From positions 60,444 to 124,443 of the forward strand of contig NZ_JAEHOB010000018.1 of the NCBI RefSeq assembly GCF_016464705.1: a DNA stretch of 64,000 bases. Reading direction: 5' to 3'. Shown piece by piece: positions 1-64,000 of the stretch. Numbering within the stretch: position 1 is the first letter of the stretch; the number at the start of each line of letters is the position of its first letter. The DNA comes from Qaidamihabitans albus (GTDB lineage: Bacteria; Actinomycetota; Actinomycetes; Mycobacteriales; Pseudonocardiaceae). A model generated the notes under the pieces. It ran no database searches and was not told where the DNA came from. It was given only the letters and a program-made list of their open reading frames with translations. The position numbers and the translations under genes were made by a program.

Positions 1-1
1 A

Positions 2-1570
2 CCGGCGGGCAAGATCCTGCGGATCGACCCGCAGGGCACCGACGGCCCCAACGGCCGGTACGGCATTCCCCCGGCCAACCCGTTCGTCGGCACGCCCGGC
101 ACGCTGGGCGAGATCTACGCCGTCGGCATGCGCGACCCGCACCGGTTCACCTGGGACCGCGGCGGGAACAATGCGATGTACCTCGGGCACATCGGTCAGC
201 ACGCGATCGAGGCGGTGTACGAGGTGCGGGCCGGCGACAACCTCGGCTGGAGCGAGCGCGAGGGCCGTTTCCGGTTCGACCCGGAGAACCAGTGCTACCT
301 GTACCCGCTGCCGGAGGACGACGAGAAGTACGGCTACACCTATCCCGTCGCGGCCTACGACCACGACCCGCCGCCGAACTGGCCGTGCAACTCCGACAGC
401 GGCCACGCGATCTCCGGTGGCCAGGTGTACCGCGGCGCCGACCTGCCCCTGCTGCGCGGCAAGTACATCTTCGGCGACCTGGTCGACGGCAGCGTCTTCT
501 ACACCGATGTCCACAAGATGAGGCGCGGCAAGGACCGGGCGCCGATCCACGAGCTGCAGCTGTTCAACAGTGACGGCGAGCGGATGCGGATGCCCGACTT
601 CGTCGGCGACGGGCGCATCGACCTGCGCTTCGGCACCGACTCCGCGGGTGATCTCTACCTGCTCGCCAAGGCCAACGGCAAGATCTGGAAGGTCACCGGC
701 ACCCGCTGGGGCGCCGGGTCCGAGGTCACCAGGAAGGTGCAGCGCGACCTGGTGGCGCACTACGACTTCGAGCACCCGTTCGCGGCGAACGACGCCAAGG
801 AGCTCGACCGCGGATCGTCGCGGACGCTGCTGGACCTCGTCAACGGTGGTGAGGACATGCGGGTCGCCGACGGCGCCTTCCCCGGCAGCAACAACGCCCT
901 CCAGTTGCGGCAGGTCAACCCTGGCGAGGCCGGGAACGACGACTGGAAGGCGGGGGTCTGGGACGGCGACGCCGACGGCGTGGAGTCGCTGAGCGCGTTC
1001 AACGGCACCGAGGGCGCGACGGTGATGGGCTGGTTCAAGATGACCGGCGAGAACCCCAGCCCCAACTCCACGACACCGGACCCGGACGACTACTACAACG
1101 CGGTCGGCCTTGCCGGGATCCTCAGCGGGGACTCCGACGGCCACGGCGTCCGGGCACTGCTGGAACTGATCAACGTGGACGGGGAACTGCGCCTGGTGGC
1201 GCTGGGCCGCCGGATCGACGGCGGCAGCTCGCAGACGTTCGCCGCGCAGCAGGACTGGCGTGAGCTGCTCCCGCTTGACGAGTGGGTGCATCTGGCGGCG
1301 ACGTTCGACTACACCACCGGGGAGATGGCGCTCTACCGCAACGGCAAGCCGGTTCCCGGGTTCTACACGAACGCGGGCGACCCGTGGCAGGTCGACGGGT
1401 CCGGAACGACCGCGAGCAACCCGCGCGGGATCAAGATCGGCGGCAGCTTCCCGCAGAACGACAGGGAACGCAATCCGTGCAATTGCCGGATGGACTCGCT
1501 GATGTTCCTGAACACGTCGGCGGACGCCGACACGATCGGGCAGCAGTACCGGCGGTTCCTGAAGCACTGA
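2..1570 (+). CDS. PQQ-type sugar dehydrogenase-like beta-propeller with C-terminal LamG/ConA-like domain (5' end outside window)
   Basis: The frame is open from base 2, so the N-terminus lies outside the window; 522 residues are visible. The first ~240 resemble the C-terminal blades of the glucose/sorbosone dehydrogenase family (GEIYAVGMRDPHRFTWD, NLGWSERE, SGGQVYRG, YIFGDLVDG, GDLYLLAKANGKIWKV). From about residue 249 (LVAHYDFE) to the end is a concanavalin/LamG-like domain (GWFKMTG, WVHLAATFDY, YRNGKPV). The family usually oxidises sugars or binds carbohydrate outside the cell. Being secreted is an inference, because the signal peptide is not visible. A strong hairpin follows the stop codon. 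Confidence 0.8.
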   Translation, partial: PAGKILRIDPQGTDGPNGRYGIPPANPFVGTPGTLGEIYAVGMRDPHRFTWDRGGNNAMYLGHIGQHAIEAVYEVRAGDNLGWSEREGRFRFDPENQCYLYPLPEDDEKYGYTYPVAAYDHDPPPNWPCNSDSGHAISGGQVYRGADLPLLRGKYIFGDLVDGSVFYTDVHKMRRGKDRAPIHELQLFNSDGERMRMPDFVGDGRIDLRFGTDSAGDLYLLAKANGKIWKVTGTRWGAGSEVTRKVQRDLVAHYDFEHPFAANDAKELDRGSSRTLLDLVNGGEDMRVADGAFPGSNNALQLRQVNPGEAGNDDWKAGVWDGDADGVESLSAFNGTEGATVMGWFKMTGENPSPNSTTPDPDDYYNAVGLAGILSGDSDGHGVRALLELINVDGELRLVALGRRIDGGSSQTFAAQQDWRELLPLDEWVHLAATFDYTTGEMALYRNGKPVPGFYTNAGDPWQVDGSGTTASNPRGIKIGGSFPQNDRERNPCNCRMDSLMFLNTSADADTIGQQYRRFLKH

Positions 1571-1580
1571 CACCGGGACG

Positions 1581-1616
1581 CACGCGTGCGGGGTCCGGCC
1601 GGACCCCGCACGCGTG
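1581..1616. terminator. Bidirectional terminator, perfect 36-bp palindrome
   Basis: An 18-base arm starting CACGCGTGCGGG is followed without a spacer by its exact reverse complement. It lies between two convergent gene ends (1570 and 1640) and can serve both. There is no T-run, as is usual in high-GC actinobacteria. Confidence 0.7.
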
Positions 1617-1639
1617 TCCGCGCGCCGTGCCGCGATCGC

Positions 1640-3052
1640 TCAGCCCGGCACCGCGGCGCGCTCCGGCGGCCGCGACGCCCGGTGCGCCGCGACCCCGAGC
1701 AGTGCGGCCCCAGCCGCCAGGAACAGCGCGCCGGAGGCGAGCACGGCAACGCCGATCCAGGGCAGCGCGGGAACGGTGGCCCCGGCCTCCGTGCGCACGC
1801 TGACGCCGGGCGCGGCATCGGCGTTCATCACCACGACGGTCCAGTCACCAGCACCTGCCGGCCAGCTCACCGTCTGCGTACCGGGACCGCTGGACCGCGC
1901 CGCCCAGATCCCCGCCGCGTCCGGTGCGGTCTCCGGCGGTCCTCCACTGTGGAATGTCAGGGAACCGTCGGCGGCGTCGCGGATCGTGGCGTGCTCGACG
2001 CCGGCCAGGTAGCGGGCGGCCTCGTCGGCCGGCGCGATGCCGACGAACACCGGATCGAGCGGGTCGGTGCCCACCACGCGGACGCGGACGTCCCCGACGG
2101 TGCCCGGCAGCCACCGCACGGACTGCTCCGTGAGGGCCACGCGCTCGGTCGTGAGTGCGTAGCCACCGGTGTCGATGGTGCTCTCCAGCGAGAGGTACCC
2201 GTCCGCGCCGCGCTCGACCCTGTCCGCCCACAGCAGTGCGGCACCGCCGGTGAGCAGGCCCATCGAGGCGAACGCGAGCACCGCGCCCACGACCACCGAG
2301 GCGACGCGGCCGGGCGTCCAGTGATGCGCATGCGGTTCGGCCGGCACCATGGGAGCAGGCGCGGCCGGCCGGTCCTCGACCGGGCCCGCGGGATCACGGC
2401 CACCCATGTCCAGCCGGAACGGCGGGTACTCGTCGGTCATCAGCCCGGCATAGGCCGCGACCCGGATGATCCAGCGGTCCATGCCGAGCACGAAGTCGAA
2501 CACCGGCCTCGGGTACTGCCCGGTCACCAGCAGCAGCACACCGGCGATGAGGAGGAGGATGCCGATCAGCCCGCTGGCACCCCAGGTGAAGCCGTCTTCG
2601 GCGGGCCGCCAGGCCAGCCACAGGCCGCCACCGGCGAACAGGCCAACGACGAGGTAGTGCGGGATCGCCAGCAGCCACCACTTCACCAGCACCAGCCCGC
2701 GGGACAGCCGCGTCGGGTAGTCGACCTGCAGCCGGGCCGGGTAGTCCGGCACGTCGGCGAGGGTGAACGGGGGGTAGCGGTCGGTGCCGAGCGCGGCGTA
2801 GGCGTAGTACTGGACGCGCCAGGTCCAGCGCAGCACCCCGACGTTGAAGTCGAAGATCGCGCGGGGGTAGCGGCCGGTGAACAGGATGGCGAAGAACGCG
2901 ACGACGCTGAGCACGCCGAACGCGGTCCAGAGCAACGCGAGCAGCACGTAGTGCGGGAAGGCGAGCAGCCACTTCACCAGCCACCGCCACCGGGACAGGC
3001 CGGGATCCAGCTCGGCCTCGACCCGGACCGGGTACCGCTTGGCGGTCGTCAT
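1640..3052 (-). CDS. DUF4389 membrane protein
   Basis: A 470-residue multi-pass membrane protein with two DUF4389 repeats. Each repeat carries a motif such as YPRAIFDFNVGVLRWTWRV or YPRPVFDFVLGMDRWIIRV, preceded by a hydrophobic helix beginning W(L/W)LAFPHY or WWLLAIPHY. The C-terminal part has two more hydrophobic segments around a ~130-residue exported-looking region. I chose the ATG at 3052 because AAGGAG lies 9 bases upstream; another ATG at 3061 touches that ribosome site. Function is unknown. It is divergent from the nitroreductase at 3193 and shares with it an intergenic region containing a DosR-like site, so co-regulation is possible (inference). Confidence 0.75.
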   Translation of the reverse strand: MTTAKRYPVRVEAELDPGLSRWRWLVKWLLAFPHYVLLALLWTAFGVLSVVAFFAILFTGRYPRAIFDFNVGVLRWTWRVQYYAYAALGTDRYPPFTLADVPDYPARLQVDYPTRLSRGLVLVKWWLLAIPHYLVVGLFAGGGLWLAWRPAEDGFTWGASGLIGILLLIAGVLLLVTGQYPRPVFDFVLGMDRWIIRVAAYAGLMTDEYPPFRLDMGGRDPAGPVEDRPAAPAPMVPAEPHAHHWTPGRVASVVVGAVLAFASMGLLTGGAALLWADRVERGADGYLSLESTIDTGGYALTTERVALTEQSVRWLPGTVGDVRVRVVGTDPLDPVFVGIAPADEAARYLAGVEHATIRDAADGSLTFHSGGPPETAPDAAGIWAARSSGPGTQTVSWPAGAGDWTVVVMNADAAPGVSVRTEAGATVPALPWIGVAVLASGALFLAAGAALLGVAAHRASRPPERAAVPG

Positions 3053-3118
3053 GCCGGTCATCTCCTTCGAATGTTCCTGGTGCCATCCGAGGGTGCGCCG
3101 CCGCCCCGGCGGCAGGGC

Positions 3119-3133
3119 AGGAGCGAAAGTCCC
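3119..3133 (-). promoter_or_regulatory. DosR-box-like site between DUF4389 and Acg genes
   Basis: On the minus strand it reads GGGACTTTCGCTCCT, close to the mycobacterial DosR consensus (about GGGACTTTNGNCCCT, from memory). It lies about 60 bases upstream of both divergent genes. No DosR regulator is encoded in the window. Confidence 0.5.
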
Positions 3134-3192
3134 TTCCGCCGGTGGCCTCCGGCCCTGCTGACTCCGCGGGCGCCGGGCGCACATTTGGTGCC

Positions 3193-4197
3193 ATGGACCC
3201 TCGACTTCCCGATGACGACACCGTCGGCACCGCACTGGCGCTCGCGGGCCGGGCGCCTTCTGTGCACAACTCGCAGCCCTGGCAGTGGCGAATCGGCGGC
3301 CGGACACTGCACCTCTACGCCGACCCGCGGCGGCGGCTGCGGGAGGCCGACCCGGACGGCCACGATCTCGTGCTCAGCTGCGGCGCGGCGCTGCACCACC
3401 TCAGGGTCGCTTTCGCGGCACTCGGCTGGCGCACCGACGTCCACCGGCTGCCCAATCCCGCCGAACCGGACCACCTGGCCGCCGTTGAGCTGCACCGGCA
3501 AGACCCCGGACCGGACGAGATCACGCTGGCGGCGGCGATTCCGCGCCGCCGCACGGACCGGCGGCGCTACAGCTCATGGCCGGTGCACCCGGCACAGGTG
3601 GCGGCCATCGCGGCCCGGGCCGCCGACGAGGGTGCCCTGCTGCGAGCCGTGGACGGCCCGGCCGAGCGGCACCAGCTGGTGCGGGCGATGATCGAGGCGT
3701 CGCAGAGGCACGCGGCGGACCCCGCCTACCGGATTGAGCTCGCGGTGTGGAGCGGACGGCACGGTTCGGCCGACGGCGTGCCGGCCAGGAACGTCCCGCC
3801 TGCCGTCGATGTCTCCGATGCCGCGCCGATGCGCGAGTTCACCGATCCCCGCCTCGCGCAGCCGTCCGGCTCGGCGACCGAGCCGGACGCGGCCGTGCTG
3901 CTGGTGCTCAGCACCGCGTCCGACGACCGCCTCTCCCGGCTGCGCGCCGGCGAGGCCACCAGCGCCGCACTACTCACCGCGACCGCAGGCGGCCTGGCCT
4001 GCTGCCCGCTCACCGAGCCGCTCGAGTTCGCCGACACCCGCGCGCTGCTCCGTGATCGGGTCACCGGCGGGAACTTCCCGCAGATGGTGCTGCGCACCGG
4101 CTGGACGCACGTGAACGCCGACCCGCTGCCCGCGACGCCGCGGCGTCCGTTCGCCGAGATCGCGAGCGGCCTCGGCGAACGCGAGGTGACCCGGTGA
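3193..4197 (+). CDS. Acg-type nitroreductase-family protein
   Basis: 334 residues. The N-terminus (GRAPSVHNSQPWQWRIGG) and the CGAALHHLRVAFAALGW segment match the Acg/Rv2032-like branch of the nitroreductase fold, in which FMN-binding surfaces are duplicated in one chain and the active site may be covered. In mycobacteria this branch belongs to the hypoxia (DosR) regulon. The start at 3193 fits the conserved N-terminus; in-frame sequence upstream is not family-like. Its stop overlaps the GTG of the next gene (GTGA), which indicates an operon with the two small membrane proteins that follow. A DosR-like box lies ~60 bases upstream. Confidence 0.75.
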   Translation: MDPRLPDDDTVGTALALAGRAPSVHNSQPWQWRIGGRTLHLYADPRRRLREADPDGHDLVLSCGAALHHLRVAFAALGWRTDVHRLPNPAEPDHLAAVELHRQDPGPDEITLAAAIPRRRTDRRRYSSWPVHPAQVAAIAARAADEGALLRAVDGPAERHQLVRAMIEASQRHAADPAYRIELAVWSGRHGSADGVPARNVPPAVDVSDAAPMREFTDPRLAQPSGSATEPDAAVLLVLSTASDDRLSRLRAGEATSAALLTATAGGLACCPLTEPLEFADTRALLRDRVTGGNFPQMVLRTGWTHVNADPLPATPRRPFAEIASGLGEREVTR

Positions 4198-4418
4198 CGG
4201 GCCCGGGCCCTTCGACGCGGCGGGCCGTTCTGGCGGCCGCCGTGGCGGTCCAGGTCGCGCTCGCCGCCTCCGCGTGGGCGGACCTCGCTCACCGCGGCGC
4301 CGACGAGGTACGCGGGCCAAAATGGCTCTGGGGACTGACCATCGGAGTCAACTTCGCCGGGCCGCTCCTCTACTGGCGCTTCGGCAGGCGCGGCCCGGCA
4401 CTGGTTCCCCTCGACTGA
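4194..4418 (+). CDS. PLDc_N-like small membrane protein
   Basis: 74 residues with two transmembrane helices and the PLDc_N signature VRGPKWLWGLTIGVNFAGPLLYWRFGRR near the C-terminus (quoted only as landmarks VRGPKWLW and GPLLYWRFG). Such short proteins are common membrane partners of unknown role. The GTG start overlaps the Acg stop by 4 bases, which implies translational coupling. Confidence 0.7.
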   Translation: MTGPGPSTRRAVLAAAVAVQVALAASAWADLAHRGADEVRGPKWLWGLTIGVNFAGPLLYWRFGRRGPALVPLD

Positions 4419-4443
4419 ACCCGATATCGAACGGAGACATGTC

Positions 4444-4701
4444 ATGCCTTATCAGGATTGGGGTCACGGTTACGGCGGCGGCTGGCTCGGCGGGCTGCTG
4501 ATGCTCATCTCAATGGTGCTGCTCTGGGGCGGGCTGATCACCGTGGTGGTGATCCTCCTGCGCCGCTTCACGCACCCGGGCGGCAGCGGCGGCAGAGACG
4601 GCGGCAAGGATGACGCGCTGCGCATTCTCGACGAGCGCTTCGCCCGTGGGGAGATCGACGAGGAGGAGTACGAGCGGCGGCGCACCGCGCTACGTCGTTG
4701 A
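4444..4701 (+). CDS. SHOCT-domain small membrane protein
   Basis: 85 residues: a Gly/Trp-rich N-terminus, one transmembrane helix (about residues 15-38), a flexible GGSGGRDGG stretch, and a C-terminal SHOCT motif (ALRILDERFARGEIDEEEY). SHOCT domains are short helical oligomerisation motifs. ACGGAGAC precedes the ATG. It is the last gene of the acg unit. Its 3' end overlaps the open tail of the broken gene on the opposite strand. Confidence 0.8.
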   Translation: MPYQDWGHGYGGGWLGGLLMLISMVLLWGGLITVVVILLRRFTHPGGSGGRDGGKDDALRILDERFARGEIDEEEYERRRTALRR

Positions 4702-4719
4702 AGGGCCGTCGTCGATGGG

Positions 4720-5662
4720 CCCGGCCGGGCCGACCAAGCGGGCCCGGCCGGACGCTCACGTGCAGGTCGGTGCGTCCCCTGCCGGGATCCTCGCGCCTGC
4801 CGTCGAATCGCTCCCAGTCCTGCTGCCACTGGCGGAGCCGGAGACGGTCGAGGGCCCTGCGCGCAAGAAGGAACGTCCCGGCGGAGGCCAGGACCGCACC
4901 GAGCCAGTTCGAGCCGTCGCACAGCTCGGCACCCTGCTCGGGTGCGCTCAGGACGCGGACCGGCCCGGTCGCCATGCCGGGCGAGGCCGCCAGCCCGGTC
5001 ACGAGTGGCTCCGCCGTGGCGGGCTGGTCCCGCTCGGTGGCCGGCCGCCCGGCCGCCTGGCCGGAGAGCTCGACCCGCCGGTCCCGGCCGTCATCGCCGC
5101 GCACGATCTCGAACCGCTTGTCACCGATGCGCACGCGCGCAGGTGCGGGCCGTCCTTGGCGACGACGTAGGTGTCGAGCTCCACCGCGCCGCTGACGATG
5201 GCTTCGCCCTGCCCGAAGGACGCCTCCACCACGACCAGCGACCGGTCGCCGGTTCGCGGGTCAGCCGTGAAGATCACGCCGGCGCGCTCCGTCCGCACCA
5301 TGCGCTGCACGACGATGGCGATCGCCGGTTCGGCGGTGTACCCGCGCCCGGCGCGGTAGGCCACGACACGGGGAGAGAACAGGGACGCCCAGCAGTCCGC
5401 GACCCGTTCGAGCAGGGCGTCGTCGCCGGAGACGTTGGTGAAGCTGGCGTTCATCCCGGCAAACGAGGCGTCGGCGCTGTCCTCACCGGTCGCCGAGGAC
5501 CGGACGGCGACCGCGGCGGCGGGCCCCAGCCGGTGGTAGGCGGCGAGCACCTCGCCGCGCAACCCCGTCGTCGAGCACCGCCTTGCCCACCAGCGTCCGC
5601 ATCCGTTCGCAGTGGGCGGCGAGCCGCTCCGGTTCCGCGGCCAGGTCTTGGACGTGTGCCAT
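4720..5662 (-). pseudogene. Broken PEP-synthase/PPDK-like gene fused to an Rv1733c-like tail
   Basis: The recognisable part is the ATP-grasp region of PEP synthase/pyruvate phosphate dikinase (AVRSSATGEDSADASFAGMNASF, cited by its landmarks AVRSSAT and DASFAG; then RAGVIFTADPRTGDRS, EASFGQGEAIVSG). The first ~70 family residues are absent. There is a +1 frameshift in the C-run at 5563-5566 (between KAVLDDG and LRGEVLAAY) and a second shift near 5128-5140 (between VVAKDGPHLR and VRIGDKRFEIV). After SAPEQGAELCDG the expected phosphohistidine domain is missing. The frame runs instead into SNWLGAVLASAGTFLLARRALDRLRLRQW, a membrane-tail sequence resembling the end of Rv1733c-family proteins. Two deletion or rearrangement events are the simplest reading. 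Confidence 0.65.
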
Positions 5663-5743
5663 GAGCTGTCTCCGTTCAGGACGTGCTGACGGCGCGACCG
5701 GCGAACGCCGGATCGCAGTGCCATTCCCGCGAGCGCGGGGCGG

Positions 5744-6655
5744 TTACGTCACTTCGCCCGGCCGCACGACCAGCACCGGGCACTCGGCGTGATGGATCAG
5801 CGCCTGGCTGGTCGAACCGAGCAGCATGCCGCGGAAACCACCACGGCCGCGGCTGCCGACCACGACCAGTTGTGCCGTACGGGATCGTTCCAGCAGCTGG
5901 TGCCGCGGCCGGTCGAGTACGACCACGCGTTCCACCTGGACGTCGGGGTACTTCTCCGGCCAGCCGGCGAGGCGCTCGGCGAGCAACCGCTGCTCGTCCT
6001 GTTCGTGCGGCCCGCCTTCGAAGTACACGCGGGCCTGGTTGAAGGCGCTGTCGTACTCGACGTCCAGCCACGCGTGCACGGCCACGAGCGGCGCTTCGCG
6101 CAGCGACGCCTCCTCGAACGCCGCGGCGATCGCCCGCTCGCCGACCGGGCTGCCGTCCACACCCACCACGACCGGACCTTCCACCGGCGGCCGCGCCTCG
6201 CCCTCGCGGTACCGTACGACGGTGACCGGGCATGCCGCGTGGCTCGTCACCGCGACAGCGGTGGATCCGGTCAGCATGCCGGTGAAGCCGCCCCGTCCCG
6301 ACGAACCGAGCACCACCATCCGAGCGGCGCGGGATTCCTCGACCAGCGCCCGGACCGGTGGCAGGGGTGGCATCGCCGTCCGGACCACCAGGCCGTCCGC
6401 GACGGTCCCGGCCTCTTCGGCCGCCGCGGCGAGGATGCGCTCGCTGTCGGCGTCCAGCGCGGCGTAGATGTCCGCGGCCGGAGGCAGCTCGCCACGGTAG
6501 AACTCGTCGGCGGCGTAACCGTATCCGTGCACGATGCGCAGGTCGGCGTTCCGCTGGACCGCGGCACGCGCGGCCCAGCGGAGGGCCTCCGTGGCGGCGG
6601 CGGATCCATCGACGCCGACCACGATCGGGTCCGCCGCGATGTCCGTGGCACTCAT
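5744..6655 (-). CDS. Universal stress protein, tandem UspA domains
   Basis: 303 residues with two UspA domains (about 8-148 and 160-300). Both carry ATP-loop signatures (VLGSSGRGGFTGMLTGSTA and VVGSRGRGGFRGMLLGSTS) and the end motif CPVTVVR / CPVLVVRPGE. ATP-binding tandem USPs of this type are hypoxia/dormancy proteins in mycobacteria. GAGGGAG lies 6 bases before the ATG. Two DosR-like sites lie 65-100 bases upstream, so it is probably part of the same response as acg and the USP at 9931 (inference). Confidence 0.85.
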   Translation of the reverse strand: MSATDIAADPIVVGVDGSAAATEALRWAARAAVQRNADLRIVHGYGYAADEFYRGELPPAADIYAALDADSERILAAAAEEAGTVADGLVVRTAMPPLPPVRALVEESRAARMVVLGSSGRGGFTGMLTGSTAVAVTSHAACPVTVVRYREGEARPPVEGPVVVGVDGSPVGERAIAAAFEEASLREAPLVAVHAWLDVEYDSAFNQARVYFEGGPHEQDEQRLLAERLAGWPEKYPDVQVERVVVLDRPRHQLLERSRTAQLVVVGSRGRGGFRGMLLGSTSQALIHHAECPVLVVRPGEVT

Positions 6656-6718
6656 GTGTCACTCCCTCGTCCGGTACCTGTCGTTTCCGAACGTAGGGGC
6701 GGGCACTCCGCGTCCGCT

Positions 6719-6756
6719 GTGGTCGTTGGTCCCCGGTGGTGGGGTCTTTCGGCCAC
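6719..6756. promoter_or_regulatory. Pair of DosR-box-like sites upstream of USP
   Basis: 6719-6733 reads GGGACCAACGACCAC on the minus strand. 6742-6756 reads GGGTCTTTCGGCCAC on the plus strand. Both are close to the DosR consensus, and they face each other 8 bases apart. Paired sites are usual for strongly induced DosR genes (family knowledge). Confidence 0.45.
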
Positions 6757-6791
6757 GGACGTGGAGACGCCCGGCCAGTGCTGGTCAAGGG

Positions 6792-6849
6792 TCGTGAGTG
6801 AAGAACCGTGTTCTAACTCGTGTACGCACTCACGACCGGTGACCAGGCA
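6792..6849. repeat. Dispersed palindromic element, copy 1
   Basis: TCGTGAGTG at 6792-6800 pairs with CACTCACGA at 6827-6835 around a central GTTCTAAC. An outer tag GGTGACCAGGCA follows. The stop codon of the DUF302 gene (6830-6832) is inside the right arm, and its last residues GHRS come from the tag. Confidence 0.85.
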
Positions 6850-7240
6850 CGGATCCGGTCAGCGTGTCCAGCGCGGCCTGGATCCGCCGGCCCGCCTCCT
6901 CGGCGACCGGCGTGAGCTCGTCGAGGCCGGGGACCTCGACCATGACGCGCGGCTCCAGTGCCTGCACCACCGTCTCCCCGTCCGCGCGGCGGACGACGAC
7001 GTTGCACGGCAGCAGCAGGCCGATCTCGCGCTCGACGCCGAGCGCCCGGTGCGCCAGCCCCGGGTTGCACATGCCGAGGATCACGTAGGGTTCCATGTCC
7101 TCGCCGAGCTTGTTCTTGAGCGTGGCCTTGACGTCGATCTCGGTCAGCGACCCGAAGCCCTGCTCCTGGAAGGCGTCCTTGACCTGTCGCACCGTGTCCT
7201 CGTAGGGCAGGTCGAGGGTGATCGTGCGGGCGTACTCCAT
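6830..7240 (-). CDS. DUF302 protein
   Basis: 136 residues. DUF302 landmarks: the N-terminal PYEDTVRQVKDAFQEQGFGSL, the ILGMCNPGLAHRAL turn and LLPCNVVVR. DUF302 proteins are small soluble proteins often linked to redox or sulfur genes; their chemistry is not established. The start codon is 3 bases after the stop of the MBL-rhodanese gene, so it is the last gene of the tauE-cstB-like operon. The final PGHRS is contributed by the palindromic element. Confidence 0.8.
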   Translation of the reverse strand: MEYARTITLDLPYEDTVRQVKDAFQEQGFGSLTEIDVKATLKNKLGEDMEPYVILGMCNPGLAHRALGVEREIGLLLPCNVVVRRADGETVVQALEPRVMVEVPGLDELTPVAEEAGRRIQAALDTLTGSVPGHRS

Positions 7241-7243
7241 GTT

Positions 7244-8641
7244 TCATCCCTTCTCGACCGGCAGGCCCGCCCGCGTCCATGCGGTCATGCCGCCGGTGAC
7301 GTTGCTGATGTCGGGCAGGCCGTGCCGCGCGAGCAGGCTCGCCGCCACGGACGAGCGGTAGCCGCTGCCGCACATGACGGCGATCGGTGTGCCCGCGGGC
7401 AGTTCGCCGATCCGGTCCGGCAGCTCGGCACCGGTGATGTGGGTGGCACCGGGCACGTGGCCCGCGTGCCACTCACCGGGCTGGCGGACGTCGAGGAGCG
7501 TGACCTCAGCCTGCTCCCTGCGCCGCCGAAGCTGATCGACCGTGATCTGCGGGGCGCCGGCGACGGGCTCCGCGGCCGTGCGCCACGCGGTGAACCCGCC
7601 GCGCAGCCAGCCAAGCGGGGGTGGATAGCCGATCCGCAGCAGTTGCCAGGTGACGTCCCACAGGTCCGCGGGGTCGTCGAGCACGAGCAGCACGCGCGCC
7701 TCTTCCGGAAGCACCGTGCCCGCCCAGGTCGCGAACGCGTTGCCCAGACCCACGTTCAGCGCCCCGGGCACGTGGGCGCCGCCGAAGGCCTCCGGGGAAC
7801 GGGTGTCGAGCACGACCGCGCCCGCCTCGCGGTGCCGCTCGAAATCCGTGACGTCCAGAGCGGGCGGCTCGGCGAGGAGACCGAGCGGAGCGACCCCGGC
7901 CATGTTCTGCGACCGCATTCGCCGCCAGTACGGCGGCACCGCGGGCAGGTTGTCCAGGCGCAGGCATTCGCGGACGAACCCGTCGGTGGAGTCGACCTCG
8001 GCGAGGACGGCGTTCGTCCGCCGCTCGTAGCCCACGGTCGTGGACAGCCGGGAGCCGATGTTGCCGCCGCACAGCGACCCGGCCACGTGAGTGGGGTACA
8101 CCTGCACGTGGTCGGGCAGCGACAGCAGCTTGGTCTGGATGGTCTCGCAGAACATCCGGGCGGCCTGCCGTGCCTGCTCCTCGCCGCCGAGCAGGTCAGG
8201 TCGCGCGAGGTCGCCGACGAGAAGAGCGCCGCCGGAGAGCAGCAGGGCGGGCACGTCGGCGCTCGTGGCGCGGTCGTACACGAGCAGGCTGATGTGCTCG
8301 GGGGTGTGGCCCGGCGTGTGCAGCACCTCGATACCGACGTCGCCGAACTCGACGACCTGCCCGTCGCGCAGCGGCTGGTGGGAGTACCCGAGCTCGCCCG
8401 CGGCCGAGCCCCACACCCGCGCCCCGGAGCGTTCGGTGAGCTCCGTCAGCCCCGAGAGGTAGTCGTTGTGCCCGTGGGAGTCCGCGGCATGGGCGATCCG
8501 CAGGCCGTTGTCCCTGGCCGCGCCGAGATAGGCATCGACGTCCCGGCGCGGGTCGAACACCAGCGCCTGCCCGGTCCGCTCGTCGCCGATAAGGTACGAG
8601 GCGTGCCCGAGGGACGGCAGATAGAACTGTTGGAAGAACAA
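7244..8641 (-). CDS. MBL-fold persulfide dioxygenase with two rhodanese domains (CstB-like)
   Basis: 465 residues: an N-terminal metallo-beta-lactamase domain (metal motif DSHGHNDY at residues 55-61, LHTPGHTPEH, PTHVAGSLCGG), a middle rhodanese-like domain without the active Cys, and a C-terminal rhodanese with Cys near 424 in the loop VMCGSGYRSS. This architecture and length match staphylococcal CstB, which oxidises persulfides to sulfite/thiosulfate. I chose the TTG at 8641 because the conserved start is FFQQFYLPSLGHASYLIG and AAAGGTGG lies about 6 bases upstream. It is co-transcribed with the TauE-like exporter (17-base gap) and DUF302. Confidence 0.8.
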   Translation of the reverse strand: MFFQQFYLPSLGHASYLIGDERTGQALVFDPRRDVDAYLGAARDNGLRIAHAADSHGHNDYLSGLTELTERSGARVWGSAAGELGYSHQPLRDGQVVEFGDVGIEVLHTPGHTPEHISLLVYDRATSADVPALLLSGGALLVGDLARPDLLGGEEQARQAARMFCETIQTKLLSLPDHVQVYPTHVAGSLCGGNIGSRLSTTVGYERRTNAVLAEVDSTDGFVRECLRLDNLPAVPPYWRRMRSQNMAGVAPLGLLAEPPALDVTDFERHREAGAVVLDTRSPEAFGGAHVPGALNVGLGNAFATWAGTVLPEEARVLLVLDDPADLWDVTWQLLRIGYPPPLGWLRGGFTAWRTAAEPVAGAPQITVDQLRRRREQAEVTLLDVRQPGEWHAGHVPGATHITGAELPDRIGELPAGTPIAVMCGSGYRSSVAASLLARHGLPDISNVTGGMTAWTRAGLPVEKG

Positions 8642-8658
8642 GGAAAACCACCTTTCGA

Positions 8659-9438
8659 CTACACCGGCGCGGCGTTCAGGGCCGTCTGCGTGCCGACCAG
8701 CGCTGCCACGCCGAACACCAGCACCGCGAAACCGCGCCGCAAGGCCGCCGCCGGCAGCCGGCCCGCGAACCTGCCCGCCAGCAGCGAAGCGATCAATGCC
8801 GCCACGGCGAACGTGCCCGCGACCGCGAGGTCCAGCCGTACCTGGCCGGCATGGGCGGCGAGGCCCGCCAGCGAGTTGATCACGAGGATGACCAGCGAGG
8901 TGGCCACGGCCACCGGCATCGTCAGCCCGAGCAGCCACACCAGCGCGGGTACCACGACGAACCCGCCGCCCACTCCCAGCAGCCCGGTCAGGAAGCCTGC
9001 ACCGGCACCGGTTGCCAGTGCCTTCGGCAGGCAGGACCGCCAGTTCACCGCCCCGTCCACCATGGCGCACGCTCCGCCGCGCGGTTCCGGCGAGCGCAGC
9101 ATCCGGACGCCGACCACCACCAGCACCACGGCGAACGCGCCAAGGACCAACCGCGGCGGCAGTGCCCGGTTCACCGCCGCCCCGGCGAAGGCCACGATCG
9201 TTCCCGCCGCTCCGAACACCGCGGCGACCCGCCAGCGGACCTCGCCCCGGCGCAACCGGGGCAACAGCGCGGCCGCCGAGGACAACGCGACCACGAGCAG
9301 GGAGGCCGGAACCGCCTGGCTCACCGGCAGGCCGAGTCCGTAGACGAACGCGGGCAGCGCGAGCACCGAACCCCCGCCGCCGACCAGGCCGAGCGCGACA
9401 CCCGTGGCCAGCCCCGACAGCACGGCGAGTACGAGCAT
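8659..9438 (-). CDS. TauE/SafE-family membrane transporter
   Basis: 259 residues with about eight hydrophobic helices and the two family repeats beginning GLVGGGGSVLALPAFVYGLGL and GLLGVGGGFVVVPALVWLLGL. These transporters move sulfite or organosulfonates. Next to a CstB-like enzyme it probably exports the sulfite produced (inference). The start is uncertain: ATG 9438 gives the normal N-terminus (MLVLAVLSGLATG), and a GTG at 9477 would add 13 residues. Confidence 0.75.
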   Translation of the reverse strand: MLVLAVLSGLATGVALGLVGGGGSVLALPAFVYGLGLPVSQAVPASLLVVALSSAAALLPRLRRGEVRWRVAAVFGAAGTIVAFAGAAVNRALPPRLVLGAFAVVLVVVGVRMLRSPEPRGGACAMVDGAVNWRSCLPKALATGAGAGFLTGLLGVGGGFVVVPALVWLLGLTMPVAVATSLVILVINSLAGLAAHAGQVRLDLAVAGTFAVAALIASLLAGRFAGRLPAAALRRGFAVLVFGVAALVGTQTALNAAPV

Positions 9439-9549
9439 CAGCGCACCTGCACCGTGCCGGCGCAGCCACAAGCACACATCCGCGGGTCATCCTTCCTGCC
9501 GGCCCGTCACCGGCCGAGTTGCCACCGGCCCGTTACTCTAAACCATACT

Positions 9550-9576
9550 CATTCACAACCAAACAGTTGTTCACTA
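9550..9576. promoter_or_regulatory. AT-rich operator/promoter between tauE-like gene and arsR
   Basis: An unusually AT-rich stretch holds the inverted repeat ACAAC - 6 bases - GTTGT directly before the arsR start. No ribosome site is visible for the upstream ATG, so the arsR message may be leaderless. Its position suits autoregulation plus control of the divergent persulfide operon. Confidence 0.45.
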
Positions 9577-9923
9577 TGATAGGCACCATGCCCGACGTTC
9601 CCCATCCGTTGCCGGAGCCGCTCGTGGAGCTGATCGCCCACCAGTTCCGCGTTCTCGGCGAACCGACCCGCATCCGGCTCCTCGAACGCCTGCGGGACGG
9701 TCCCGCCGGGGTCGGCGAGCTCGCCACCGCGCTCGGCACGTCGCAGCAGAACGTGTCCAAGCATCTCGGTGTGCTGTACCAGGCCGGCCTGCTCACCCGG
9801 GACAAACACGGCACGGCCGTGCACTACGCCATCGGTGACGACACGGTGTTCCAGCTGTGCGACCTGGTCTGCGGCCGCCTCCGCGAGCAGCACACCGAGC
9901 TGGCCGCGGCCCTGCGGGCCTGA
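9576..9923 (+). CDS. ArsR-family repressor
   Basis: A 115-residue winged-helix protein. HQFRVLGEPTRIRLLERL is the ArsR N-terminal helix pair, and ALGTSQQNVSKHLGVLYQAGLL is the DNA-recognition segment. Near the C-terminus two cysteines lie close together (QLCDLVCGRL), a plausible thiol/persulfide or metal switch. In-frame starts are at 9576 and 9588. It is divergent from a TauE-CstB-like operon, so it likely replaces the CstR-type sulfur sensor used elsewhere (inference). Confidence 0.8.
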   Translation: MIGTMPDVPHPLPEPLVELIAHQFRVLGEPTRIRLLERLRDGPAGVGELATALGTSQQNVSKHLGVLYQAGLLTRDKHGTAVHYAIGDDTVFQLCDLVCGRLREQHTELAAALRA

Positions 9924-9937
9924 CCGGCGGTCAGGCC
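9917..9937. terminator. Convergent hairpin covering both stop codons
   Basis: GGCCTGACC - GGC - GGTCAGGCC, a perfect 9-bp stem spanning the ends of arsR (9923) and the usp gene (9931). Confidence 0.5.
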
Positions 9938-10368
9938 GGTGGCACCAGGACGACCGGGACCGTCGCGTGCCGGGCACATCCCGCGCTGACCGACCCGACG
10001 AAGAACTTGCGCAGCCGCTCGCCGCCGTGACTCGCCAGGACCAGCAGCGCCGCTCCCTCGGCGGCCTCGACGAGCCCCGCCGTGGGCGTGCTCTCGATCA
10101 GGCGGGGCAGGATCTGCGGCAAGCCGGTCCGGCCGTCGATCACCTTCGCCACCGACCGGGTCAGCTGCTGCTGATGCGTCTCCCGCGCCTCCGCCGGGGA
10201 CGTGCCCGCGATGTCCCGCGCCGGGTCCACCGACCACACGGTCACCGCGTGCACGGCGCAGCCACGCAGCTGTGCCTCCTCGATCGCCCACTCCAGCGCC
10301 CGCAGGGATGCGTCGGTTCCGTCCACCCCCACGACGACCGGCCGATTCTCCCGTCCGGCGGTGCTCAT
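9931..10368 (-). CDS. Universal stress protein, single UspA domain
   Basis: 145 residues, one UspA domain: PVVVGVDGTDASLRALEWA at the N-terminus and LVLASHGGERLRKFFVGSVSA as the nucleotide loop, ending ATVPVVLVPPA. The loop has HGGE where ATP-binders have GxxG, so nucleotide binding is uncertain. The start overlaps the stop of the upstream gene (ATGA), which places it in an operon with the receiver-like protein under a DosR-like site. Confidence 0.8.
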   Translation of the reverse strand: MSTAGRENRPVVVGVDGTDASLRALEWAIEEAQLRGCAVHAVTVWSVDPARDIAGTSPAEARETHQQQLTRSVAKVIDGRTGLPQILPRLIESTPTAGLVEAAEGAALLVLASHGGERLRKFFVGSVSAGCARHATVPVVLVPPA

Positions 10369-10763
10369 CTCGGCTCACCTCCACTCATCCGCCTGGCCCG
10401 CATCCAGCTCCCGCACGTCGCCGCCAGCCGCCGTCCGCGGATCGCCGCGGCGCGGTTCTCCAGCCCGATCGGCAATGTCGGCCACCGGTCGGGATCGGCG
10501 TCGACGACCACGACGGGCACCCGGGCGCGGACCGCGCACACGGTGCCGAACTCGCGCGCGGTCAGCACCTCGTCGGCCGACCGGACGTCCACCATCAGGT
10601 CGACGCCGGCGACCAGGTCGAGCGGGCAGCGCGAACCCGGCGCCAGCGCCTTGCACAGCCCGATCTCCGTATGGCAGGTGCTGACCTCGCAGCCGAACTC
10701 CCTCAGTTCCCGCGCGGTCGCGGCGGCGTCGCCGAACCGCGCCTCGGTCACCAGTACGTGCAT
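10365..10763 (-). CDS. Receiver-like small protein, function unknown
   Basis: 132 residues. The alternation MHVLVTEARFGDAAATARELREFGCEVSTC ... PLDLVAGVDLMVDVRS (landmarks MHVLVTEARF and VDLMVDVRS) resembles the first half of a response-regulator receiver fold, but the usual acidic pair after the first strand is missing, and no DNA-binding domain follows. It may be a phosphorylation-independent pseudo-receiver. GAAGG stands 7 bases before the ATG. It overlaps the downstream usp start by 4 bases. Confidence 0.5.
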   Translation of the reverse strand: MHVLVTEARFGDAAATARELREFGCEVSTCHTEIGLCKALAPGSRCPLDLVAGVDLMVDVRSADEVLTAREFGTVCAVRARVPVVVVDADPDRWPTLPIGLENRAAAIRGRRLAATCGSWMRARRMSGGEPR

Positions 10764-10820
10764 CGCGCACCTTCTTTCGTCTCCTACCGTGAACGGTGAC
10801 CTGAAGGGCACGCATCCGGT

Positions 10821-10859
10821 AGGGACGAAGTTCCCCGATCGGCGGGGACCTCCCGCTCC
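10821..10859. promoter_or_regulatory. DosR-box-like sites upstream of receiver-like/usp operon
   Basis: The minus strand at 10835-10821 reads GGGAACTTCGTCCCT. A weaker second site on the plus strand starts at 10845 (GGGACCTCCCGCTCC). The stronger one is about 58 bases before the ATG at 10763. Confidence 0.4.
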
Positions 10860-10870
10860 CGGGGTGCCGG

Positions 10871-10930
10871 TCGTGAGTGCGTAACAGTGTTCTAACTCGC
10901 GTGCGCACTCACGAGAGGTGACCAGGCACA
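10871..10930. repeat. Dispersed palindromic element, copy 2
   Basis: TCGTGAGTG (10871-10879) and CACTCACGA (10906-10914) around GTTCTAAC, with the tag GGTGACCAGGCAC after it. This is the only one of the six copies that lies between divergent gene starts. Confidence 0.85.
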
Positions 10931-10977
10931 ACGCCGCACCTGCATGGGGCCAGGGACAGCCCTGCGACACTGGCCCG

Positions 10978-11742
10978 GTGCTGTGGCATGAGCTGGACGG
11001 CGCCGTCAACGTCCGCGATGTCGGGGACATCCCGACCGTGGACGGCGGGAGGACCGCACGGGGGCGGCTGCTGCGCGCGGACAACCTGCAGGACCTCTCC
11101 CCCGCCGACGTCACCTACCTGCTGGAGACCGTCCGGCTGCGGACCGTCGTCGACCTGCGCACGGCCGCGGAGGTGCGCGCGGCGGGGCCGACGCCGCTGG
11201 CCGGGATCGGCGAGGTCGCGCACGTGCACCACTCGCTGGTTCCGGAGGACGCCTGGAACATCGCCGCCGAGGCGCTGGCGCTGCGGCGCAGGCGGGAGGC
11301 CGACCGCTACCCGGGCGATGCCGCGTGCGCGAACTACCTCGGCTATCTGGAGGAGCGGCCGGGGAGCGTCACGGGAGCCCTGCGCGCGATCGCCCGGTCC
11401 CCCGGCGCCGTGCTCGTGCACTGCGCCGGGGGCAAGGACCGCACGGGCGTCATCGTCGCGTTCGCGCTGAGCGTGGCCGGCGCCCGCCGCGAGGACGTCG
11501 TCCGCGACTACGCCGCCACCGCCGAGCGCATCACGGCGATCCTCGACCGGTTGCGCGCCTCGGCCACCTACGCCGCGGACGTCGACCGCGTGCCCGAGCG
11601 CGAACATCTGCCCAGGGCGGAGACGATGGCCGAGTTCCTGGACCAGCTAGACAGGCGCCACGGCGGCGTGTCCGGCTGGCTCTCGCGGCACGGCTTCACC
11701 GCCGCGGAGATCACCGCGCTGCGGCGCAAGCTCCGGTCGTGA
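10978..11742 (+). CDS. Tyrosine-protein phosphatase, MptpB/Y_phosphatase3 type
   Basis: 254 residues. The phosphatase P-loop HCAGGKDRTG begins near residue 148 and supplies the catalytic Cys and Arg. The N-terminus NVRDVGDIPTVDGGRTARGRLLRAD and the ADxxxxxxRxxVDLR segment are typical of MptpB-like lipid/tyrosine phosphatases. The GTG at 10978 was chosen because homology starts at LWHELDGAVNVRD; sequence upstream belongs to the palindromic element. Confidence 0.85.
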   Translation: MLWHELDGAVNVRDVGDIPTVDGGRTARGRLLRADNLQDLSPADVTYLLETVRLRTVVDLRTAAEVRAAGPTPLAGIGEVAHVHHSLVPEDAWNIAAEALALRRRREADRYPGDAACANYLGYLEERPGSVTGALRAIARSPGAVLVHCAGGKDRTGVIVAFALSVAGARREDVVRDYAATAERITAILDRLRASATYAADVDRVPEREHLPRAETMAEFLDQLDRRHGGVSGWLSRHGFTAAEITALRRKLRS

Positions 11743-11747
11743 GCGGC

Positions 11748-12340
11748 CTACCGCAGCTCGCCCGCCGCCGCGGCGAGCGTGGCCACTTTCTTCTCGTCCC
11801 ACGGCCCCGCGGTGATCGCGACGACGTGGTCGGCCCCGAGCTCCGCGAGCTCGCGGCACCGCCGCACGAAGTCGTCCTTCGAGTCGCCGTCGTCCAGCCT
11901 GGTGCTCACGGTCTTGTCGATGCCGGCGAAGTCGCGGCCCTCGTCGGCGCAGTGCTCGGCCAGCACGTTGAGCTTGTGCCGCAGCATCTTTCCGCCGTCG
12001 GGAACGTCGAAGAGATTGCACGCGTCGCCGTAGCGTGCCACCAGCCGCAGCGTCTCGTCGAGCCGCTCGAACCGCTCGGCGACCGGGGGCAGGGGCACGT
12101 CCATCGCCCGGGACTCCTGCTCGCTGTAGCCGCTGCCGACCCCCAGCCACGCCCGGCCGCCGGAGAGGACGTCGAGTGTGGTGATCGCCTTGACCAGCAC
12201 CGCGGGCGGCCGGTACGTCACCATCGTGCCGAGCCGCACGCGCTCGGTGCGCGCGGCGAGGAAGCCGAGCGTCGTGGCGGCTTCGAGCATCTCGGCCGGC
12301 CCGGCCACGAGTAGTTGGTGATGCTGAGACTGATGCGCAC
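11748..12340 (-). pseudogene. LLM-class F420-dependent oxidoreductase, decayed
   Basis: Begins VRISLSITNYSWPG (GTG at 12340). It then changes frame near 12300 to PAEMLEAATTLGFLAARTERVRLGTMV ... GGRAWLGVGSGYSEQESRAMDVPLPPV, landmarks of luciferase-like monooxygenases. Two family blocks are missing: ~50 residues after YSWPG and ~45 after ERLDETLR, which jumps straight to LVARYGDACNLFDVPDGG. In full-length relatives the second gap ends with TLRLVARY, so a short repeated TLR may have mediated the deletion. About 186 residues remain of a normal ~300. Confidence 0.7.
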
Positions 12341-12348
12341 GGCGGGGC

Positions 12349-12742
12349 TCACCCTTCGGCCATCGACGACAGTTGCACGTTGACGATCCGCCAGCCCTGC
12401 TCCTGCCGCACCGCCACGAGGGTCATCCGGAAGCGGCCGGGAAACGGGTTGCCCTGGTAGGCGGCGGTCTGCTCCTGCACCCCGTTGACCACGGCGACCG
12501 GACCGTACGAGCGCACCGTGGTGTCGCTGATCCGGAAGTCCTCGTTGACGAGGTTGCCCGACTCGTAGCGCTGGAGCCACTGCGCCTTTGTCGATCTGGA
12601 AGCCGTGCGGGCCGATCCCGGCGAAGTCGTCGGCCAGCATCGACCGCAGTGCCGTGGCGTCTCCCTTCAGTTCGGCGATGGCCCAGTCCTGCAGGAAGGA
12701 CTGGATCTCCGCGCTGTATCCGGTTCCGGCATCGCACACCAC
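12349..12742 (-). pseudogene. SnoaL-like/NTF2-fold protein, frameshifted
   Basis: The first part reads [38 protein letters not shown], landmarks of DUF4440/SnoaL small-ligand domains. After QIDK the frame shifts at an A-run (12587-12589). In the +1 frame it continues [19 protein letters not shown] ... [20 protein letters not shown] to a stop at 12349. The normal protein would be ~130 residues. The start is unclear: GTG 12742 sits right after GAAGGA. It ends 8 bases before the LLM start, so the two were one operon. Confidence 0.65.
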
Positions 12743-12769
12743 TCCTTCGATTAGGTTACGAACGGTTAG

Positions 12770-13275
12770 ATGCCTATCGGTTATGCCACGCTCGATGCCG
12801 TGCCAGGACCACCCAGCAAGCCACCCATCGGCATCACGCTCTCCGCCGCCGCCAAGGCGATCGGCCGCGCCTTCGACGACGCGCTGCACGCCGTCGGCGG
12901 CTCCCGGCCGACCTGGCTCGTCCTGCTCACCCTCAAGACCCGCTCGGTGGCCAACCAGCGCGAGCTCGCGGCGGCCATGGGCATCCAGGGGCCACGCTGA
13001 CCCACCACCTCGGCGTGATGGAGGCCGAGGGCCTGCTCACCCGCCGCCGCGATCCGGCCAACCGCAGGGTCCACCTCGTCGAGCTCACCGACGACGGCGA
13101 GGCCGCCTTCCACCGGATGCGCGGCGCCGCGCAGGAGTTCGACCGCACGCTGCGGGCCGGCATCGACGCCGACGAGATCGCGCTCCTGGAGCGCCTGCTC
13201 GACCGGATGCGGGCCAATGTCGCGGGACCGGCCGGGACACCAGCGGAGCCCACGAATCCGTCCACACGCGACTGA
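12770..13275 (+). pseudogene. MarR-family regulator, frameshifted
   Basis: The winged-helix protein reads TLSAAAKAIGRAFDDALHAV ... TWLVLLTLKTRSVANQRELAAAMGIQG to the G-run at 12988-12991. One base is missing there, and the other frame continues ATLTHHLGVMEAEGLLTRRRDPANRR to the end. It is divergent from the SnoaL/LLM remnants and was presumably their regulator. A single-base sequencing error cannot be excluded. Confidence 0.7.
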
Positions 13276-13571
13276 TTCGGGTACATCGCGTCCCGGAAAG
13301 GTTCCCACGCCCCGCGTGATTCCCGGCTCATGACCTGGTGACCCGACCCGGCCGAGCCTTGAGGTACCAAACCAGCCGGGAACGAGAGGGTAGCCATGAA
13401 CGAGCTCGTCAGCGCATGGCGGCGTAGGTGTAGGCCACTTCAGTTCGAGGTCCCGACCGTGTCCGGGGTGATGTTCTCCCGGCCGCGCACCTGCCGCGGC
13501 CAAACCGCAAACGCCGCGCCGTCAACGCTCGACGGCGTGCTCATCGTGTTCAGTGACGGACCGCGGTGGCC
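13276..13571. other. Intergenic stretch without a convincing gene
   Basis: 296 bases between the marR remnant and the MFS gene. An ATG at 13396 after GAGAGGG opens a plus-strand frame (MNELVSAW...), but it soon becomes the antisense of the MFS gene and resembles nothing I know. It could be a further decayed gene start. Confidence 0.4.
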
Positions 13572-14807
13572 TCAGTCGCGCTCGGCCGCGTCCATGGCGT
13601 CGTCGGTCACCGTCCGCATTCCGGCGAGCATGGCCAGCGTCAGCAGCCCCATGACGGCGAACACGACGCGGAGCCCGAGCACCTCCGCCAGCACCCCGCC
13701 CGCGGCGGCACCGAGTGGCCTGCTTCCCCATGCGATCAGCCGGTAGCCGCTGTTGAGCCGGCCGAGCAGCCGGTCGGGGGTGATCCGCTGCCGCAGCGAC
13801 ACGGCGACGACGTTCCAGATCACGATGCCGACGCCTCCGGCGAAGAAGGCGGCACCGATCGCGAAGGGATCCGCGGTCAGGGCCGGGACACCGACCGTCA
13901 GCGCGCCGCCGACGACCCCGAGCACCAGGGAACGGGCCCGGCCGAGCGCCCGCTCGATCCGCTCGGCGACGAACGAGCCGAGCAGGCTTCCGGCGGCGAT
14001 GGCGGCCAGCAGCAGCCCGAAGGCCTGTTCGGACAGCCCCATGGCGGAGGCGGGGCCGACCGCGTAGAGAACGAAGACGGCGAACGTCGCGTTCGTGGCG
14101 AAGTTGAATCCCCCGGTCATCACGGCGAGCGTGCGCAGCAGCCGGTGACGCCACAGGAAGCGCAGGCCTTCCACGATGTCGGCGCGCAAGGTCGTGGCCG
14201 GTTCGCGGGCGGTCCGGAACGGACCGCGCACCAGCAGCAGCGCCGCGGCCGCCACCGCCCACAGTGCCGCCGGTGCCGCGAAGGCGACGGTCGCGCCGGC
14301 CGCCACCAGGAAGCCCGCCAGTGGTGGGCCGGCGAACTCGTTGGCGGTCAGCTCGGCCGCGTAGAGGCGCCCGTTGGCACGCGAGAGCTGATCCCGTCGC
14401 ACGACCTGCGGCAGGATCGACTGCGCCGAGGTGTCGTAGACGGTCTCCGCGACACCGATGCCGACCGCGACGGCGTAGAGCAGCCAGATCGATCCGGCGT
14501 CGAGCAGGACGGCGAGCGCCAGCCCGGCGAGCAGCAGCACGCGGGCGCCGTTGGCCCCCAGCATGGCCCCGCGGCGGTCGAGCCGGTCGGCCAGCGCCCC
14601 CGCGGGCAGTGCGAAGAACAGCCACGGAAGCGTCACCGCGAACACCAGCCCGGCGATCAGCGCCGGAGACCGCGTGAACTGGACGGCCACCAGCGGCAGG
14701 CCGACCTTGACGACCCCGTCGGCCAGGTTGGACAGGCCGGAGGAGGCCCAGAGCCGCCAGTAGGCGCCGCCCAGCGGGGGTCGGGCGGTTGTCGGTTCGT
14801 GTGCCAT
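13572..14807 (-). CDS. MFS transporter (MFS_3-type drug efflux)
   Basis: 411 residues, 12 hydrophobic helices. The first helix pair is followed by the MFS loop GALADRLDRRGAM, and the second half begins around LLRTLAVMTGGFNFATNATF with FVAERIERALGRARS as its matching loop. The family exports macrolides and other small molecules. ATG 14807 starts the conserved N-terminus. It is divergent from an ArsR-like regulator across a perfect operator palindrome, which implies repression by that protein. Confidence 0.8.
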   Translation of the reverse strand: MAHEPTTARPPLGGAYWRLWASSGLSNLADGVVKVGLPLVAVQFTRSPALIAGLVFAVTLPWLFFALPAGALADRLDRRGAMLGANGARVLLLAGLALAVLLDAGSIWLLYAVAVGIGVAETVYDTSAQSILPQVVRRDQLSRANGRLYAAELTANEFAGPPLAGFLVAAGATVAFAAPAALWAVAAAALLLVRGPFRTAREPATTLRADIVEGLRFLWRHRLLRTLAVMTGGFNFATNATFAVFVLYAVGPASAMGLSEQAFGLLLAAIAAGSLLGSFVAERIERALGRARSLVLGVVGGALTVGVPALTADPFAIGAAFFAGGVGIVIWNVVAVSLRQRITPDRLLGRLNSGYRLIAWGSRPLGAAAGGVLAEVLGLRVVFAVMGLLTLAMLAGMRTVTDDAMDAAERD

Positions 14808-14822
14808 CAATGGAGAATCGCA

Positions 14823-14848
14823 CATCGATGGAGAAAACTCCATCGATG
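14823..14848. promoter_or_regulatory. Operator palindrome of the MFS/ArsR pair
   Basis: CATCGATGGAG - AAAA - CTCCATCGATG, perfect 11-base arms. A further half-site TATCGATGGAC lies at 14860-14870 near the regulator start. A TATCCT -10-like hexamer at 14871 is 7 bases from the regulator ATG, so that transcript is probably leaderless. Confidence 0.65.
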
Positions 14849-14882
14849 ATGCGGACGTCTATCGATGGACTATCCTGCGGTC

Positions 14883-15431
14883 ATGAGCGAGCAGCCCGGT
14901 GAAGCCGCCCGCCCCGTACGGGAGCGGCGGGAGGCGACGGTGCGGGAGGCCAAGGCCCTGGCACATCCGCTCCGCCTGCGCATCCTGCGTCTGTGCGGGC
15001 ACCGGGAACTCACGAACAAGGAACTGGCCGACCGGCTCGGCCGCGACCCGGGAACGGTGCTGTACCACGTACGTCAGCTTGTCGATGCCGGCCTGCTGGA
15101 GCAGGCACCGGTGCGTACCGGCGACAGCGGCGCTCTGGAGAAGCCCTACCGGGCCGATCGCCGGTCGTGGTGGCTGGACAACCCGCTGGGTGAACTGGAC
15201 GCCGATGCCGCCTTCGCGCCCATCGAGGCGTTCCACGACGAGTTGCGCGAGGCGGGTCCGAGCTCCGTGCGGAGATACGAGCGGTTCGCCCTGCATCTCT
15301 CCCCCGAGGAAGTCGTGGAACTGGACCTGCGGATCCACGCGATCCTCGACGAGTACGTCAGAACCGACCACGAGCGCCTCGACCGGCCGCTGCACGGGGG
15401 CATGTTCATCGTGCACCGGCTCGCCGACTGA
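14883..15431 (+). CDS. ArsR-like winged-helix regulator
   Basis: 182 residues. AKALAHPLRLRILRLCGHRELTNKELADRLGRDPGTVLYHVRQLVDAGLL (landmarks AHPLRLRIL and VLYHVRQLVDAGLL) is an ArsR/HTH_20 DNA-binding domain. The C-terminal ~90 residues form a helical ligand/dimer region with acidic patches. There is no ribosome site, and the -10-like sequence adjoins the ATG (leaderless). It is the probable repressor of the divergent efflux gene. Confidence 0.8.
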   Translation: MSEQPGEAARPVRERREATVREAKALAHPLRLRILRLCGHRELTNKELADRLGRDPGTVLYHVRQLVDAGLLEQAPVRTGDSGALEKPYRADRRSWWLDNPLGELDADAAFAPIEAFHDELREAGPSSVRRYERFALHLSPEEVVELDLRIHAILDEYVRTDHERLDRPLHGGMFIVHRLAD

Positions 15432-15463
15432 CACCCGCCGATCGCTGAGAACGACGGCCGACA

Positions 15464-15490
15464 GTAGTAACTACCACTCGTAGTACTACG
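15464..15490. promoter_or_regulatory. Two adjacent palindromes upstream of ccsB
   Basis: GTAGTAACTAC (15464-15474) and CGTAGTACTACG (15479-15490) lie 45-70 bases before ccsB. The repeated AGTA/TACT steps resemble BlaI/CopY-family operators, and no such regulator is in the window. Confidence 0.4.
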
Positions 15491-15534
15491 ATACGTCGCG
15501 CTAGGTCTCGTGATCCGCGTCGGAGGTGTCCCGC

Positions 15535-16533
15535 GTGCCCATCGATCCCGGCCCGGCGCTGCTCAGCGACTGGTCGTTCATCAGCGCCTACGGCATTTAC
15601 ATGCTGGCCGCCCTGCTGGCCGCGGTCGAGTACGCGCTCGGGCGCTATCCGATCCGGCGCAGCGCCCCCGTCCCCCAGCTGGTCGCGCCGGGTGCCGCGG
15701 CTACGGCCCAGAACACCGAGAACGGGCACCCGGGGTTTCGCGGCCGCACGCTGCCGGACAGGTGCGGCCGGCTCGCTGTGTCACTGACGGTGCTCGGCGC
15801 CGTGCTGCACTTCGCGTCGGTGGTCCTGCGCGGGCTGGCGGCGTCGAGGGTGCCGTGGGGCAACATGTACGAGTACATCTCGATGGTGGGCTTGGCGGCC
15901 GTCGTCGGCTGGCTATACATGCTGCGCAGGCATCCGGTGCGCAACGCCGCCGTGTTCGTGCTGCTGCCCATCGCCATGCTGCTGTTCGTCGCCGGGAACC
16001 TGCTCTACACCCAGGCGGCGCCGGTGCAGCCGAGCCTGCGGTCCTACTGGATCGTCGTCCATGTCGCCGCCGCGATCATGGCCAGCGGCGTGTTCCTGGT
16101 CTCCGGCATCGCCAGCGGCCTGCACCTGCTCAGCACGAGGCACGCCGAGTTATCGGCTCCGGCTGACGGGCACGCCGGGGCCGAGGCCCCGGCCCCGGTG
16201 CGGCGGAGCCGCCTGCCCTCGCCGGAGCTCCTGGACAGGCTGGCCTACCGGACCGGGGTTTTCGGCTTCGTCACGATGACCTTCGCGATCATCACCGGCG
16301 CCGTCTGGGCCGAGGCGGCCTGGGGCCGCTACTGGGGCTGGGACCCGAAGGAGACCGCGGCGTTCGTCTCCTGGGTCTGCTACGCCGCCTACCTGCATGC
16401 CCGGGCGACGTCGGGCTGGCGGAAGCGCCGCGCCGCCTGGGTGAATATCGTCGGGCTGGCAGCGGTCCTGTTCAACCTGTTCTTCATCAACCTGGTGGTT
16501 TCGGGGCTGCACTCCTACGCCGGACTGGACTGA
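15535..16533 (+). CDS. ccsB: Cytochrome c biogenesis protein CcsB/CcsA-type
   Basis: A 332-residue multi-pass protein with the haem-handling signature WGWDPKE near residue 267 and flanking helices (MYEYISMVGLAAV, VHVAAAIMASGVFL). CcsA/CcsB-type proteins work with ResB to deliver and ligate haem to apocytochrome c outside the membrane. GGAGGTG lies 7 bases before GTG 15535. ResB and CcdA, usually adjacent, are not here, so this copy stands alone. Confidence 0.85.
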   Translation: MPIDPGPALLSDWSFISAYGIYMLAALLAAVEYALGRYPIRRSAPVPQLVAPGAAATAQNTENGHPGFRGRTLPDRCGRLAVSLTVLGAVLHFASVVLRGLAASRVPWGNMYEYISMVGLAAVVGWLYMLRRHPVRNAAVFVLLPIAMLLFVAGNLLYTQAAPVQPSLRSYWIVVHVAAAIMASGVFLVSGIASGLHLLSTRHAELSAPADGHAGAEAPAPVRRSRLPSPELLDRLAYRTGVFGFVTMTFAIITGAVWAEAAWGRYWGWDPKETAAFVSWVCYAAYLHARATSGWRKRRAAWVNIVGLAAVLFNLFFINLVVSGLHSYAGLD

Positions 16534-16546
16534 CCGCGTCCGCGCC

Positions 16547-17056
16547 TCAACCGGCCTGGTCGGCGGCGACTCGCTTCACGTAGCGGTGCGCGGCGACGTC
16601 GACCGGCCCGGTGGCGCTCGATGCCCGGTAGTCGAAGAGCCCCTCGTCGGTCCATCCGTTCCGCCGGTAGAACCTGCGGGCTCGTTCGTTGCCAGCGACG
16701 ACGGCGAGCCATGCCTGCCCGTGCCCCTTCGCCGCGACGAGGCGTTCCGCCTCGGCGAGCAGGGCGGCCGCCACACCGGTCCCGCGGTGCCGGGCCGAGA
16801 CGTAGACCTGTTCCACCTCGTCGGTCACCACCATCACGAATCCGGCCACGGCCCCGCCGGCGACCGCCACCACCGTGTCGTCCACCCGTTGCGCCGCCCG
16901 CGACGCGAACGACTCCGGCGTCCGCACGGCGAGCAACTCGTCGGAGACGTGGCCGAGATGGCCGTCCCGCCATCCGTCGTGCCAGATCGTGGCGACCTCG
17001 CTCGCGTCGGCCGGGCGCGCGGGGCGCAGCGTCACGTTCTGATCGTCGGCCGGCAT
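16547..17056 (-). CDS. GNAT-family N-acetyltransferase
   Basis: 169 residues with the acetyl-CoA loop RHRGTGVAAALLAEAERLV and the C-terminal NERARRFYRRNGW block of GNAT enzymes. The substrate cannot be deduced. ATG 17056 is the start of homology (DQNVTLRPARPAD). It is convergent with ccsB (13-base gap). Confidence 0.8.
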   Translation of the reverse strand: MPADDQNVTLRPARPADASEVATIWHDGWRDGHLGHVSDELLAVRTPESFASRAAQRVDDTVVAVAGGAVAGFVMVVTDEVEQVYVSARHRGTGVAAALLAEAERLVAAKGHGQAWLAVVAGNERARRFYRRNGWTDEGLFDYRASSATGPVDVAAHRYVKRVAADQAG

Positions 17057-17085
17057 GCCGCCGAGGATAGCGTGCCGGCAGAGGC

Positions 17086-17142
17086 TCGTGAGTGCGGACA
17101 CGAGTTAGAACTCGTGTCCCCACTCACGAGCGGTGACCAGGC
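17086..17142. repeat. Dispersed palindromic element, copy 3
   Basis: The most symmetrical copy: 22-base arms starting CTCGTGAGTG at 17085, one mismatch, two-base centre within GTTAGAAC, arms ending at 17130. The tag GGTGACCAGG follows. It lies between the tetR stop (17157) and the GNAT start. Confidence 0.85.
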
Positions 17143-17156
17143 GACGGCAACTGGCC

Positions 17157-17840
17157 TTACAGCGGGAACGGCTGGTCGGGGTCGACGCTGACACCTGCGG
17201 AGCGCAGGACGTGATCGAGGGTCCCCCAGACCCAGCTGGCGAGGTAGTCGGCGAGCTCCTCCTCGGTCAGCGAACCGGGCTCGCTCAGCCACCGGCCGGT
17301 CGCGGACTCCACGAAACCGACCAGCCCGAAGGCGATCGGCTCCGCGATGCGCCGATCCAGGTCGAAGGCCGCGAGGTAGCCGCCCAGCAGGGCGCTGAGC
17401 TGCGTACCGAGGGTCGTCTTGATGTCGGCGACGACGTCCTGACGCCCCCCGGCTCCGGCGATCGCCCGCTGGGTGACGTACCGGTACAGGTTCGCGTGCT
17501 CGGCGAGCCAGCGTACGAGCGTGCGCACGGCCTGGTCGATCATCCGCGCCGGCGCGCCGCCGGGCCTGCTCAGCAGGGGCGCCATCTCCGCGACGATGAG
17601 CTCCGCGGCCCGCCGGCCGACCGCGCGATGCAGCTCCTCCGCGTCCCGGAAGTGCCGGTAGAGCTGGGGGCGGGCGACTCCCGCGCGGGCCGCGATCTGC
17701 TCGGTGGACACGGCAGGCCCGTACTCGCCGATGGCGGCGATGGCCGCCTCCACGAACTCGGCCCGCCGTTTGGTGCGCTGGCCCGTCCACCGGGCGGCGC
17801 GCCTGTCCGGAGGCCTCGTCGTCGAACCTTGATCGGGCAC
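17157..17840 (-). CDS. TetR-family regulator
   Basis: 227 residues. FVEAAIAAIGEYGPAVSTEQIAARAGVARPQLYRHFRDAEEL is the TetR DNA-binding domain (landmarks TEQIAARAGV and QLYRHF). The C-terminal ~150 residues form the ligand domain. The GTG at 17840 follows a GGGGGA stretch closely. It is divergent from the AurF/FprB unit, whose promoter region carries a matching dyad. Confidence 0.85.
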   Translation of the reverse strand: MPDQGSTTRPPDRRAARWTGQRTKRRAEFVEAAIAAIGEYGPAVSTEQIAARAGVARPQLYRHFRDAEELHRAVGRRAAELIVAEMAPLLSRPGGAPARMIDQAVRTLVRWLAEHANLYRYVTQRAIAGAGGRQDVVADIKTTLGTQLSALLGGYLAAFDLDRRIAEPIAFGLVGFVESATGRWLSEPGSLTEEELADYLASWVWGTLDHVLRSAGVSVDPDQPFPL

Positions 17841-17963
17841 TCCCCCAGCGTACGACCGCCCGGACACCCGCCCGCACACCACTCGCTACCGCCGGTCGCC
17901 CGGCCGGGTACGCCGAGTGCTCGAACGTACAGCCGCCCGATCTATGTGATACATTCGTGTAGC

Positions 17964-17980
17964 TGTTACTTCGAGTAACA
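17964..17980. promoter_or_regulatory. TetR-type operator upstream of the diiron oxygenase
   Basis: TGTTACT - TCG - AGTAACA, perfect 7-base arms, 36 bases before the ATG at 18016. The likely target of the divergent TetR protein. Confidence 0.6.
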
Positions 17981-18015
17981 CCAACGGAGCCGCACCGCAC
18001 GGAGGTACCGACATC

Positions 18016-18927
18016 ATGACCAGTTCCGCGGCGGATCACCGCCAGCGCACGAGCCCGGACGAGGACGTCTCGCGGCGCCTGCTGGACTCGGCCGCGATGT
18101 TGTCCTACGACCCCGCGACCGAGGTCGACTGGGAGGCGCCGCTCCCACCGGAGCTGTACGGCCTCAACCCCGAGTGGAGCACCCTCTACGGGACGCCGCT
18201 CTGGGACCAGATGACCGAGGAACAGCGGGTCGCCCTCACCAGGCACGAGGTGTGCTCGATCATGAGCACCGGCATCTGGTTCGAGATGATCCTGCAGCAG
18301 ATGGTCCTGCGCGACCAGTACGTCAAGGACCCGGCGAACCCGGAGTTCCAGTTCGCGCTGACCGAGATCGCGGACGAGTGCCGGCATTCGATCATGTTCG
18401 CCCGGGCGTGCGAGAAGATGGGCGTGCCCGCTTACTTCCCCCGGCGGGGCACCGTCGAGCTCGGCCGCATGTTCAAGACCGTCGCCTCCGCGGAAGTCGC
18501 CTACGGTGGCATCCTCGTCGCCGAAGAGGTTCTCGACGTGATGCAGCGGGACTGGATGCGCGGCGAGAAGGTGCTGCCGATCGTGCGGACGACCAGCAAG
18601 ATCCACGTCGTCGAGGAGTCACGGCACATGAAGTTCGCGCGACAGGAGATCCGCGAGCGGATGGCCGGGGCCGGCGCCGCCCGCAGGCACACGAGCAGCA
18701 TCGCCGTGGCGGCCGGTGCGTACTTCATCATCAAGAACCTGGTCAACCACGGCGTCTACGCGGCCGTGGGGCTGGACACCGAGCGCGCGCTCGACGAGGT
18801 GCGCCGCAACGAGCACCACAAGGCGATGGTGAGGTCCAGCTGCGCGCACCTGATGGACTTCCTCGCCCAGTCCGGGCTGCTGACGAAACCGGCGATCGCC
18901 ATCTACAAGCGCGTCAACATGCTCTGA
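18016..18927 (+). CDS. AurF-like diiron oxygenase
   Basis: 303 residues. The iron-ligand motifs of the AurF/p-aminobenzoate N-oxygenase family are visible: TRHEVCSIMSTGIWFE, EIADECRHSIMFARACEKMG, VAEEVLDV and VEESRHMKFARQEI. Such enzymes oxygenate amines or alkyl/aryl groups with electrons from a ferredoxin or reductase. GGAGG is 9 bases before the ATG. It is followed after 40 bases by an FprB-type reductase and preceded by a TetR regulator with an operator, so the two enzymes look like one inducible system. The substrate is unknown. Confidence 0.85.
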   Translation: MTSSAADHRQRTSPDEDVSRRLLDSAAMLSYDPATEVDWEAPLPPELYGLNPEWSTLYGTPLWDQMTEEQRVALTRHEVCSIMSTGIWFEMILQQMVLRDQYVKDPANPEFQFALTEIADECRHSIMFARACEKMGVPAYFPRRGTVELGRMFKTVASAEVAYGGILVAEEVLDVMQRDWMRGEKVLPIVRTTSKIHVVEESRHMKFARQEIRERMAGAGAARRHTSSIAVAAGAYFIIKNLVNHGVYAAVGLDTERALDEVRRNEHHKAMVRSSCAHLMDFLAQSGLLTKPAIAIYKRVNML

Positions 18928-18967
18928 GTGCCCGTCCGGCACCCGACCACGAGGACAGGCACGGACC

Positions 18968-20599
18968 ATGGCCTTCGCGATAACCCAGACCTGCTGCAAC
19001 GACGCGTCGTGCGTGTCGGTCTGCCCGGTCAACTGCATCCACCCGACTCCGGACGACCCGGACTTCGGCAGCACCGACATGCTCTATGTCGATCCGCAGG
19101 CCTGTATCGACTGCGGCGCCTGCGCCGACGCGTGCCCGGTGGACGCGATCTTCCCGGTGGACCGGCTGGTGGGGCCGGACAGTGTCTACGCCGACCTCAA
19201 CCGGCAGTACTACGAGACGCGCCCTGCCGATCACACGTGGGGCGAGCCGCGGTATCCCCGTTCGGTGCCCGGGGACGTGGGCCCGCTCCGGATCGCCATC
19301 GTCGGCACGGGTCCGGCGGCGTGCTACACGGCCCAGTCGCTGCTGCGCTCCACCAGCGCGGAGGTGACGATGCTCGACCGGATGCCGGTGCCGGGCGGCC
19401 TCGTGCGCTTCGGCGTCGCGCCGGACCATCCCTCGACGAAGAAGGTCGGCGACAGCTTCTCCGCGCTGTACCGGCATCCCCGGCTGACGCTGCATCTCAA
19501 CGTCGATGTCGGCAGGGACGTGACGCACGAGGAGGTCGCCGCGCACCATCATGCCGTCATCTACGCGGTGGGCGCCGCGAACGACAGGATGCTGGGCATT
19601 CCAGGGGAGGACATGGCGGGCAGCATCTCGGCGACGGAGTTCGTCGGCTGGTACAACTCCCACCCCGACATCCCGGCGACCGCGATCGACCTGTCCGCCG
19701 AGCGAGTCGCCGTGATCGGCAACGGAAACGTCGCGCTCGACGTCGCGCGCATCCTCGTCACCGGCCCGGATCGGCTGGCCGGGACCGATATCGCCGACCA
19801 CGCGCTGGCGGCGCTGCGCCGGAGCAGGGTGCGGGAGGTGGTGGTGCTCGGGCGCAGGGGGCCCGAGCACGCCGCCTACACGCGCCCGGAGTTCCTGGCG
19901 CTGCACCAGCTGCCCGGAGTGGACGTGGTCGTCGACGACGATCCGGCGGTCGGGGACACGATCGCCGCCGCGGAACCCGGCTCCAAGGCCGCGCTTCTCG
20001 ACGGGGTGCCCGCCGAGAAGGTGGACTGGGCCGGGCCACCGCCGGAGGGCAGGCGCATCGTGTTCCGCTTCCTGTCCTCCCCGCTCGAGCTCGACGGCGA
20101 CGGCCGCGTCGAGTCCGTCCGGGTGGACCGCGCCGATGAGGCCGACACGATCGCCGCGGGACTGGTGATCCGGTCGATCGGTTATCGCAGTGTCCCGGTC
20201 GCGGGCCTGCCCTTCGACGCGGCGACCGCGACCGTGCCGCACCGGGCCGGGCGGGTGCTCGGCACGGCGGCCGGCGGGCAGGTCGCCGGCACCTACGTGG
20301 TGGGGTGGATCAAACGCGGGCCGTCGGGCGGGATCGGCGCCAACCGCACGTGTTCCGCCGAGACGGTCGACAGCGTCCTCGACGACGCCGCGGCCGGCCG
20401 CCTGCCCGTTCCGGCCGGCACCGGCAAGGACTTCGCCCGGCTGGTCCGCCGGCGCAAGCCCGACACGCTCGGCCGCCGCGAGATGCTGGCGATCGATCGT
20501 GCCGAGCGGCGGCGCGGCCGGGACGCGGGACGGCCCAGGGTCAAGTTCGCCACCGTTGCCGAACTACTGAAGGCGGGACGCCGCCTCGGCGCTCGCTGA
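18968..20599 (+). CDS. fprB: FprB-type ferredoxin-ferredoxin/NADP reductase fusion
   Basis: 543 residues. The N-terminal ~75 are a 7Fe/4Fe-4S ferredoxin domain (CCNDASCVSVCPVNCIHP, CIDCGACADACPVDAI). The rest is an adrenodoxin-reductase-like flavoprotein: FAD loop IVGTGPAACYTAQSLL, VPGGLVRFGVAPDHPS, NADPH loop VIGNGNVALDVARIL, and YVVGWIKRGPSGGIGANR. It passes electrons from NADPH to ferredoxin-type carriers. Its position behind an AurF-like oxygenase makes it the likely reductase for that enzyme, and the desaturase next door could also draw on it. Confidence 0.9.
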   Translation: MAFAITQTCCNDASCVSVCPVNCIHPTPDDPDFGSTDMLYVDPQACIDCGACADACPVDAIFPVDRLVGPDSVYADLNRQYYETRPADHTWGEPRYPRSVPGDVGPLRIAIVGTGPAACYTAQSLLRSTSAEVTMLDRMPVPGGLVRFGVAPDHPSTKKVGDSFSALYRHPRLTLHLNVDVGRDVTHEEVAAHHHAVIYAVGAANDRMLGIPGEDMAGSISATEFVGWYNSHPDIPATAIDLSAERVAVIGNGNVALDVARILVTGPDRLAGTDIADHALAALRRSRVREVVVLGRRGPEHAAYTRPEFLALHQLPGVDVVVDDDPAVGDTIAAAEPGSKAALLDGVPAEKVDWAGPPPEGRRIVFRFLSSPLELDGDGRVESVRVDRADEADTIAAGLVIRSIGYRSVPVAGLPFDAATATVPHRAGRVLGTAAGGQVAGTYVVGWIKRGPSGGIGANRTCSAETVDSVLDDAAAGRLPVPAGTGKDFARLVRRRKPDTLGRREMLAIDRAERRRGRDAGRPRVKFATVAELLKAGRRLGAR

Positions 20600-20612
20600 T
20601 ACCGGGGTGCGG

Positions 20613-21566
20613 TCAGCGGCCCGGGTTCAGCTTGCGAGCGAGTCGCTGCGGTTTGGGCCAGCGCACCTGGCTGACCCAGCCGAGCTTCTCGAACAACCAG
20701 ATGAGCCGGGCGGACATGTCCAGCTGTCCCCGGCGCACGCCGTGCCGGGCACCGGTCGGATCGGCGTGATGGGAGTTGTGCCAGGACTCGCCCATCGACG
20801 CGATGGCGAGCGGCCAGAAGTTGGCCGACTTGTCCCGCGCCGCGTACGGGCGGTCACCGATCATGTGGCACAGCGAGTTCACCGACCACGTCACGTGGTG
20901 CAGGGCGGCGACCCGGACCAGGCTCGCCCAGAAGAACGCGGTCAGCGCGCCCCACCAGGACATCGTGATGAGCCCGCCGAGCACCGCGGGTGCGAGCAGG
21001 GTCAGCGCGCTCAGCACGGGGAACAGGCGGTTGACCCGCTGGATGTCGGTGTCGGCCAGCAGGTCGGGGGCGAAGCGCTTCGCGTTCGTCTGCTCGCGCT
21101 GGAACAGCCAGCCCATATGGGCGAACCAGAAGCCCTTGGCCAGCGCGGCCGGTGTGGTCCCGAACCGCCACGGCGAGTGCGGGTCGCCGTCGCGATCGGC
21201 GTAGGCGTGGTGCCGGCGATGGTCGGCCACCCAGCCGATCACCGGCCCCTGCATGGCCATGCTGCCGGCCACCGCGAGCGCGATCCGCAATCCGCGCTTC
21301 GCCTTGAACGCGCCATGCGTGAAGTAGCGGTGGAAGCCGATCGTCACGCCGAGGCCGGTGAGGAAGTAGAAGCTGACCGCAAGGCCGATGTCGACCCAGC
21401 CGAGGCCCCACCCCCACGCGAACGGGACCGCCGCGATCAGTGCCAGCAGCGGCACGATGGCGAACAGCTTGACGAGGAAGGTCTCGGTACCGCTCTTCTC
21501 GCCCGACAGCATCGGTTCCGCGTCACCGCGGGGCCGGGTGTCCGGGCGTTCCAGTGTTCTTGTCAT
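20613..21566 (-). CDS. Acyl-CoA/acyl-lipid delta-9 desaturase
   Basis: A 317-residue membrane desaturase with the three histidine boxes HRYFTH, HRRHH and HNSHH and four hydrophobic segments. It is of stearoyl-CoA-desaturase (DesA3-like) type. The unusually short cytosolic ends leave no fused cytochrome b5, so an external reductase is needed. GGAGAGAG precedes the ATG. It is convergent with fprB (13 bases apart). Confidence 0.9.
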   Translation of the reverse strand: MTRTLERPDTRPRGDAEPMLSGEKSGTETFLVKLFAIVPLLALIAAVPFAWGWGLGWVDIGLAVSFYFLTGLGVTIGFHRYFTHGAFKAKRGLRIALAVAGSMAMQGPVIGWVADHRRHHAYADRDGDPHSPWRFGTTPAALAKGFWFAHMGWLFQREQTNAKRFAPDLLADTDIQRVNRLFPVLSALTLLAPAVLGGLITMSWWGALTAFFWASLVRVAALHHVTWSVNSLCHMIGDRPYAARDKSANFWPLAIASMGESWHNSHHADPTGARHGVRRGQLDMSARLIWLFEKLGWVSQVRWPKPQRLARKLNPGR

Positions 21567-21684
21567 AGTCGTTCTCTCTCCGGTAACTGACTCGTCGCCG
21601 GGCCTGTCAGTGGAGTGACCCGGTGCGCCGGCGCTAAACCCGGGCCTTCGCCCGATCGGCCGAACGGGGCCGCCAGGGGCTGGA

Positions 21685-21725
21685 GACGGCGACGCCCCGG
21701 CAACGGGTGCCGGGGCGTCGCCGTC
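21685..21725. terminator. Strong terminator of cspA
   Basis: A perfect 18-bp stem (arm begins GACGGCGACGCC) with loop ACGGG, 10 bases beyond the cspA stop on the minus strand. Confidence 0.8.
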
Positions 21726-21734
21726 ACTGACAGG

Positions 21735-21935
21735 TCAGAGAGCGCGCACGCCGCTGGCCTGCGGGCCCTTGTGCCCCTGGGTCAGCTCGAACTCGACGCG
21801 CTGGTCCTCCTCGAGGCTGCGGAAGCCCGAGCCGTCGATCTCGGAGTAGTGCACGAACACGTCGGGGCCGTCCTCGCGGGCGATGAAGCCGAAGCCCTTC
21901 TCCGCGTTGAACCACTTAACGGTGCCTTGCGTCAT
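21735..21935 (-). CDS. Cold-shock protein CspA family
   Basis: 66 residues, a complete cold-shock domain with RNP1 KGFGFI and RNP2 VFVHY, starting [10 protein letters not shown]. It binds single-stranded nucleic acid as an RNA chaperone. The 236 bases upstream are gene-free, consistent with the long leader usual for csp genes. Confidence 0.95.
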
Positions 21936-22171
21936 GAAATTTCCTTACAGTTGCTGAATATCTCCGGAGTGGCGGGTCGCCTGGCTCCTCGGCCGGTTCA
22001 GACGGCTTCTCCAGCTTGTCCTGCAAGAAAGAAGAGACGCCCGCAACATGGTTCCCTGCGAGCGTGCGAGACACGAACACACAAAACTACGACCATCCCG
22101 TATAACCACGGGGACGCGGCCTTCGTTCCCCGGAGGGACGCCATGGTGACGGGCGTCACCACCTCACGCGG

Positions 22172-22549
22172 TCAGGACCTCGGCTGCGCCTGGCTCGACC
22201 GCCGGACCCGGCGCCGTAGCTGGAGGATGCGCGCCACTCCCAGGAGCGCGACCAGCAGCGCCGCGCCGACGGCGGCGAAGAGCAGCGCGACCCCCAGCGG
22301 CACCGCCCCGGAGAACCCGAGGAAGCGCACCGTCACCGAAGCCGTGTTCTGCAGAATGAACACGAGCAGGAAGACAAGCAGCAGCGCGCCGATGATCGCA
22401 CTCGCCCAGATGCCGCTGAGCCGGGTGCGCGTCATCACGTCCCTGTTCCGGTCCTGCTCGGTGGCCCGGTCCTGCTCGGCCGTCTCGGCGGGGCTCTCCC
22501 CCTCGGCACGCGACGGGACCGGCGAGTTGTCATCCGATGAAGTACTCAC
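22172..22549 (-). CDS. LapA-domain (DUF1049) membrane protein
   Basis: 125 residues: an acidic N-terminus rich in Ser/Glu/Asp, then two transmembrane helices with the LapA motif FILQNTASVTVRFLGFSGAVPLGVALL and a basic C-terminal tail. The GTG at 22549 is likely, but the ribosome site is weak. The homologous E. coli protein assists lipopolysaccharide assembly; the role in Gram-positives is unknown. Confidence 0.75.
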   Translation of the reverse strand: MSTSSDDNSPVPSRAEGESPAETAEQDRATEQDRNRDVMTRTRLSGIWASAIIGALLLVFLLVFILQNTASVTVRFLGFSGAVPLGVALLFAAVGAALLVALLGVARILQLRRRVRRSSQAQPRS

Positions 22550-22643
22550 CCGCACATCATCCCCCCGCGCGGGCCTGCTCGCCACGCGAGCAGGCCCGGT
22601 CCCCCCGCGGACCGGCCGATCCACCCGAAAACGGTGGACCGAC

Positions 22644-22669
22644 CGGTGTGGACCGCCCGGTCCACACCG
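22644..22669. promoter_or_regulatory. Operator of tetR-P450 unit
   Basis: CGGTGTGGACC - GCCC - GGTCCACACCG, perfect 11-base arms. A half-site ACGGTGGACC precedes it at 22631-22640. TAGGAT at 22672 could be the -10 of a leaderless transcript starting near GTG 22684. Confidence 0.65.
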
Positions 22670-22683
22670 TTTAGGATGGCCGC

Positions 22684-23316
22684 GTGACCGAGGTACCGGC
22701 AGGAGTCCTGCCACCGTGGCGACGGCAGCGCCTGCTGGAGACGGCGGCAAGGGAGTTCGCCGCGGCCGGGTACCGGCAGGCGTCGTTGAACCGGATCATC
22801 CGCGCGTGCGGGATGAGCAAGAGTTCCTTCTACTACTACATTCCGTCCAAACAGCAGCTGTTCGAACTCGTCGTCGACCACCTCGCCGGCGAGTTCGTCC
22901 GGGAGCTGCGGATACCGGCACCCGAGGACTTCGCGGCCGAGTTCTGGACGAGCGCGAGCCGGCTCCTCGAACGGCTGATGGCGCTGGCCGAACGGGAGCC
23001 GCTGTTCACCGACCTCGGTCGGATGTTCTATCTGCCCGGCGCGCCCGCCGGATCGGACACCGCCGTCGGCACGGCCCTCGCGGCCGCCGAAGGCTGGCTG
23101 GATCGGACACTGGCCGCCGGCCGGGCCGCGGGCGCCGTCCGGGACGACCTGCCCGTGGAGCTGCAGCGGCACGTCACGTTCGCGGTACTGCGTGCATTCG
23201 ACGAATGGACGCTGCGGCACTACCACGAGTTCGCCCCGGAACAGGCCCAGCGTCTCGTCGTGGCCCAGCTCGACACGCTCCGGCGCATGCTCGCCCCGGG
23301 GACCGACGCCGGATGA
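22684..23316 (+). CDS. TetR-family regulator
   Basis: 210 residues. LLETAAREFAAAGYRQASLNRIIRACGMSKSSFYYYIPSKQQLF (landmarks ASLNRIIRACGMSKSS and FYYYIPSK) is the DNA-binding domain. The operator palindrome overlaps its promoter, indicating autoregulation. Its stop touches an upstream start codon of the P450 gene, so regulator, P450 and membrane protein form one unit. Confidence 0.85.
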   Translation: MTEVPAGVLPPWRRQRLLETAAREFAAAGYRQASLNRIIRACGMSKSSFYYYIPSKQQLFELVVDHLAGEFVRELRIPAPEDFAAEFWTSASRLLERLMALAEREPLFTDLGRMFYLPGAPAGSDTAVGTALAAAEGWLDRTLAAGRAAGAVRDDLPVELQRHVTFAVLRAFDEWTLRHYHEFAPEQAQRLVVAQLDTLRRMLAPGTDAG

Positions 23317-23342
23317 CCCCCACCCCAGGAAGGATCGCGGAC

Positions 23343-24653
23343 ATGCCGCTCAGGCGACCGGCCACCAACGGCCTCGCCCGCACGATCAACTATCCCCCGG
23401 CCGAGGCGCTGGCCTGGGCACACCGCAGGCGCGGGCCGGTGGTGCGGCTCGCGGCAGGATCCCGGCGCTTCGCCTACCTGCTCGGGCCGGAGGCCAACCG
23501 GTTCGTCTTCGCCAACGACGACCTCTTCCGCGTCCGGGAGGCCTTCGCGGGCCTGGTGCCGGTCGACGGGCCGACCTCGTTGATCGTGTCCGACGGCGCC
23601 GACCACCGGCGGCGGCGACGCCTGGTGCAGCCCGCCATGCACCACCGGCGGGTCGGCGGCTACCTGCGGATCATGGCCGACAACGCCGACGCGGCGGTCG
23701 GCGGCTGGGCGAGCGGCAAACGGATCGACGCCTACCTGGCATTCCGCGCGGCCATCCGGCGAAGCACCCTGCGGTCGCTGTTCGGTCCGCGCCTGGCCCT
23801 CGCCGCCGACGAGCTCGCGGCGGACCTGCAACCCCTGCTCGACCTGGTGGATCATCTCCCGGACGTGATCACGCTGCACCGCCGCCTGCGCACCCCGCTG
23901 TGGCGCCGGGCCGCGGCGGCGCGCGCACGGGTCGACGCGCGGATCCATGCCGAGATCGGCCGAGCCCGGGCGCACGGAACCGACGCGGACGAGCACGTTC
24001 TGGCCGAGCTGGTGCACGGCCGTACCGGTGACGGCACCGGGCTATCCGACGACGAGGTACGCGACCAGATGGTGACCCTGATCGCCGCCGGTTACGAGAC
24101 GACGAGCGCGGCGATGGCCTGGACCATCTATACCCTGGGCACCCACCCCGAGGCACGAGCACGGGCCCGGCGGGAGGTCACCATCGTGCTCGGCGACCGG
24201 CCGCCGGAGCCCGAGGACCTCAAGCGACTGCCCTACCTGCAGGCCGCCGTCTCGGAGGCGCTGCGCCTGTATCCGCCCGCGGTCCTCTCCGCCCGGCACG
24301 CGGCGGCGGACTTCGAGCTGGCCGGGCAGCACATCCGGGCTGGGACGACCGTCCTCTACAGCCCGTACTTCACCCACCGCAGCGAGCAGGTGTACCCCGG
24401 CGCACGGGACTTCCGCCCCGAACGCTGGCTGACCGCGGACGACGAGCCGCGCCGTCCTCCGCCCCACGAGTACCTTCCCTTCGGTGGCGGCGCGCACCGC
24501 TGCATCGGCTCGACGATGGCGACCACCGAACTGTGCGTCATGCTGGCCCGCCTGCTCGCCCGCCACGACTACCGGATCCCGCCACAACGTCTGTCCGCCA
24601 CCGGCTTCGCCGCGATGCGCCCGAGGCACGGGCTGCTCATCGACATCGCCTGA
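23343..24653 (+). CDS. Cytochrome P450
   Basis: 436 residues. The oxygen-activation helix AAGYETTSAAMAW, the ExxR pair EALRLYPPAV and the haem-Cys loop FGGGAHRCIG (Cys near 387) are all intact. The overall style is that of CYP51/CYP102-like fatty-acid or terpene P450s rather than the short soluble class. I chose ATG 23343 (AGGAAGG 7 bases upstream); an in-frame ATG at 23313 overlaps the tetR stop and remains possible. No ferredoxin gene is adjacent. Confidence 0.85.
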   Translation: MPLRRPATNGLARTINYPPAEALAWAHRRRGPVVRLAAGSRRFAYLLGPEANRFVFANDDLFRVREAFAGLVPVDGPTSLIVSDGADHRRRRRLVQPAMHHRRVGGYLRIMADNADAAVGGWASGKRIDAYLAFRAAIRRSTLRSLFGPRLALAADELAADLQPLLDLVDHLPDVITLHRRLRTPLWRRAAAARARVDARIHAEIGRARAHGTDADEHVLAELVHGRTGDGTGLSDDEVRDQMVTLIAAGYETTSAAMAWTIYTLGTHPEARARARREVTIVLGDRPPEPEDLKRLPYLQAAVSEALRLYPPAVLSARHAAADFELAGQHIRAGTTVLYSPYFTHRSEQVYPGARDFRPERWLTADDEPRRPPPHEYLPFGGGAHRCIGSTMATTELCVMLARLLARHDYRIPPQRLSATGFAAMRPRHGLLIDIA

Positions 24654-24692
24654 ACGCACCCGACCGGCCGCCGCCGTCCGAGAGTTGGAGCC

Positions 24693-25340
24693 ATGTCCCG
24701 CCCCACCACCACGGAGACCGGCGCACCGGCCGGTGTCACGCTCGACTGGCGGATCCCGCCGACGCCACGCGGACCGGCCGGAGCGCTGCGGCGCTTCCTG
24801 GGACCTGGCCGCACCCGCGGGGAGAATCTCGTCGAGTTCGGCGGCCAGGTCGTCGGCATGTCACTGCTGGCCGCCTACATCACCAGCACCGACGGCTGGA
24901 CCGGCCGGTCCCCGCTGCAGATCGCCCTGCTCGCGATCATCGTCTTCGACCTCGTCGGCGGTGTGCTGACGAACTCCACCAACCCCGCCAAGCGCTGGTA
25001 CCACCGACCGGGCTCGCGCCACCGCCGCCTGCTGTTCATCGGCTCGCACCTGGCGTACCTGGTGGCCGTTCCACTGCTGCTGCATGCGGGTGGATGGCCC
25101 TGGCTGCTGGGCAACGCGGCGCTGCTGCTCGGTTCGGCCGCGCTCATCGAGGCGCTGCCGGTTCAGCTCAAGCGCCCTGCCGCGATGGCGCTCTACCTGA
25201 GCGCGGTGCTGGTCAACCTCACCTGGCTTCCGCTGCCGGAACCGCTCCTCTGGTTCCCCGTCCTGTTCTTCCTCAAGCTGCTCGCCTGCTTCCTCGTGCC
25301 CGAGGCTCCCATGGTCCGCGTGCCTGGTCACCGCTCGTGA
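24693..25340 (+). CDS. Membrane protein of unknown function
   Basis: 215 residues with about five hydrophobic helices between residues 50 and 205, and a Pro-rich cytoplasmic N-terminus. I do not recognise the family. It follows the P450 by 39 bases and probably shares its transcript; a role in handling the P450 product is only a guess. The last residues PGHRS and the stop codon are encoded by the palindromic element. Confidence 0.6.
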   Translation: MSRPTTTETGAPAGVTLDWRIPPTPRGPAGALRRFLGPGRTRGENLVEFGGQVVGMSLLAAYITSTDGWTGRSPLQIALLAIIVFDLVGGVLTNSTNPAKRWYHRPGSRHRRLLFIGSHLAYLVAVPLLLHAGGWPWLLGNAALLLGSAALIEALPVQLKRPAAMALYLSAVLVNLTWLPLPEPLLWFPVLFFLKLLACFLVPEAPMVRVPGHRS

Positions 25341-25391
25341 GTGTTCGGCCGGGTTAGAACACGGCTCCTCACTCACGACCGGCGACCAGCG
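25321..25391. repeat. Dispersed palindromic element, copy 4
   Basis: TCGTGAGTG (25335-25343) and CACTCACGA (25370-25378) around GGTTAGAACAC, with GGTCACC-type tags on both sides. It contains the stop codons of both convergent neighbours (25338-25340 and 25369-25371). Confidence 0.85.
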
Positions 25392-26022
25392 GAAGATCCA
25401 GCACGCCGAGCGTGGCTCGTACGTGCCGCAGCGCGAGGTCCGCCGCGTCGGCGCCGCGCCCGGCCGTGATCGCCTCGATCAGCTCGCGGTGCTCGGGGCC
25501 GACCGATTCCCTTCGCTCGCCGGTCGCCAGCGAGTGCCTGGTGGCGACGAGCACCCGGTCCCAGAGGGTGTCGACGGCGGCCGCACTGACCTGGCTGCCG
25601 GCCAGGCCGTCGATCGCCTGGTGGAAGGCGCGGTTGTGAACGACGGCGAGATGGGTGTCCCCCGTCTCCGTGGCGCGCTCGGCGTCGTCGGCGAGCCGGC
25701 GCAGCCGGCCCAGCTGCGCCGGGGCAACCTCGCCGTCGGCGACCCGCTTCGCCGCGAGCTCCGCGTGCAGTGCTTCGAGGCTTGCCCGCATCAACAGCGC
25801 GCTGCGCAGCTCGGCGGCGCTCATCCGCGCTACCCGCAGGCTGCGCCCGTCCGAATGCGCCAAGCCGCTCCCCTCCAGCCGGCGCAGTGCCTCGCGCATC
25901 GTCGGCCGGGAGACACCCAGCCGGGACGCGAGAGGAACCTCGCCCAGCCGGGTTCCGGGCAGCAGCGTGCCCGAGACGACGAGTTCGTGGAGCCTGCGGT
26001 ACGTGCTCGACATGACAGACAT
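25369..26022 (-). CDS. GntR/FCD-family regulator
   Basis: 217 residues. The N-terminal winged helix (LLPGTRLGEVPLASRLGVSRPTMREALRRLEGSGL) and the C-terminal all-helical FCD domain (RASLEALHAELAAKR, NRAFHQAIDGLAG, HRELIEAI) are complete. FCD proteins sense small carboxylates and related molecules. The operator TTGTCTGACAA overlaps its own start, suggesting autorepression and control of the divergent OsmC gene. Confidence 0.85.
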   Translation of the reverse strand: MSVMSSTYRRLHELVVSGTLLPGTRLGEVPLASRLGVSRPTMREALRRLEGSGLAHSDGRSLRVARMSAAELRSALLMRASLEALHAELAAKRVADGEVAPAQLGRLRRLADDAERATETGDTHLAVVHNRAFHQAIDGLAGSQVSAAAVDTLWDRVLVATRHSLATGERRESVGPEHRELIEAITAGRGADAADLALRHVRATLGVLDLPLVAGRE

Positions 26023-26032
26023 TGTCTGACAA
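26022..26032. promoter_or_regulatory. FCD-type operator
   Basis: TTGTCTGACAA, a symmetrical TnGTC-N-GACnA site at the start of gntR and 11 bases before the osmC ATG. A -10-like TATAAC at 26033 places the osmC transcript start next to its ATG (leaderless). Confidence 0.6.
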
Positions 26033-26042
26033 TATAACGCGG

Positions 26043-26516
26043 ATGAGTCGGAGGCATCGCTACGAGGTCACCTCGGTCTGGACCGGCGCGCGGGACGGCG
26101 GCACGGTCGACTACCGCTCCTACGACCGGCTGTACGACACCGTCGCGCCAGGCAGGCCCACGCTCCACGGTTCGTCGGATCCCGCATTCCGGGGAGACGC
26201 CGACCGGTGGAACCCCGAACTCCTGCTCGTCGCGGCCCTGAGCCAGTGCCACCTGCTGTGGTACCTGCACCTCTGCTCCGTCAACGGGGTGACGGTGCTG
26301 GACTACCGGGACACCGGCGAGGGCGTCATGACCGAGGACGGCGGCGGTGGCCGTTTCGAGGAGGTCGTGCTGAGGCCCGTGGTCACGGTGGCCGACGCGA
26401 GCATGACCGAGCGCGCCGGACAGCTCCACGCGGAGGCATCCACCCGGTGCTTCATCGCGTCGTCGGTGAACTTCCCGGTGCGGCACGAGCCACTGATCAC
26501 CGTGGCGGGCACCTGA
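26043..26516 (+). CDS. OsmC-family protein
   Basis: 157 residues: WNPELLLVAALSQCHLLWYLHLCSVNGV carries the first conserved Cys, and STRCFIASSVNFPV the second, as in OsmC/Ohr peroxidases. This subfamily (DxGGTVDYRSY, PAFRGDADRWNPE) is the OsmC-like rather than Ohr branch. It is divergent from the GntR/FCD regulator with a leaderless-type promoter. Confidence 0.85.
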   Translation: MSRRHRYEVTSVWTGARDGGTVDYRSYDRLYDTVAPGRPTLHGSSDPAFRGDADRWNPELLLVAALSQCHLLWYLHLCSVNGVTVLDYRDTGEGVMTEDGGGGRFEEVVLRPVVTVADASMTERAGQLHAEASTRCFIASSVNFPVRHEPLITVAGT

Positions 26517-26550
26517 CGCCCTGGCCGCCACGTCGAACCGCGCAGGGCGT
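26516..26550. terminator. Possible terminator after osmC
   Basis: ACGCCCTG and CAGGGCGT form an 8-bp stem across a 19-base loop directly at the stop codon. The remaining ~220 bases to the next gene show nothing else. Confidence 0.35.
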
Positions 26551-26777
26551 CACGCGGCGTCCGATCCGGGCACAGAGCGTGAGCCCCGTTGATCCACTGA
26601 GGACGATTGTGGTTGGCGATTGACGCAGCTGCCCCCGCGCAAGTGAAGAACTTGCCGATTCTTCCGTTCCGGACTGAAACGTTCGCCCGAACAGCCCTTG
26701 CCGCGAAGCCTTCCAGCGGCTTGGGTGACGGGCGCGAATCGGGAAACCCGCGAATCGCGGAGAACCGGAGGAAGAAA

Positions 26778-28058
26778 ATGAGAGCGACACTCGCCGCCAC
26801 CGCGACGATCGCGTTACTTGCCGCGACGATCGTGGCGGCGCCACTGGCTTCGGCGCACGAACAAGCCTACGACCAGGTCTCACCGCCGACGATGGAACAG
26901 CGGCAGGCGGAACTCACCGCGGCACCGGATGGGCAGTCGAAGTGCGTGAACGGCGTGGCCGCCGACACCTACACCTGCGACGGCATCGACATGCTCGACC
27001 ACCTGTGGCTGGAAGACCTCGGGCTCAGCTTCGCCAACGACATGTGGGGCTGGACCGACCCGGCGACGGGCACGGACTACGCGATCATCGGTGGCACCGA
27101 GGGCACCGTGTTCGTGGACATCGGTGACCCGACGAACGCGACCGTCGTCGGCATGCTCCCCGCCCACGTGCTGGACCCCAACCGTCCGTTCTGGCGTGAC
27201 CTCAAGGTGTTCGACGACCATGTGTTCGTGGTGTCCGAGCAGATTCCGCACGGCCTGCAGGTGTTCGACCTGACCCGGCTGCGCGACGAACGTGGCACGT
27301 TCACCGAGGACGCGCACTACGCTGAGTTCGGCAACGCGCACAACATCAACATCAACGAGGACAGCGGGACCGCCTACGTGATCGGGTCGAACACGTGCTC
27401 CGGTGGCCTGCACATGGTCGACATCTCGACGCCGGCCAGCCCTTCGTTCGCGGGCTGCTTCGCTGGGCACGGCTACATCCACGACACCCAGTGCGTGAAC
27501 TACGCCGGACCGGACGCCGACTACGCCGGCCGGGAGATCTGCTTCAACTCCAACGCCGCCGACGACGGCAACTATGTGTCCATCGTGGACGTCACGGACA
27601 AGTCGGCCCCGGTGCCGGTGGCACGCATGCCGTACGCGGACAGCGGCTACAGCCACCAGGGCTCGCTCACCCCGGACCAGCGGTACTTCCTGCACGGTGA
27701 CGAGCTCGACGAGCTCGACCACGGCATCAACACCAGGACCCGCATCTGGGACATGAACGATCTCGACGATCCACGGCACATCGGCTCCTTCGACAACGAC
27801 ACCACGTCGATCGACCACAACATCTACACCGAACGCAAGCTCGCCTACGCGTCGAACTACACGTCCGGCCTGCGCATCTACCACACCGGCAAGGTCGGCC
27901 GCGGCGAACTCAAGGAGGTCGCCCACTTCGACGTCTACCCGGAGAACGACAACGCGTCGTTCGAGGGCGGCACGTGGAGCAACTACCCCTACTTCAAGCA
28001 GGACGTCGTCGCCGTCAGCACCATGGACAGGGGCCTGTTCATCCTGAAGCACAGGTAA
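26778..28058 (+). CDS. Secreted LVIVD-repeat/choice-of-anchor-B-like protein
   Basis: 426 residues: a signal peptide (about 1-26, ending PLASAHE), then beta-propeller-like repeats with VFVDIGDPTNATVVG, LHMVDISTPASPSFAG and VSIVDVTDKSAPVPV, the hallmark of LVIVD repeats. A conserved His/Asp-rich core reads AHNININEDSGTAYVIG and SGYSHQGSLTPDQRYFLHGDE. It has several paired cysteines (extracellular). Function is unknown. CGGAGGA precedes the ATG. Confidence 0.8.
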   Translation: MRATLAATATIALLAATIVAAPLASAHEQAYDQVSPPTMEQRQAELTAAPDGQSKCVNGVAADTYTCDGIDMLDHLWLEDLGLSFANDMWGWTDPATGTDYAIIGGTEGTVFVDIGDPTNATVVGMLPAHVLDPNRPFWRDLKVFDDHVFVVSEQIPHGLQVFDLTRLRDERGTFTEDAHYAEFGNAHNININEDSGTAYVIGSNTCSGGLHMVDISTPASPSFAGCFAGHGYIHDTQCVNYAGPDADYAGREICFNSNAADDGNYVSIVDVTDKSAPVPVARMPYADSGYSHQGSLTPDQRYFLHGDELDELDHGINTRTRIWDMNDLDDPRHIGSFDNDTTSIDHNIYTERKLAYASNYTSGLRIYHTGKVGRGELKEVAHFDVYPENDNASFEGGTWSNYPYFKQDVVAVSTMDRGLFILKHR

Positions 28059-28076
28059 GGCCGGAAACAGGCACGA

Positions 28077-28122
28077 ACGTCGCCGCCGAAGCGACCTGGC
28101 ACGGTAACTTCGGCGGCGACGT
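28077..28122. terminator. Terminator after the LVIVD protein
   Basis: ACGTCGCCGCCGAAG pairs perfectly with CTTCGGCGGCGACGT across 16 bases, 18 bases after the stop. Confidence 0.7.
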
Positions 28123-28139
28123 CTGCCAAACTGGGACTC

Positions 28140-28541
28140 GTGGACGTCAGGGTATGGGTGGACGACTGGCAGATGCAGTGCTGTGGCACGCCGTTCGCCG
28201 ACGGGGACACGGTCGACTGGACGCTCGTGGCCGATGTGGACGGCGACTGGCTGCGGGAGGTGGCCGGACCCGACACCGCGGCGACGGTGACTCGTCGTCA
28301 GGAGGAACACGGTGGCGCGCCCGAGCACACCGCGGTGACGCGCGGCGTCGTCACCGCCATCCACGCGGTCCGGTGCAAGATGGCCCCGCGCCCCGGCGAC
28401 GATCCGCGGGCCCGGCACCCCGTCCCCGGATCCGCCAGGATCACGCTCGTCCATTCCGCCGACGGCTGGGACAGCGAGGAGGACGGCCTCTCGTTCGTCG
28501 GATACGTCGTGGACCTCGCCCAGGTCCGCGCCTCACGGTGA
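28140..28541 (+). CDS. DUF6578-like small protein
   Basis: 133 residues with the pattern WVDDWQMQCCGTPFADGDTVDWTL at the N-terminus (two adjacent Cys) and a C-terminal WDSEEDGLSFVGYVVDL. It matches a small actinobacterial family of unknown role. The GTG is only 17 bases after the terminator stem, so its promoter must lie within or before that stem. The last 9 bases overlap the convergent iclR gene. Confidence 0.65.
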   Translation: MDVRVWVDDWQMQCCGTPFADGDTVDWTLVADVDGDWLREVAGPDTAATVTRRQEEHGGAPEHTAVTRGVVTAIHAVRCKMAPRPGDDPRARHPVPGSARITLVHSADGWDSEEDGLSFVGYVVDLAQVRASR

Positions 28542-29309
28542 CGGCCGGGTCACCGTAGCCGCACCCGCGCCCAGCCTGCGGCCGATGCCGCGGGCCGTGG
28601 CCTGCAACAGGCCGGTACGCCACCACGCCTGCTCGTCGTTCGGGACGACGAAGCCGAGTGCGGCGACCACCCGGTCGCCCGCGCCGCGTACCGGCACGGC
28701 GATCCCGGTGGCGTCCGGGTGGATATGGCCGGGGCAGAAGGCGCAGCCGCGCTGGCGGACCTCGGCGAGGGTCGCCCTGAGCATCGCGGGGTCGGTGATC
28801 GTGTCCGGAGTCATCGCCGGTAACGGTCTCGTGAGGATGCGGTCCTGGAGCTCGGCCGGGGCGTGCGCGAGCAGCACGAGGCCCGCCGAGGACGCGTGCA
28901 GCGGCAACCGGCCGGCGATCTTGGTGATGTTGACGACCGCACCGGGGGCACTCAGTCGCTCGACGAACAGCACCTCCTCGCCGTCGAGCACCCCGAGCTG
29001 GGTGGAGTGGCCGACCACGGCCTGCGCATCCTCCATGAACGGCATCGCCGCCTCGCGCAGGTCCAGCGTCGGCGACGCCCGCTGCGCCAGCTCCCACATG
29101 CGGACACCGATACGCACGTAGCGTCGCGCGTCGCGCTGCAGCAGGCCGTGCCGCACCAGCTCGTCGACCATGCGGCCGGTGGTGGCCAGCGGAAGGCACG
29201 CGCGACGGCTGATCTCGGTCAGCGTGAGCGCCGGGTTCTCCGGATCGAAGGCGCCGAAGATGCGCACGGCCCGGCTCAGCACTGACTCCCCGCTCGGCGA
29301 CCTTGCCAC
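28533..29309 (-). CDS. IclR-family regulator
   Basis: 258 residues. The winged helix SVLSRAVRIFGAFDPENPALTLTEISRRACLPLATTGRMVDELVRHGLL (landmarks TLTEISRRACLPLATTGR) is joined to an effector domain (GHSTQLGVLDGEEVLFVERL, LPLHASSAGLVLLAH). IclR proteins commonly control aromatic-acid use. It is divergent from an AAHS-type transporter, with an IclR-like 15-bp operator between them. Confidence 0.85.
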   Translation of the reverse strand: MARSPSGESVLSRAVRIFGAFDPENPALTLTEISRRACLPLATTGRMVDELVRHGLLQRDARRYVRIGVRMWELAQRASPTLDLREAAMPFMEDAQAVVGHSTQLGVLDGEEVLFVERLSAPGAVVNITKIAGRLPLHASSAGLVLLAHAPAELQDRILTRPLPAMTPDTITDPAMLRATLAEVRQRGCAFCPGHIHPDATGIAVPVRGAGDRVVAALGFVVPNDEQAWWRTGLLQATARGIGRRLGAGAATVTRPSP

Positions 29310-29351
29310 CCACGCATCATGAGCCGCGCCGGGCCGATCTGTCGATCACAC

Positions 29352-29366
29352 TCCCATTCAATGGGA
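29352..29366. promoter_or_regulatory. IclR-type operator
   Basis: TCCCATT - C - AATGGGA, perfect 7-base arms around one base, between iclR and the MFS transporter gene. Confidence 0.65.
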
Positions 29367-29438
29367 ATCGCATTGTCGCGAATCGGGTGCCCGCCCACTC
29401 TCGGCAGCTACCTTCCGCCGAATCGGAGTGAGGCAGAC

Positions 29439-30797
29439 ATGAGCATTCAACTTCGGGAGCGCATCGACGCGAGTCCGATGTCGTTCTTCCAGTGGTCCGC
29501 GGTCGGCATCTGTGTCCTGCTCAACGTCCTCGACGGCTTCGACGTGCTGGTCATGGCGTTCACCGCGAGCGGGGTGTCGGACGAATGGCAGATCTCCGCG
29601 TCGCAACTCGGGCTGCTGCTCAGCGCCGGACTGGTCGGAATGGCACTGGGATCGATGTTTCTCGCCCCGTTCGCGGACCGGATCGGCCGCCGCGCGATGA
29701 TCCTGATCTGCCTGGTGGTCTCCTCGGGTGGCATGTTCCTGTCCGCGGCCAGCCAGGACGCGACCCAGCTCGGGCTGACCCGGCTGCTGACCGGAGTCGG
29801 CATCGGGGGCATCCTGGCGAGCAGCAACGTCATCGCCGCGGAGTATGCGAACGCACGCTGGCGCGGGCTCGCGGTGAGTCTCAACTCGACCGGCTATGCC
29901 ATCGGCGCCACCGCCGGCGGGGTCGTCGCCGCCGTGCTCCAGCAGGACGGCGGATGGCGCTCCGTGTTCCTCTTCGGCGCCATCGCGACCGCGCTGCTGA
30001 TCCCGGCCGTGCTGTGGCGCCTGCCGGAATCGCTGGACTTCCTGCTGACCCAGCGGTCGGCCGGTGCGCTCCCCCGGCTCAACAGGCTGCTGGCTTCGAT
30101 GCGCCAGCCGACGGTGGAGGCCATGCCGGCGGTGGACACCCCGGCGCGGCGGCGCGCCCTGGGCAAGCTCCAGCACATCCTGTCCCCGGACATGCGCCGG
30201 AACACGATCCTGACCTGGGCCGGCTTCTTCATGATCATGTTCGGGTTCTACTTCGTGACGAGTTGGACGCCGAAGCTTCTGGTGGAGGCGGGTCTGTCCA
30301 CAACGGAAGGCATCACCGGCGGTGTGCTGCTCAACCTGGGCGGGATCTTCGGCACCACCCTGCTGGGTCTGCTGGCGACCCGCTTCGCGCTGCGGAACGT
30401 GCTGGTCGCCTACACCTTGCTGACGGCCGTGCTGCTCGCCGCCTTCGTCCCGGCCACGTCCGGACTCGCGGCCGCGTTCGGCGTCGGCGTGCTCATCGGG
30501 CTGTTCATCAACGGCTGCATCGCGGGCCTGTACGCCCTGACGCCGTCGATCTACGCTCCGTCCGTTCGCGCGACCGGCGTCGGATGGGCCATCGGCATCG
30601 GCCGTATCGGCGCGATCCTGTCGCCGGTCCTCATCGGGCAACTGCTCGACGCCAGCTGGAGTCCCACCCAGGTGTACCTCCTCGTGGCGGTCATCGTCGT
30701 CCTCGGCGGCGCCGCGGTCCGGGGGCTGCGCCCCGGCGGCGCCCGAACGGCGAAGGCCGCGACTCCCGCCGCCACCTCGGGGAGCACCGATCGCTGA
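29439..30797 (+). CDS. MFS transporter, aromatic acid:H+ symporter (AAHS) type
   Basis: 452 residues, 12 helices. The first helix carries LNVLDGFDVLVMAF, typical of AAHS (D-G-x-D), and the loop LAPFADRIGRRAMI follows. AAHS members import benzoate, 4-hydroxybenzoate, protocatechuate and similar acids. GGAGTGAGG precedes the ATG. With iclR upstream and an amidase convergent downstream, import of an aromatic acid or amide is plausible. Confidence 0.85.
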   Translation: MSIQLRERIDASPMSFFQWSAVGICVLLNVLDGFDVLVMAFTASGVSDEWQISASQLGLLLSAGLVGMALGSMFLAPFADRIGRRAMILICLVVSSGGMFLSAASQDATQLGLTRLLTGVGIGGILASSNVIAAEYANARWRGLAVSLNSTGYAIGATAGGVVAAVLQQDGGWRSVFLFGAIATALLIPAVLWRLPESLDFLLTQRSAGALPRLNRLLASMRQPTVEAMPAVDTPARRRALGKLQHILSPDMRRNTILTWAGFFMIMFGFYFVTSWTPKLLVEAGLSTTEGITGGVLLNLGGIFGTTLLGLLATRFALRNVLVAYTLLTAVLLAAFVPATSGLAAAFGVGVLIGLFINGCIAGLYALTPSIYAPSVRATGVGWAIGIGRIGAILSPVLIGQLLDASWSPTQVYLLVAVIVVLGGAAVRGLRPGGARTAKAATPAATSGSTDR

Positions 30798-30863
30798 GCC
30801 GCGGGAGGCCGGCCAGCGAGGTTCCGGCCATCGCCCGTCCGGAGTGGACAATCACGCCCCCGG

Positions 30864-32246
30864 CTACCGGGCCCGTTCGAGGGCGTGTGCCAGGCGCAGC
30901 ACCGTCGCGTCCTGCCCGTTCGCCGCGGCGAGCTGCACCCCGAGCGGTACGCCGTCGTCGTCGCCGTAGGGCAGGCTCAGTGCCGGGCCGCCGGTCACGT
31001 TGAACAGGCCGGTGAAGGGCGCGATCCGGACGATCTCGGCGAACAGCTCCGCCGCGGGCCGGTCGGTGTGCAACACACCGACCGGCGGCGCCGGCTGCGC
31101 GGTGGTCGGGGTGAGGATCACGTCCACGACGGAGAACGCCACGGCCAGCCGGCGGCCGAGCCGATGCAGCGCGGCCACCGCGTCGACGTGGTCGGCCGCG
31201 GACATGCGCCTGCCCCGCTCCACCAGGTCGGCTACCGCCGGTTCCAGCTCGTCCTCGCCGGCGGGGCGCCCACGCTCGGTTTCTCGTTGCCGCACCAGCG
31301 CCGCCACGTTTCCCGCGATGACCGCCCCCAGCACCGAGCCGAGCCCGGCGGCCTCGGCGGGCAGCGCCAGCGGCACGACCTCGTGCCCGGCGGTGCGCAG
31401 GTCGGCGGCGGCACGCAGCACGGCGGAGCGGCACGCCGGGTGCACCGGAGTGCCGTCCGCGGTCGCCTCGACGAGCCCGACGCGCAGCACTCCCGGTGCG
31501 GGCAGGTCGGCGAGCCGCAGCGGCGGCCGGGGACGCGCGTCGCCCGTCGCCGCGCCCGATGTCACGGCCAGCAGGAGCGCGGAGTCCAGCACGGTCCGGG
31601 TGAGGGCGTGCTCGTGTCCCAGGCCGTCCCAGCCGTCGTGCCGGAACGGGCCCAGCGGGTTGAGATCACGCGAGGGCTTGAACCCGACGAGCCCGCACCA
31701 CGCCGCCGGAATCCGGATCGACCCGCCACTGTCGGTCGCGTGGGCGAACGGCACCATGCCTGCGGCGACCGCCGCGGCCGATCCACCGCTGGATCCGCCT
31801 GCCGAGCGCACCGGATCGTGTGGGTTGCGCGTCGGCCCCCACAGCCGGGGCTCGGTGGTGATGTTGAGTCCGAACTCGGGGCTGTTGGTGCGGCCCAGCA
31901 CCACGCCGCCTGCCGCGCGCAACCGGCTCACGATCGTGGACGTGCCGGGCGACGGTGCATCCTCGAACAGCCGGCTTCCCCTGGCGAGCGGGAGCCCTTC
32001 GACCTCGGCGTGCAGGTCCTTGACCAGGAACGGCACCCCGCACAGCGGTCCTCCGGCCGGCCCCGACCGGGCGGCCGCCAGTGCCGCGCCGGCATCCAGG
32101 GTGACCACCGCGTTGATCCGCGGATCGCGTTCGGCGATGCGTTCGAGCGCGGCCTCGACGAGGGCTTCCGGGCTCACGGTGCCCGTGCGCACGGCGGCCG
32201 CCGCCTCGGCGATCGTGCCGTCGAGCAGGGTGGCGGCCTCAGTCAC
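30864..32246 (-). CDS. Amidase-signature hydrolase
   Basis: 460 residues, full length for the family. The Ser-cisSer-Lys triad is intact: Lys76 in VPFLVKDL, the cis-Ser in [10 protein letters not shown] (about 152-153), and nucleophile Ser176 in [15 protein letters not shown]. The substrate is unknown, but amides of aryl or alkyl acids are usual. GTG 32246 overlaps the stop of the upstream remnant by 8 bases, so they were an operon. Confidence 0.85.
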   Translation of the reverse strand: MTEAATLLDGTIAEAAAAVRTGTVSPEALVEAALERIAERDPRINAVVTLDAGAALAAARSGPAGGPLCGVPFLVKDLHAEVEGLPLARGSRLFEDAPSPGTSTIVSRLRAAGGVVLGRTNSPEFGLNITTEPRLWGPTRNPHDPVRSAGGSSGGSAAAVAAGMVPFAHATDSGGSIRIPAAWCGLVGFKPSRDLNPLGPFRHDGWDGLGHEHALTRTVLDSALLLAVTSGAATGDARPRPPLRLADLPAPGVLRVGLVEATADGTPVHPACRSAVLRAAADLRTAGHEVVPLALPAEAAGLGSVLGAVIAGNVAALVRQRETERGRPAGEDELEPAVADLVERGRRMSAADHVDAVAALHRLGRRLAVAFSVVDVILTPTTAQPAPPVGVLHTDRPAAELFAEIVRIAPFTGLFNVTGGPALSLPYGDDDGVPLGVQLAAANGQDATVLRLAHALERAR

Positions 32247-32883
32247 GACCTGCCTCCACCAGCCTCGCGGCGAGCCCGGCAGGGTCGGTGAACAGCACCT
32301 CGTGGCCGCCGGCCATCCGCACCAGCCGGAACCGACCCAGCCTTCGCGACTGGCCGGGATGCCAGGTGAACTCGTGCGCCGGAAATGCGTTGTCGTCGAC
32401 CGCGTGCAGGAAGGAGCGTGGGATGGGCAGCCCGTCGAACCCGGCCACGTCCACCGGTTCGGCCGTGCGGGCCAGTGGCTCGGGCGTCATCCTGGCGAAG
32501 GCCGCCTCGGCGACAGCCAGGTCGGCGTCTCGCGAGCCACCGACTCCACTCCCAGGCGCCGCACCAGCTCCCCGATCGCCTCCCCGGTCGTGCCCGGGGT
32601 CGACCGGCGCACGTCCGCCCGCATGCGTGATCTCGCCGCGTGCACCCAGGCCCAGGAGCACGAACAGGCTGCCGTCGGAGCCCCGCGGGACCGCACGGAC
32701 CGCGCGCAGCGGCGCCGCCGCGGCCCGCACCGCCCGGACCTCACCCAGACCGACCGCGGTCACCACCGCACGGAACCGGCCGGCCTCGGCCGTCAGCCGC
32801 TGCGGGACGAGGGCCTGCGAGACCGCGGAGCCCATCTCCACGAGCCCCCGCGGCCCCCGGAAACGCATCTCGGCGGTCAGCAC
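32239..32883 (-). pseudogene. Chimeric remnant: AraC-sensor-like N-part joined to alpha/beta-hydrolase C-part
   Basis: The C-terminal ~85 residues (MTPEPLARTAEPVDVAG, PRSFLHAVDDNAFPAHEF, RLVRMAGGHEVLFTDPAGL) are the last third of an alpha/beta hydrolase including the catalytic His, but the nucleophile elbow GxSxG is absent. The first part (LTAEAGRFRAVVTAVGLGEVRAVRA, LFVLLGLGARGEITHAG) resembles the ligand domain of AraC-type regulators. Between them a neighbouring frame reads TTGEAIGELVRRLGVESVARETPTW, which suggests a frameshift too. I read this as a deletion fusing two genes; an uncharacterised intact protein is possible but less likely. Confidence 0.45.
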
Positions 32884-33333
32884 GTGACGGATTGTCGCGC
32901 ATCGCGGCCGGTCGCGGAAGGCAGGTGATGCGCGGCGCAGGCCCGCGCGGCCCGGCCGCCGCGTGGTGCACCGGCGCGACCGCCTGCACCGTCCGAACAG
33001 CTGTCGGGCGAGACGGTCGGCGCTGGACCGGACAGGCCACCCGTGCCCGGCCACGACAAGCCGGTCGGCTGGGGTCGCCACCGATCCTCCTGTGGACCGC
33101 GCGCGGGACCGTGGCACTCGCGGGCGCCGGCTGCCGCGGCTCGGCACCGTGCAGGAAAGCTCTCAGCAATTCGTCGGCGACTCGGCCAAGCGGACCAGGA
33201 ACCGATTCTAAACATCACGGTCGTTTTAACACATCCATCCCCGCGCATGCTTGCTTTCCGGTCCACCTCCGTGGTTACGGTGGATCGGGCTGAACATCGC
33301 CTTTCCGCATCACGTAACCACGAGGAGAACGTC
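32884..33333. other. 450-base gene-free region upstream of the haem-oxygenase-like gene
   Basis: No supportable gene. From about 33190 the base composition drops. The distal part holds a 10-base inverted repeat, CGTGGTTACG (33270-33279) and CGTAACCACG (33313-33322), whose right arm abuts the ribosome site GAGGAG of the next gene. Confidence 0.5.
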
Positions 33334-34032
33334 ATGCAGGCCGTTGACGACCGGATCCAGAAATGCCAGCTGGATCTGTCCGAAAATCCACTCATCTCCT
33401 TCATGACCGACAGGAGTGTCTCTCCGGGTGAACGGCTGTCCTTCTCACTGAATATCGCGCACTTCGTGATGACCTTCTCCGATCTCAACAAGTACGTCCT
33501 GCGTAACGTCGACAGAACCGACCTGGTGCAGCAGATCATCAACAACCACACCGAGGAGGACGCCAACCACTGGCAGATGTTCCTCGACGATCTCAGGACC
33601 CTCGGGTTCGACGGGAACACAACGCCGACCACCCTGATGTCGGCCCTGTGGAGTGACGACTCCCAGCACAGCCGCAGGGTCAGCTACGAACTGATCAGCC
33701 TGGCCGCCGGCCTGGGCTCCGTCATGACCCTGGTCATGGTCGAAGCAATCGAGGGAACCGGCGCCGTCGCCTTCGGCGCGTTCCGGCAAGCAGCACATGA
33801 CTATGAACAGCAAACCGGGCACACGCTCCGGTACTTCGGCGACGAGCACTGCGAACTGGAGACCGGTCATGCCATGGGCACCGACGACGTTGAAACCGAA
33901 CTAGCGAGAGTATCGCTCACCAACGAACAGGAAAGACGCGCGTTGAAGATCGTCGACGACGTTTTCGACCTCTTCGATCGAATGTTCGAGGAACAGTACC
34001 AGTATGTGCAGAAGAACCACGAGTCCGTTTGA
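33334..34032 (+). CDS. Haem-oxygenase-like helical protein (possible diiron enzyme)
   Basis: 232 residues, all-helical by appearance. Candidate metal motifs are HTEEDANHW (near 69-77), EAIEG (near 141) and GDEHCELETGH (near 170-180), the kind of Glu/Asp/His spacing seen in haem-oxygenase-like diiron proteins (HDO). GAGGAG is 6 bases before the ATG. The codon choice is markedly less GC-rich than that of its neighbours (many AAC, GAA, AAG and CTG but few GCG/CGG runs), hinting at separate origin. Natural product N-oxygenases and desaturases of this fold are known; the exact family is uncertain. Confidence 0.5.
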   Translation: MQAVDDRIQKCQLDLSENPLISFMTDRSVSPGERLSFSLNIAHFVMTFSDLNKYVLRNVDRTDLVQQIINNHTEEDANHWQMFLDDLRTLGFDGNTTPTTLMSALWSDDSQHSRRVSYELISLAAGLGSVMTLVMVEAIEGTGAVAFGAFRQAAHDYEQQTGHTLRYFGDEHCELETGHAMGTDDVETELARVSLTNEQERRALKIVDDVFDLFDRMFEEQYQYVQKNHESV

Positions 34033-34418
34033 ACACCACGGGTGCCGTGCATCGTCTGCCCAGTCAGAGTTTTCGCTGTCGGAGAGTTCGAAGTAACTAC
34101 CAGACGTAACGGCGAGACGTTCGGCACCGGCCTGTGGCGGCAACGCAACGGCATTCCCGTCTGTATACACCCGCTGCGGATCGGGATACCCCTCACCGGC
34201 CATCCTGGAACAGCGGCGACAACAACCGAGCAACGCACGAGCGGTCGGACGGACCTGCGCCAAGGCGCTCACTCTCCGGCGAGGGAGAACGTCCACGGTC
34301 AGCGGCGCACCATTCGGTAGAACGCCGCCGAGTCGTACTCCCTGCGGCGCTTCCCGACAAGGATCACATCGGAATCGATGACGTCGAGTGGCTCGCATCG
34401 ACGGCTCACCGCTCGGCA
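34033..34418. other. Gene-free stretch
   Basis: 386 bases between two convergent genes. No supportable reading frame, hairpin or repeat was seen. The lower GC of the preceding gene continues into its first ~150 bases. Confidence 0.5.
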
Positions 34419-35660
34419 TCAACCGAGTTCGTGGAGGCGGCGCCGCAGATACGCGCGCTCCGCCGCGTTCGAGGTAAGTCCGAGCGCTACCCGGTACGCC
34501 TCGGCGGCCGGACCGGACCGCCCCAGCCTGCGCAGCAGGTCCGCCCGCGCGGCCGGCAGCAGGTGGCTGCGTTCCAGACCGCCGTCCCGGGCGAGGTCGT
34601 CCAGCAGACCCAGCCCCGCCTCCGGGCCCGACCGCATCGCCACAGCGATCGCCCGGTTCAGCGCGACCGTGGGCGAGGGCACCTGGGCCAGGAGTGCGTC
34701 GTACAGCTCGACGATGCGCCCCCAGTCGGTGTCCACTGCGGACGCCGCGGCCACGTGACAGGCCGCGATCATCGCCTGCAGCTGGTACGGCCCGACCTGC
34801 TCCCGCAGTGCGGCACGCCGCAGCTCCGCGAGGCCCGCCGCGATGAGCGAACGATCCCACAACGTACGGTCCTGCTCCTCCAGCGGCACGAGGACCCCGT
34901 CCGCGGACACCCGCGCCGCGGACCGCGCATGCTGCAGCTGCATCAGCGCATTCAGTCCACGCACCTCCGGATCGTCCGGCACAAGCTCGACCAGCAGTGC
35001 CGCCAGCCGCAGCGCCTCCAGCGCCGGCACCGGGCGGTGCAGGTCCGCGCCGGACGTGGCCACGTAACCCTCGTTGAAGAGCAGGTAGACGACTCCGAGG
35101 ACAGCGCGGATCCGCTCGGGCAGCCGGTGCGCGGGCGGCACCCGGTAGGGAATCGCGGCGTCCCGGACCTTGTGCTTGGCACGCACCAGGCGCTTGGCCA
35201 TGGTCGCCTCGGGCACCCCGAACGCCCTGGCGATCTCGGCCGTCGACAGCCCCGTGAGCGTCCGTAGCGCGAGCGCCACCTGCGCCTCGAACGCGAGCGC
35301 CGGGTGACAGCAGGTGAAGATCAGCCGCAGCCGCTCGTCCTCGACGCCGCTGTCGAGGGCGTCGAGATCCGGCTCCCGCGATCCGGAGTCACCGATCACC
35401 GCAAGCTCCTTCAGCTTGGCCTCACCCACCCGTTCACGGCGCAACCGGTCCACCGCCCGGTTGCGGGCGGCGGCGAGCAACCACGCGCCGGGCCGGTCGG
35501 GCACGCCGTCACGCGGCCAGGTCCGCCAGGCGAGGGTGAATGCCTCCTGCGTGCATTCCTCGGCCAGGTCCCAGTCACCGGTGCGGCCGATGAGTGTCGC
35601 GACGAGCCGCCCCCACTCCTCGTGGAACGCGGCCGCGACGGCCCCGGCGACATCGGTCAT
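34419..35660 (-). CDS. ECF sigma factor with C-terminal TPR-like extension (ECF42 type)
   Basis: 413 residues. Sigma region 2 ([43 protein letters not shown]) and region 4 ([34 protein letters not shown]) are followed by a ~220-residue helical extension ([28 protein letters not shown]). This build plus an upstream DGPF/YCII partner defines the ECF42 group. The start overlaps the partner's stop (ATGA). Confidence 0.85.
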
Positions 35661-35995
35661 GGCTCGCGCAGGGGCCGGATCTCGACCTGCCCGACCGAGC
35701 AGGCGGGATGTCCCGCGGCGATCTCGACCGCTTCGTCCAGGTCATCGACCTCGATCAACGCGAAGCCCCCGATCTGGTCCTTCGCCTCGATGTAGGGCCC
35801 GTCCGTCAGCAGTACCTCGTCGCCGCGCACTCGTACGGTCGTCGCCGTCCGGCTGGGCTGCAGCCCCTCGTGCGCGCGGATCACGCCCCGTTCCACGAGG
35901 TCGTCCATCCAGGCGGTGAAGGCCCTCATGCCTTCCTCGTTCGGCACCTCGTCTACCTCTGTCTCGTCCGCGCTGATCATCAGCAGGTATCGCAT
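35657..35995 (-). CDS. DGPF/YCII-family partner of the ECF sigma factor
   Basis: 112 residues: [45 protein letters not shown] (the DGPF signature reads DGPY here) and [17 protein letters not shown]. It is always found next to ECF42 sigma factors and is presumed to transmit the signal; biochemistry is unknown. It is the first gene of the operon, 33 bases after the ECF-type promoter motif. Confidence 0.85.
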
Positions 35996-36028
35996 GCGCC
36001 TCTCCTCTCGTACCGGCCGTCACCTCTC

Positions 36029-36056
36029 CGACGTACGGAACCGCCGCCGATGGACA
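36029..36056 (-). promoter_or_regulatory. ECF promoter motif for the DGPF-sigma operon
   Basis: The minus strand reads TGTCCATC, then 11 bases, then CGTACGTCG. The identical motif with identical spacing faces the other way at 36088-36115. This is a self-consistent pair, probably recognised by the sigma factor encoded here. Confidence 0.6.
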
Positions 36057-36087
36057 CCCGGTTCGCGGACAATCTCTCGCGGATGGC

Positions 36088-36115
36088 TGTCCATCACCGG
36101 CCGTGCCGTACGTCG
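36088..36115 (+). promoter_or_regulatory. ECF promoter motif for the alpha/beta-hydrolase gene
   Basis: The plus strand reads TGTCCATC, then 11 bases, then CGTACGTCG, ending 37 bases before the ATG at 36153. It mirrors the motif at 36029-36056. Confidence 0.6.
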
Positions 36116-36152
36116 ACCGGGTGGACCGACCCATCGGTGAAGGAGATTAGCC

Positions 36153-36961
36153 ATGCAGACCGTGACCTCGGCGGACGGCACCACCATCGCGTACGACCGG
36201 GCGGGCAGCGGCCCGGTCGTCGTCTTCGTGCCCGGCGCCTTCAACGACGCCACGACGTGCGCGCCGCTGGCGGAGCAGCTCGAGGACCGCTACACGGTCG
36301 TCTGTCCCGACCGGCGTGGCCGCGGCCGCAGCGGTGACGCGATCACCCCGGCCGACGCCGCGACATACGACGTCCAGCGCGAGATCGAGGACCTCGACGC
36401 GGTCATCGCGGCCGAGGGCGGCGAGGCCGCGGTGTTCGGCTACTCCTCGGGCGCGATCCTGGCACTGCGGGCCGCCGTCGCGGGATCCCGCATCACCCGG
36501 CTGGCACTGTACGAGCCGCCTTTCGCCATCGGCGGCCTCGCCCGCCCCGGGCCGGAGGACCTCCCCGAACGGCTGGCCGCGCTGATCGCCGACGGCAGGC
36601 CCGGCGACGCCGTCGCGACCATGCAGATCGACGGCATCGGCCTCCCGGCCCACACGGTGGAGGAGATCCGGCGGTCACCCATGTGGTCCAGACTCGAGCG
36701 GTCGCACAGACCGTGGTGTACGACGCGGCGATCACCAGGGCGCCGAACCTGCCCATCGCGCCGATGGCGCGGCTCGGCATCGAGACCCTCGTGCTCAGCA
36801 GCAACGACTCCTGGCCGGGACTGCGCGACGCCGCCCGGACGCTGACCGGGCACCTGGCCCGTGCGCGGTACGTCGACGTGCCGGGCGGGGCCGACCACGG
36901 CATCCCGCCGGAGGCCACCGCCAAGGCCGTGGACGCCTTCCTCGGCGGTGACGACGACTGA
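36153..36961 (+). pseudogene. Alpha/beta-hydrolase, frameshifted
   Basis: Intact from MQTVTSADGTTIAYDRAGSG through the oxyanion region (VPGAFNDATTC) and nucleophile elbow FGYSSGAI to about residue 180. Then one base is missing near 36697-36701 (after MWSRLE), and the other frame continues AVAQTVVYDAAITRAP ... YVDVPGGADHGIPPEATAKAVDAFL with the catalytic His. Repaired, it is ~269 residues. It is the apparent target gene of the ECF sigma factor; the break may be a real mutation or a base-calling error. Confidence 0.65.
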
Positions 36962-36997
36962 CCGGACCCTACGCGCGCACGCCGGGGTACCAGCCGG

Positions 36998-38029
36998 TCA
37001 CGCCGACTCGCGGCGCACCAGCTCGGTCGGCAGGATCGCCGGCGGAAGCCTCTGCCCTGGCCGGTCGATCTGGGTCATCAGTAGCCTGGCGAGCTCCCGG
37101 CCCATCTCGTGCACCGGCTGCCGCACACTGGTCAGCGAGGGCTCGGTGTTGCGTGCCACGTCCGAGTCGTCGAAGCCGACCAGCGCGACGTCGTCGGGCA
37201 CCCGGCGGCCCTCGGCGCGCAACGCACGCAGGGCGCCGGCCGCCATGAGGTCACTCGCCGCGAACACGGCATCGATCTCGGGATCCACGGTCAGGAGCTC
37301 GCGCATCGCGTGCTCACCACTCGCCTGGCCGAAGTCGCCCTGGGCCACCCGCCGGGTCACGCCACGCCGCCCCTTCAACGCCGAGCGGAAGCCCGCGAGC
37401 CGGTCGATACCAGCGGCCATGTCCTGCGGCCCGGTGATCGTGGCGAAGCGGCGGCGGCCCTGCTGGTACAGGTACTCGGTCGCGGCCCGGGAGCCACCGA
37501 GATTGTCGGCGTCGACGTACGGAACGTGATCCATATCGGACATCGGCCTGCCGCTGAGCGCCACGGGCGTGCCCGCGGCCGCCAGGTTACGAGGCAGCGG
37601 GTCGTCGCCGTGCAGGGAGATGAGCGCGACACCGTCCACATGTCCGTTGCGCACGAGGTGCTCGACCCGCTCGTGCTGTCGTGCCGTGCTCGCCATCATC
37701 AGGTTCAACTGCAGGGTCGTCATCGACAGTTCCTGGCTGAGTCCGCGCACGAGCGCGGCGAAGAACGGCTCACTGAACACCCGCGCGTCCGACTCCGACA
37801 CCACGAACAACACGGTGTCGCTGCGCCGCGTCACGAGACTGCGCGCTGCGTGGTTCGGCACGTAGCCAAGTTTCCGGATCGCGTCCTGTACCGCCTTGAG
37901 CGTGCCGGCACTCACCTCGAGCGATCCGTTGACGACCCGGGAGACCGTGCCACGCGAGACGCCCGCCTCCGCGGCGACCTGTTCAAGCGTCGGTCGACCA
38001 GCCGTCCGCATCCGGCTTGAACTCGGCAT
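36998..38029 (-). CDS. LacI-family repressor, CebR/CelR-like
   Basis: 343 residues. TLEQVAAEAGVSRGTVSRVVNGSLEVS is the DNA-binding head, VPNHAARSLVTRRSD the hinge, and the rest a periplasmic-binding-like sensor (TVLFVVSESDARVF, GVALISLHGDD, DAVFAASDLMAAGAL). ATG 38029 has AAGGGGAG upstream. It is divergent from a GH9 cellulase whose promoter carries TGGGAGCGCTCCCA, the known CebR operator of streptomycetes, so it most likely represses the cellulase genes until cellobiose or cello-oligomers bind (inference from family). Confidence 0.85.
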   Translation of the reverse strand: MPSSSRMRTAGRPTLEQVAAEAGVSRGTVSRVVNGSLEVSAGTLKAVQDAIRKLGYVPNHAARSLVTRRSDTVLFVVSESDARVFSEPFFAALVRGLSQELSMTTLQLNLMMASTARQHERVEHLVRNGHVDGVALISLHGDDPLPRNLAAAGTPVALSGRPMSDMDHVPYVDADNLGGSRAATEYLYQQGRRRFATITGPQDMAAGIDRLAGFRSALKGRRGVTRRVAQGDFGQASGEHAMRELLTVDPEIDAVFAASDLMAAGALRALRAEGRRVPDDVALVGFDDSDVARNTEPSLTSVRQPVHEMGRELARLLMTQIDRPGQRLPPAILPTELVRRESA

Positions 38030-38262
38030 GCCGCCCACTCCCCTTGATCGACTCATGATCCCCCGACCAGGCACATCGTACTGGGAACGCTCACGAAACG
38101 GCCCCGACATGCCCGTTAGGGGTGTCACATGACCGCGCGCGGTCACCGGCGGCACACACGCGGCGGCTGTCCGTAAAGGACATTCCCCCGCGGCGCCCCT
38201 CTCGGCCGATCACGCACGTGGTGAAACGACCGATCCGGCCGATCCCGCCGGTCGGTTACCTG

Positions 38263-38319
38263 TTGACACCGCGCCGATCCGGAGGAAAATTCCCAGGGCG
38301 TCGCCTGGGAGCGCTCCCA
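38263..38319 (+). promoter_or_regulatory. GH9 promoter with CebR-type box
   Basis: TTGACA at 38263-38268 with AAAATT 17 bases on makes a plausible promoter. The perfect palindrome TGGGAGCGCTCCCA lies at 38306-38319 across the expected start of transcription. Confidence 0.7.
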
Positions 38320-38380
38320 TGGCTCCGGCTTCGGTCGACGTGGCGACAGTGCACATCCCGCTGAGCGAGAGGAACCCGAA

Positions 38381-40984
38381 ATGCGCCGATCGAGACGCCG
38401 CCCGAATCCGAACCTGCTCGTTCCACTGCTCGCCACGGCACTGGCCGTGCCGCTGGCCGGTGTGCCTGCCTCCGTCGCCGCCGCACAGCAGCCGGCCGAG
38501 CAGGTCAGCAACGGTGACTTCGCCGAGGGGCTACCGCCCTGGTGGCACACCGAGAACACACCGGCCACGGTGCTGGACGGAACTCTGTGCGCCGATGTCC
38601 CCGGCGACACGGCGAACCCGTGGGACGCCATCATCGGCCAGAACGACATCGCGCTTGTCGGCGGCGAGTCCTACGAACTGTCCTTCACCGCGACCGCCTC
38701 CGTGCCGGCGACCATCAGCGCCAACGTGCAGCTCGCCGCCGAGCCCTACACCTCGGCGCTCTCGGAGCGGGTCGCGCTGGGCGCCGAGGCCACGCAGTTC
38801 AGCTACAGCTTCACCTCGGCGCTCACGACGGACACCGGTCAGGTCGCCTTCCAGGTGGGCGGCAGCGCGGAGCCGTGGACCTTCTGCCTCGACGACGTAT
38901 CGCTGCGTGGCGGCGAGGCGCCCCCGCCCTACGAGCCCGACACCGGTCCCCGGGTGCGGGTGAACCAGGTGGGCTACCTGCCGGCAGGTCCCAAGCACGC
39001 CAACCTGGTGACCGACTCGGCGGAGCCCGTCACGTGGCAGCTGGCCGATGCCGACGGCACGGTGGTGGACAAGGGGACCAGCAGCCCCCAGGGCGTGGAC
39101 CCCACCTCGAACCAGTCGACGCACCGCATCGACTTCAGCGACTACCGCCGGGGCGGCGCCGGCTACACCCTCACCGCTGACGGCGAGACGAGCCACCCGT
39201 TCGACATCCGGGCGGACATCTACTCGTCCCTGCGCACCGACTCGCTCGCCTTCTTCTACCACCAGCGAAGTGGCGTCGAGATCGAACCGGAGTACGTCGG
39301 TGACTCCTACGCCCGGCCGGCCGGGCACCTCCAGATGCCCCCCAACCAGGGCGATGTCGAAGTTCCCTGCCAGCCGGGGGTCTGCGACTACACCCTCGAC
39401 GTGAGCGGCGGCTGGTACGACGCGGGCGACCACGGCAAGTACGTCGTCAACGGGGGAATCTCGGCCGCCCAGGTGCTGAGCACCTATGAGCGCACCCTGC
39501 ACGCGGATCGCGCCGACCCGGCGCGGCTCGGGGACGGCTCACTGGCGGTTCCCGAGCAGGGCAACGGCGTACCCGACGTGCTGGACGAGGCGCGGTGGCA
39601 GGTCGAGTTCCTGCTGAGCATGCAGGTGCCCACCGGCCAGGAGCTGGCCGGGATGGCACATCACAAGGTGCACGACGAGAACTGGACCGGCCTGCCGCTG
39701 CTTCCGCACGAGGACCCGGAGCGGCGGGAACTGCATCCGGCGTCGACGGCGGCGACGCTGAACCTCGCCGCCGTTGGCGCGCAGTGTGCCCGGCTGTTCG
39801 CCCGGTACGACGCCGACTTCGCGGCGCGGTGCCTCCGCGCGGCCGAGACGGCGTGGGGCGCGGCCAAGGCGCATCCGGCACGCTACGCCGACCCGGACGA
39901 CGGTGTCGGTGGTGGTGCCTACAGCGACACCGACGTGACCGACGAGTTCTACTGGGCCGCGGCGGAGCTGTACCTGACCACCGGCTCCGGCGAGTACTGG
40001 ACCGAGGTCAGTTCCTCCGAGCACCACGACGCGGACGTGTTCACCGACGGCGGCTTCGGCTGGGCATCCGTGGCGGCGCTCGGCATGCTGAACCTGGCCA
40101 CGGTACCGAGCGAGCTGTCCGCCGAGCGGCTCACGTTCGTCCGCGACGCGGTGGTGCGAGGTGCGCAGCGTTACGTCGCGACCGCGAACGCCGAGGCCTA
40201 CGACCTGCCGTACGCCCCTGCCGGGTACGACTACGTCTGGGGCTCCAACAGCCAGGTCCTGAACAACATGGTCGTGCTGGCCACGGCCCATGACCTGACC
40301 GGGCGCGGCGAGTTCGCCGACGCGGTGCTGACCGGCTGGGACTACCTGCTGGGCCGCAACCCACTGAACCGGTCCTACGTGACCGGTTACGGCGAGCACG
40401 ACGCCCGCAACCAGCACCACCGGTTCTGGGCGAACCAGCTCGACACCTCGCTGCCCAACCCACCGGCCGGGTCGCTCGCGGGCGGACCGAACACCGGCAT
40501 CCAGGATCCGGTCGCCGCCGAGCATCTGGCCGGCTGCGCGCCTGCGCTCTGCTACATCGACGACATCGGGTCCTGGGCCACCAACGAGGTGACCATCAAC
40601 TGGAACGCGCCACTGGCCTGGATGGCGTCGTTCACCGATGACCTGGCGACGGCGCAACCTCCCGGCGGCAGCTCCTGCACGGTCTCCTACCGGGTGCAGA
40701 GCGAGTGGGCGGACGGGTTCGTGGCGGAGGTCGTCGTGGCCAACACCGGTACCGCGCCGATGCGGGACTGGACCGTGGCCTGGCAATACGCAGGCGACCA
40801 GCGGGTCACCAGCGCCTGGAACGCACAGGTGACCCAGGCCGGCAGGGCCGTCACCGCGAAGAGCCCGGCGTGGAACGGCACCATCGAACCGGGCGACTCG
40901 GCGCGCTTCGGCGTGCAGGGAACACGGCACGGCGGCAGCCCGCCGCCCGGCTCGTTCACCGTGAACGGCGTCCCCTGCGGCTGA
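38381..40984 (+). CDS. Secreted GH9 cellulase with CBM4-like, Ig-like and CBM2 modules
   Basis: 867 residues: signal peptide (about 1-35), CBM4/9-like module (about 40-178, [13 protein letters not shown]...[10 protein letters not shown]), Ig-like module (190-285), GH9 catalytic domain (about 290-755), and C-terminal CBM2 (766-867, [15 protein letters not shown]). The GH9 base/nucleophile-water residues are in [15 protein letters not shown] (Asp347, Asp350), and the proton donor is Glu736 in [12 protein letters not shown]. It cleaves beta-1,4-glucan outside the cell, in the style of Thermobifida Cel9B. It is controlled by the upstream CebR-type box. Confidence 0.92.
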
Positions 40985-40993
40985 GACGGAAAG

Positions 40994-41029
40994 GAATGGG
41001 GGCCTGTCCGGCCGGACAGGCCCCCATTC
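40994..41029. terminator. GH9 terminator, perfect 36-bp palindrome
   Basis: The arm GAATGGGGGCCTGTCCGG meets its exact reverse complement without spacer, 10 bases after the GH9 stop. Confidence 0.8.
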
Positions 41030-41110
41030 GCCGCGTCAGAACCTGCTGGCGGCCGGTTGACGTTGGCAGGCGGCCCCTCGCGTGGTGGGTCCGAGGTCCG
41101 ACGAGGACAA

Positions 41111-41124
41111 TGGGAGCGCTCCCG
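41111..41124. promoter_or_regulatory. CebR-type box between convergent genes
   Basis: TGGGAGCGCTCCCG, 13/14 identical to the perfect box, lies 6 bases beyond the stop of the minus-strand sugar dehydrogenase. No promoter is expected here. Confidence 0.6.
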
Positions 41125-41129
41125 GGTTG

Positions 41130-42686
41130 CTAGCCCATCGAGCTCGCCAGGTTCACGCACGGAGCGCCGTTCAGGGTGAACGCGGTCGGTGCCGTGTTCG
41201 GCCCGTCCCGCGTGGCCTGGAATCCGAAGGAGACCGTCCCGGTGATCGGGAGGTCACGGTTCCATTCGACGCCCTTGGCCGAGACCGTCGCATCGTGCTG
41301 AGCGGCCCTGGTGTTCCACGCTCCGGCGATCCGCTGGCCCGCCGGGAAGTCCCATTCCAGCTCCCATTCCTCGACCGCGGTGGCCCCGGTATTGCGCACC
41401 GTCACCGAGGCGGTGAACCCGGTGCCCCATTCGCTGTCCACCTCGTACCGGACACTGCAGTCGCGCTGTGGTTCGGCCGCCTCGAACGAGACTCGGTGGA
41501 GCCGGCCGGGCAGGTCGTTGACGACGTACAGCTCGCCGGCCTCGTCCGCGCCGAAAGCGGTGACCTGCACCGGGAAGGTGCCGATCACGGCACTGTCGTA
41601 CGAACCGTCACCCGAGGGCCGCACGCCCCACACGGTCGCGGAGCAGTAGTCGGCGGCGACGTAGGTACCGCCCGCCAGCGCGGCGTACCGTTCGCCGCGG
41701 TAGACCTGTCCGCCGATGACCGAACAGCCCTCCGTACTGGGGTAGGAGAAGACGGGGGAAACGTACTCGGCGTCGGACCGGCACTGGCCCTCGTCGAACT
41801 CGGCGGGACCTTCCCGGCAGGACCAACCGAAGTTGTGCCCGCCGGTCCCGGCCGGCACATGGTTGACCTCCTCGAACGAACCCTGGCCGACGTCGCCGAT
41901 CCACAGTGAACCGTCGGCGGCGTCGAAGGAGTACTTCCACGGGTTGCGCAGGCCGAAGCTCCATATCTCCTCGCGCGCGCCGGGCGTCCGGGTGAACGGG
42001 TTGTCCTCCGGGACACAGTAGGCCCGGTCACCGCACCGCGCGCTGACATCCAGCCGGATGATCTTGCCGAGCAGGGTGCCGAGGTCCTGGCCGCTGTCGA
42101 ACGGGTCACCGGAGTGGCCGCCGTCGCCGATGGCCAGGTAGAGGTGGCCGTCCGGGCCGAAGGTGACGTGCCCGCCGTTGTGGTTGTTGTACTCGCTGTG
42201 TGGCTGGCTGAGCAGTACCTGCTCGGACCCGGCCGCGTCACCTGCGGGGTCGAGCGTGAAGCGGGAGAGCGTCACGGCTCCGTCGGGAAGGCTCGTGTAG
42301 GCGGCGTAGAGCTGGTGATCGGCCGCGAAACCGGGCGAGGCGGCGATGCCGAGCAGGCCGCGCTCGTTGCCGGAGGTGTCGACCCGGTCGCTGAGGTCCA
42401 GCAACGGCTGCGTGGCGAGCCCGGTATCGGGATGGTACTGCCGGACGGTGCCCGGCTTCTCGGCGATGAACAGGCGTCCGCTGCCGTCGTCGGGGGTGGC
42501 GATGGCGGTCGGGCGTTGCAGCCCGGAGGCGACCGCCGTGGTGGTGATCTCCAGCTGTTCCGGTGGGACCGTGGCCTCGGCCCGCGCCGTCGAGGTGGTG
42601 GCCGCCGAGCTGGGTGAGATCAGTTGTCCGGCAACGGCGAGGCCGACCCCCACCGACAGCAGTGCCGTTCGAACTTGTCGCAACAT
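41130..42686 (-). CDS. Secreted PQQ-type sugar dehydrogenase with CBM2
   Basis: 518 residues: signal peptide (about 1-28), a glucose/sorbosone-dehydrogenase six-blade propeller (about 45-400) with GLQRPTAIATPDDGSGRLFIAEKPG, NNHNGGHVTFGPDGHLYLAIGDGG, WSFGLRNPWKYSFD and IGGQVYRG, then a CBM2 (about 409-512, CSVRYEVDSEWGTGF). The cellulose-binding module ties the oxidation to plant cell wall; it may oxidise cellodextrin ends or feed electrons to other oxidases. AGGGAG lies 6 bases before the ATG. It is downstream of GH6 on the same strand, with a hairpin between. Confidence 0.88.
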   Translation of the reverse strand: MLRQVRTALLSVGVGLAVAGQLISPSSAATTSTARAEATVPPEQLEITTTAVASGLQRPTAIATPDDGSGRLFIAEKPGTVRQYHPDTGLATQPLLDLSDRVDTSGNERGLLGIAASPGFAADHQLYAAYTSLPDGAVTLSRFTLDPAGDAAGSEQVLLSQPHSEYNNHNGGHVTFGPDGHLYLAIGDGGHSGDPFDSGQDLGTLLGKIIRLDVSARCGDRAYCVPEDNPFTRTPGAREEIWSFGLRNPWKYSFDAADGSLWIGDVGQGSFEEVNHVPAGTGGHNFGWSCREGPAEFDEGQCRSDAEYVSPVFSYPSTEGCSVIGGQVYRGERYAALAGGTYVAADYCSATVWGVRPSGDGSYDSAVIGTFPVQVTAFGADEAGELYVVNDLPGRLHRVSFEAAEPQRDCSVRYEVDSEWGTGFTASVTVRNTGATAVEEWELEWDFPAGQRIAGAWNTRAAQHDATVSAKGVEWNRDLPITGTVSFGFQATRDGPNTAPTAFTLNGAPCVNLASSMG

Positions 42687-42707
42687 GGGAACTCCCTGTC
42701 AAAGCAG

Positions 42708-42747
42708 GACGGGAGTGGGCGCACCCGGTGGCGCTCCCACTCCCGTC
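42708..42747. terminator. Hairpin between GH6 and sugar dehydrogenase genes
   Basis: GACGGGAGTGGG and CCCACTCCCGTC, a perfect 12-bp stem with a 16-base loop, 18 bases after the GH6 stop. It may attenuate read-through into the dehydrogenase gene. Confidence 0.65.
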
Positions 42748-42764
42748 TTCGCCTACTCGCCGGA

Positions 42765-44513
42765 TCAGTCGCAGGTGGACGCGTTCAGGGTGAAGCCGGA
42801 GGGCGTGGTGTGCGCACCGGTGAGAGTGCCCTGGAAGCCGAAGCTCACCGAGCCGCCCGCGGGGATACCTCCGTTCCATCCGCTGCCGGTCGCGGTCACC
42901 TGGTCGCCCTGCTGACTCACGGTGGCGTTCCACGAACTGGTGACCTGCTGGCCGTTGGGGTTGGTGAAGCGCAGCGTCCAGCTGGACAGGTTCGAGCCGC
43001 TGGTGTTGCGCACCGTCACCTGGGCGACGTAGCCGTTGTTCCACTGGCTCTGCACGCCGTAGTCCACGGAGCATTCAGCTGCGGGGTCACCCGGGTCACC
43101 CGGGTCACCGGGACCACCGGAGTCACTGCCGATGGGCGGGTGGGCGTTCTGCAGAAGCTGCTGGAACTGCGCGGAGAACCAGTGGCCGGAGACCGGCGCG
43201 TTCGGCAGGGCACCGCTCATGTTGTTCCCGTTACGCGGATTGCCACCGTAGGTCGGGTCGCACATCCGGTCGAAGCCCTTGCCCTCGTCGTTCGGAATCT
43301 CCTCGCTGGAGCCGTCCGACTCGCCGGGCGGCTTCATCCAGACGTAGGCGTCGATTCCGGACGCCGGGTTCGCCTGCGGCCGCTCGCCAAGGCCGGCACC
43401 CTCCTGGTTGCACCAGTTGCCCGTCTGGATCCGGCGGTCGATCCGCCCGCCGTCGACGTAGGCGTCCGCGCTCGTGGTCGGTCCCGGCCCGTCCGGCCGG
43501 TTCGGACCGCCCCAGCCGTTACGCGAGGTGTCGATCAGCATCCCGATGTCGGGCTGGAAGCCCTCCTCCACCGCCTGCTGCCGGAACGCCTGCGCGAACG
43601 ACAGCTCGTCCACGTAGCTGTTCCAGTCGATCCAGCTCGAGTTCTCCCGAACCGGCTGCCCGTTGACCACGTCGTCGACATCGAAGTGCGGCTCGACGAG
43701 AGCGCTGTAGTTCGCCGTGTTGGCGATGAAGCCGTGCACGTCCGACGGCTGCGCGCCGTTGGCATTGGCGGCTTCGAACATGATCTCGGCGCTGGCCTCG
43801 AAGTTGTCCTCCCACCCGATCCAGCCGTGGTGACCGGCGTCGACGTAGTTGTACACGTTCGGGATCGCGCCCAGCTGCGCGAGCGCGTATCCGACACCGT
43901 TGACGTAGTTGCCGTTGGCCAGCATCTCGTCGCAGTTCTCGGTCGCGGTCTCCCTGCTGCCCACGTTGGTGATCAGGTTGGGCAGCGAGTCGATCTCGAT
44001 CGTGGTCACGATCCGCAGCTCGGCATAGGCCGGCTCGGACAGGATCTCCGCGATCGGGTCGATGTACTCGGACTCGTACCGGCCGAGCTCGTCAGGGCCC
44101 AGCTCGCCGTTGGAGGCCAACGCCGCGCAGTCCCGGCCCGGCAGGTTGTAGATGACGACCTGAACCAGGTCGGCGTTCTGTGCCAGGGCCTCGTCGAGGT
44201 GGTCCCGGAGACCGAAGCTTCCGGTCGTCGGGCTGTCGTTACCGTGGATCGCACTGATCCGGTCCAGCCAGACACCGGTCGGCTCGTCGGCGACCGCGTC
44301 ACCTCCCGGCTCAGCGGCCGCGTTCGCCGCCCAGATCGGGTTCACGTAGACCTCGGCGCCCTCGTACGGGTTGTCGACCCGCTCGGCGGCCGTCGCCGGC
44401 GCACCCCCGGCGACGAGGAGACCGGTGGCCGCCAGCATCGCCGCGGACACCCCTGCGAGATAGCGATGCGGCTGACGCGAGCTGCGTCTCCGCGTTCGAG
44501 AACCTGTCTTCAT
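42765..44513 (-). CDS. Secreted GH6 cellobiohydrolase-like cellulase with CBM2
   Basis: 582 residues: signal peptide (about 1-43, ATAAER), GH6 domain (about 48-460), short GGPGDPGDPGDP linker (about 465-478), and CBM2 (about 481-582). The acid Asp128 lies in YNLPGRDCAALASNGEL. The long loops around GHHGWIGWEDNF and GIDAYVWMKPPGESDG are typical of processive Cel6B-type exocellulases. Four cysteines in the GH6 domain fit two disulfides. A CebR-type box stands 62 bases before the start. Confidence 0.92.
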   Translation of the reverse strand: MKTGSRTRRRSSRQPHRYLAGVSAAMLAATGLLVAGGAPATAAERVDNPYEGAEVYVNPIWAANAAAEPGGDAVADEPTGVWLDRISAIHGNDSPTTGSFGLRDHLDEALAQNADLVQVVIYNLPGRDCAALASNGELGPDELGRYESEYIDPIAEILSEPAYAELRIVTTIEIDSLPNLITNVGSRETATENCDEMLANGNYVNGVGYALAQLGAIPNVYNYVDAGHHGWIGWEDNFEASAEIMFEAANANGAQPSDVHGFIANTANYSALVEPHFDVDDVVNGQPVRENSSWIDWNSYVDELSFAQAFRQQAVEEGFQPDIGMLIDTSRNGWGGPNRPDGPGPTTSADAYVDGGRIDRRIQTGNWCNQEGAGLGERPQANPASGIDAYVWMKPPGESDGSSEEIPNDEGKGFDRMCDPTYGGNPRNGNNMSGALPNAPVSGHWFSAQFQQLLQNAHPPIGSDSGGPGDPGDPGDPAAECSVDYGVQSQWNNGYVAQVTVRNTSGSNLSSWTLRFTNPNGQQVTSSWNATVSQQGDQVTATGSGWNGGIPAGGSVSFGFQGTLTGAHTTPSGFTLNASTCD

Positions 44514-44574
44514 TCCGGCTCCTTACTGTTCCGCTCGACAACGGTGTCGGAGAAGAGTTACTCCCTGGCGAGTC

Positions 44575-44588
44575 TGGGAGCGCTCCCA
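44575..44588. promoter_or_regulatory. CebR-type box upstream of GH6
   Basis: The perfect TGGGAGCGCTCCCA palindrome, 62 bases upstream of the GH6 ATG. Confidence 0.75.
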
Positions 44589-45173
44589 TGCAGGACCGTA
44601 CCAAGCAATTGTCATTCTGCAAAGTGCGCTCAAGTTGACCGAAAAGGACTCCTACCGGGAGTCTCACGCCGGAGTTTCGGCGCACATTGCCCGCCGGATC
44701 GCCAAGGTCAGCATCCGGTTCGGCATTTCGCGCGGCCGCCTTCCTTCGGCACCGCTTCAGGTCACGCCGGTCCGGCCGCCCGGCGCGCTCCGGCTTCTGC
44801 CGCACGATAATTGTGTACGCCACCGTACGATCCGGCACGGGCAACGAGATCGAACAGCCGAACCAGACCACCGAGCAGGCAAGCGGCCTGAAGCGAACAC
44901 GTCGCGGTTACGGCGCCACGCTCGGCTGTGGCTCCGCGGCGAACGGCAATCGCGAACGAGCCGGTCCGTCTCTGGACAGTCGCATGCCGTGTTCCTCCGG
45001 CTACCGGCGGTTTGGAGCGCTCCCAGAATGCGCGTGCGTGCGAGTCATGTCAATCGGGCAACCGGATAACCTCTTCACGCACCGCCGCTCGGGCAGTTAT
45101 CTCGACGAGGTCGCGACGACACTGGTCAAGGGCTTCGCCGGGGTGTGATTCCACCGGCTACCACGCTGTGCGC
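44589..45173. other. Non-coding or decayed region with a second CebR-type box
   Basis: About 585 bases with no convincing gene. TTGGAGCGCTCCCA (45012-45025, one mismatch) is 500 bases from GH6. A plus-strand fragment ending SYLDEVATTLVKGFAGV stops at 45148 and looks like the last ~20 residues of a lost gene. Confidence 0.5.
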
Positions 45174-45467
45174 CTACGGCCCCGCCCCCGGCGAGGCAGG
45201 GCCGAGGAGGATGGTTCGGAGGGTGTCCGCGAGGTAGCGGGTGAGTTCGTCGTCAGCCATCGCCGCCAGCGGGCCGGCCCGAAGAACGTGGCGCGTGAAG
45301 GTGACCCCGATCAGGTGGGCGGCAAGCAGCTCGACCCGGTTCTCGAGATCGGGCACGTCCAGCACACTCCGATAGGCGTCGAGGCTGCGACCGCGCATCG
45401 CTGTGAACAGCCGCTTGGCCGTGTCCTCGTCGGAGGCGGCGCTGCGGATCAACGCGACGAAGGCGCC
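45174..45467 (-). pseudogene. TetR-family regulator, 3' half only
   Basis: Only the C-terminal ligand/dimer domain remains: GAFVALIRSAASDEDTAKRLF, ENRVELLAAHLIGVTFTRHVLRAGPLA, DELTRYLADTLRTILLGP. The DNA-binding half is absent; homology ends at ~45467, where the oxidase stump on the other strand begins. Confidence 0.7.
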
Positions 45468-45472
45468 CCCAT

Positions 45473-45643
45473 CTGGACGGCCTCTACCTCAGTTTCGAGA
45501 CGAGAACCGGGGAACAGCAGCTTCAGGACGCCCTTCCGGGATCCACCCTTGACCGGCTGCGCACCCTGAAGTCCGTCTACGATCCCGAGCAGGTCTTCCA
45601 CAGCAGCTTCCCGATCGCTCCGTCCGCACCGGACTCCTCCTGA
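45473..45643 (+). pseudogene. FAD-linked oxidase (BBE type), 3' end only
   Basis: 57 codons: LDGLYLSFETRTGEQQLQDA, STLDRLRTLKSVYDPEQVFHSSFPI and a stop. The YDPEQVF motif is the C-terminal signature of berberine-bridge/FAD_binding_4 oxidases, whose other ~400 residues are missing. Confidence 0.65.
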
Positions 45644-45773
45644 GCCGTGCCCAATGGTCCGGCTCCTTCGTCGGCCCCTCCATGCTCCGGTGAGAGGTCC
45701 TGCCACCGGGTAGCCGAAACTTCGGTGTCGCGGCTATTGACTGCGACGAAGATCTCGGGTGTGATTGATGAAA

Positions 45774-45785
45774 TTTGGTATACAA
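45774..45785. promoter_or_regulatory. GntR operator-like site upstream of transporter genes
   Basis: TTTGGTATACAA, related to the sites at 48246, 54374 and 54449, 26 bases before the small-partner ATG. Confidence 0.55.
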
Positions 45786-45811
45786 CTTGCCTCCTGGAAG
45801 GGGCAGTACCC

Positions 45812-46009
45812 ATGGAGAAGCCCATGGAGAACCGGCGGGCGCGATGGCTGCTGACGTTGGTACTGGTACTCATACTGGCGAGCTTCGCTGTTCCGTACAC
45901 GCTCCTCAGCGACGTGGACGCGTGGTACGGCAGCATGCTCTTCTGGATCCTGTCCACGGCAGTCGTGATCGCGATCAACGCAATCGTCAGCTCCACATGG
46001 GAGGACTGA
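45812..46009 (+). CDS. Small membrane partner of the SSS transporter
   Basis: 65 residues, two transmembrane helices (about 12-32 and 38-60). Short two-helix proteins directly before sodium:solute symporters (YhdT/DUF3311-like) are common partners; which family this belongs to I cannot settle. GGAAGGGG precedes the ATG. It lies 4 bases before the symporter start. Confidence 0.65.
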   Translation: MEKPMENRRARWLLTLVLVLILASFAVPYTLLSDVDAWYGSMLFWILSTAVVIAINAIVSSTWED

Positions 46010-46013
46010 GATC

Positions 46014-47495
46014 GTGGACGCATCGATTATCTGGTGGGGCATCGCGATCTATGTCGTCTTCGCGGGCATAACGGCCTACCTGTCGCGGCGCGGTGGCCAG
46101 AAGAGCATGTCGGGTTACTTCCTCGGCAGCCGCAACATGGGTGGCCTGGTGTCCGCGATGAGCTACAGCGCGACCACCTACAGCGCCTTCATGCTGATCG
46201 GCCTTGCCGGGCTGGCGTACCAGGGCGGAGTCGGCGCGCTCGGCTTCGAACTGATCTACCTGTGCGGCGTGACACTCGTGGTCGTCTTCGGTCCCCGATT
46301 CTGGTTGGCGGGCAAGAAGTTCGGCTACATCACGCCGTCCGAGCTCCTCGGCGGGCGGTACGGCAGCAGGTCCGTCGCCGTCGTGACCGCGGTGGCGAGC
46401 TGCCTCTTCCTCATTCCCTATGCGGCGGTCCAGCTGGCCGGGGTCGGCTACCTTCTGCAGGGCATGACCGACGGCGCGGTCTCGTTCACGTCCGGCACGA
46501 TCCTGGCAACGGTGCTGGCCATCGTGTTCTCCCTGGTCGCCGGCCTGCGGTCGGTCGCATGGACCGACTCGCTGCAGGCGATCGTCATGGTGATCACCGC
46601 GAGCGCGGTCGTGCTGATCGTGATCGACCGGCTGGGCGGCTTCGCCTCCTTCTTCGGCACCCTCCAACGTGATCATCCCGGGATGCTGAGCGTGCCCGGC
46701 AACGGATTCTTCAGCTTCAGCACGTTCCTCGGGCTGACACTGCCGTGGATCTTCTTCAGCATCTCGAACCCGCAGGTGAGCCAACGTCTCTTCACCCCTC
46801 GCTCGATGGTCGACCTGCGCAGGATGTTGCTGGGTTTCATGGTTTTCGGCTTCATCTACACGCTCGTCGCCATCACGTGGGGCTTCGCCGCGGCGATCCG
46901 CTTCCCCGGCCTGGAGACCGGGGACCTGGCGACGCCGATGTTGCTGTCGTCCGGCCTCGTGCCGACCGCTCTTGGCCTGCTGGTGATGATCGGCATCATC
47001 GCCGCGGCGGTGTCGACGATCGACTCGATCCTGTTGACGTTGTCGTCGCTCATCACCCGCGACGTGTACGCCGTCGCGAAGAAGGACGCCGGTGAGAAGA
47101 GCCAGCTGGCGCTGGGCAAGCTGGTGATCCCGGTGATCGCGATCCTGGCGTACATGTTCGCCCAGCTCCAGCTCGACCTGATCGCGATCCTGTCGGTCTC
47201 GGCATCGGCGGGCTTGCTCGTCATGGTGCCGGCCATCGTCGGCACGTTCTTCTGGCGGCGGGGCACCGCGGCCGGTGCCCTCAGCAGCGTGATCGCCGGC
47301 GGATCCCTTGTGGTCTACCTGGAGTCCACGTCGACGACGTGGCTCGGGCAGGGCACGGGTGTGTGGGCGCTGCTGGTGTCACTGACCCTGTTCGTCGGCG
47401 TCAGCCTGCTCACGACCGCCCCCACGGAGAAGGCCGAACAGTTCGTGAGCCTCGCCAGGCAGCACGCGAAGAAGGGCCACATCCCCACCTCGTGA
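46014..47495 (+). CDS. Sodium:solute symporter (SSS family)
   Basis: 493 residues, 13 hydrophobic helices. SSS landmarks are SGYFLGSRNMGGLVSAMSYSATTYSAFMLIG, PYAAVQLAGVGYLL, GLRSVAWTDSLQAIVM and IIAAAVSTIDSILLTLSSLITRDVY (the Na+ site Ser-rich motif). It resembles PanF/ActP-like carboxylate carriers. GGGAGGAC precedes the GTG. Preceded by a GntR-box-like site and adjacent to the catabolic cluster, it probably imports that pathway's substrate. The stop codon lies in the palindromic element. Confidence 0.85.
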   Translation: MDASIIWWGIAIYVVFAGITAYLSRRGGQKSMSGYFLGSRNMGGLVSAMSYSATTYSAFMLIGLAGLAYQGGVGALGFELIYLCGVTLVVVFGPRFWLAGKKFGYITPSELLGGRYGSRSVAVVTAVASCLFLIPYAAVQLAGVGYLLQGMTDGAVSFTSGTILATVLAIVFSLVAGLRSVAWTDSLQAIVMVITASAVVLIVIDRLGGFASFFGTLQRDHPGMLSVPGNGFFSFSTFLGLTLPWIFFSISNPQVSQRLFTPRSMVDLRRMLLGFMVFGFIYTLVAITWGFAAAIRFPGLETGDLATPMLLSSGLVPTALGLLVMIGIIAAAVSTIDSILLTLSSLITRDVYAVAKKDAGEKSQLALGKLVIPVIAILAYMFAQLQLDLIAILSVSASAGLLVMVPAIVGTFFWRRGTAAGALSSVIAGGSLVVYLESTSTTWLGQGTGVWALLVSLTLFVGVSLLTTAPTEKAEQFVSLARQHAKKGHIPTS

Positions 47496-47533
47496 GTGCG
47501 CACGCGAGTTCTAAATCGCGTGCGCACTCACGA
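47490..47533. repeat. Dispersed palindromic element, copy 5
   Basis: Perfect 18-base arms (TCGTGAGTGCGCACGCGA and its complement) around GTTCTAAA. It contains the stop codons of both convergent genes (47493-47495 and 47528-47530). Confidence 0.9.
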
Positions 47534-48160
47534 GCCGACGCCGTGCGCGATCTCCGACTCCAGGTGGGTGGTGCCCAGGATGTGCTTCTCGGTGATCGCG
47601 GCCGCCTGCTCGGTGTCCCCTGCCGCGAGCGCGTCCACCAGCTCGTCGTGCTGTCGCACGGACTCGCGGTGGCTACGGGTCACCAGCGGCCCCGCGGGCA
47701 TCGCCTGCCACAGCAGGCGCATCATCGACAGCAGCATCGGCGACGCCGCGGACTCGTAGATCGTGAAGTGGAACTCCCGGTTGAGCTCGGCGTAGCGCTC
47801 GTCGCCTTCCGGCACGGTCCTCATCTCGTCGTTGAGCCGGCGCAACACCTTCAGCTGCTCCTCACTGATCGCACGCGCCGCGAGCCGCGCGCCGAGCGAT
47901 TCGAGGGCGGCCCGGATCTGTGCGTTGTCCTCCACGACGCCGCTGCGGGACTCCCGGACGGTGGCGCCCCGATGCGGATCGTTGACGACCAGGCCCTCGG
48001 ACTCCAGCCGGCGCAGGGCCTCCCGCACCGGCGTCTGGCTCACGCCGAAGCGTGCCGCCAGATCCCGCTGACGAAGGGGCTCCGCGGGTGCGATCTCTCC
48101 GCTGATGATGAGCTCACGCAACATGGCGCAGACGATGTCGCTCTTCGAGGAGTACTGCAT
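47528..48160 (-). CDS. GntR/FCD-family regulator of the catabolic cluster
   Basis: 210 residues from ATG 48160. MQYSSKSDIVCAMLRELIISGEIAPAEPLRQRDLAARFGVSQTPVREALRRLESEGLV (landmarks LAARFGVSQTPVREAL) is the winged helix, and the FCD domain follows (NREFHFTIYESAASPMLL, HDELVDALAAGD). A longer in-frame start at 48247 overlaps the coxL-type stop (ATGA) and would put the operator inside the gene. It closes the molybdenum-hydroxylase operon and presumably represses it through the TTTGRTATAYCAAA-like sites. Confidence 0.8.
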   Translation of the reverse strand: MQYSSKSDIVCAMLRELIISGEIAPAEPLRQRDLAARFGVSQTPVREALRRLESEGLVVNDPHRGATVRESRSGVVEDNAQIRAALESLGARLAARAISEEQLKVLRRLNDEMRTVPEGDERYAELNREFHFTIYESAASPMLLSMMRLLWQAMPAGPLVTRSHRESVRQHDELVDALAAGDTEQAAAITEKHILGTTHLESEIAHGVGS

Positions 48161-48243
48161 GCCGGAGATTCCGCCGACGGCACTGGAGCGCAAGGCCTGG
48201 TCTCCTCTCACGACTGGCGAGAGCGCATCTCCCGTGGGCGATG

Positions 48244-50580
48244 TCATGATATACCATCCGTGCGGAGCCGATCCCGTACCGTGGCGGGCCGCGCCATGGC
48301 GGCGACCAGGGTCTCGGGGTCGAGCGGGAGCCCGGTCATCGCCGGAAGTCCGATCGCATCGCTCACCGCGCTCGCCAGCGCCGCCCCCGCACCGGTCAGC
48401 CCTCCCTCACCCGCTCCCCGCGCACCGAGTGGGTTCGTGGCCGCGGGCGCGTCCTCGCACAGCACCACGTCGACGGGCGGGATCTCGGACGCGGTCGGCA
48501 TCAGGTAGTCCATGAACGTGGTCGACTGGGGCTGCCCTGACTCGTCGTAGCGGAACTCCTCGAACAGGGCACCGCCGACCCCCTGCGCGACACCTCCGCG
48601 CAACTGACCTTCCACCAGTGCCGGGTTGACGGCCCGGCCCACCTCGTAGGCGACGAGGTAACGCAGCACCGTCACACCGCCGCTGCCGGGGTCGACCTCG
48701 ACCAGGCACACGTGCGCCCCGTAGGGGTAGGTCATGTGGTCGACGCTGAAGCGGTGGCGGGCCGACAGCCCTGCGGGCTCGCCCGCCCCCAGCCACGGGC
48801 TTCCCGGCTGCGCCGCCCGCCAGACCTCGGCGAGGCTGCGGGAGTTCGTGGCAGCGCCGCGGATGCGGACCTCGCCGTCGGCTATCTCGACGTCCTCCGG
48901 CGGCGCCTCGAGCAGCTGCGCCCCGAGCTCGCGGACGCGCTCGGCGACGGCCCGGCCCGCACCGAGCACCGCGCTGCCCGCGACCACCGTCGACCGGCTC
49001 GCCCACGAGCCCGTGCCGTAGGGCTGCAGCATGGTGTCACCGTTGACGACGTCGACCAGGTCGACCGAGACCGTGAACTGGTCGGCCACGACCTGTGCCA
49101 GCACGGTCTCGATGCCCTGCCCCAGCGAGGTGCCACCGGAATGGACGCGGATCCGGCCCGTGCTGGTGATCTCGACGTCCGCGGTGTCGTGCGGGCCGAG
49201 TCCGCTCTTCTCCAGGAACATCGACACGCCCTGGCCGAGCACCCGGCCCTCGGCCCGGCCTCTGGCGAGCAGATCGCGCCAGCCGAGCTCGTCCACTCTG
49301 GACAGTGCGCGATCGAGCAGTCCCACGTAGTCACCGGAGTCCAGGACCACGTCGGTGCCAAGGGTGTGCATCGCGCGGGTGAGCGGCAGCTCCTCGCGCG
49401 CCAGCAGGTTCCGGCGCCGCAGCTCGACCCGGTCCATGCCCAGCTCGGCGGCGACGAGATCGAGCAGCTGCTCCCTGGCCATGGTGCCCTCGAACCTGCC
49501 GGGTGCGCGGTAGGTGCCGCACGGTGTCTTGTTGGTCAACGCCACCCGCACCCGCCCGGCATAGGCGGGGACCCGGTACGGACCGGGCAACATGGCCAGT
49601 GTCAGTTCGGGGACGATGACGCCGTGGGTGCGCACGTAGGCACCGTTGTCGTGGCGCACGTCGTCCCGCAGCCCGAGGATCGTGCCCTCGTCGTCCACCG
49701 CGACCTCGATGCGATGCCGCTGCTCGCGCGAGTGGTTGACCGCCACCAGGTGCTCGGCACGATCCTCGACCCACGACACCGGGCGCCGCAGCCGGCGGGC
49801 CAGCCACGGGATCAGGAAGTCCTCGGGGTAGAACTCGCCGCGGACGCCGAACCCGCCGCCCGCGTCGACCGCGTGCATCCGGATGGTGGCCTCGTCCACG
49901 CCGAGAAGCCCGGCGAGGACCTGGCGGTTGAAGGCCGGGACCTTGGTCGAGCCGAAGATCTCCAGGCAGCCCGTGGCGTGCGTGTAGCCGACGGTCAGCG
50001 CGCGCGGCTCCATCGGCACGGCCGAGTGCCGCTGCACCGCGACGTCCATCCCGATCACGTGGGCTGCGCCTTCGAAGGCGGAGTCCACGTCCCCGTAGCC
50101 GAGGCCGAAGTCCGCGACGATGTCATCGCCCTGCGCGCGGCCGGCGTCGAGCAGCACTTCCAGCTCATCGATCTCGATCTCCACCAGCTCGGCGGCGTCC
50201 TCGGCCACGTACGGGTCCTCTGCCACCACCACGGCGAGCGGCTCCCCCACGTAACGCACCGTGCGGGCGGCGAGCACCGGTTGCAGGCGCTCGCCGAGGT
50301 CGGTTCCCGCGACCTCGAGCCGCACCGGAATGTGCGGGTCACCGGGCAGGTCCTCGGCCGTGACCACGTCGACGACCCCGGGCAGCTCGCGCGCCGCCGC
50401 CGCATCGACGCGGAGCACGGTGCCGTGCGCGATCGGAGAGCGCACCATCCTGGCGTGCACAATGCGCGGGAACTGCACGTCGGCCCCGAACCGCGCGTCG
50501 CCGGCCAGGAGCCGGTGGTCCTCCTTGCGCGGCACCCGCCTGCCGACCTGCGCGGCACCTGGCCCCGGAGTGTCAGTCAT
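48244..50580 (-). CDS. Molybdenum hydroxylase large subunit, copy A
   Basis: 778 residues of the xanthine-dehydrogenase/CO-dehydrogenase large-subunit family. GRRVPRKEDHRLLAGDARFGADV opens the a/b-hammerhead domain. Mo-pterin motifs include AVDAGGGFGVRG, CGTYRAPGRFEGT, SLGQGIETVLAQVVADQF and GARGAGEGGLTGAG (active-site Glu in the final motif). The CO-dehydrogenase loop AYxCSFR is absent, so it is not a CO oxidiser. It overlaps the FeS-subunit stop by 8 bases. It likely hydroxylates an N-heteroaromatic ring or aldehyde. Confidence 0.88.
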   Translation of the reverse strand: MTDTPGPGAAQVGRRVPRKEDHRLLAGDARFGADVQFPRIVHARMVRSPIAHGTVLRVDAAAARELPGVVDVVTAEDLPGDPHIPVRLEVAGTDLGERLQPVLAARTVRYVGEPLAVVVAEDPYVAEDAAELVEIEIDELEVLLDAGRAQGDDIVADFGLGYGDVDSAFEGAAHVIGMDVAVQRHSAVPMEPRALTVGYTHATGCLEIFGSTKVPAFNRQVLAGLLGVDEATIRMHAVDAGGGFGVRGEFYPEDFLIPWLARRLRRPVSWVEDRAEHLVAVNHSREQRHRIEVAVDDEGTILGLRDDVRHDNGAYVRTHGVIVPELTLAMLPGPYRVPAYAGRVRVALTNKTPCGTYRAPGRFEGTMAREQLLDLVAAELGMDRVELRRRNLLAREELPLTRAMHTLGTDVVLDSGDYVGLLDRALSRVDELGWRDLLARGRAEGRVLGQGVSMFLEKSGLGPHDTADVEITSTGRIRVHSGGTSLGQGIETVLAQVVADQFTVSVDLVDVVNGDTMLQPYGTGSWASRSTVVAGSAVLGAGRAVAERVRELGAQLLEAPPEDVEIADGEVRIRGAATNSRSLAEVWRAAQPGSPWLGAGEPAGLSARHRFSVDHMTYPYGAHVCLVEVDPGSGGVTVLRYLVAYEVGRAVNPALVEGQLRGGVAQGVGGALFEEFRYDESGQPQSTTFMDYLMPTASEIPPVDVVLCEDAPAATNPLGARGAGEGGLTGAGAALASAVSDAIGLPAMTGLPLDPETLVAAMARPATVRDRLRTDGIS
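48246..48257. promoter_or_regulatory. GntR operator-like site at the coxL-type/gntR junction
   Basis: ATGATATACCAT, nearly symmetrical, encodes the last codons of the upstream hydroxylase subunit and lies 86 bases before the preferred gntR start. Confidence 0.5.
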
Positions 50581-51070
50581 GTGCCGTCTTCGCCTCTCCA
50601 CGGCGCTCGGCGGCGACCTCGGTGACGGCCTCGACGATGCCCTGGTAACCCGTGCAGCGGCACAGGTTGGCCGAGACCACTTCGCGCACCTCGTCGGGGT
50701 CGGCCTCGGGGCCGGTGGACAGGTAGGCCTCGGCCAGCATCAGGAACCCCGGCGTGCAGAACCCGCACTGCAGGCCGTGGTGCCTGCTGAACGCCTGCTG
50801 CAGGTCGTTGAGCTCGTCGCCGCGGGCAAGGCCCTCGACGGTACGGACCTCGTGCCCGTCCGCCTGCACCCCGAAGACCAGGCAGGCACGGACCGGTTCA
50901 CCGTCGAGCAGGACGGTGCACGCGCCGCAGATACCGTGCTCGCAGCCCAGGTGCGTGCCGGTGAGGCCGAGATCCTGGCGCAGCGTGTCCGCGAGCGTGC
51001 GGCGTGACTCGAGCACCAGTTCGTGCTCGCTGCCGTTGACGTTCAGGGTGACCAGGTGCTGGTCCTTCAT
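50573..51070 (-). CDS. Molybdenum hydroxylase FeS (small) subunit
   Basis: 165 residues with two [2Fe-2S] sites: CEHGICGAC (Cys43, 48, 51) with RAC (Cys63), and CGFCTPG with CRCTGYQ in the C-terminal helical domain. It transfers electrons from the Mo site to the FAD subunit. It sits between two large-subunit genes and overlaps both (4 and 8 bases), so it may serve both. Confidence 0.93.
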   Translation of the reverse strand: MKDQHLVTLNVNGSEHELVLESRRTLADTLRQDLGLTGTHLGCEHGICGACTVLLDGEPVRACLVFGVQADGHEVRTVEGLARGDELNDLQQAFSRHHGLQCGFCTPGFLMLAEAYLSTGPEADPDEVREVVSANLCRCTGYQGIVEAVTEVAAERRGEAKTAHD

Positions 51071-53463
51071 GCGGTCTCCTCTTGCCGGACGGCGTCGGCC
51101 GCATCGCCGCGCCGCAGTGCTCGCACGACGTCGGCTGGACGAACCGGGATGTGGTCGATCTCCGCGTCGTATTCCCTGAGGGCGTCGTTCACCGCGGCCA
51201 GTACGGCGGCCGGAGCGCCGATGGTGCCTCCCTCACCCATGCCCTTGGCACCGGTCTCGGTCAGGTCGCACGGCGTTTCGATGTGGTGAACGGTCACCGG
51301 CGGGATCTCGCTCGCGGTCGGCACGAGGTAGTCCATGAACGTGCCGGCCAGCGGCTGCCCCTCGGGCGAGTAAATCAGCTCCTCGTACAGCGCGGCGGCG
51401 ATGCCCTGAGCGACCCCACCGCGAACCTGGCCGTCGACCACCGTCGGGTTGACGACGACCCCGCAGTCCTCGACCACCAGGTAGTCGAGGACTCGCGTGC
51501 CACCGGTGCCCCGGTCCACCTCGACGAGTGCGGCGTGCGTGGCGTTGGAGAACATTCCCGGCGGGTCGGTCACACCGCGCGCCTCCAGCAGCCGGTCCTC
51601 GTGCTGGGTGAGCGTGTGCGAACGGAAGTGCACGGTCGCCGCGATCTCGTCGATGGGCAGCCCGGCGTCGCGCACTCCGCGTACCCGCGCGTGCCCGTCG
51701 GCCAGCTCGATGTCGCCGGGACCGGCTTCGAGCAGCTCTGCCGCGACGACCTTGAGCTGATCGGCGAGCCTGCGCGACGCGACCGCCGCGGAGCCACCGC
51801 CGATCACCAGTGACCGGCTCCCCCAGGTGCCCCAACCGAAGCTGGTCAGGTCGGTGTCGCCCTGCCGCAGCTTGACGCGCTCCGGGTGGACTCCGAGCCG
51901 GTCGGCGACGATCTGCGCGAAGGTCGTCTCGTGCCCCTGGCCGTGGCCGCAGGTGCCGCTGGTGACCACGACGTCCCCGGAGGGATCCATCCGGACGTGC
52001 GACACATCGAAGCCCGGCGTCATCTGCATCCTGCGCAGGCCCATCGTCGCCGTGCCGTACGCCGTGCGTTCGGAGAAGTTGACGATCCCGATACCCCGCA
52101 GCGGGCCGTCGCCGGCGTCGCGACGCTCCCACCAGCCCGCGTGCCGCACCTCCGCCGCGCAGCGGTCAAGAGCCTCCACATAGGACCCGAGCTCGTAGGT
52201 GATCCCGTTGGGTCCGGTGTAGGGGAATTCGTGCCTGCCGATGGTGTTGCGGCGCCGGATCTCGACCCGGCCAATGCCCAGCCTCCTGGCCGCCTTGTCC
52301 AGCAACCGTTCCATCACCAGCACGACCTGCGGCCGGGAGACACCCCGGTAGGGAGCGGTCGGTGGCTTGTTCGTGGCGAAACCGCGGGCACGGGCGGCGT
52401 ACCGGCCCACCTTGTAGACGCCGGGCAGCTCGGTCGCCGCCATCAGCGGTTCGACACCACAGCTGAACGGGTACGCCGAGTAGGCGCCGATGTTGCAGAC
52501 GATGTCGGCGTCGACTCCGACGAACCTGCCGTCGGAGTCGAAACCCGCCCGTATGCGGTACTCCTGCTCGTGGCCGTGGAACGCGGCGGTGAGGTTCTCC
52601 TGCCGGTCCTCACTCCAGCGCACCGGCACGCGCAGCATGGCCGCGATCGCGGCGGCGACCACCTCTTCCCGGCCGACGACGCACTTGAGCCCGAAACCAC
52701 CGCCGACGTCGGGAGCGATGACCCGCACCTGCCGTTCCGCGATACCGAGCGCGCTCGCGACGCCCGTCCGCACCTGGTGCGGGACCTGCGTCGAGACTTG
52801 CAGGACGAGCTGCTCGTCGCGGGCCTGCCATTCGGCGAGACACCCGCGGGCCTCGATCGGGGCCGCGGCGACCCGGCCACTGCGAAAGGTCTCCTCCAGG
52901 ACCAGCGGCGCACCGGCGAGCGCGTCACCGAGCAGCTCGTCGGTGAACATCTGCAGGTCCACGAGGACCCCGTCCGGGGCCTCGGCATGCACCGACGTCG
53001 CGGCTCCGGCCAGGTCGGCCAGTGAAAGGACGGGGTCGGTCTCCGCTATCTCGCACCAGACGTGCTCGGCCGCGTCCTCCGCGATGTACCGCGTCTCGGC
53101 CACGACGGCGACGATCGGCTCACCGACGTAGCGCACCCGGTCGTGCGCCAGCAACGGCATGGCCGTCGGCACGAACTCGGCACGTTCGAGCACCGCGGTC
53201 AGCGCCGGATGCCCCAGGTCCTCGGAGGTGATCACGGCGAGGACCCCCGGTACGGACCTCGCGTCCGCAGTGCCGATCTCGGTGATCCGCCCGGCCGCGA
53301 CCGGGCTCCGGACGAACGCGACATGGCAGGCGTGTGGATGCGGCACGTCGTCGACGAACCTGGCGGCGCCGCGCAGCATCCGCGGATCCTCCCGGCGAGG
53401 AAGCCTGGTGCCGACCCAGCTCTTCGCGTCACCCGCGTTCGCTCGCGGTGTACCCGCACTCAT
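51067..53463 (-). CDS. Molybdenum hydroxylase large subunit, copy B
   Basis: 798 residues, same family as copy A but clearly divergent. It has WVGTRLPRREDPRMLRG, APDVGGGFGLKCVVGREE, APYRGVSRPQVVLVMERLLD, GTCGHGQGHETTFAQIVADRLG and GAKGMGEGGTIGAPAAVLAAV (active-site Glu). Motif positions are the same as in copy A, but the loop around the Mo site (PYRGVSRP against TYRAPGRF) differs, which suggests a different substrate or ring position. It overlaps the FAD subunit by 4 bases. Confidence 0.88.
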   Translation of the reverse strand: MSAGTPRANAGDAKSWVGTRLPRREDPRMLRGAARFVDDVPHPHACHVAFVRSPVAAGRITEIGTADARSVPGVLAVITSEDLGHPALTAVLERAEFVPTAMPLLAHDRVRYVGEPIVAVVAETRYIAEDAAEHVWCEIAETDPVLSLADLAGAATSVHAEAPDGVLVDLQMFTDELLGDALAGAPLVLEETFRSGRVAAAPIEARGCLAEWQARDEQLVLQVSTQVPHQVRTGVASALGIAERQVRVIAPDVGGGFGLKCVVGREEVVAAAIAAMLRVPVRWSEDRQENLTAAFHGHEQEYRIRAGFDSDGRFVGVDADIVCNIGAYSAYPFSCGVEPLMAATELPGVYKVGRYAARARGFATNKPPTAPYRGVSRPQVVLVMERLLDKAARRLGIGRVEIRRRNTIGRHEFPYTGPNGITYELGSYVEALDRCAAEVRHAGWWERRDAGDGPLRGIGIVNFSERTAYGTATMGLRRMQMTPGFDVSHVRMDPSGDVVVTSGTCGHGQGHETTFAQIVADRLGVHPERVKLRQGDTDLTSFGWGTWGSRSLVIGGGSAAVASRRLADQLKVVAAELLEAGPGDIELADGHARVRGVRDAGLPIDEIAATVHFRSHTLTQHEDRLLEARGVTDPPGMFSNATHAALVEVDRGTGGTRVLDYLVVEDCGVVVNPTVVDGQVRGGVAQGIAAALYEELIYSPEGQPLAGTFMDYLVPTASEIPPVTVHHIETPCDLTETGAKGMGEGGTIGAPAAVLAAVNDALREYDAEIDHIPVRPADVVRALRRGDAADAVRQEETA

Positions 53464-54350
53464 GCGACGCCCCTCACCGGTCCCGCATCGGTGCCCGTCT
53501 CGTACGCCTCGCGGAAGGCACGCCTGGTCAGAGTGCCGACCAGGTGCCGTCGATAGTCGTGGTCACCGTCCGCCTCGGCCCCCGGCTCGACCGAGGCCGC
53601 GGCGATCCGGGCGGCCTCGGCCCAGGTCGACTCGGCCGGCTCGGCTCCCTGCACATGCGCCTCCGCCTCGGGAACGCGCAGCGGCCGTCCGGCCACCCCG
53701 CCGAGCACGATCGTGACGTCCTGACAACGGTCGTCGACGACGTCGAAGGCGACCCCCGCGGCCGCGATGGCGAAATCACCCCTGCGCCGCGCGTACTCCA
53801 GCAGGGCCGCGCAGCGGCGCGGCCGCCGGAAACGCGTCTCGATCACCATCTCGCCGGGGAGAGCCGCGGTGGTCAGGAACCCGGTGAACCACTCCTCGCT
53901 CGGCACGGTGCGCGTGCCGTGCTCCCCGAGAACGACGATCTCCGCATCGTGCAGGCGCGCGAGCAGGCACCATTCCGCGGTGGGGTCCGAATGGGCGATG
54001 CTGCCGCCGACGGTCCCGCGCGACCGGATCGGGTAGTGACCGATCCACCGCGCGGCACGCGGCAGCACGGCGAAGCCGTCGCGGACCTCCGCTCCCCTGC
54101 TGATCTCGACGGAGCGGTGGCGCGTCAGGGCACCGACCCGCAGTTCGTCGCCCTCCCGCCGGATGTAGTCGAGGCCGGATACGGGGTTGATGTCGATCAG
54201 AGCCGCCGGGTGCGCCAACCGGAAGTTCATCATCGGCACGAGGGACTGCCCGCCGGCAAGGATCTTCGCGTCCTCACCGAGTTCGCGCAGCAACTCGACG
54301 ACCTCCTGCGGGGTGTAGGCCCGGTGGTACTCGAACGGCGCTGGTTTCAC
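53460..54350 (-). CDS. Molybdenum hydroxylase FAD (medium) subunit
   Basis: 296 residues: VKPAPFEYHRAYTPQEVVELL at the N-terminus, FAD-binding AKILAGGQSLVPMMNFRLAHP and SRGTVGGSIAHSDPTAEW (the TxGGxxAxxDP loop), and a CO_deh_flav_C C-terminal domain. It accepts electrons from the FeS subunit and passes them to an external acceptor. GGGGAG lies 6 bases before the GTG. It is the first gene of the M-L-S-L-gntR operon. Confidence 0.9.
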   Translation of the reverse strand: MKPAPFEYHRAYTPQEVVELLRELGEDAKILAGGQSLVPMMNFRLAHPAALIDINPVSGLDYIRREGDELRVGALTRHRSVEISRGAEVRDGFAVLPRAARWIGHYPIRSRGTVGGSIAHSDPTAEWCLLARLHDAEIVVLGEHGTRTVPSEEWFTGFLTTAALPGEMVIETRFRRPRRCAALLEYARRRGDFAIAAAGVAFDVVDDRCQDVTIVLGGVAGRPLRVPEAEAHVQGAEPAESTWAEAARIAAASVEPGAEADGDHDYRRHLVGTLTRRAFREAYETGTDAGPVRGVA

Positions 54351-54373
54351 ACTCGGCTCCCCTTCCCGGTCGC

Positions 54374-54386
54374 TTGATATACCATA
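54374..54386. promoter_or_regulatory. GntR operator-like site, hydroxylase operon side
   Basis: TTGATATACCATA, 24 bases upstream of the FAD-subunit GTG. Confidence 0.6.
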
Positions 54387-54448
54387 TCCCAACGATCGGG
54401 CACGGCAAAGGAACTCTGCGCGACCTTGACAGATACCGGCTGTCGATA

Positions 54449-54462
54449 TTTGATATACCAAA
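54449..54462. promoter_or_regulatory. GntR operator-like site, SDR operon side
   Basis: TTTGATATACCAAA, the best-conserved copy, 18 bases before the SDR ATG and just ahead of its AAGGAG ribosome site. Confidence 0.65.
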
Positions 54463-54479
54463 TCGAAGGAGATGCTGAG

Positions 54480-55277
54480 ATGGACCTGAACCTCACTGAC
54501 AAGGTCGCGTTCGTAACCGGTGCCAGCAAGGGAATCGGCCGTCAGGTGACGCTCCGCCTCGCCCAGGAGGGATGCGACGTCGTCATCACCGCACGCGGAC
54601 GGGAGGGCCTGGAGCAGGCCGCCGCCGAGATCCAGGCCGAGACCGGCCGCAAGATCATTCCGCTCACCGGCGACATGAGCCGGGACACCGACGTCGAGCG
54701 CTGCGTGCGAACCGCCATCGGCGAGTTCGGCCGGATCGACGTACTGGTCACCTGCGCGGGCAGCTCCCCCGGCGGGCTGCTGGAAGAACTCACCGAGGAA
54801 CAGTGGATGCAGAGCCTGAACCTCAAGTTCCTGGGTTACGTGCGAACGGTACGGGCGGTCGTCCCGCACATGGTGGACGAGGGCAGCGGCTCCATCGTGC
54901 TCGTGGTCGGCAACGACGGGCTCAAGCCGAGCTTCTGGGAGATGACGGCCGGCGCCGCCAACGCCGCCGACCTCAACTTCGCCTCCTCCATCGCGGACCA
55001 GTACGGCCCCAAGGGCGTACGGGTCAACACCGTCAACCCGGGACCGGTGGACACCGACCGCTGGGACGGCCTGGAGAAGGCCTTCGCCCGCGACATGGGT
55101 GTCGACCAGGCCGAGGCCCGCCGCCGCGCCGAGGCTTCCATCCCGCTGGGCCGCATCACGCGGCCGGACGAGGTCGCCGCCCTCGTCGCGTTCCTCGCCT
55201 CGGACGTCGCGGGCAGCGTGCACGGCGCGCACGTGCCCATCGACGGTGCCCAGCGCAAGGCACTGATGGAACGCTGA
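54480..55277 (+). CDS. SDR-family oxidoreductase with altered active site
   Basis: 265 residues. The NAD(P) loop TGASKGIGRQV, the VTCAGSSPGG (NNAG-type) strand and the C-terminal VRVNTVNPGPVDTDRW are typical of classical SDRs. Where YxxxK is expected the chain reads SFWEMTAGAANAADLNF, so neither catalytic Tyr nor Lys is present. It may be a structural or hydratase-like SDR, or use other residues. AAGGAG precedes the ATG. It is the first gene of the divergent catabolic operon. Confidence 0.82.
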   Translation: MDLNLTDKVAFVTGASKGIGRQVTLRLAQEGCDVVITARGREGLEQAAAEIQAETGRKIIPLTGDMSRDTDVERCVRTAIGEFGRIDVLVTCAGSSPGGLLEELTEEQWMQSLNLKFLGYVRTVRAVVPHMVDEGSGSIVLVVGNDGLKPSFWEMTAGAANAADLNFASSIADQYGPKGVRVNTVNPGPVDTDRWDGLEKAFARDMGVDQAEARRRAEASIPLGRITRPDEVAALVAFLASDVAGSVHGAHVPIDGAQRKALMER

Positions 55278-55291
55278 GAGGGAACGCTGAC

Positions 55292-55966
55292 GTGCGCCTC
55301 ACCAACTCCTTCCGCGTCGATCGCCCGGCGGCCGAGGTGTTCGACGCCTTCTCGGACATCGAGCGGGTGGCGGCCTGCATGCCGGGCGCCCGCGTCGTCG
55401 GCCGATCCGCGGAGGACGTCTACGACGGTGAGGTCAAGGTCAGGGTGGGCCCCCTCGCCGTCGCGTACTCCGGGAAGCTGCACGTGCTCGACACCGACCG
55501 CGAGCAGTGGCGGCTGACGATGCGGGCGAAGGGCCGCGAGCAGCGAGGAGCGGGCAACGCCGACGCCTACGTGGTCACCCGGCTCAGCGAGCGCGACGGT
55601 GCGACCGTGGTCGAGATCGAGACCGATCTCGACATCCGCGGGAAGGTCGCGCAGTTCGGCCGCGGCGTGATCGCCGAGACCTCGGACGGCTTCCTGCGAA
55701 CGTTCGCCGCCAACCTGGAGGAGATGCTCGCGCGTGGCGGCGTGGAGGCCGCCGAACCGGCAGCGGCCGCCGCGGGCGCCGAGGACTCCGCTGCGCGACC
55801 GGACGCGACACTGGACGCGTGGCGGCTGCTCATCCGGCCATGGCTGGTGCGCCACGCTCCGTCGGCCGTGACCGTCGCCCTTTCCGGAGCGGCGGCCTAC
55901 CTCGGCGCCAGGACCGGCGCACGGCACGCGCTGCGTTCCGGGAATCGTTCGGGGCACCGCCACTAG
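55292..55966 (+). CDS. coxG: CoxG/SRPBCC-family protein
   Basis: 224 residues. The N-terminal ~145 form a CoxG-type START-like domain (FRVDRPAAEVFDAFSDIERVAACMPGARV, DIRGKVAQFGRGVIAETSDGFLRTFAANLEEML). The C-terminal part ends in a hydrophobic segment (AVTVALSGAAAYLGA) that may anchor it to the membrane. In CO dehydrogenase loci CoxG recruits the enzyme to the membrane; here it presumably does so for the Mo hydroxylase. GAGAGGGAA precedes the GTG, 14 bases after the SDR stop. Confidence 0.85.
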   Translation: MRLTNSFRVDRPAAEVFDAFSDIERVAACMPGARVVGRSAEDVYDGEVKVRVGPLAVAYSGKLHVLDTDREQWRLTMRAKGREQRGAGNADAYVVTRLSERDGATVVEIETDLDIRGKVAQFGRGVIAETSDGFLRTFAANLEEMLARGGVEAAEPAAAAAGAEDSAARPDATLDAWRLLIRPWLVRHAPSAVTVALSGAAAYLGARTGARHALRSGNRSGHRH

Positions 55967-55983
55967 CACGATGGGAGCGACAC

Positions 55984-56868
55984 GTGCCATACGCAGTCAC
56001 CGACGACGACGTCCGGCTCTACTACGAGGAGACCGGGAGCGGCGACACCATCGTCTTCCTCCACGAGTTCGCGGGCGACCACCGTTCCTGGGAACCACAG
56101 GTCCGGCACTTCTCCCGGACCTACCGCTGCCTCGTGTTCTCGGCGCGCGGCTTCCCTCCCTCCGACGTACCGGCCGGGCAGGACTCCTACAGCCAGTCGC
56201 GCGCCGTCTCCGACGTCGCCGCGGTGCTGGACGCCGCCGGGGCCGATCGGGCCTTCCTGGTCGGCAACTCGATGGGCGGCTTCGGTGCGCTGCATTTCGC
56301 GCTCCGGCATCCGGACCGCACCCTCGGCGCGATCGTCGCCGGCTGCGGATACGGTGCCCACCCCGACAAGGAGGAAGGCTTTCGCGCCGAGTCGGAGCGG
56401 ATCGCGGTCGCCTTCGAGGAGGAAGGCTCGGCCGCGATGTCCCGGTGGTACGGCACCGGTCCCGCCCGGGTGCAGTACGAGGCGAAGGACCCGCGCGGCC
56501 ACGCCGAGCACGTTCACGTCCTCGGCGAGCACGACCCGCTCGGCGCGGCGTTGACGATGCGGGGAGTACAGAAGCAGCGGCCCTCGCTGTACGCGATGCG
56601 GGACGAGCTCGCCGCGTGCGAGCCACCGGTCCTCCTTGTCGCGGGCGACGAGGACGACGGCGTTCTCGAGACCGACCTGATGCTCAAGCGCACGATCCCG
56701 CGGTGCGGCCTGGCCGTTCTGCCCAGGTCCGGACATGTCACCAACCTCGAGGAACCGGAACTGTTCAACCGCCTGGCCGAGCGCTTCCTCACGGCGGTCG
56801 AGCACGGCAAGTGGCGGGAACGTGATCCCCGTTCGCTGAGCACCTCGACAACGGGGGCGAGCACATGA
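55984..56868 (+). CDS. Alpha/beta-hydrolase
   Basis: 294 residues, complete triad: nucleophile Ser in VGNSMGGFGA (near 100), acid in AGDEDDGV, and His in PRSGHVTNLEEPELF. The opening YEETGSGDTIVFLHEFAGDHRSW is that of C-C or ester hydrolases in aromatic catabolism. Context (Mo hydroxylase, monooxygenase, CoA enzymes) suggests ring-fission-product or lactam/ester hydrolysis. Its stop overlaps the enoyl-CoA hydratase ATG. Confidence 0.85.
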   Translation: MPYAVTDDDVRLYYEETGSGDTIVFLHEFAGDHRSWEPQVRHFSRTYRCLVFSARGFPPSDVPAGQDSYSQSRAVSDVAAVLDAAGADRAFLVGNSMGGFGALHFALRHPDRTLGAIVAGCGYGAHPDKEEGFRAESERIAVAFEEEGSAAMSRWYGTGPARVQYEAKDPRGHAEHVHVLGEHDPLGAALTMRGVQKQRPSLYAMRDELAACEPPVLLVAGDEDDGVLETDLMLKRTIPRCGLAVLPRSGHVTNLEEPELFNRLAERFLTAVEHGKWRERDPRSLSTSTTGAST

Positions 56869-57557
56869 CACCGGGGGCACCGCTGTCCGTCGAGCGGGCG
56901 GAGCACGGGCTCACCCGGATCCGGTTCGACCGGCCCGGACGCCGCAACGCGATCGACGAGAACACCGTTGCGGCCCTGCTCGCCGAACTCGACCACGACC
57001 CGGCCGGCCCGGTGCTGCTGGGCAGCACGGATCCGGCGATCTTCTGCGCGGGCGCCGACCTCGACATCACCGACGCCGAACGCACACGCTGCAGTGACCT
57101 GCTCTACGAGACCTATCACCGCCTGGTGACCAGGCCGGGACCCGTGATCGCGGTCGTCGAGGGCCCGGCGGTGGGCGGCGGCGCGCAGCTCGCGACAGCC
57201 GCCGACCTGCGGGTCGCCGGACCAGGCTGCCGGTTCCGCTGGGCCGGCCCCGGGCACGGGCTCGCCGTCGGCGCCTGGGTGCTGCCGGACCTCGTCGGCC
57301 GCGGCATCGCGCTCGAACTGACGTTGAGCGGACGCTGGGTCGGCGCCGCCGAGGCACTGCGCATCGGTCTCGTCAACTCCGTGGACGACGAACCCTGGCC
57401 GGTGGCCGAGAAGCTGGTCGCGACCGTGGCCGGGCTCGACGCGGCGGCGGTGGCGGGGGTCAAGTCGATCACGGCGGCCGGCGGCGGCCTGCCGGACCGG
57501 CTCGCGGCCGAGCGGCACCGCAACCTGCGGCAGTGGCCGGGCACGGTGCCCCGATGA
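56865..57557 (+). CDS. Enoyl-CoA hydratase/isomerase family protein
   Basis: 230 residues, short for the family (~255). FDRPGRRNAIDENTVAALL, oxyanion loops IFCAGADLDI and VEGPAVGGGAQLATAADLRVA are present. Of the two catalytic Glu positions the region after GPGHGLAVGAW lacks a clear second Glu, so it may be an isomerase or hydrolase rather than a hydratase. It is coupled on both sides by 4-base overlaps. Confidence 0.82.
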   Translation: MTPGAPLSVERAEHGLTRIRFDRPGRRNAIDENTVAALLAELDHDPAGPVLLGSTDPAIFCAGADLDITDAERTRCSDLLYETYHRLVTRPGPVIAVVEGPAVGGGAQLATAADLRVAGPGCRFRWAGPGHGLAVGAWVLPDLVGRGIALELTLSGRWVGAAEALRIGLVNSVDDEPWPVAEKLVATVAGLDAAAVAGVKSITAAGGGLPDRLAAERHRNLRQWPGTVPR

Positions 57558-60265
57558 ACCGGGCGGACATCGAGTGGGTCGAGTGGAGCGAGGCGGCGTG
57601 GCGGGTGCACGTGCCCGGTGCCGACGAGTCGTTCGCGAGCGGGCTCGGCAACGCCACCCTGCCGGCCCTGGCGCACGCGAGCGCCCGGAAGTTTCCCGAC
57701 CGGATCGCGCTGGACATCGACGGTGAGACCGTCACGCACGGCGAGCTCGACGCCGACGCGGCACGGATCGCCGGCTGGCTTTCCGACCGGATCGGCCCCG
57801 GCGACCGCGTGGTCCTCAGTGGACCGTCCTCGACCGACTTCGTGCGGTGCTACCTCGCAACGCTGCGCGCGGGAGGCGTCGTTGTGCCGGCCAACCCGGC
57901 CGCCACAGCCGCCGAGCTCGGCCACCTGTTCGCCGACTCCTCCGCCGCCCTCGCACTCGTCGCCGACCCGGAGGCCACACCCCCCGGAATCCCGGCGCAG
58001 CCGCTGCACGCCGTGCCACGGGGCCGCCCGCTGCCCGCGACGTCCTCCGGCCCGGACGAGGTGGCGCTGCTCGCCTACACCTCGGGCACGACCGGCAGGC
58101 CGAAAGGGGTGCCGCTGAGCCACCGGCGGTTGCTGACGTCGATCAGAGCCGCGATGGCCGCGTGGCGATGGTCCGCCGACGACGTGCTGGTGCACGCCCT
58201 GCCACTGTTCCATCAGCACGGGCTCGGCGGCGTCCATGCCACGCTCGTCGCCGGGTCCACCGCCCGGCTGCTGTCCCGCTTCACCACCGACGCGCTCGTT
58301 CGGGCGGCACGCGGTGCCACGGTGCTGTTCGCGGTGCCGACGATGTACGAAAGGCTCGTCGACGCGCCCGGTGCCACGGACGTGCTCGGCGCGTTGCGGC
58401 TGTGCGTCTGTGGTTCGGCGCCGCTGAGCGAGGCACTCGCGGCGAGGGTCGCGGCCACCTTCGGCCGGCCGCCCCTCGTCCGCTACGGCACGACCGAGAC
58501 CGGGCTGGACGTGTCCAATCCCTACGGTGCGGCGCGCGCCGACACCGTAGGCCTCCCGCTGCCCGGCGTCCTGTTGCGCCTGGTGGACGACGAGATCCAG
58601 CTGCGGGGTCCGCAGGTGTTCTCCGGGTACTGGAACAACCAGGAGGCGACGGCGGAGGCGTTCACCGCGGACGGCTGGTTTCGCACCGGCGACCTCGGGC
58701 AGATCGATCCAGGGTCGGGGCACCTGGTGATCCGGGGACGCAGCAAGGAGCTGATCATCACCGGCGGCCTCAACGTGTATCCGCGCGAGGTCGAGGTGGC
58801 GCTGGAGCGGCATCCCGCGGTGGCGGAGGCCGCCGTCGCCGGCCTGCCGCACGAGCACTGGGGCGAGCAGGTGACCGCGTGGGTCGTGCTGCGCGAGGCG
58901 GTGCCCCCTGAGGCGCTGATCGAGCACGCTCGATCCCTGCTGGCGCCGTACAAGTGCCCGAAGGTGGTCCTTCCGGTCGCGGCCCTGCCCCGCAACCACA
59001 TGGGCAAGGTGGCCCGGGCCGAGCTGGACACTCCCGCCGGCCGCGCCCTGCGCAGGGCGGAGGAGACCGAGGAGCTGGGCGCGTTCGTCGAGCTGTACCC
59101 GCACGCGCGGGCGCGGCCTGGAACGCCGGTGGCCGTCAAGGACGTGGTGGACGTCGCCGGGCAGATGGTGCGCAGCGGAACGCCCGGGCTGGGCCACCGC
59201 GTCGCCTCCGAGGACTCCGATGCCTGGGCCCGGCTGCGAGCGGCCGGGTACGTCCTCATCGGCCGCACGCGGCTTCCGGAGCTGGCGTGGTCGGTCGTCA
59301 CCCCGGGCTGCCGCAACCCGTGGGATCCCGGCCGGGACGCGGGCGGCTCCAGCGGCGGCTCCGCGGTCGCGGTGGCCACCGGCGTGGTGCCGGTGGCGCT
59401 GGGTACCGACACCGGCGGCTCGATCCGCATACCCGCCGCACTGTGCGGCGTCGCGGGCCTGCGGCCCACCGCAGGCGCCGTCTCCTCGCGTGGCGTGACA
59501 CCGCTCGCGTCGTCGATGGACACCGTCGGGCCGATCGCGCGCACCGCCAGGGAATGCCTGCGCGTGCACGAGGTTCTCGGCGGTGCCGTGCGGCCCGCTC
59601 CCCCGCACGTCACCGGCCTGACGGTCGGCGTGCCGTCCGCGCTGTGGACGGGCCGGATCGACGCCGAGGTGGCGCGCCTGCTCGACGCCGCGTCGGACTC
59701 GCTGCGCGCCACGGGCGCCCGCGTCGTGGAGATCGAGCTCCCGCTCGCCCACCGGCACGCACGCGGCGCCGGCTACACGATCATGCTCGCCGAGTCGGCC
59801 CGGCACTGGTGGGCGGAGCTGCGAGCCTGTCCCGGCGGCGCCGGTGCGGAAGTGGCCGAGCGCCTCCGCGCCGGCAACGATGTGTCCGAAGAGGACTATA
59901 CGGAGGCCCGCGCCAGGGCGGGCGCCGTCCGCGACGAGCTCGACGACGCCTTCACCGAGGTCCACGCGCTGCTGACGCCGACGGTCCCGGTCACCGCCGC
60001 ACCGCTCGGCGCCGGGACCGTACGCCTCGGGGACCGCGACGAGCCCGTGGAGTCGGCCTACTACCGGCTCACCGCGGTGGCGTCGGTCACCGGGCATCCG
60101 GCGCTCACCGTACCGGCGGGGCTCAGCGCTTCCGGGCTGCCGGTAGGCGCCCAGCTCGTCGGCCCACGGAATCAGGAAGCCCTGCTGTGCCTGCTGGGGG
60201 AAGTCATCGAGAACGGCCCCGAAACACTCGCGCTGGCGCGGCGCCGGGAAGGGAGCACGACATGA
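57554..60265 (+). CDS. Acyl-CoA synthetase-amidase fusion protein
   Basis: 903 residues in one uninterrupted frame. Residues ~30-495 are an ANL acyl-CoA synthetase: [11 protein letters not shown] (near 175), [19 protein letters not shown], and the adenylation Lys485 in [13 protein letters not shown]. Residues ~512-900 are an amidase-signature domain with Lys529 ([11 protein letters not shown]), cis-Ser near 599-600 (AGGSSGGSA) and nucleophile Ser near 623 ([11 protein letters not shown]). The ~60-residue helical N-terminus usual in amidases is replaced by the ligase. Both active sites look intact. A bifunctional amide-hydrolysing and CoA-activating enzyme is the natural reading. It overlaps neighbours by 4 bases at each end. 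Confidence 0.85.
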
Positions 60266-61428
60266 CGAAACCCGATCCCCTCGACCTGCTCGGCCTGCGC
60301 GAGGAGCTCGGCGAGGAGGAACGCGCGATCGCCGACACGGTCAGGAGGTTCGTCCGCAAGGAGGTCGGCGAGCACGCGGGCCGGTGGTTCGAGGAGGCGA
60401 CGTTCCCCGCGCACCTCGTTCGCTCGCTCGGCGAGCTGGGGCTGCTCGGGATGCATCTCACCGGCTACGGATGCGCGGGCACGAACGCCGTGGCGTACGG
60501 CCTGGCGTGCCTGGAGCTGGAGGCAGGCGACAGCGGGTTGCGCAGCTTCGTTTCCGTGCAGGGTTCACTGGCGATGTTCCCGATCTGGAAGTACGGCTCC
60601 GAGGCGCAGAAGGAGCGATGGCTGCCGCCGATGGCCCGCGGCGAGGCCATCGGCTGTTTCGGGCTGACCGAGCCCGACTCCGGGTCCGACCCGGCCGGCA
60701 TGCGCACCACCGCCCGGCGCGACGGCTCCGGCTGGGTGCTGAACGGCTCGAAGACCTGGATCACCAACGGCACGATCGCCGACGTCGCCGTGGTCTGGGC
60801 CCGCACGGACGAGGGCGTGCGCGGCTTCCTCGTACCCAGCGGGACACCGGGATTCGCCGCGGCCGAGATCCGGCACAAGATGTCGCTGCGGATGTCGGCC
60901 ACGGCGGAGCTCGTGTTGCGGGACGTGCGGCTGCCGGAAGACGCCGTGCTGCCCGGCGTCACCGGCCTGCGGGGTCCGCTGTCGTGCCTGTCCGAGGCGC
61001 GCTACGGCATCCTGTGGGGAGCGCTGGGTGCCGCCCGGAGCTGCTACGAGACGGCGCTCGCCTATGCTCGCGACCGTGAGCAGTTCGGCGGGCCCATCGG
61101 AGGGTTCCAGCTCACCCAGCAGAAGCTGGTGGGCATGGCGCTGGAACTCAACAAGGGCCTGCTGCTGGCACTGCATCTCGGTCGGCGCAAGGACGACGGC
61201 ACACTGCCACCGGAGCTGGTCAGCTTCGGCAAGCTGAACAACGTGCGGGCCGCGATCGACATCGCGCGCACCTCGCGCACCATCCTGGCCGCCAACGGAA
61301 TCAGCCTCGAGTACCCGGTGATCCGGCATGCCGCCAACCTCGAGTCGGTGCTCACCTACGAAGGCACCGAAGAGATCCACACGCTGGTGCTCGGCAATCT
61401 GCTGACCGGACAGCCCGCCTACCGATGA
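60262..61428 (+). CDS. Glutaryl-CoA dehydrogenase-like acyl-CoA dehydrogenase
   Basis: 388 residues. GcdH-type landmarks: LRSFVSVQGSLAMFPIWKYGS, GCFGLTEPDSGSDPAGM, WITNGTIADVAVVWAR, SEARYGILWGALGAARSC, and the catalytic-Glu segment NLESVLTYEGTEEIHTLVLG. Glutaryl-CoA dehydrogenases oxidise and decarboxylate a C5 dicarboxylyl-CoA to crotonyl-CoA. The conserved Arg of the substrate pocket (SFVSVQ preceded by LR) is in place. It is the last gene of the operon, ATG overlapping the fusion gene's stop. Confidence 0.87.
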   Translation: MTKPDPLDLLGLREELGEEERAIADTVRRFVRKEVGEHAGRWFEEATFPAHLVRSLGELGLLGMHLTGYGCAGTNAVAYGLACLELEAGDSGLRSFVSVQGSLAMFPIWKYGSEAQKERWLPPMARGEAIGCFGLTEPDSGSDPAGMRTTARRDGSGWVLNGSKTWITNGTIADVAVVWARTDEGVRGFLVPSGTPGFAAAEIRHKMSLRMSATAELVLRDVRLPEDAVLPGVTGLRGPLSCLSEARYGILWGALGAARSCYETALAYARDREQFGGPIGGFQLTQQKLVGMALELNKGLLLALHLGRRKDDGTLPPELVSFGKLNNVRAAIDIARTSRTILAANGISLEYPVIRHAANLESVLTYEGTEEIHTLVLGNLLTGQPAYR

Positions 61429-61494
61429 GCGTCACCTCTCGTGAGTGCGTACACGAGTTAGAACACTGTTACGCAGTCACGAGCCGGCGACCCG
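61428..61494. repeat. Dispersed palindromic element, copy 6
   Basis: TCGTGAGTG (61439-61447) and CAGTCACGA (61474-61482, one mismatch) around GTTAGAAC, with partial GTCACC and GGCGACC tags. It holds the stop codon of the convergent monooxygenase. Confidence 0.85.
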
Positions 61495-62679
61495 CTCCAC
61501 GGCCGCGGCGTCGTGCTTGTAGATCCACGCGACGGCGTCGAACGCGAAGTCGGTCGTGCCGGTGGCCATCTGCGCGTCGCGTTCTCGCTGTAACCGCCCG
61601 TCGGGCAGGTGGAAGCGCACCTTGTTGGCCGCCGACAGCGCCTGCAGGCGGGATGTCCGCGGGATGCGCAGCCGCTCGTAGTGACGCAGCGCCCCGGCGA
61701 CGTCCGATCCGGCCTGGGCAAGGCACGCCGCCAGCGTCGCCCCGTCCTCGATCGCCTGCGCGGCCCCCTGGGCCATGAAGGGCAACATCGCGTGACACGC
61801 ATCTCCGAGCAGTGTCGCCCGGCCCGAGGACCAGCGTTCGAGCGGAGCGCGGTCGAACAGCGCCCAGATGAACGTCTCGTCGACCGCCGCCAGGATCTGC
61901 CGGACCTGGGGATGCCAGCCGTCGAACGCGGCCCGCGCATCGGCGATGTCACCGCGGTCGGTCCACGACTCACGCGTCCACGCGTCCTGCTCGACGATCG
62001 CCACGACGTTGACCAGACCGCGGCTGCGGACGAAGTAGTGCACGAAATGCCGGCCCGGCCCCATCCAGAGCTGTGCGGTCGTCTCCAGGGCCAGCTCACG
62101 CAGCCGGTCCGCCGGGACCAGACCGCGATAGGCGACACAGCCGGTGAAATGGGGATCCTCGGGGCCGAACAGCTCGTCGCGCACCACCGAGTGGATACCG
62201 TCGGCGCCCACCAGCACGTCGACCTCGACACTCGTGCCACCCGCGAACCGTGCCTCGATCCGGTCGCCGCGGTCGACCAAGCTCGTCAGCCGGCGCCGGA
62301 GGTGGATCCGCTCGGCCGGCACCGCGGTGGCCAGCGCGTCCAGCAGGTCGGCCCGATGCATCTGGTAATGCGGGAAGCCGAAGGTCGCCTCCAGCGGCTC
62401 GGCCAGCGGCGAGCGCAGCAGCGTGCTGCCGTCGTCCCACCGTCGCTGATGGAATTCACGCGGCTTGACGCCGGTCCTGGCCAGCTCCTCGGCGAGCCCG
62501 AGCCGGTGCAGGACGCGCGAGGCGTTCGGGCTGACCTGAACGCCCGCGCCCACCTCGCCCAGCATCGATGCCCGCTCGAACACGTGCACGTCGAAACCGG
62601 CCCGCAGCAGCGACAGCGCCGCGCTGAGCCCGCCGACGCCCCCGCCGACAACGCCGACCGAGAGGTTCGTGGAAGCCAT
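61477..62679 (-). CDS. FAD-dependent aromatic-ring monooxygenase
   Basis: 400 residues, group A flavoprotein hydroxylase: VGVVGGGVGGLSAALSLLRAGFDVHVFER (GxGxxG), the DG motif VDVLVGADGIHSVVR and the GD motif ATLLGDACHAMLPFMAQGAAQAIEDG. It is close in style to salicylate, 3-hydroxybenzoate and 6-hydroxynicotinate/2,6-dihydroxypyridine hydroxylases. GGAAG is 8 bases from the ATG at 62679. It is convergent with the catabolic operon and fits it functionally as the ring hydroxylase before cleavage. Confidence 0.88.
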   Translation of the reverse strand: MASTNLSVGVVGGGVGGLSAALSLLRAGFDVHVFERASMLGEVGAGVQVSPNASRVLHRLGLAEELARTGVKPREFHQRRWDDGSTLLRSPLAEPLEATFGFPHYQMHRADLLDALATAVPAERIHLRRRLTSLVDRGDRIEARFAGGTSVEVDVLVGADGIHSVVRDELFGPEDPHFTGCVAYRGLVPADRLRELALETTAQLWMGPGRHFVHYFVRSRGLVNVVAIVEQDAWTRESWTDRGDIADARAAFDGWHPQVRQILAAVDETFIWALFDRAPLERWSSGRATLLGDACHAMLPFMAQGAAQAIEDGATLAACLAQAGSDVAGALRHYERLRIPRTSRLQALSAANKVRFHLPDGRLQRERDAQMATGTTDFAFDAVAWIYKHDAAAVERVAGS

Positions 62680-62837
62680 CGCGCAAGTCTTCCAGCGGCA
62701 GACGTCAAGGGTCCCGTGACAAGGAGCACACCGTTTGCGGCAGGTCTGCTCACCTGCGGCGTCCGCACCTCCAGCCGGGGGCCACACCCACGCTGCCCCG
62801 AGACCGGCCGCCGAACCCGTCATCGCTGATGCCGGGG

Positions 62838-64000
62838 TCACCTTCCGCGGGGGTCACTGCTCGGTCCCTGCTCGTCGGATTGCGTCGCAGCCGCGCCGCG
62901 CTCACCCGGATCGGGCGGCTGCGTCCTGTAGCCCGGCGGGGGGCGGTGGGCTTCCTGTCGCATCCGCTCGACCATGTGCGGGTAGTGCAGCTCGAAGGCC
63001 GGCCGTTCGGACCGGACGCGCGGTAGCTCGGTGAAGTTGTGCCGTGGCGGCGGGCAGCTGGTGGCCCATTCCAGTGAGTTGCCGAACCCCCAGGGATCGT
63101 CCACGTCAACGGGATCACCGTAGCGGTAACTGCGGATGACGTTCCAGATGAACGGCAGGACCGAGAGACCGAGAACGAAGGAACCCACCGTGGAAACGGT
63201 GTGCAACGTGGTGAACCCATCGCTCTGCAGGTAGTCGGCGTAGCGGCGCGGCATACCTTCGGCACCGAGCCAGTGATGCACGAGGAACGTCAGATGGAAG
63301 CCGATGAACGTGGCCCAGAAATGCAGTTTGGCCAGCCGCTCGTCCATCATGCGGCCGGTGATCTTCGGAAACCAGAAGTAGAGCCCGGCGAACGTGGCGA
63401 ACACGATCGTGCCGAAGAGAACGTAGTGGAAGTGCGCCACGACGAAATAGCTGTCGGTGACGTGCCAGTTGAGCACGGGCGCACCGAGGATCACGCCGGA
63501 GAGTCCGCCGAACAGGAAGGTCACCATGAATCCGACGGCCCACAGCATGGGCGACTCGAAGCTGAGCTGCCCCTTCCACATCGTGCCGATCCAGTTGAAG
63601 AACTTGATTCCGGTCGGCACGGCGACCAGGAAGGTCAGGAAGGAGAAGAACGGCAGCGCCACCGCGCCGGTGGCGAACATGTGGTGCGCCCACACGGAGA
63701 AGGACAGGGCGGTGATGCCGACCGTCGCCCACACCATGAGCTTGTAGCCGAACAGCGGTTTGCGGCTGAACACCGGAACGATCTCGGTGATGATGCCGAA
63801 GTAGGGCAACGCCACGATGTAGACCTCGGGGTGGCCGAAGAACCAGAACAGGTGCTGCCAGAGGATCGCGCCGCCGTTGGCCGGATCGAACACGTGCGCC
63901 CCGAGATGCCGGTCCGCGAGCAAGCCGAACAATGCCGCGGTCAGGATGGGGAATGCCGCCAGTACCAGGATGCTGGTGAACAGGATATTCCACGTGAAGA
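62838..64000 (-). CDS. ctaD: Cytochrome c oxidase subunit I (5' end outside window)
   Basis: 387 residues visible. The frame starts at the window edge with [23 protein letters not shown] and includes [24 protein letters not shown] (CuB His and the Tyr-His pair), [23 protein letters not shown] (two CuB histidines), and [12 protein letters not shown] (haem a3/a ligands). The C-terminus carries a ~40-residue Pro/Gly-rich tail ([14 protein letters not shown]). Housekeeping aa3 oxidase; the neighbouring catabolic cluster stops 158 bases away. Confidence 0.95.

Follow-up and report, generated by a model that had tools for sequence, protein, structure and literature searches.

Which compound do 13 adjoining genes of the actinobacterium Qaidamihabitans albus degrade, and in what order do their enzymes act? 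The genes form a catabolic cluster within the stretch of 64,000 nucleotides that was analysed (the window). We tentatively propose, from sequence comparisons and with a little less than even confidence, that the cluster imports a pyridine-3-carboxylate, e.g., nicotinate, and degrades it aerobically, as a CoA thioester, to glutaryl-CoA. The original prediction for this locus had the substrate class and the glutarate-type exit in common with this reading; its order of steps, its FAD hydroxylase and its hydratase did not hold, as described below.

Gene content, conservation and a shared operator

Every gene named in the original prediction was located, and families were assigned from Pfam/NCBIfam matches (Table 1). 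The genes are closely packed: a gap of 4 bases separates the small partner from the SSS gene, the pairs M/L2, L2/S, L1/GntR, hydrolase/ECH, ECH/ligase and ligase/GcdH each overlap by 4 bases, S and L1 overlap by 8 bases, and CoxG lies 14 bases after the SDR gene. The spacing of 4-15 bases or overlap that had been predicted applies to nearly all junctions, the exception being the 17 bases between CoxG and the alpha/beta hydrolase. The five-gene Mo-hydroxylase operon ending in gntR is present as well, with the correction that it encodes two different large subunits, L1 and L2, with one Fe-S subunit and one FAD subunit that they are likely to share.

Table 1. Features of the cluster region, in window coordinates; fractions are numbers of the 28 compared loci that hold the gene.
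Feature	Position	Strand	Evidence and occurrence
Operator-like palindrome TGGTATACAA, 1 mismatch to TGGTATACCA, before transporter genes	45776..45785
Small partner of SSS transporter, 65 aa	45812..46009	+	Pfam: no match; 74% identical gene adjoins SSS in G041
SSS-family solute:sodium symporter	46014..47495	+	PF00474 152.6 bits; 85% relative in G041
GntR/FCD regulator	47528..48247	-	PF00392, PF07729; 24/28
Predicted operator site directly before gntR, inside end of L1	48247..48256
Mo hydroxylase large subunit L1	48244..50580	-	7dqx 647.6 bits; 24/28
[2Fe-2S] subunit S	50573..51070	-	PF01799, PF00111; 27/28
Mo hydroxylase large subunit L2	51067..53463	-	1t3q 534.5 bits; 28/28
FAD subunit M of Mo hydroxylases	53460..54350	-	PF00941, PF03450; 28/28
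Predicted operator site, divergent promoter, M side	54375..54384
Predicted operator site, divergent promoter, SDR side	54451..54460
Atypical SDR, AerF-like	54480..55277	+	Sequence and structure comparison; 24/28
CoxG-like protein	55292..55966	+	PF06240; 20/28
Alpha/beta hydrolase	55984..56868	+	PF00561, alignment; Ser-Asp-His pattern read by eye; 24/28
Crotonase-fold (ECH) protein, EchA6-like, without hydratase glutamates	56865..57557	+	PF00378; 19/28
Fusion of AMP-forming CoA ligase (about residues 1-495) and amidase (about 500-903)	57554..60265	+	PF00501, PF13193, PF01425
Glutaryl-CoA dehydrogenase GcdH, second copy in genome	60262..61428	+	3sf6 566 bits
FAD monooxygenase	61477..62679	convergent	48 bases after gcdH

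A search for the same gene order in other actinobacteria had been suggested, and related clusters were found in 27 other genome records, giving, with that of the window, 28 loci for comparison. One search matched 37 genomes, that of Q. albus included, and regions were taken from 24 relatives; G063, G112, G129, G146, G161, G174, G197, G225, G233, G241, G248 and G256 were left out. Five of the 24 relatives (L128-L132), which hold the amidase region without Mo genes, were excluded from the 28-locus table. Scanning genome contigs with the fusion alignment returned mostly unrelated ligase loci; 9 of 80 were compared (L009-L016, L019), among which only L009 contained Mo hydroxylase genes. Gene presence was scored by identity thresholds set per gene after earlier scans had been seen. 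It should be noted that gene absences carry little weight where a locus ends with its contig (G056, G040, G319, L009) or with the stretch taken (G255, G691, G863).

The core of the cluster consists of the GntR regulator, one Fe-S and one FAD subunit, two Mo large subunits, a CoA-activating enzyme and the atypical SDR. The amidase occurs in 17 loci and GcdH in only five, which weighs against our best explanation; ligase and amidase are fused in some relatives and split in others. No hydrolase, CoxG, ECH or amidase was found in the stretches read of G040 and G073, a further point against it.

Ahead of the transcription units lies a palindrome, TGRTATAYCA, with 61 unique sites in 25 of the 27 relatives; 58 of these sites fall within the 320 bases that precede a cluster gene. 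No site was found in 79 control loci (1,445,080 bases), comprising the 71 ligase loci that were not compared and 8 of the 9 that were. G188 and G242, in which no site was found, have no GntR match either. Because the gene content recurs in 27 records and 61 sites contrast with none in the controls, the cluster is beyond chance. A weaker copy with 2 mismatches lies before the same transporter pair in the relative L139, and an exact TGGTATACCA stands at the matching place before gntR in L119. The shared operator, which had gone unnoticed, points to a predicted GntR-box regulon, with GntR as the putative binder. An operator-like motif starts at position 45,774, where the original prediction began.

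Ring hydroxylation and CoA activation

Uptake of the carboxylate is likely to be the task of the SSS symporter; in many relatives, an MFS carrier of the aromatic acid type would take its place. Three such carriers fitted the aromatic acid/H+ symport family best, with scores under the family's cut-off; we counted this fit as a possible sign of a carboxylate substrate.

The large, FAD and [2Fe-2S] subunits of a xanthine-oxidase-family Mo hydroxylase are all encoded, and alignments show the catalytic Glu of the large subunit to be kept (the equivalent of Glu748 in L1, GMGEGG in L2). The best PDB match of L2 is quinoline 2-oxidoreductase (1t3q), and that of L1 is 6-hydroxypseudooxynicotine dehydrogenase, Kdh (7dqx), an enzyme that hydroxylates the pyridine ring of nicotine for the second time (PMC8305194). 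Of the Kdh residues named in that source, Phe269, Arg383, Trp551 and Glu748 are kept by L1 in our alignment, and Gly replaces Glu345. Glu345 binds the substrate in Kdh, and its loss in L1 counts against our best explanation. These matches agree with the earlier view of an N-heteroaromatic substrate that is hydroxylated twice, next to the nitrogen. L2, with S and M, is predicted to hydroxylate one carbon beside the ring nitrogen, and the KdhL-like L1, with the same subunits (S is likely common to both), the other, which would give a 2,6-dihydroxypyridine carboxylate. CoxG is likely to assist in assembly or anchoring of the Mo hydroxylase. Picolinate was set aside as a substrate, because it has only one alpha position free for hydroxylation.

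Mo hydroxylases accept many rings, and another heteroaromatic acid (e.g., a quinoline, a pyrazine or a pyridine acid with a side chain) could pass through the same enzymes, with GcdH acting on a homologue. We consider this unlikely. The match of L2 to the quinoline enzyme would suit such a substrate, as would the loci without L1, which was not found in the stretches read of G1247, G188, G242 and L009 (the last ends inside L2). Conversely, the closest match of L1 is a pyridine enzyme, and no ring-cleaving dioxygenase family appeared among the matches listed for 14 window proteins. The loci without L1 also indicate that the second hydroxylation can be dispensed with in some clusters.

The ligase half of the fusion would then form the CoA thioester. 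A ligase is present in 24 of the 28 loci, and exactly the other four encode an unrelated enzyme, a family III CoA-transferase (PF02515). The four clusters with a CoA-transferase in place of the ligase still have the Mo genes and the SDR, which makes CoA activation a core step. It had been placed after ring opening; we infer that it more likely comes before. A gene resembling HMG-CoA lyase, recognized by eye, lies beside two of the CoA-transferase clusters (L167, L168). It was not taken as a sign of citryl-type chemistry, because these two genomes have another neighbour in common as well, and the CoA-transferase of L169 was seen without such a gene beside it.

Ring reduction, ring opening and the exit to glutaryl-CoA

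The SDR has the SDR fold without the canonical Ser-Tyr-Lys: Gly144, Ala157 and Asn161 take their places and are invariant in 28 aligned sequences, that of the window included, hand-picked among the best 120 of 7478 matches. AerF (6jh7) is its best sequence match, with 172.7 bits vs. 124 for the next, and the six best Foldseek matches, likewise, are AerF chains. A point against our best explanation is that the AF2 model has a mean pLDDT of 78.4, with values below 50 in the loop 146-159 that holds the changed active site. Conjugate addition of hydride to a ring C=C would be the reaction of an SDR of the AerF type. By analogy, the cluster SDR is probably a ring ene-reductase, which would add hydride to a C=C of the dioxo tautomer and yield 2,6-dioxopiperidine-3-carboxyl-CoA. 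This probable role had been overlooked. BacG (YwfH) converts a dihydro ring to the tetrahydro form (PMC9147277), and the exact role of AerF was stated as open (PMC3252866). Both share the SDR fold with our protein, AerF being the nearest in sequence and structure; however, they build antibiotic and cyanobacterial peptide precursors, whereas the cluster SDR belongs to a predicted catabolism.

The resulting cyclic imide is predicted to be opened by the alpha/beta hydrolase, and the amidase half would release ammonia. The latter (PF01425, 263.5 bits) contains AVKDV, GGSSGGS and GTDTGGS, motifs that presumably supply the Lys, cis-Ser and Ser of the triad, in line with the release of an amide as ammonia that had been suggested. 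Loss of C2 from the malonyl-CoA-type thioester, as CO2, would follow, either without an enzyme or assisted by the crotonase-fold protein, for which decarboxylase activity is our guess. In 16 aligned rows (13 distinct genes), this protein has no Glu at or near either position that we take to be catalytic in hydratases: GGG(A/S)QL replaces the first, and the stretch of the second has none. Its reading as a classical enoyl-CoA hydratase was rejected, and the hydration of crotonyl-CoA that had been assigned to this protein is not supported.

The neighbouring FAD monooxygenase gene is convergent, as had been described, and was rejected as a pathway member, being confined to the window among the 28 loci and having no operator site. 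No relative of at least 40% identity was found in the stretches read of the 27 relatives (one in G1247 is 28% identical). Its best match is tropone 2-monooxygenase, and 2,6-dihydroxypyridine hydroxylase (2vou) scores only 80 bits. These results bear on the order proposed first, in which glutaramate arises from the free ring through two hydroxylations and the FAD monooxygenase, is deamidated and activated by the fusion enzyme and, through GcdH, yields crotonyl-CoA for hydration by ECH. Although the gene families are as named there, amidase and ligase are fused and GcdH closely resembles solved glutaryl-CoA dehydrogenases, this order is very improbable: it depends on a monooxygenase found in a single locus and on an ECH without hydratase glutamates, and it leaves the widespread SDR without a clear role.

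GcdH would convert glutaryl-CoA to crotonyl-CoA. The protein is closest to solved glutaryl-CoA dehydrogenases (3sf6) and keeps the motifs RSxxSVQ and TYEGT, which we take to be functional in this enzyme. Its gene follows the amidase in five loci (the window, G041, G056, G319 and G1247), and in a tree the cluster and amidase-paired GcdHs are separate from general ones; the node joining those of G319 and G1247 to that of the window has a support of only 0.765. A second, general copy exists in G041, G1247 and this genome, where it is 65% identical to the cluster GcdH. At E <= 1e-100, G056 and G319 (80% complete) yielded no GcdH besides that of the cluster, which in these genomes may therefore not be a dedicated enzyme. 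Amidase-GcdH pairs also occur in a housekeeping neighbourhood without the rest of the cluster (L130-L132), and neither of the two such genomes checked has another GcdH; therefore, the pair may have another job. The carbon count fits the exit, because the exocyclic carbonyl and C3-C6 of a pyridine-3-carboxyl-CoA equal glutaryl-CoA after loss of C2. Together with the gene order and the tree, this favours the glutaryl-CoA exit that had been foreseen. The individual steps were all deduced from family and context; gene content, conservation, the operator motif and the catalytic residues were read from the sequence.

The main rival is an isonicotinate regulon for a route like that of Mycobacterium sp. 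INA1, leading through citrazinate, citrazyl-CoA and 2,6-dioxopiperidine-4-carboxyl-CoA to a tricarboxylate, which we regard as rather doubtful. After its hydroxylations, INA1 reportedly uses a CoA ligase and ring reduction (this is said of work by Kretzer et al. in 1993); presumably it grows on isonicotinate through citrazyl-CoA and shares the CoA thioester and ring reduction with the route proposed here. It makes a 2,6-dihydroxy-substituted product by such hydroxylations (PMC4548258), as predicted for the cluster. The Mo pair, the CoA step and the SDR fit isonicotinate equally well; however, GcdH after the amidase in 5 of the 28 loci would be unexpected, because a 4-carboxyl-CoA does not lead to glutaryl-CoA.

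Relation to known pathways and implications

A literature search that covered few subscription papers returned no INA1 gene sequences and no gene cluster of this kind for pyridine-acid degradation, and we know of no genes for the INA1 pathway. The expectation that the gene order differs from textbook loci was borne out, as no textbook locus of the same order was found. The furoate-type HmfABC was set aside, since two large subunits are, as we assume, absent there. A 2,5-dihydroxypyridine route, as in the nic pathway of P. putida, finds no counterpart: no dioxygenase lies beside the Mo hydroxylase, judging by the matches listed for 14 window proteins. The nicotine pathway of Arthrobacter nicotinovorans has Kdh, which resembles L1, and the hydroxylase 2vou, whose weak match in the window is not conserved with the cluster.

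In Bacillus niacini, Mo hydroxylations likewise turn nicotinate into the 2,6-dihydroxy acid (PMC4548258, PMC9304392), and the pathway goes on to 2,3,6-trihydroxypyridine, whereas our cluster has a recurring CoA step, a recurring AerF-like SDR and, next door, a single FAD monooxygenase that is not conserved. The fungal hxn pathway of Aspergillus nidulans follows the same logic (ring saturated, cyclic imide hydrolysed, deamidated); it differs in its OYE-related reductase and cyclic imidase, and no CoA thioester is described in the passages considered (PMC9304392). Eubacterium barkeri and Azorhizobium also partly saturate the ring before hydrolytic opening, with one hydroxylation, an enamidase in E. 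barkeri and, in the same passages, no CoA thioester described (PMC9304392). Speculatively, the cluster version without L1 may resemble their route with CoA added.

Overall, a new aerobic pyridine-ring route, with dihydroxylation, CoA binding, dearomatisation by an AerF-like SDR, hydrolytic opening and glutaryl-CoA, under one GntR operator code across several actinobacterial families and with ligase and CoA-transferase interchangeable, is a real but tentative possibility. If true, it would supply genes for the CoA-dependent aerobic degradation of pyridine acids, which to our knowledge has been described only in older biochemical work that named no genes. A reductase type so far met in the making of antibiotic and cyanobacterial peptide precursors, AerF/BacG, would moreover gain a place in catabolism, and the defined operator would make it simple to locate the regulon elsewhere. 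The cluster likely lets actinobacteria use a vitamin-like pyridine acid as food.

The gene set, its relatives and a shared candidate operator

The original prediction of a tightly spaced gene set is borne out by the window sequence, in which all 14 claimed genes are present, between 45812 and 62679. No NCBIfam match to the window proteins exceeded its curated cut-off among the matches listed. Read by eye, two minus-strand genes (42765-44450 and 41130-42653) form a secreted-looking pair with a similar C-terminal domain, one cellulase-like and one sugar-dehydrogenase-like.

Genes of the predicted pyridine-acid breakdown cluster
Feature	Coordinates	Strand	Remarks
Symporter			SSF family; 65-aa partner without Pfam match
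Regulator			GntR/FCD
L1	48244-50580		Mo hydroxylase large subunit
L2	51067-53463		Mo hydroxylase large subunit
S, M			one [2Fe-2S] subunit (S) and one FAD subunit (M), likely shared by L1 and L2
SDR			
CoxG			
Alpha/beta hydrolase			
ECH			crotonase-fold protein
Fusion			AMP-ligase/amidase
GcdH			acyl-CoA dehydrogenase, GCDH type
FAD monooxygenase	61477-62679	-	

The fusion protein matched 37 of 297 same-family genomes, its own included; stretches were taken from 24 of the 36 others, 19 with the cluster and five with an amidase region without Mo genes. This bait biases the search toward the ligase. SDR searches (E <= 1e-95), which are free of that bias, matched 2 of 394 genomes of the class (own included; G319 added), 8 of 397 of the order (own and two known included; five new) and 1 of 401 (G1247) from a different family within the order, probably Mycobacteriaceae; all seven SDR-found genomes were fetched. 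With a Nocardiopsis MAG (L009) from a scan of genome contigs, the comparison set comprises 27 relatives and the window, i.e., 28 loci. L2 and M occur in 28, S in 27, GntR, L1, SDR, hydrolase and ligase in 24 each, CoxG in 20, ECH in 19, amidase in 17, an MFS carrier in 14, GcdH in five, a CoA-transferase in four, the SSS symporter with its small partner in two, and the FAD monooxygenase in the window only, several absences falling at contig ends or fetched-stretch ends. No hydrolase, CoxG, ECH or amidase was seen in the stretches read of G040 and G073. In the G1247 cluster (L172), no SSS or MFS carrier was found in the stretch; ABC importer genes (two permeases, ATPase, binding protein) were read by eye at 12545-16005.

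In the window, one copy of the palindrome TGRTATAYCA precedes gntR, two stand in the divergent promoter, and one with a single mismatch lies upstream of the transporter genes; there are no sites in the window outside the cluster, and none serves the FAD monooxygenase. Among the 27 relatives, 25 carry the box, at 61 unique sites in total, and 58 of these sites lie within 320 bases upstream of a cluster gene. Counted per gene served, where one site can count for two genes, these are M 20, hydrolase 15, SDR 14, ligase 13, MFS 12, ECH 10, GntR 1 and CoxG 1. As a control, 79 other ligase loci (1,445,080 bases) contained no site, nor did the five amidase-only loci. G188 and G242 have neither sites nor a GntR match nor L1; G863 and L009 have sites, with GntR not found in the stretch read. 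A single regulator reading this box is predicted.

Predicted ring hydroxylation, CoA activation and ring reduction

The closest match of L1 is 6-hydroxypseudooxynicotine dehydrogenase (647.6 bits), which introduces the second hydroxyl group during nicotine degradation (PMC8305194); Phe269, Arg383, Trp551 and Glu748 are retained, and Glu345 is replaced by Gly. L2 is closest to quinoline 2-oxidoreductase. Together they are predicted to yield a 2,6-dihydroxypyridine product, of the kind published for B. niacini on nicotinate and for Mycobacterium INA1 on isonicotinate (PMC4548258). A one-hydroxylation version of the pathway probably exists, because no L1 was seen in the stretch read of four relatives (that of L009 ends inside L2); its ring opening may, speculatively, follow a route like that of E. 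barkeri and Azorhizobium (PMC9304392) with CoA added. Elsewhere in G1247, a separate cluster without operator encodes an L1-like protein (45-48%). A second L1-S-L2-M Mo hydroxylase set (L174, G1247:C20, 8027-15553), 43-60% identical and without operator, adjoins cyclase-like and nitrilase-like genes read by eye, and is probably a different N-heterocycle cluster. The FAD monooxygenase matches tropone 2-monooxygenase (312 bits) better than 6-hydroxynicotinate 3-monooxygenase (251 bits), and has a 45% relative in another neighbourhood of the same-genus genome G020.

Of the seven SDR-found genomes, three carry the ligase and the other four a family III CoA-transferase (PF02515), and no stretch read holds the two together. 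Judged by gene content, CoA activation is therefore a core step for which two unrelated enzymes are used. Beside the CoA-transferase clusters of two genomes (L167, 12578-13552; L168, 13679-14596), a hydroxymethylglutaryl-CoA lyase-like gene was read by eye.

In the SDR, aligned with 3oec, Gly144, Ala157 and Asn161 replace the Ser, Tyr and Lys of SDRs; they are invariant in 28 sequences and kept in 17 aligned rows, i.e., 16 distinct genes. AerF is its best match by sequence and by structure (model pLDDT 78.4, weak at 146-159). The putative mechanism of AerF-type reductases is conjugate hydride addition. BacG, of the same type, converts a dihydro to a tetrahydro ring (PMC9147277); the role of AerF itself was open in the review consulted (PMC3252866). 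ECH is EchA6-like and lacks the hydratase glutamates.

Proposed substrate and glutaryl-CoA exit

In three relatives, the family that the MFS carrier fits best is that of aromatic acid/H+ symporters, though below cut-off, which points to an acid as substrate. GcdH matches solved glutaryl-CoA dehydrogenases (3sf6, 566 bits). A pyridine-3-carboxyl-CoA that is reduced, ring-opened, deamidated and relieved of C2 would give glutaryl-CoA. Isonicotinate is the less favoured substrate, because its 4-carboxyl thioester would not give glutaryl-CoA by the same steps; thus, nicotinate is favoured by carbon count. However, just 5 of 28 loci have GcdH.

The amidase is directly followed by GcdH in the window, G041, G056, G319 and G1247, the last with the one-strand order ligase-amidase-GcdH-ECH-SDR-hydrolase. 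The window's own genome has a second GcdH copy, 65% identical; G041 and G1247 also have a second copy, and none was found in G056 and G319 (G319 80% complete). In a FastTree tree, the cluster and amidase-paired GcdHs separate from the general ones, the node that ties those of G319 and G1247 to the window's having a support of only 0.765. Three of the five amidase-only loci have an amidase-GcdH pair by itself among housekeeping genes, so that the link is, judged by neighbourhood, not unique to this pathway. These three (L130-L132) have no related ligase or Mo genes, and in the two genomes checked the paired GcdH is the sole glutaryl-CoA dehydrogenase. Folate and valyl-tRNA synthetase-like neighbours were read by eye.

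The accessible text of a nicotinate pathway comparison (PMC9304392) names no CoA thioester of a pyridine acid, and isonicotinyl-CoA appeared in the literature searched, seen in part, only in studies of isoniazid on animal cells and in a review of tuberculosis. No gene set of this kind was found in that literature, coverage of which was partial. As biochemistry, a dihydroxypyridine acid bound to CoA may be no novelty, because the idea reportedly goes back to Kretzer et al. in 1993. No description of the cluster genes, of the operator code or of an AerF-like reductase in this role turned up within that partial coverage, and these would be the new elements.
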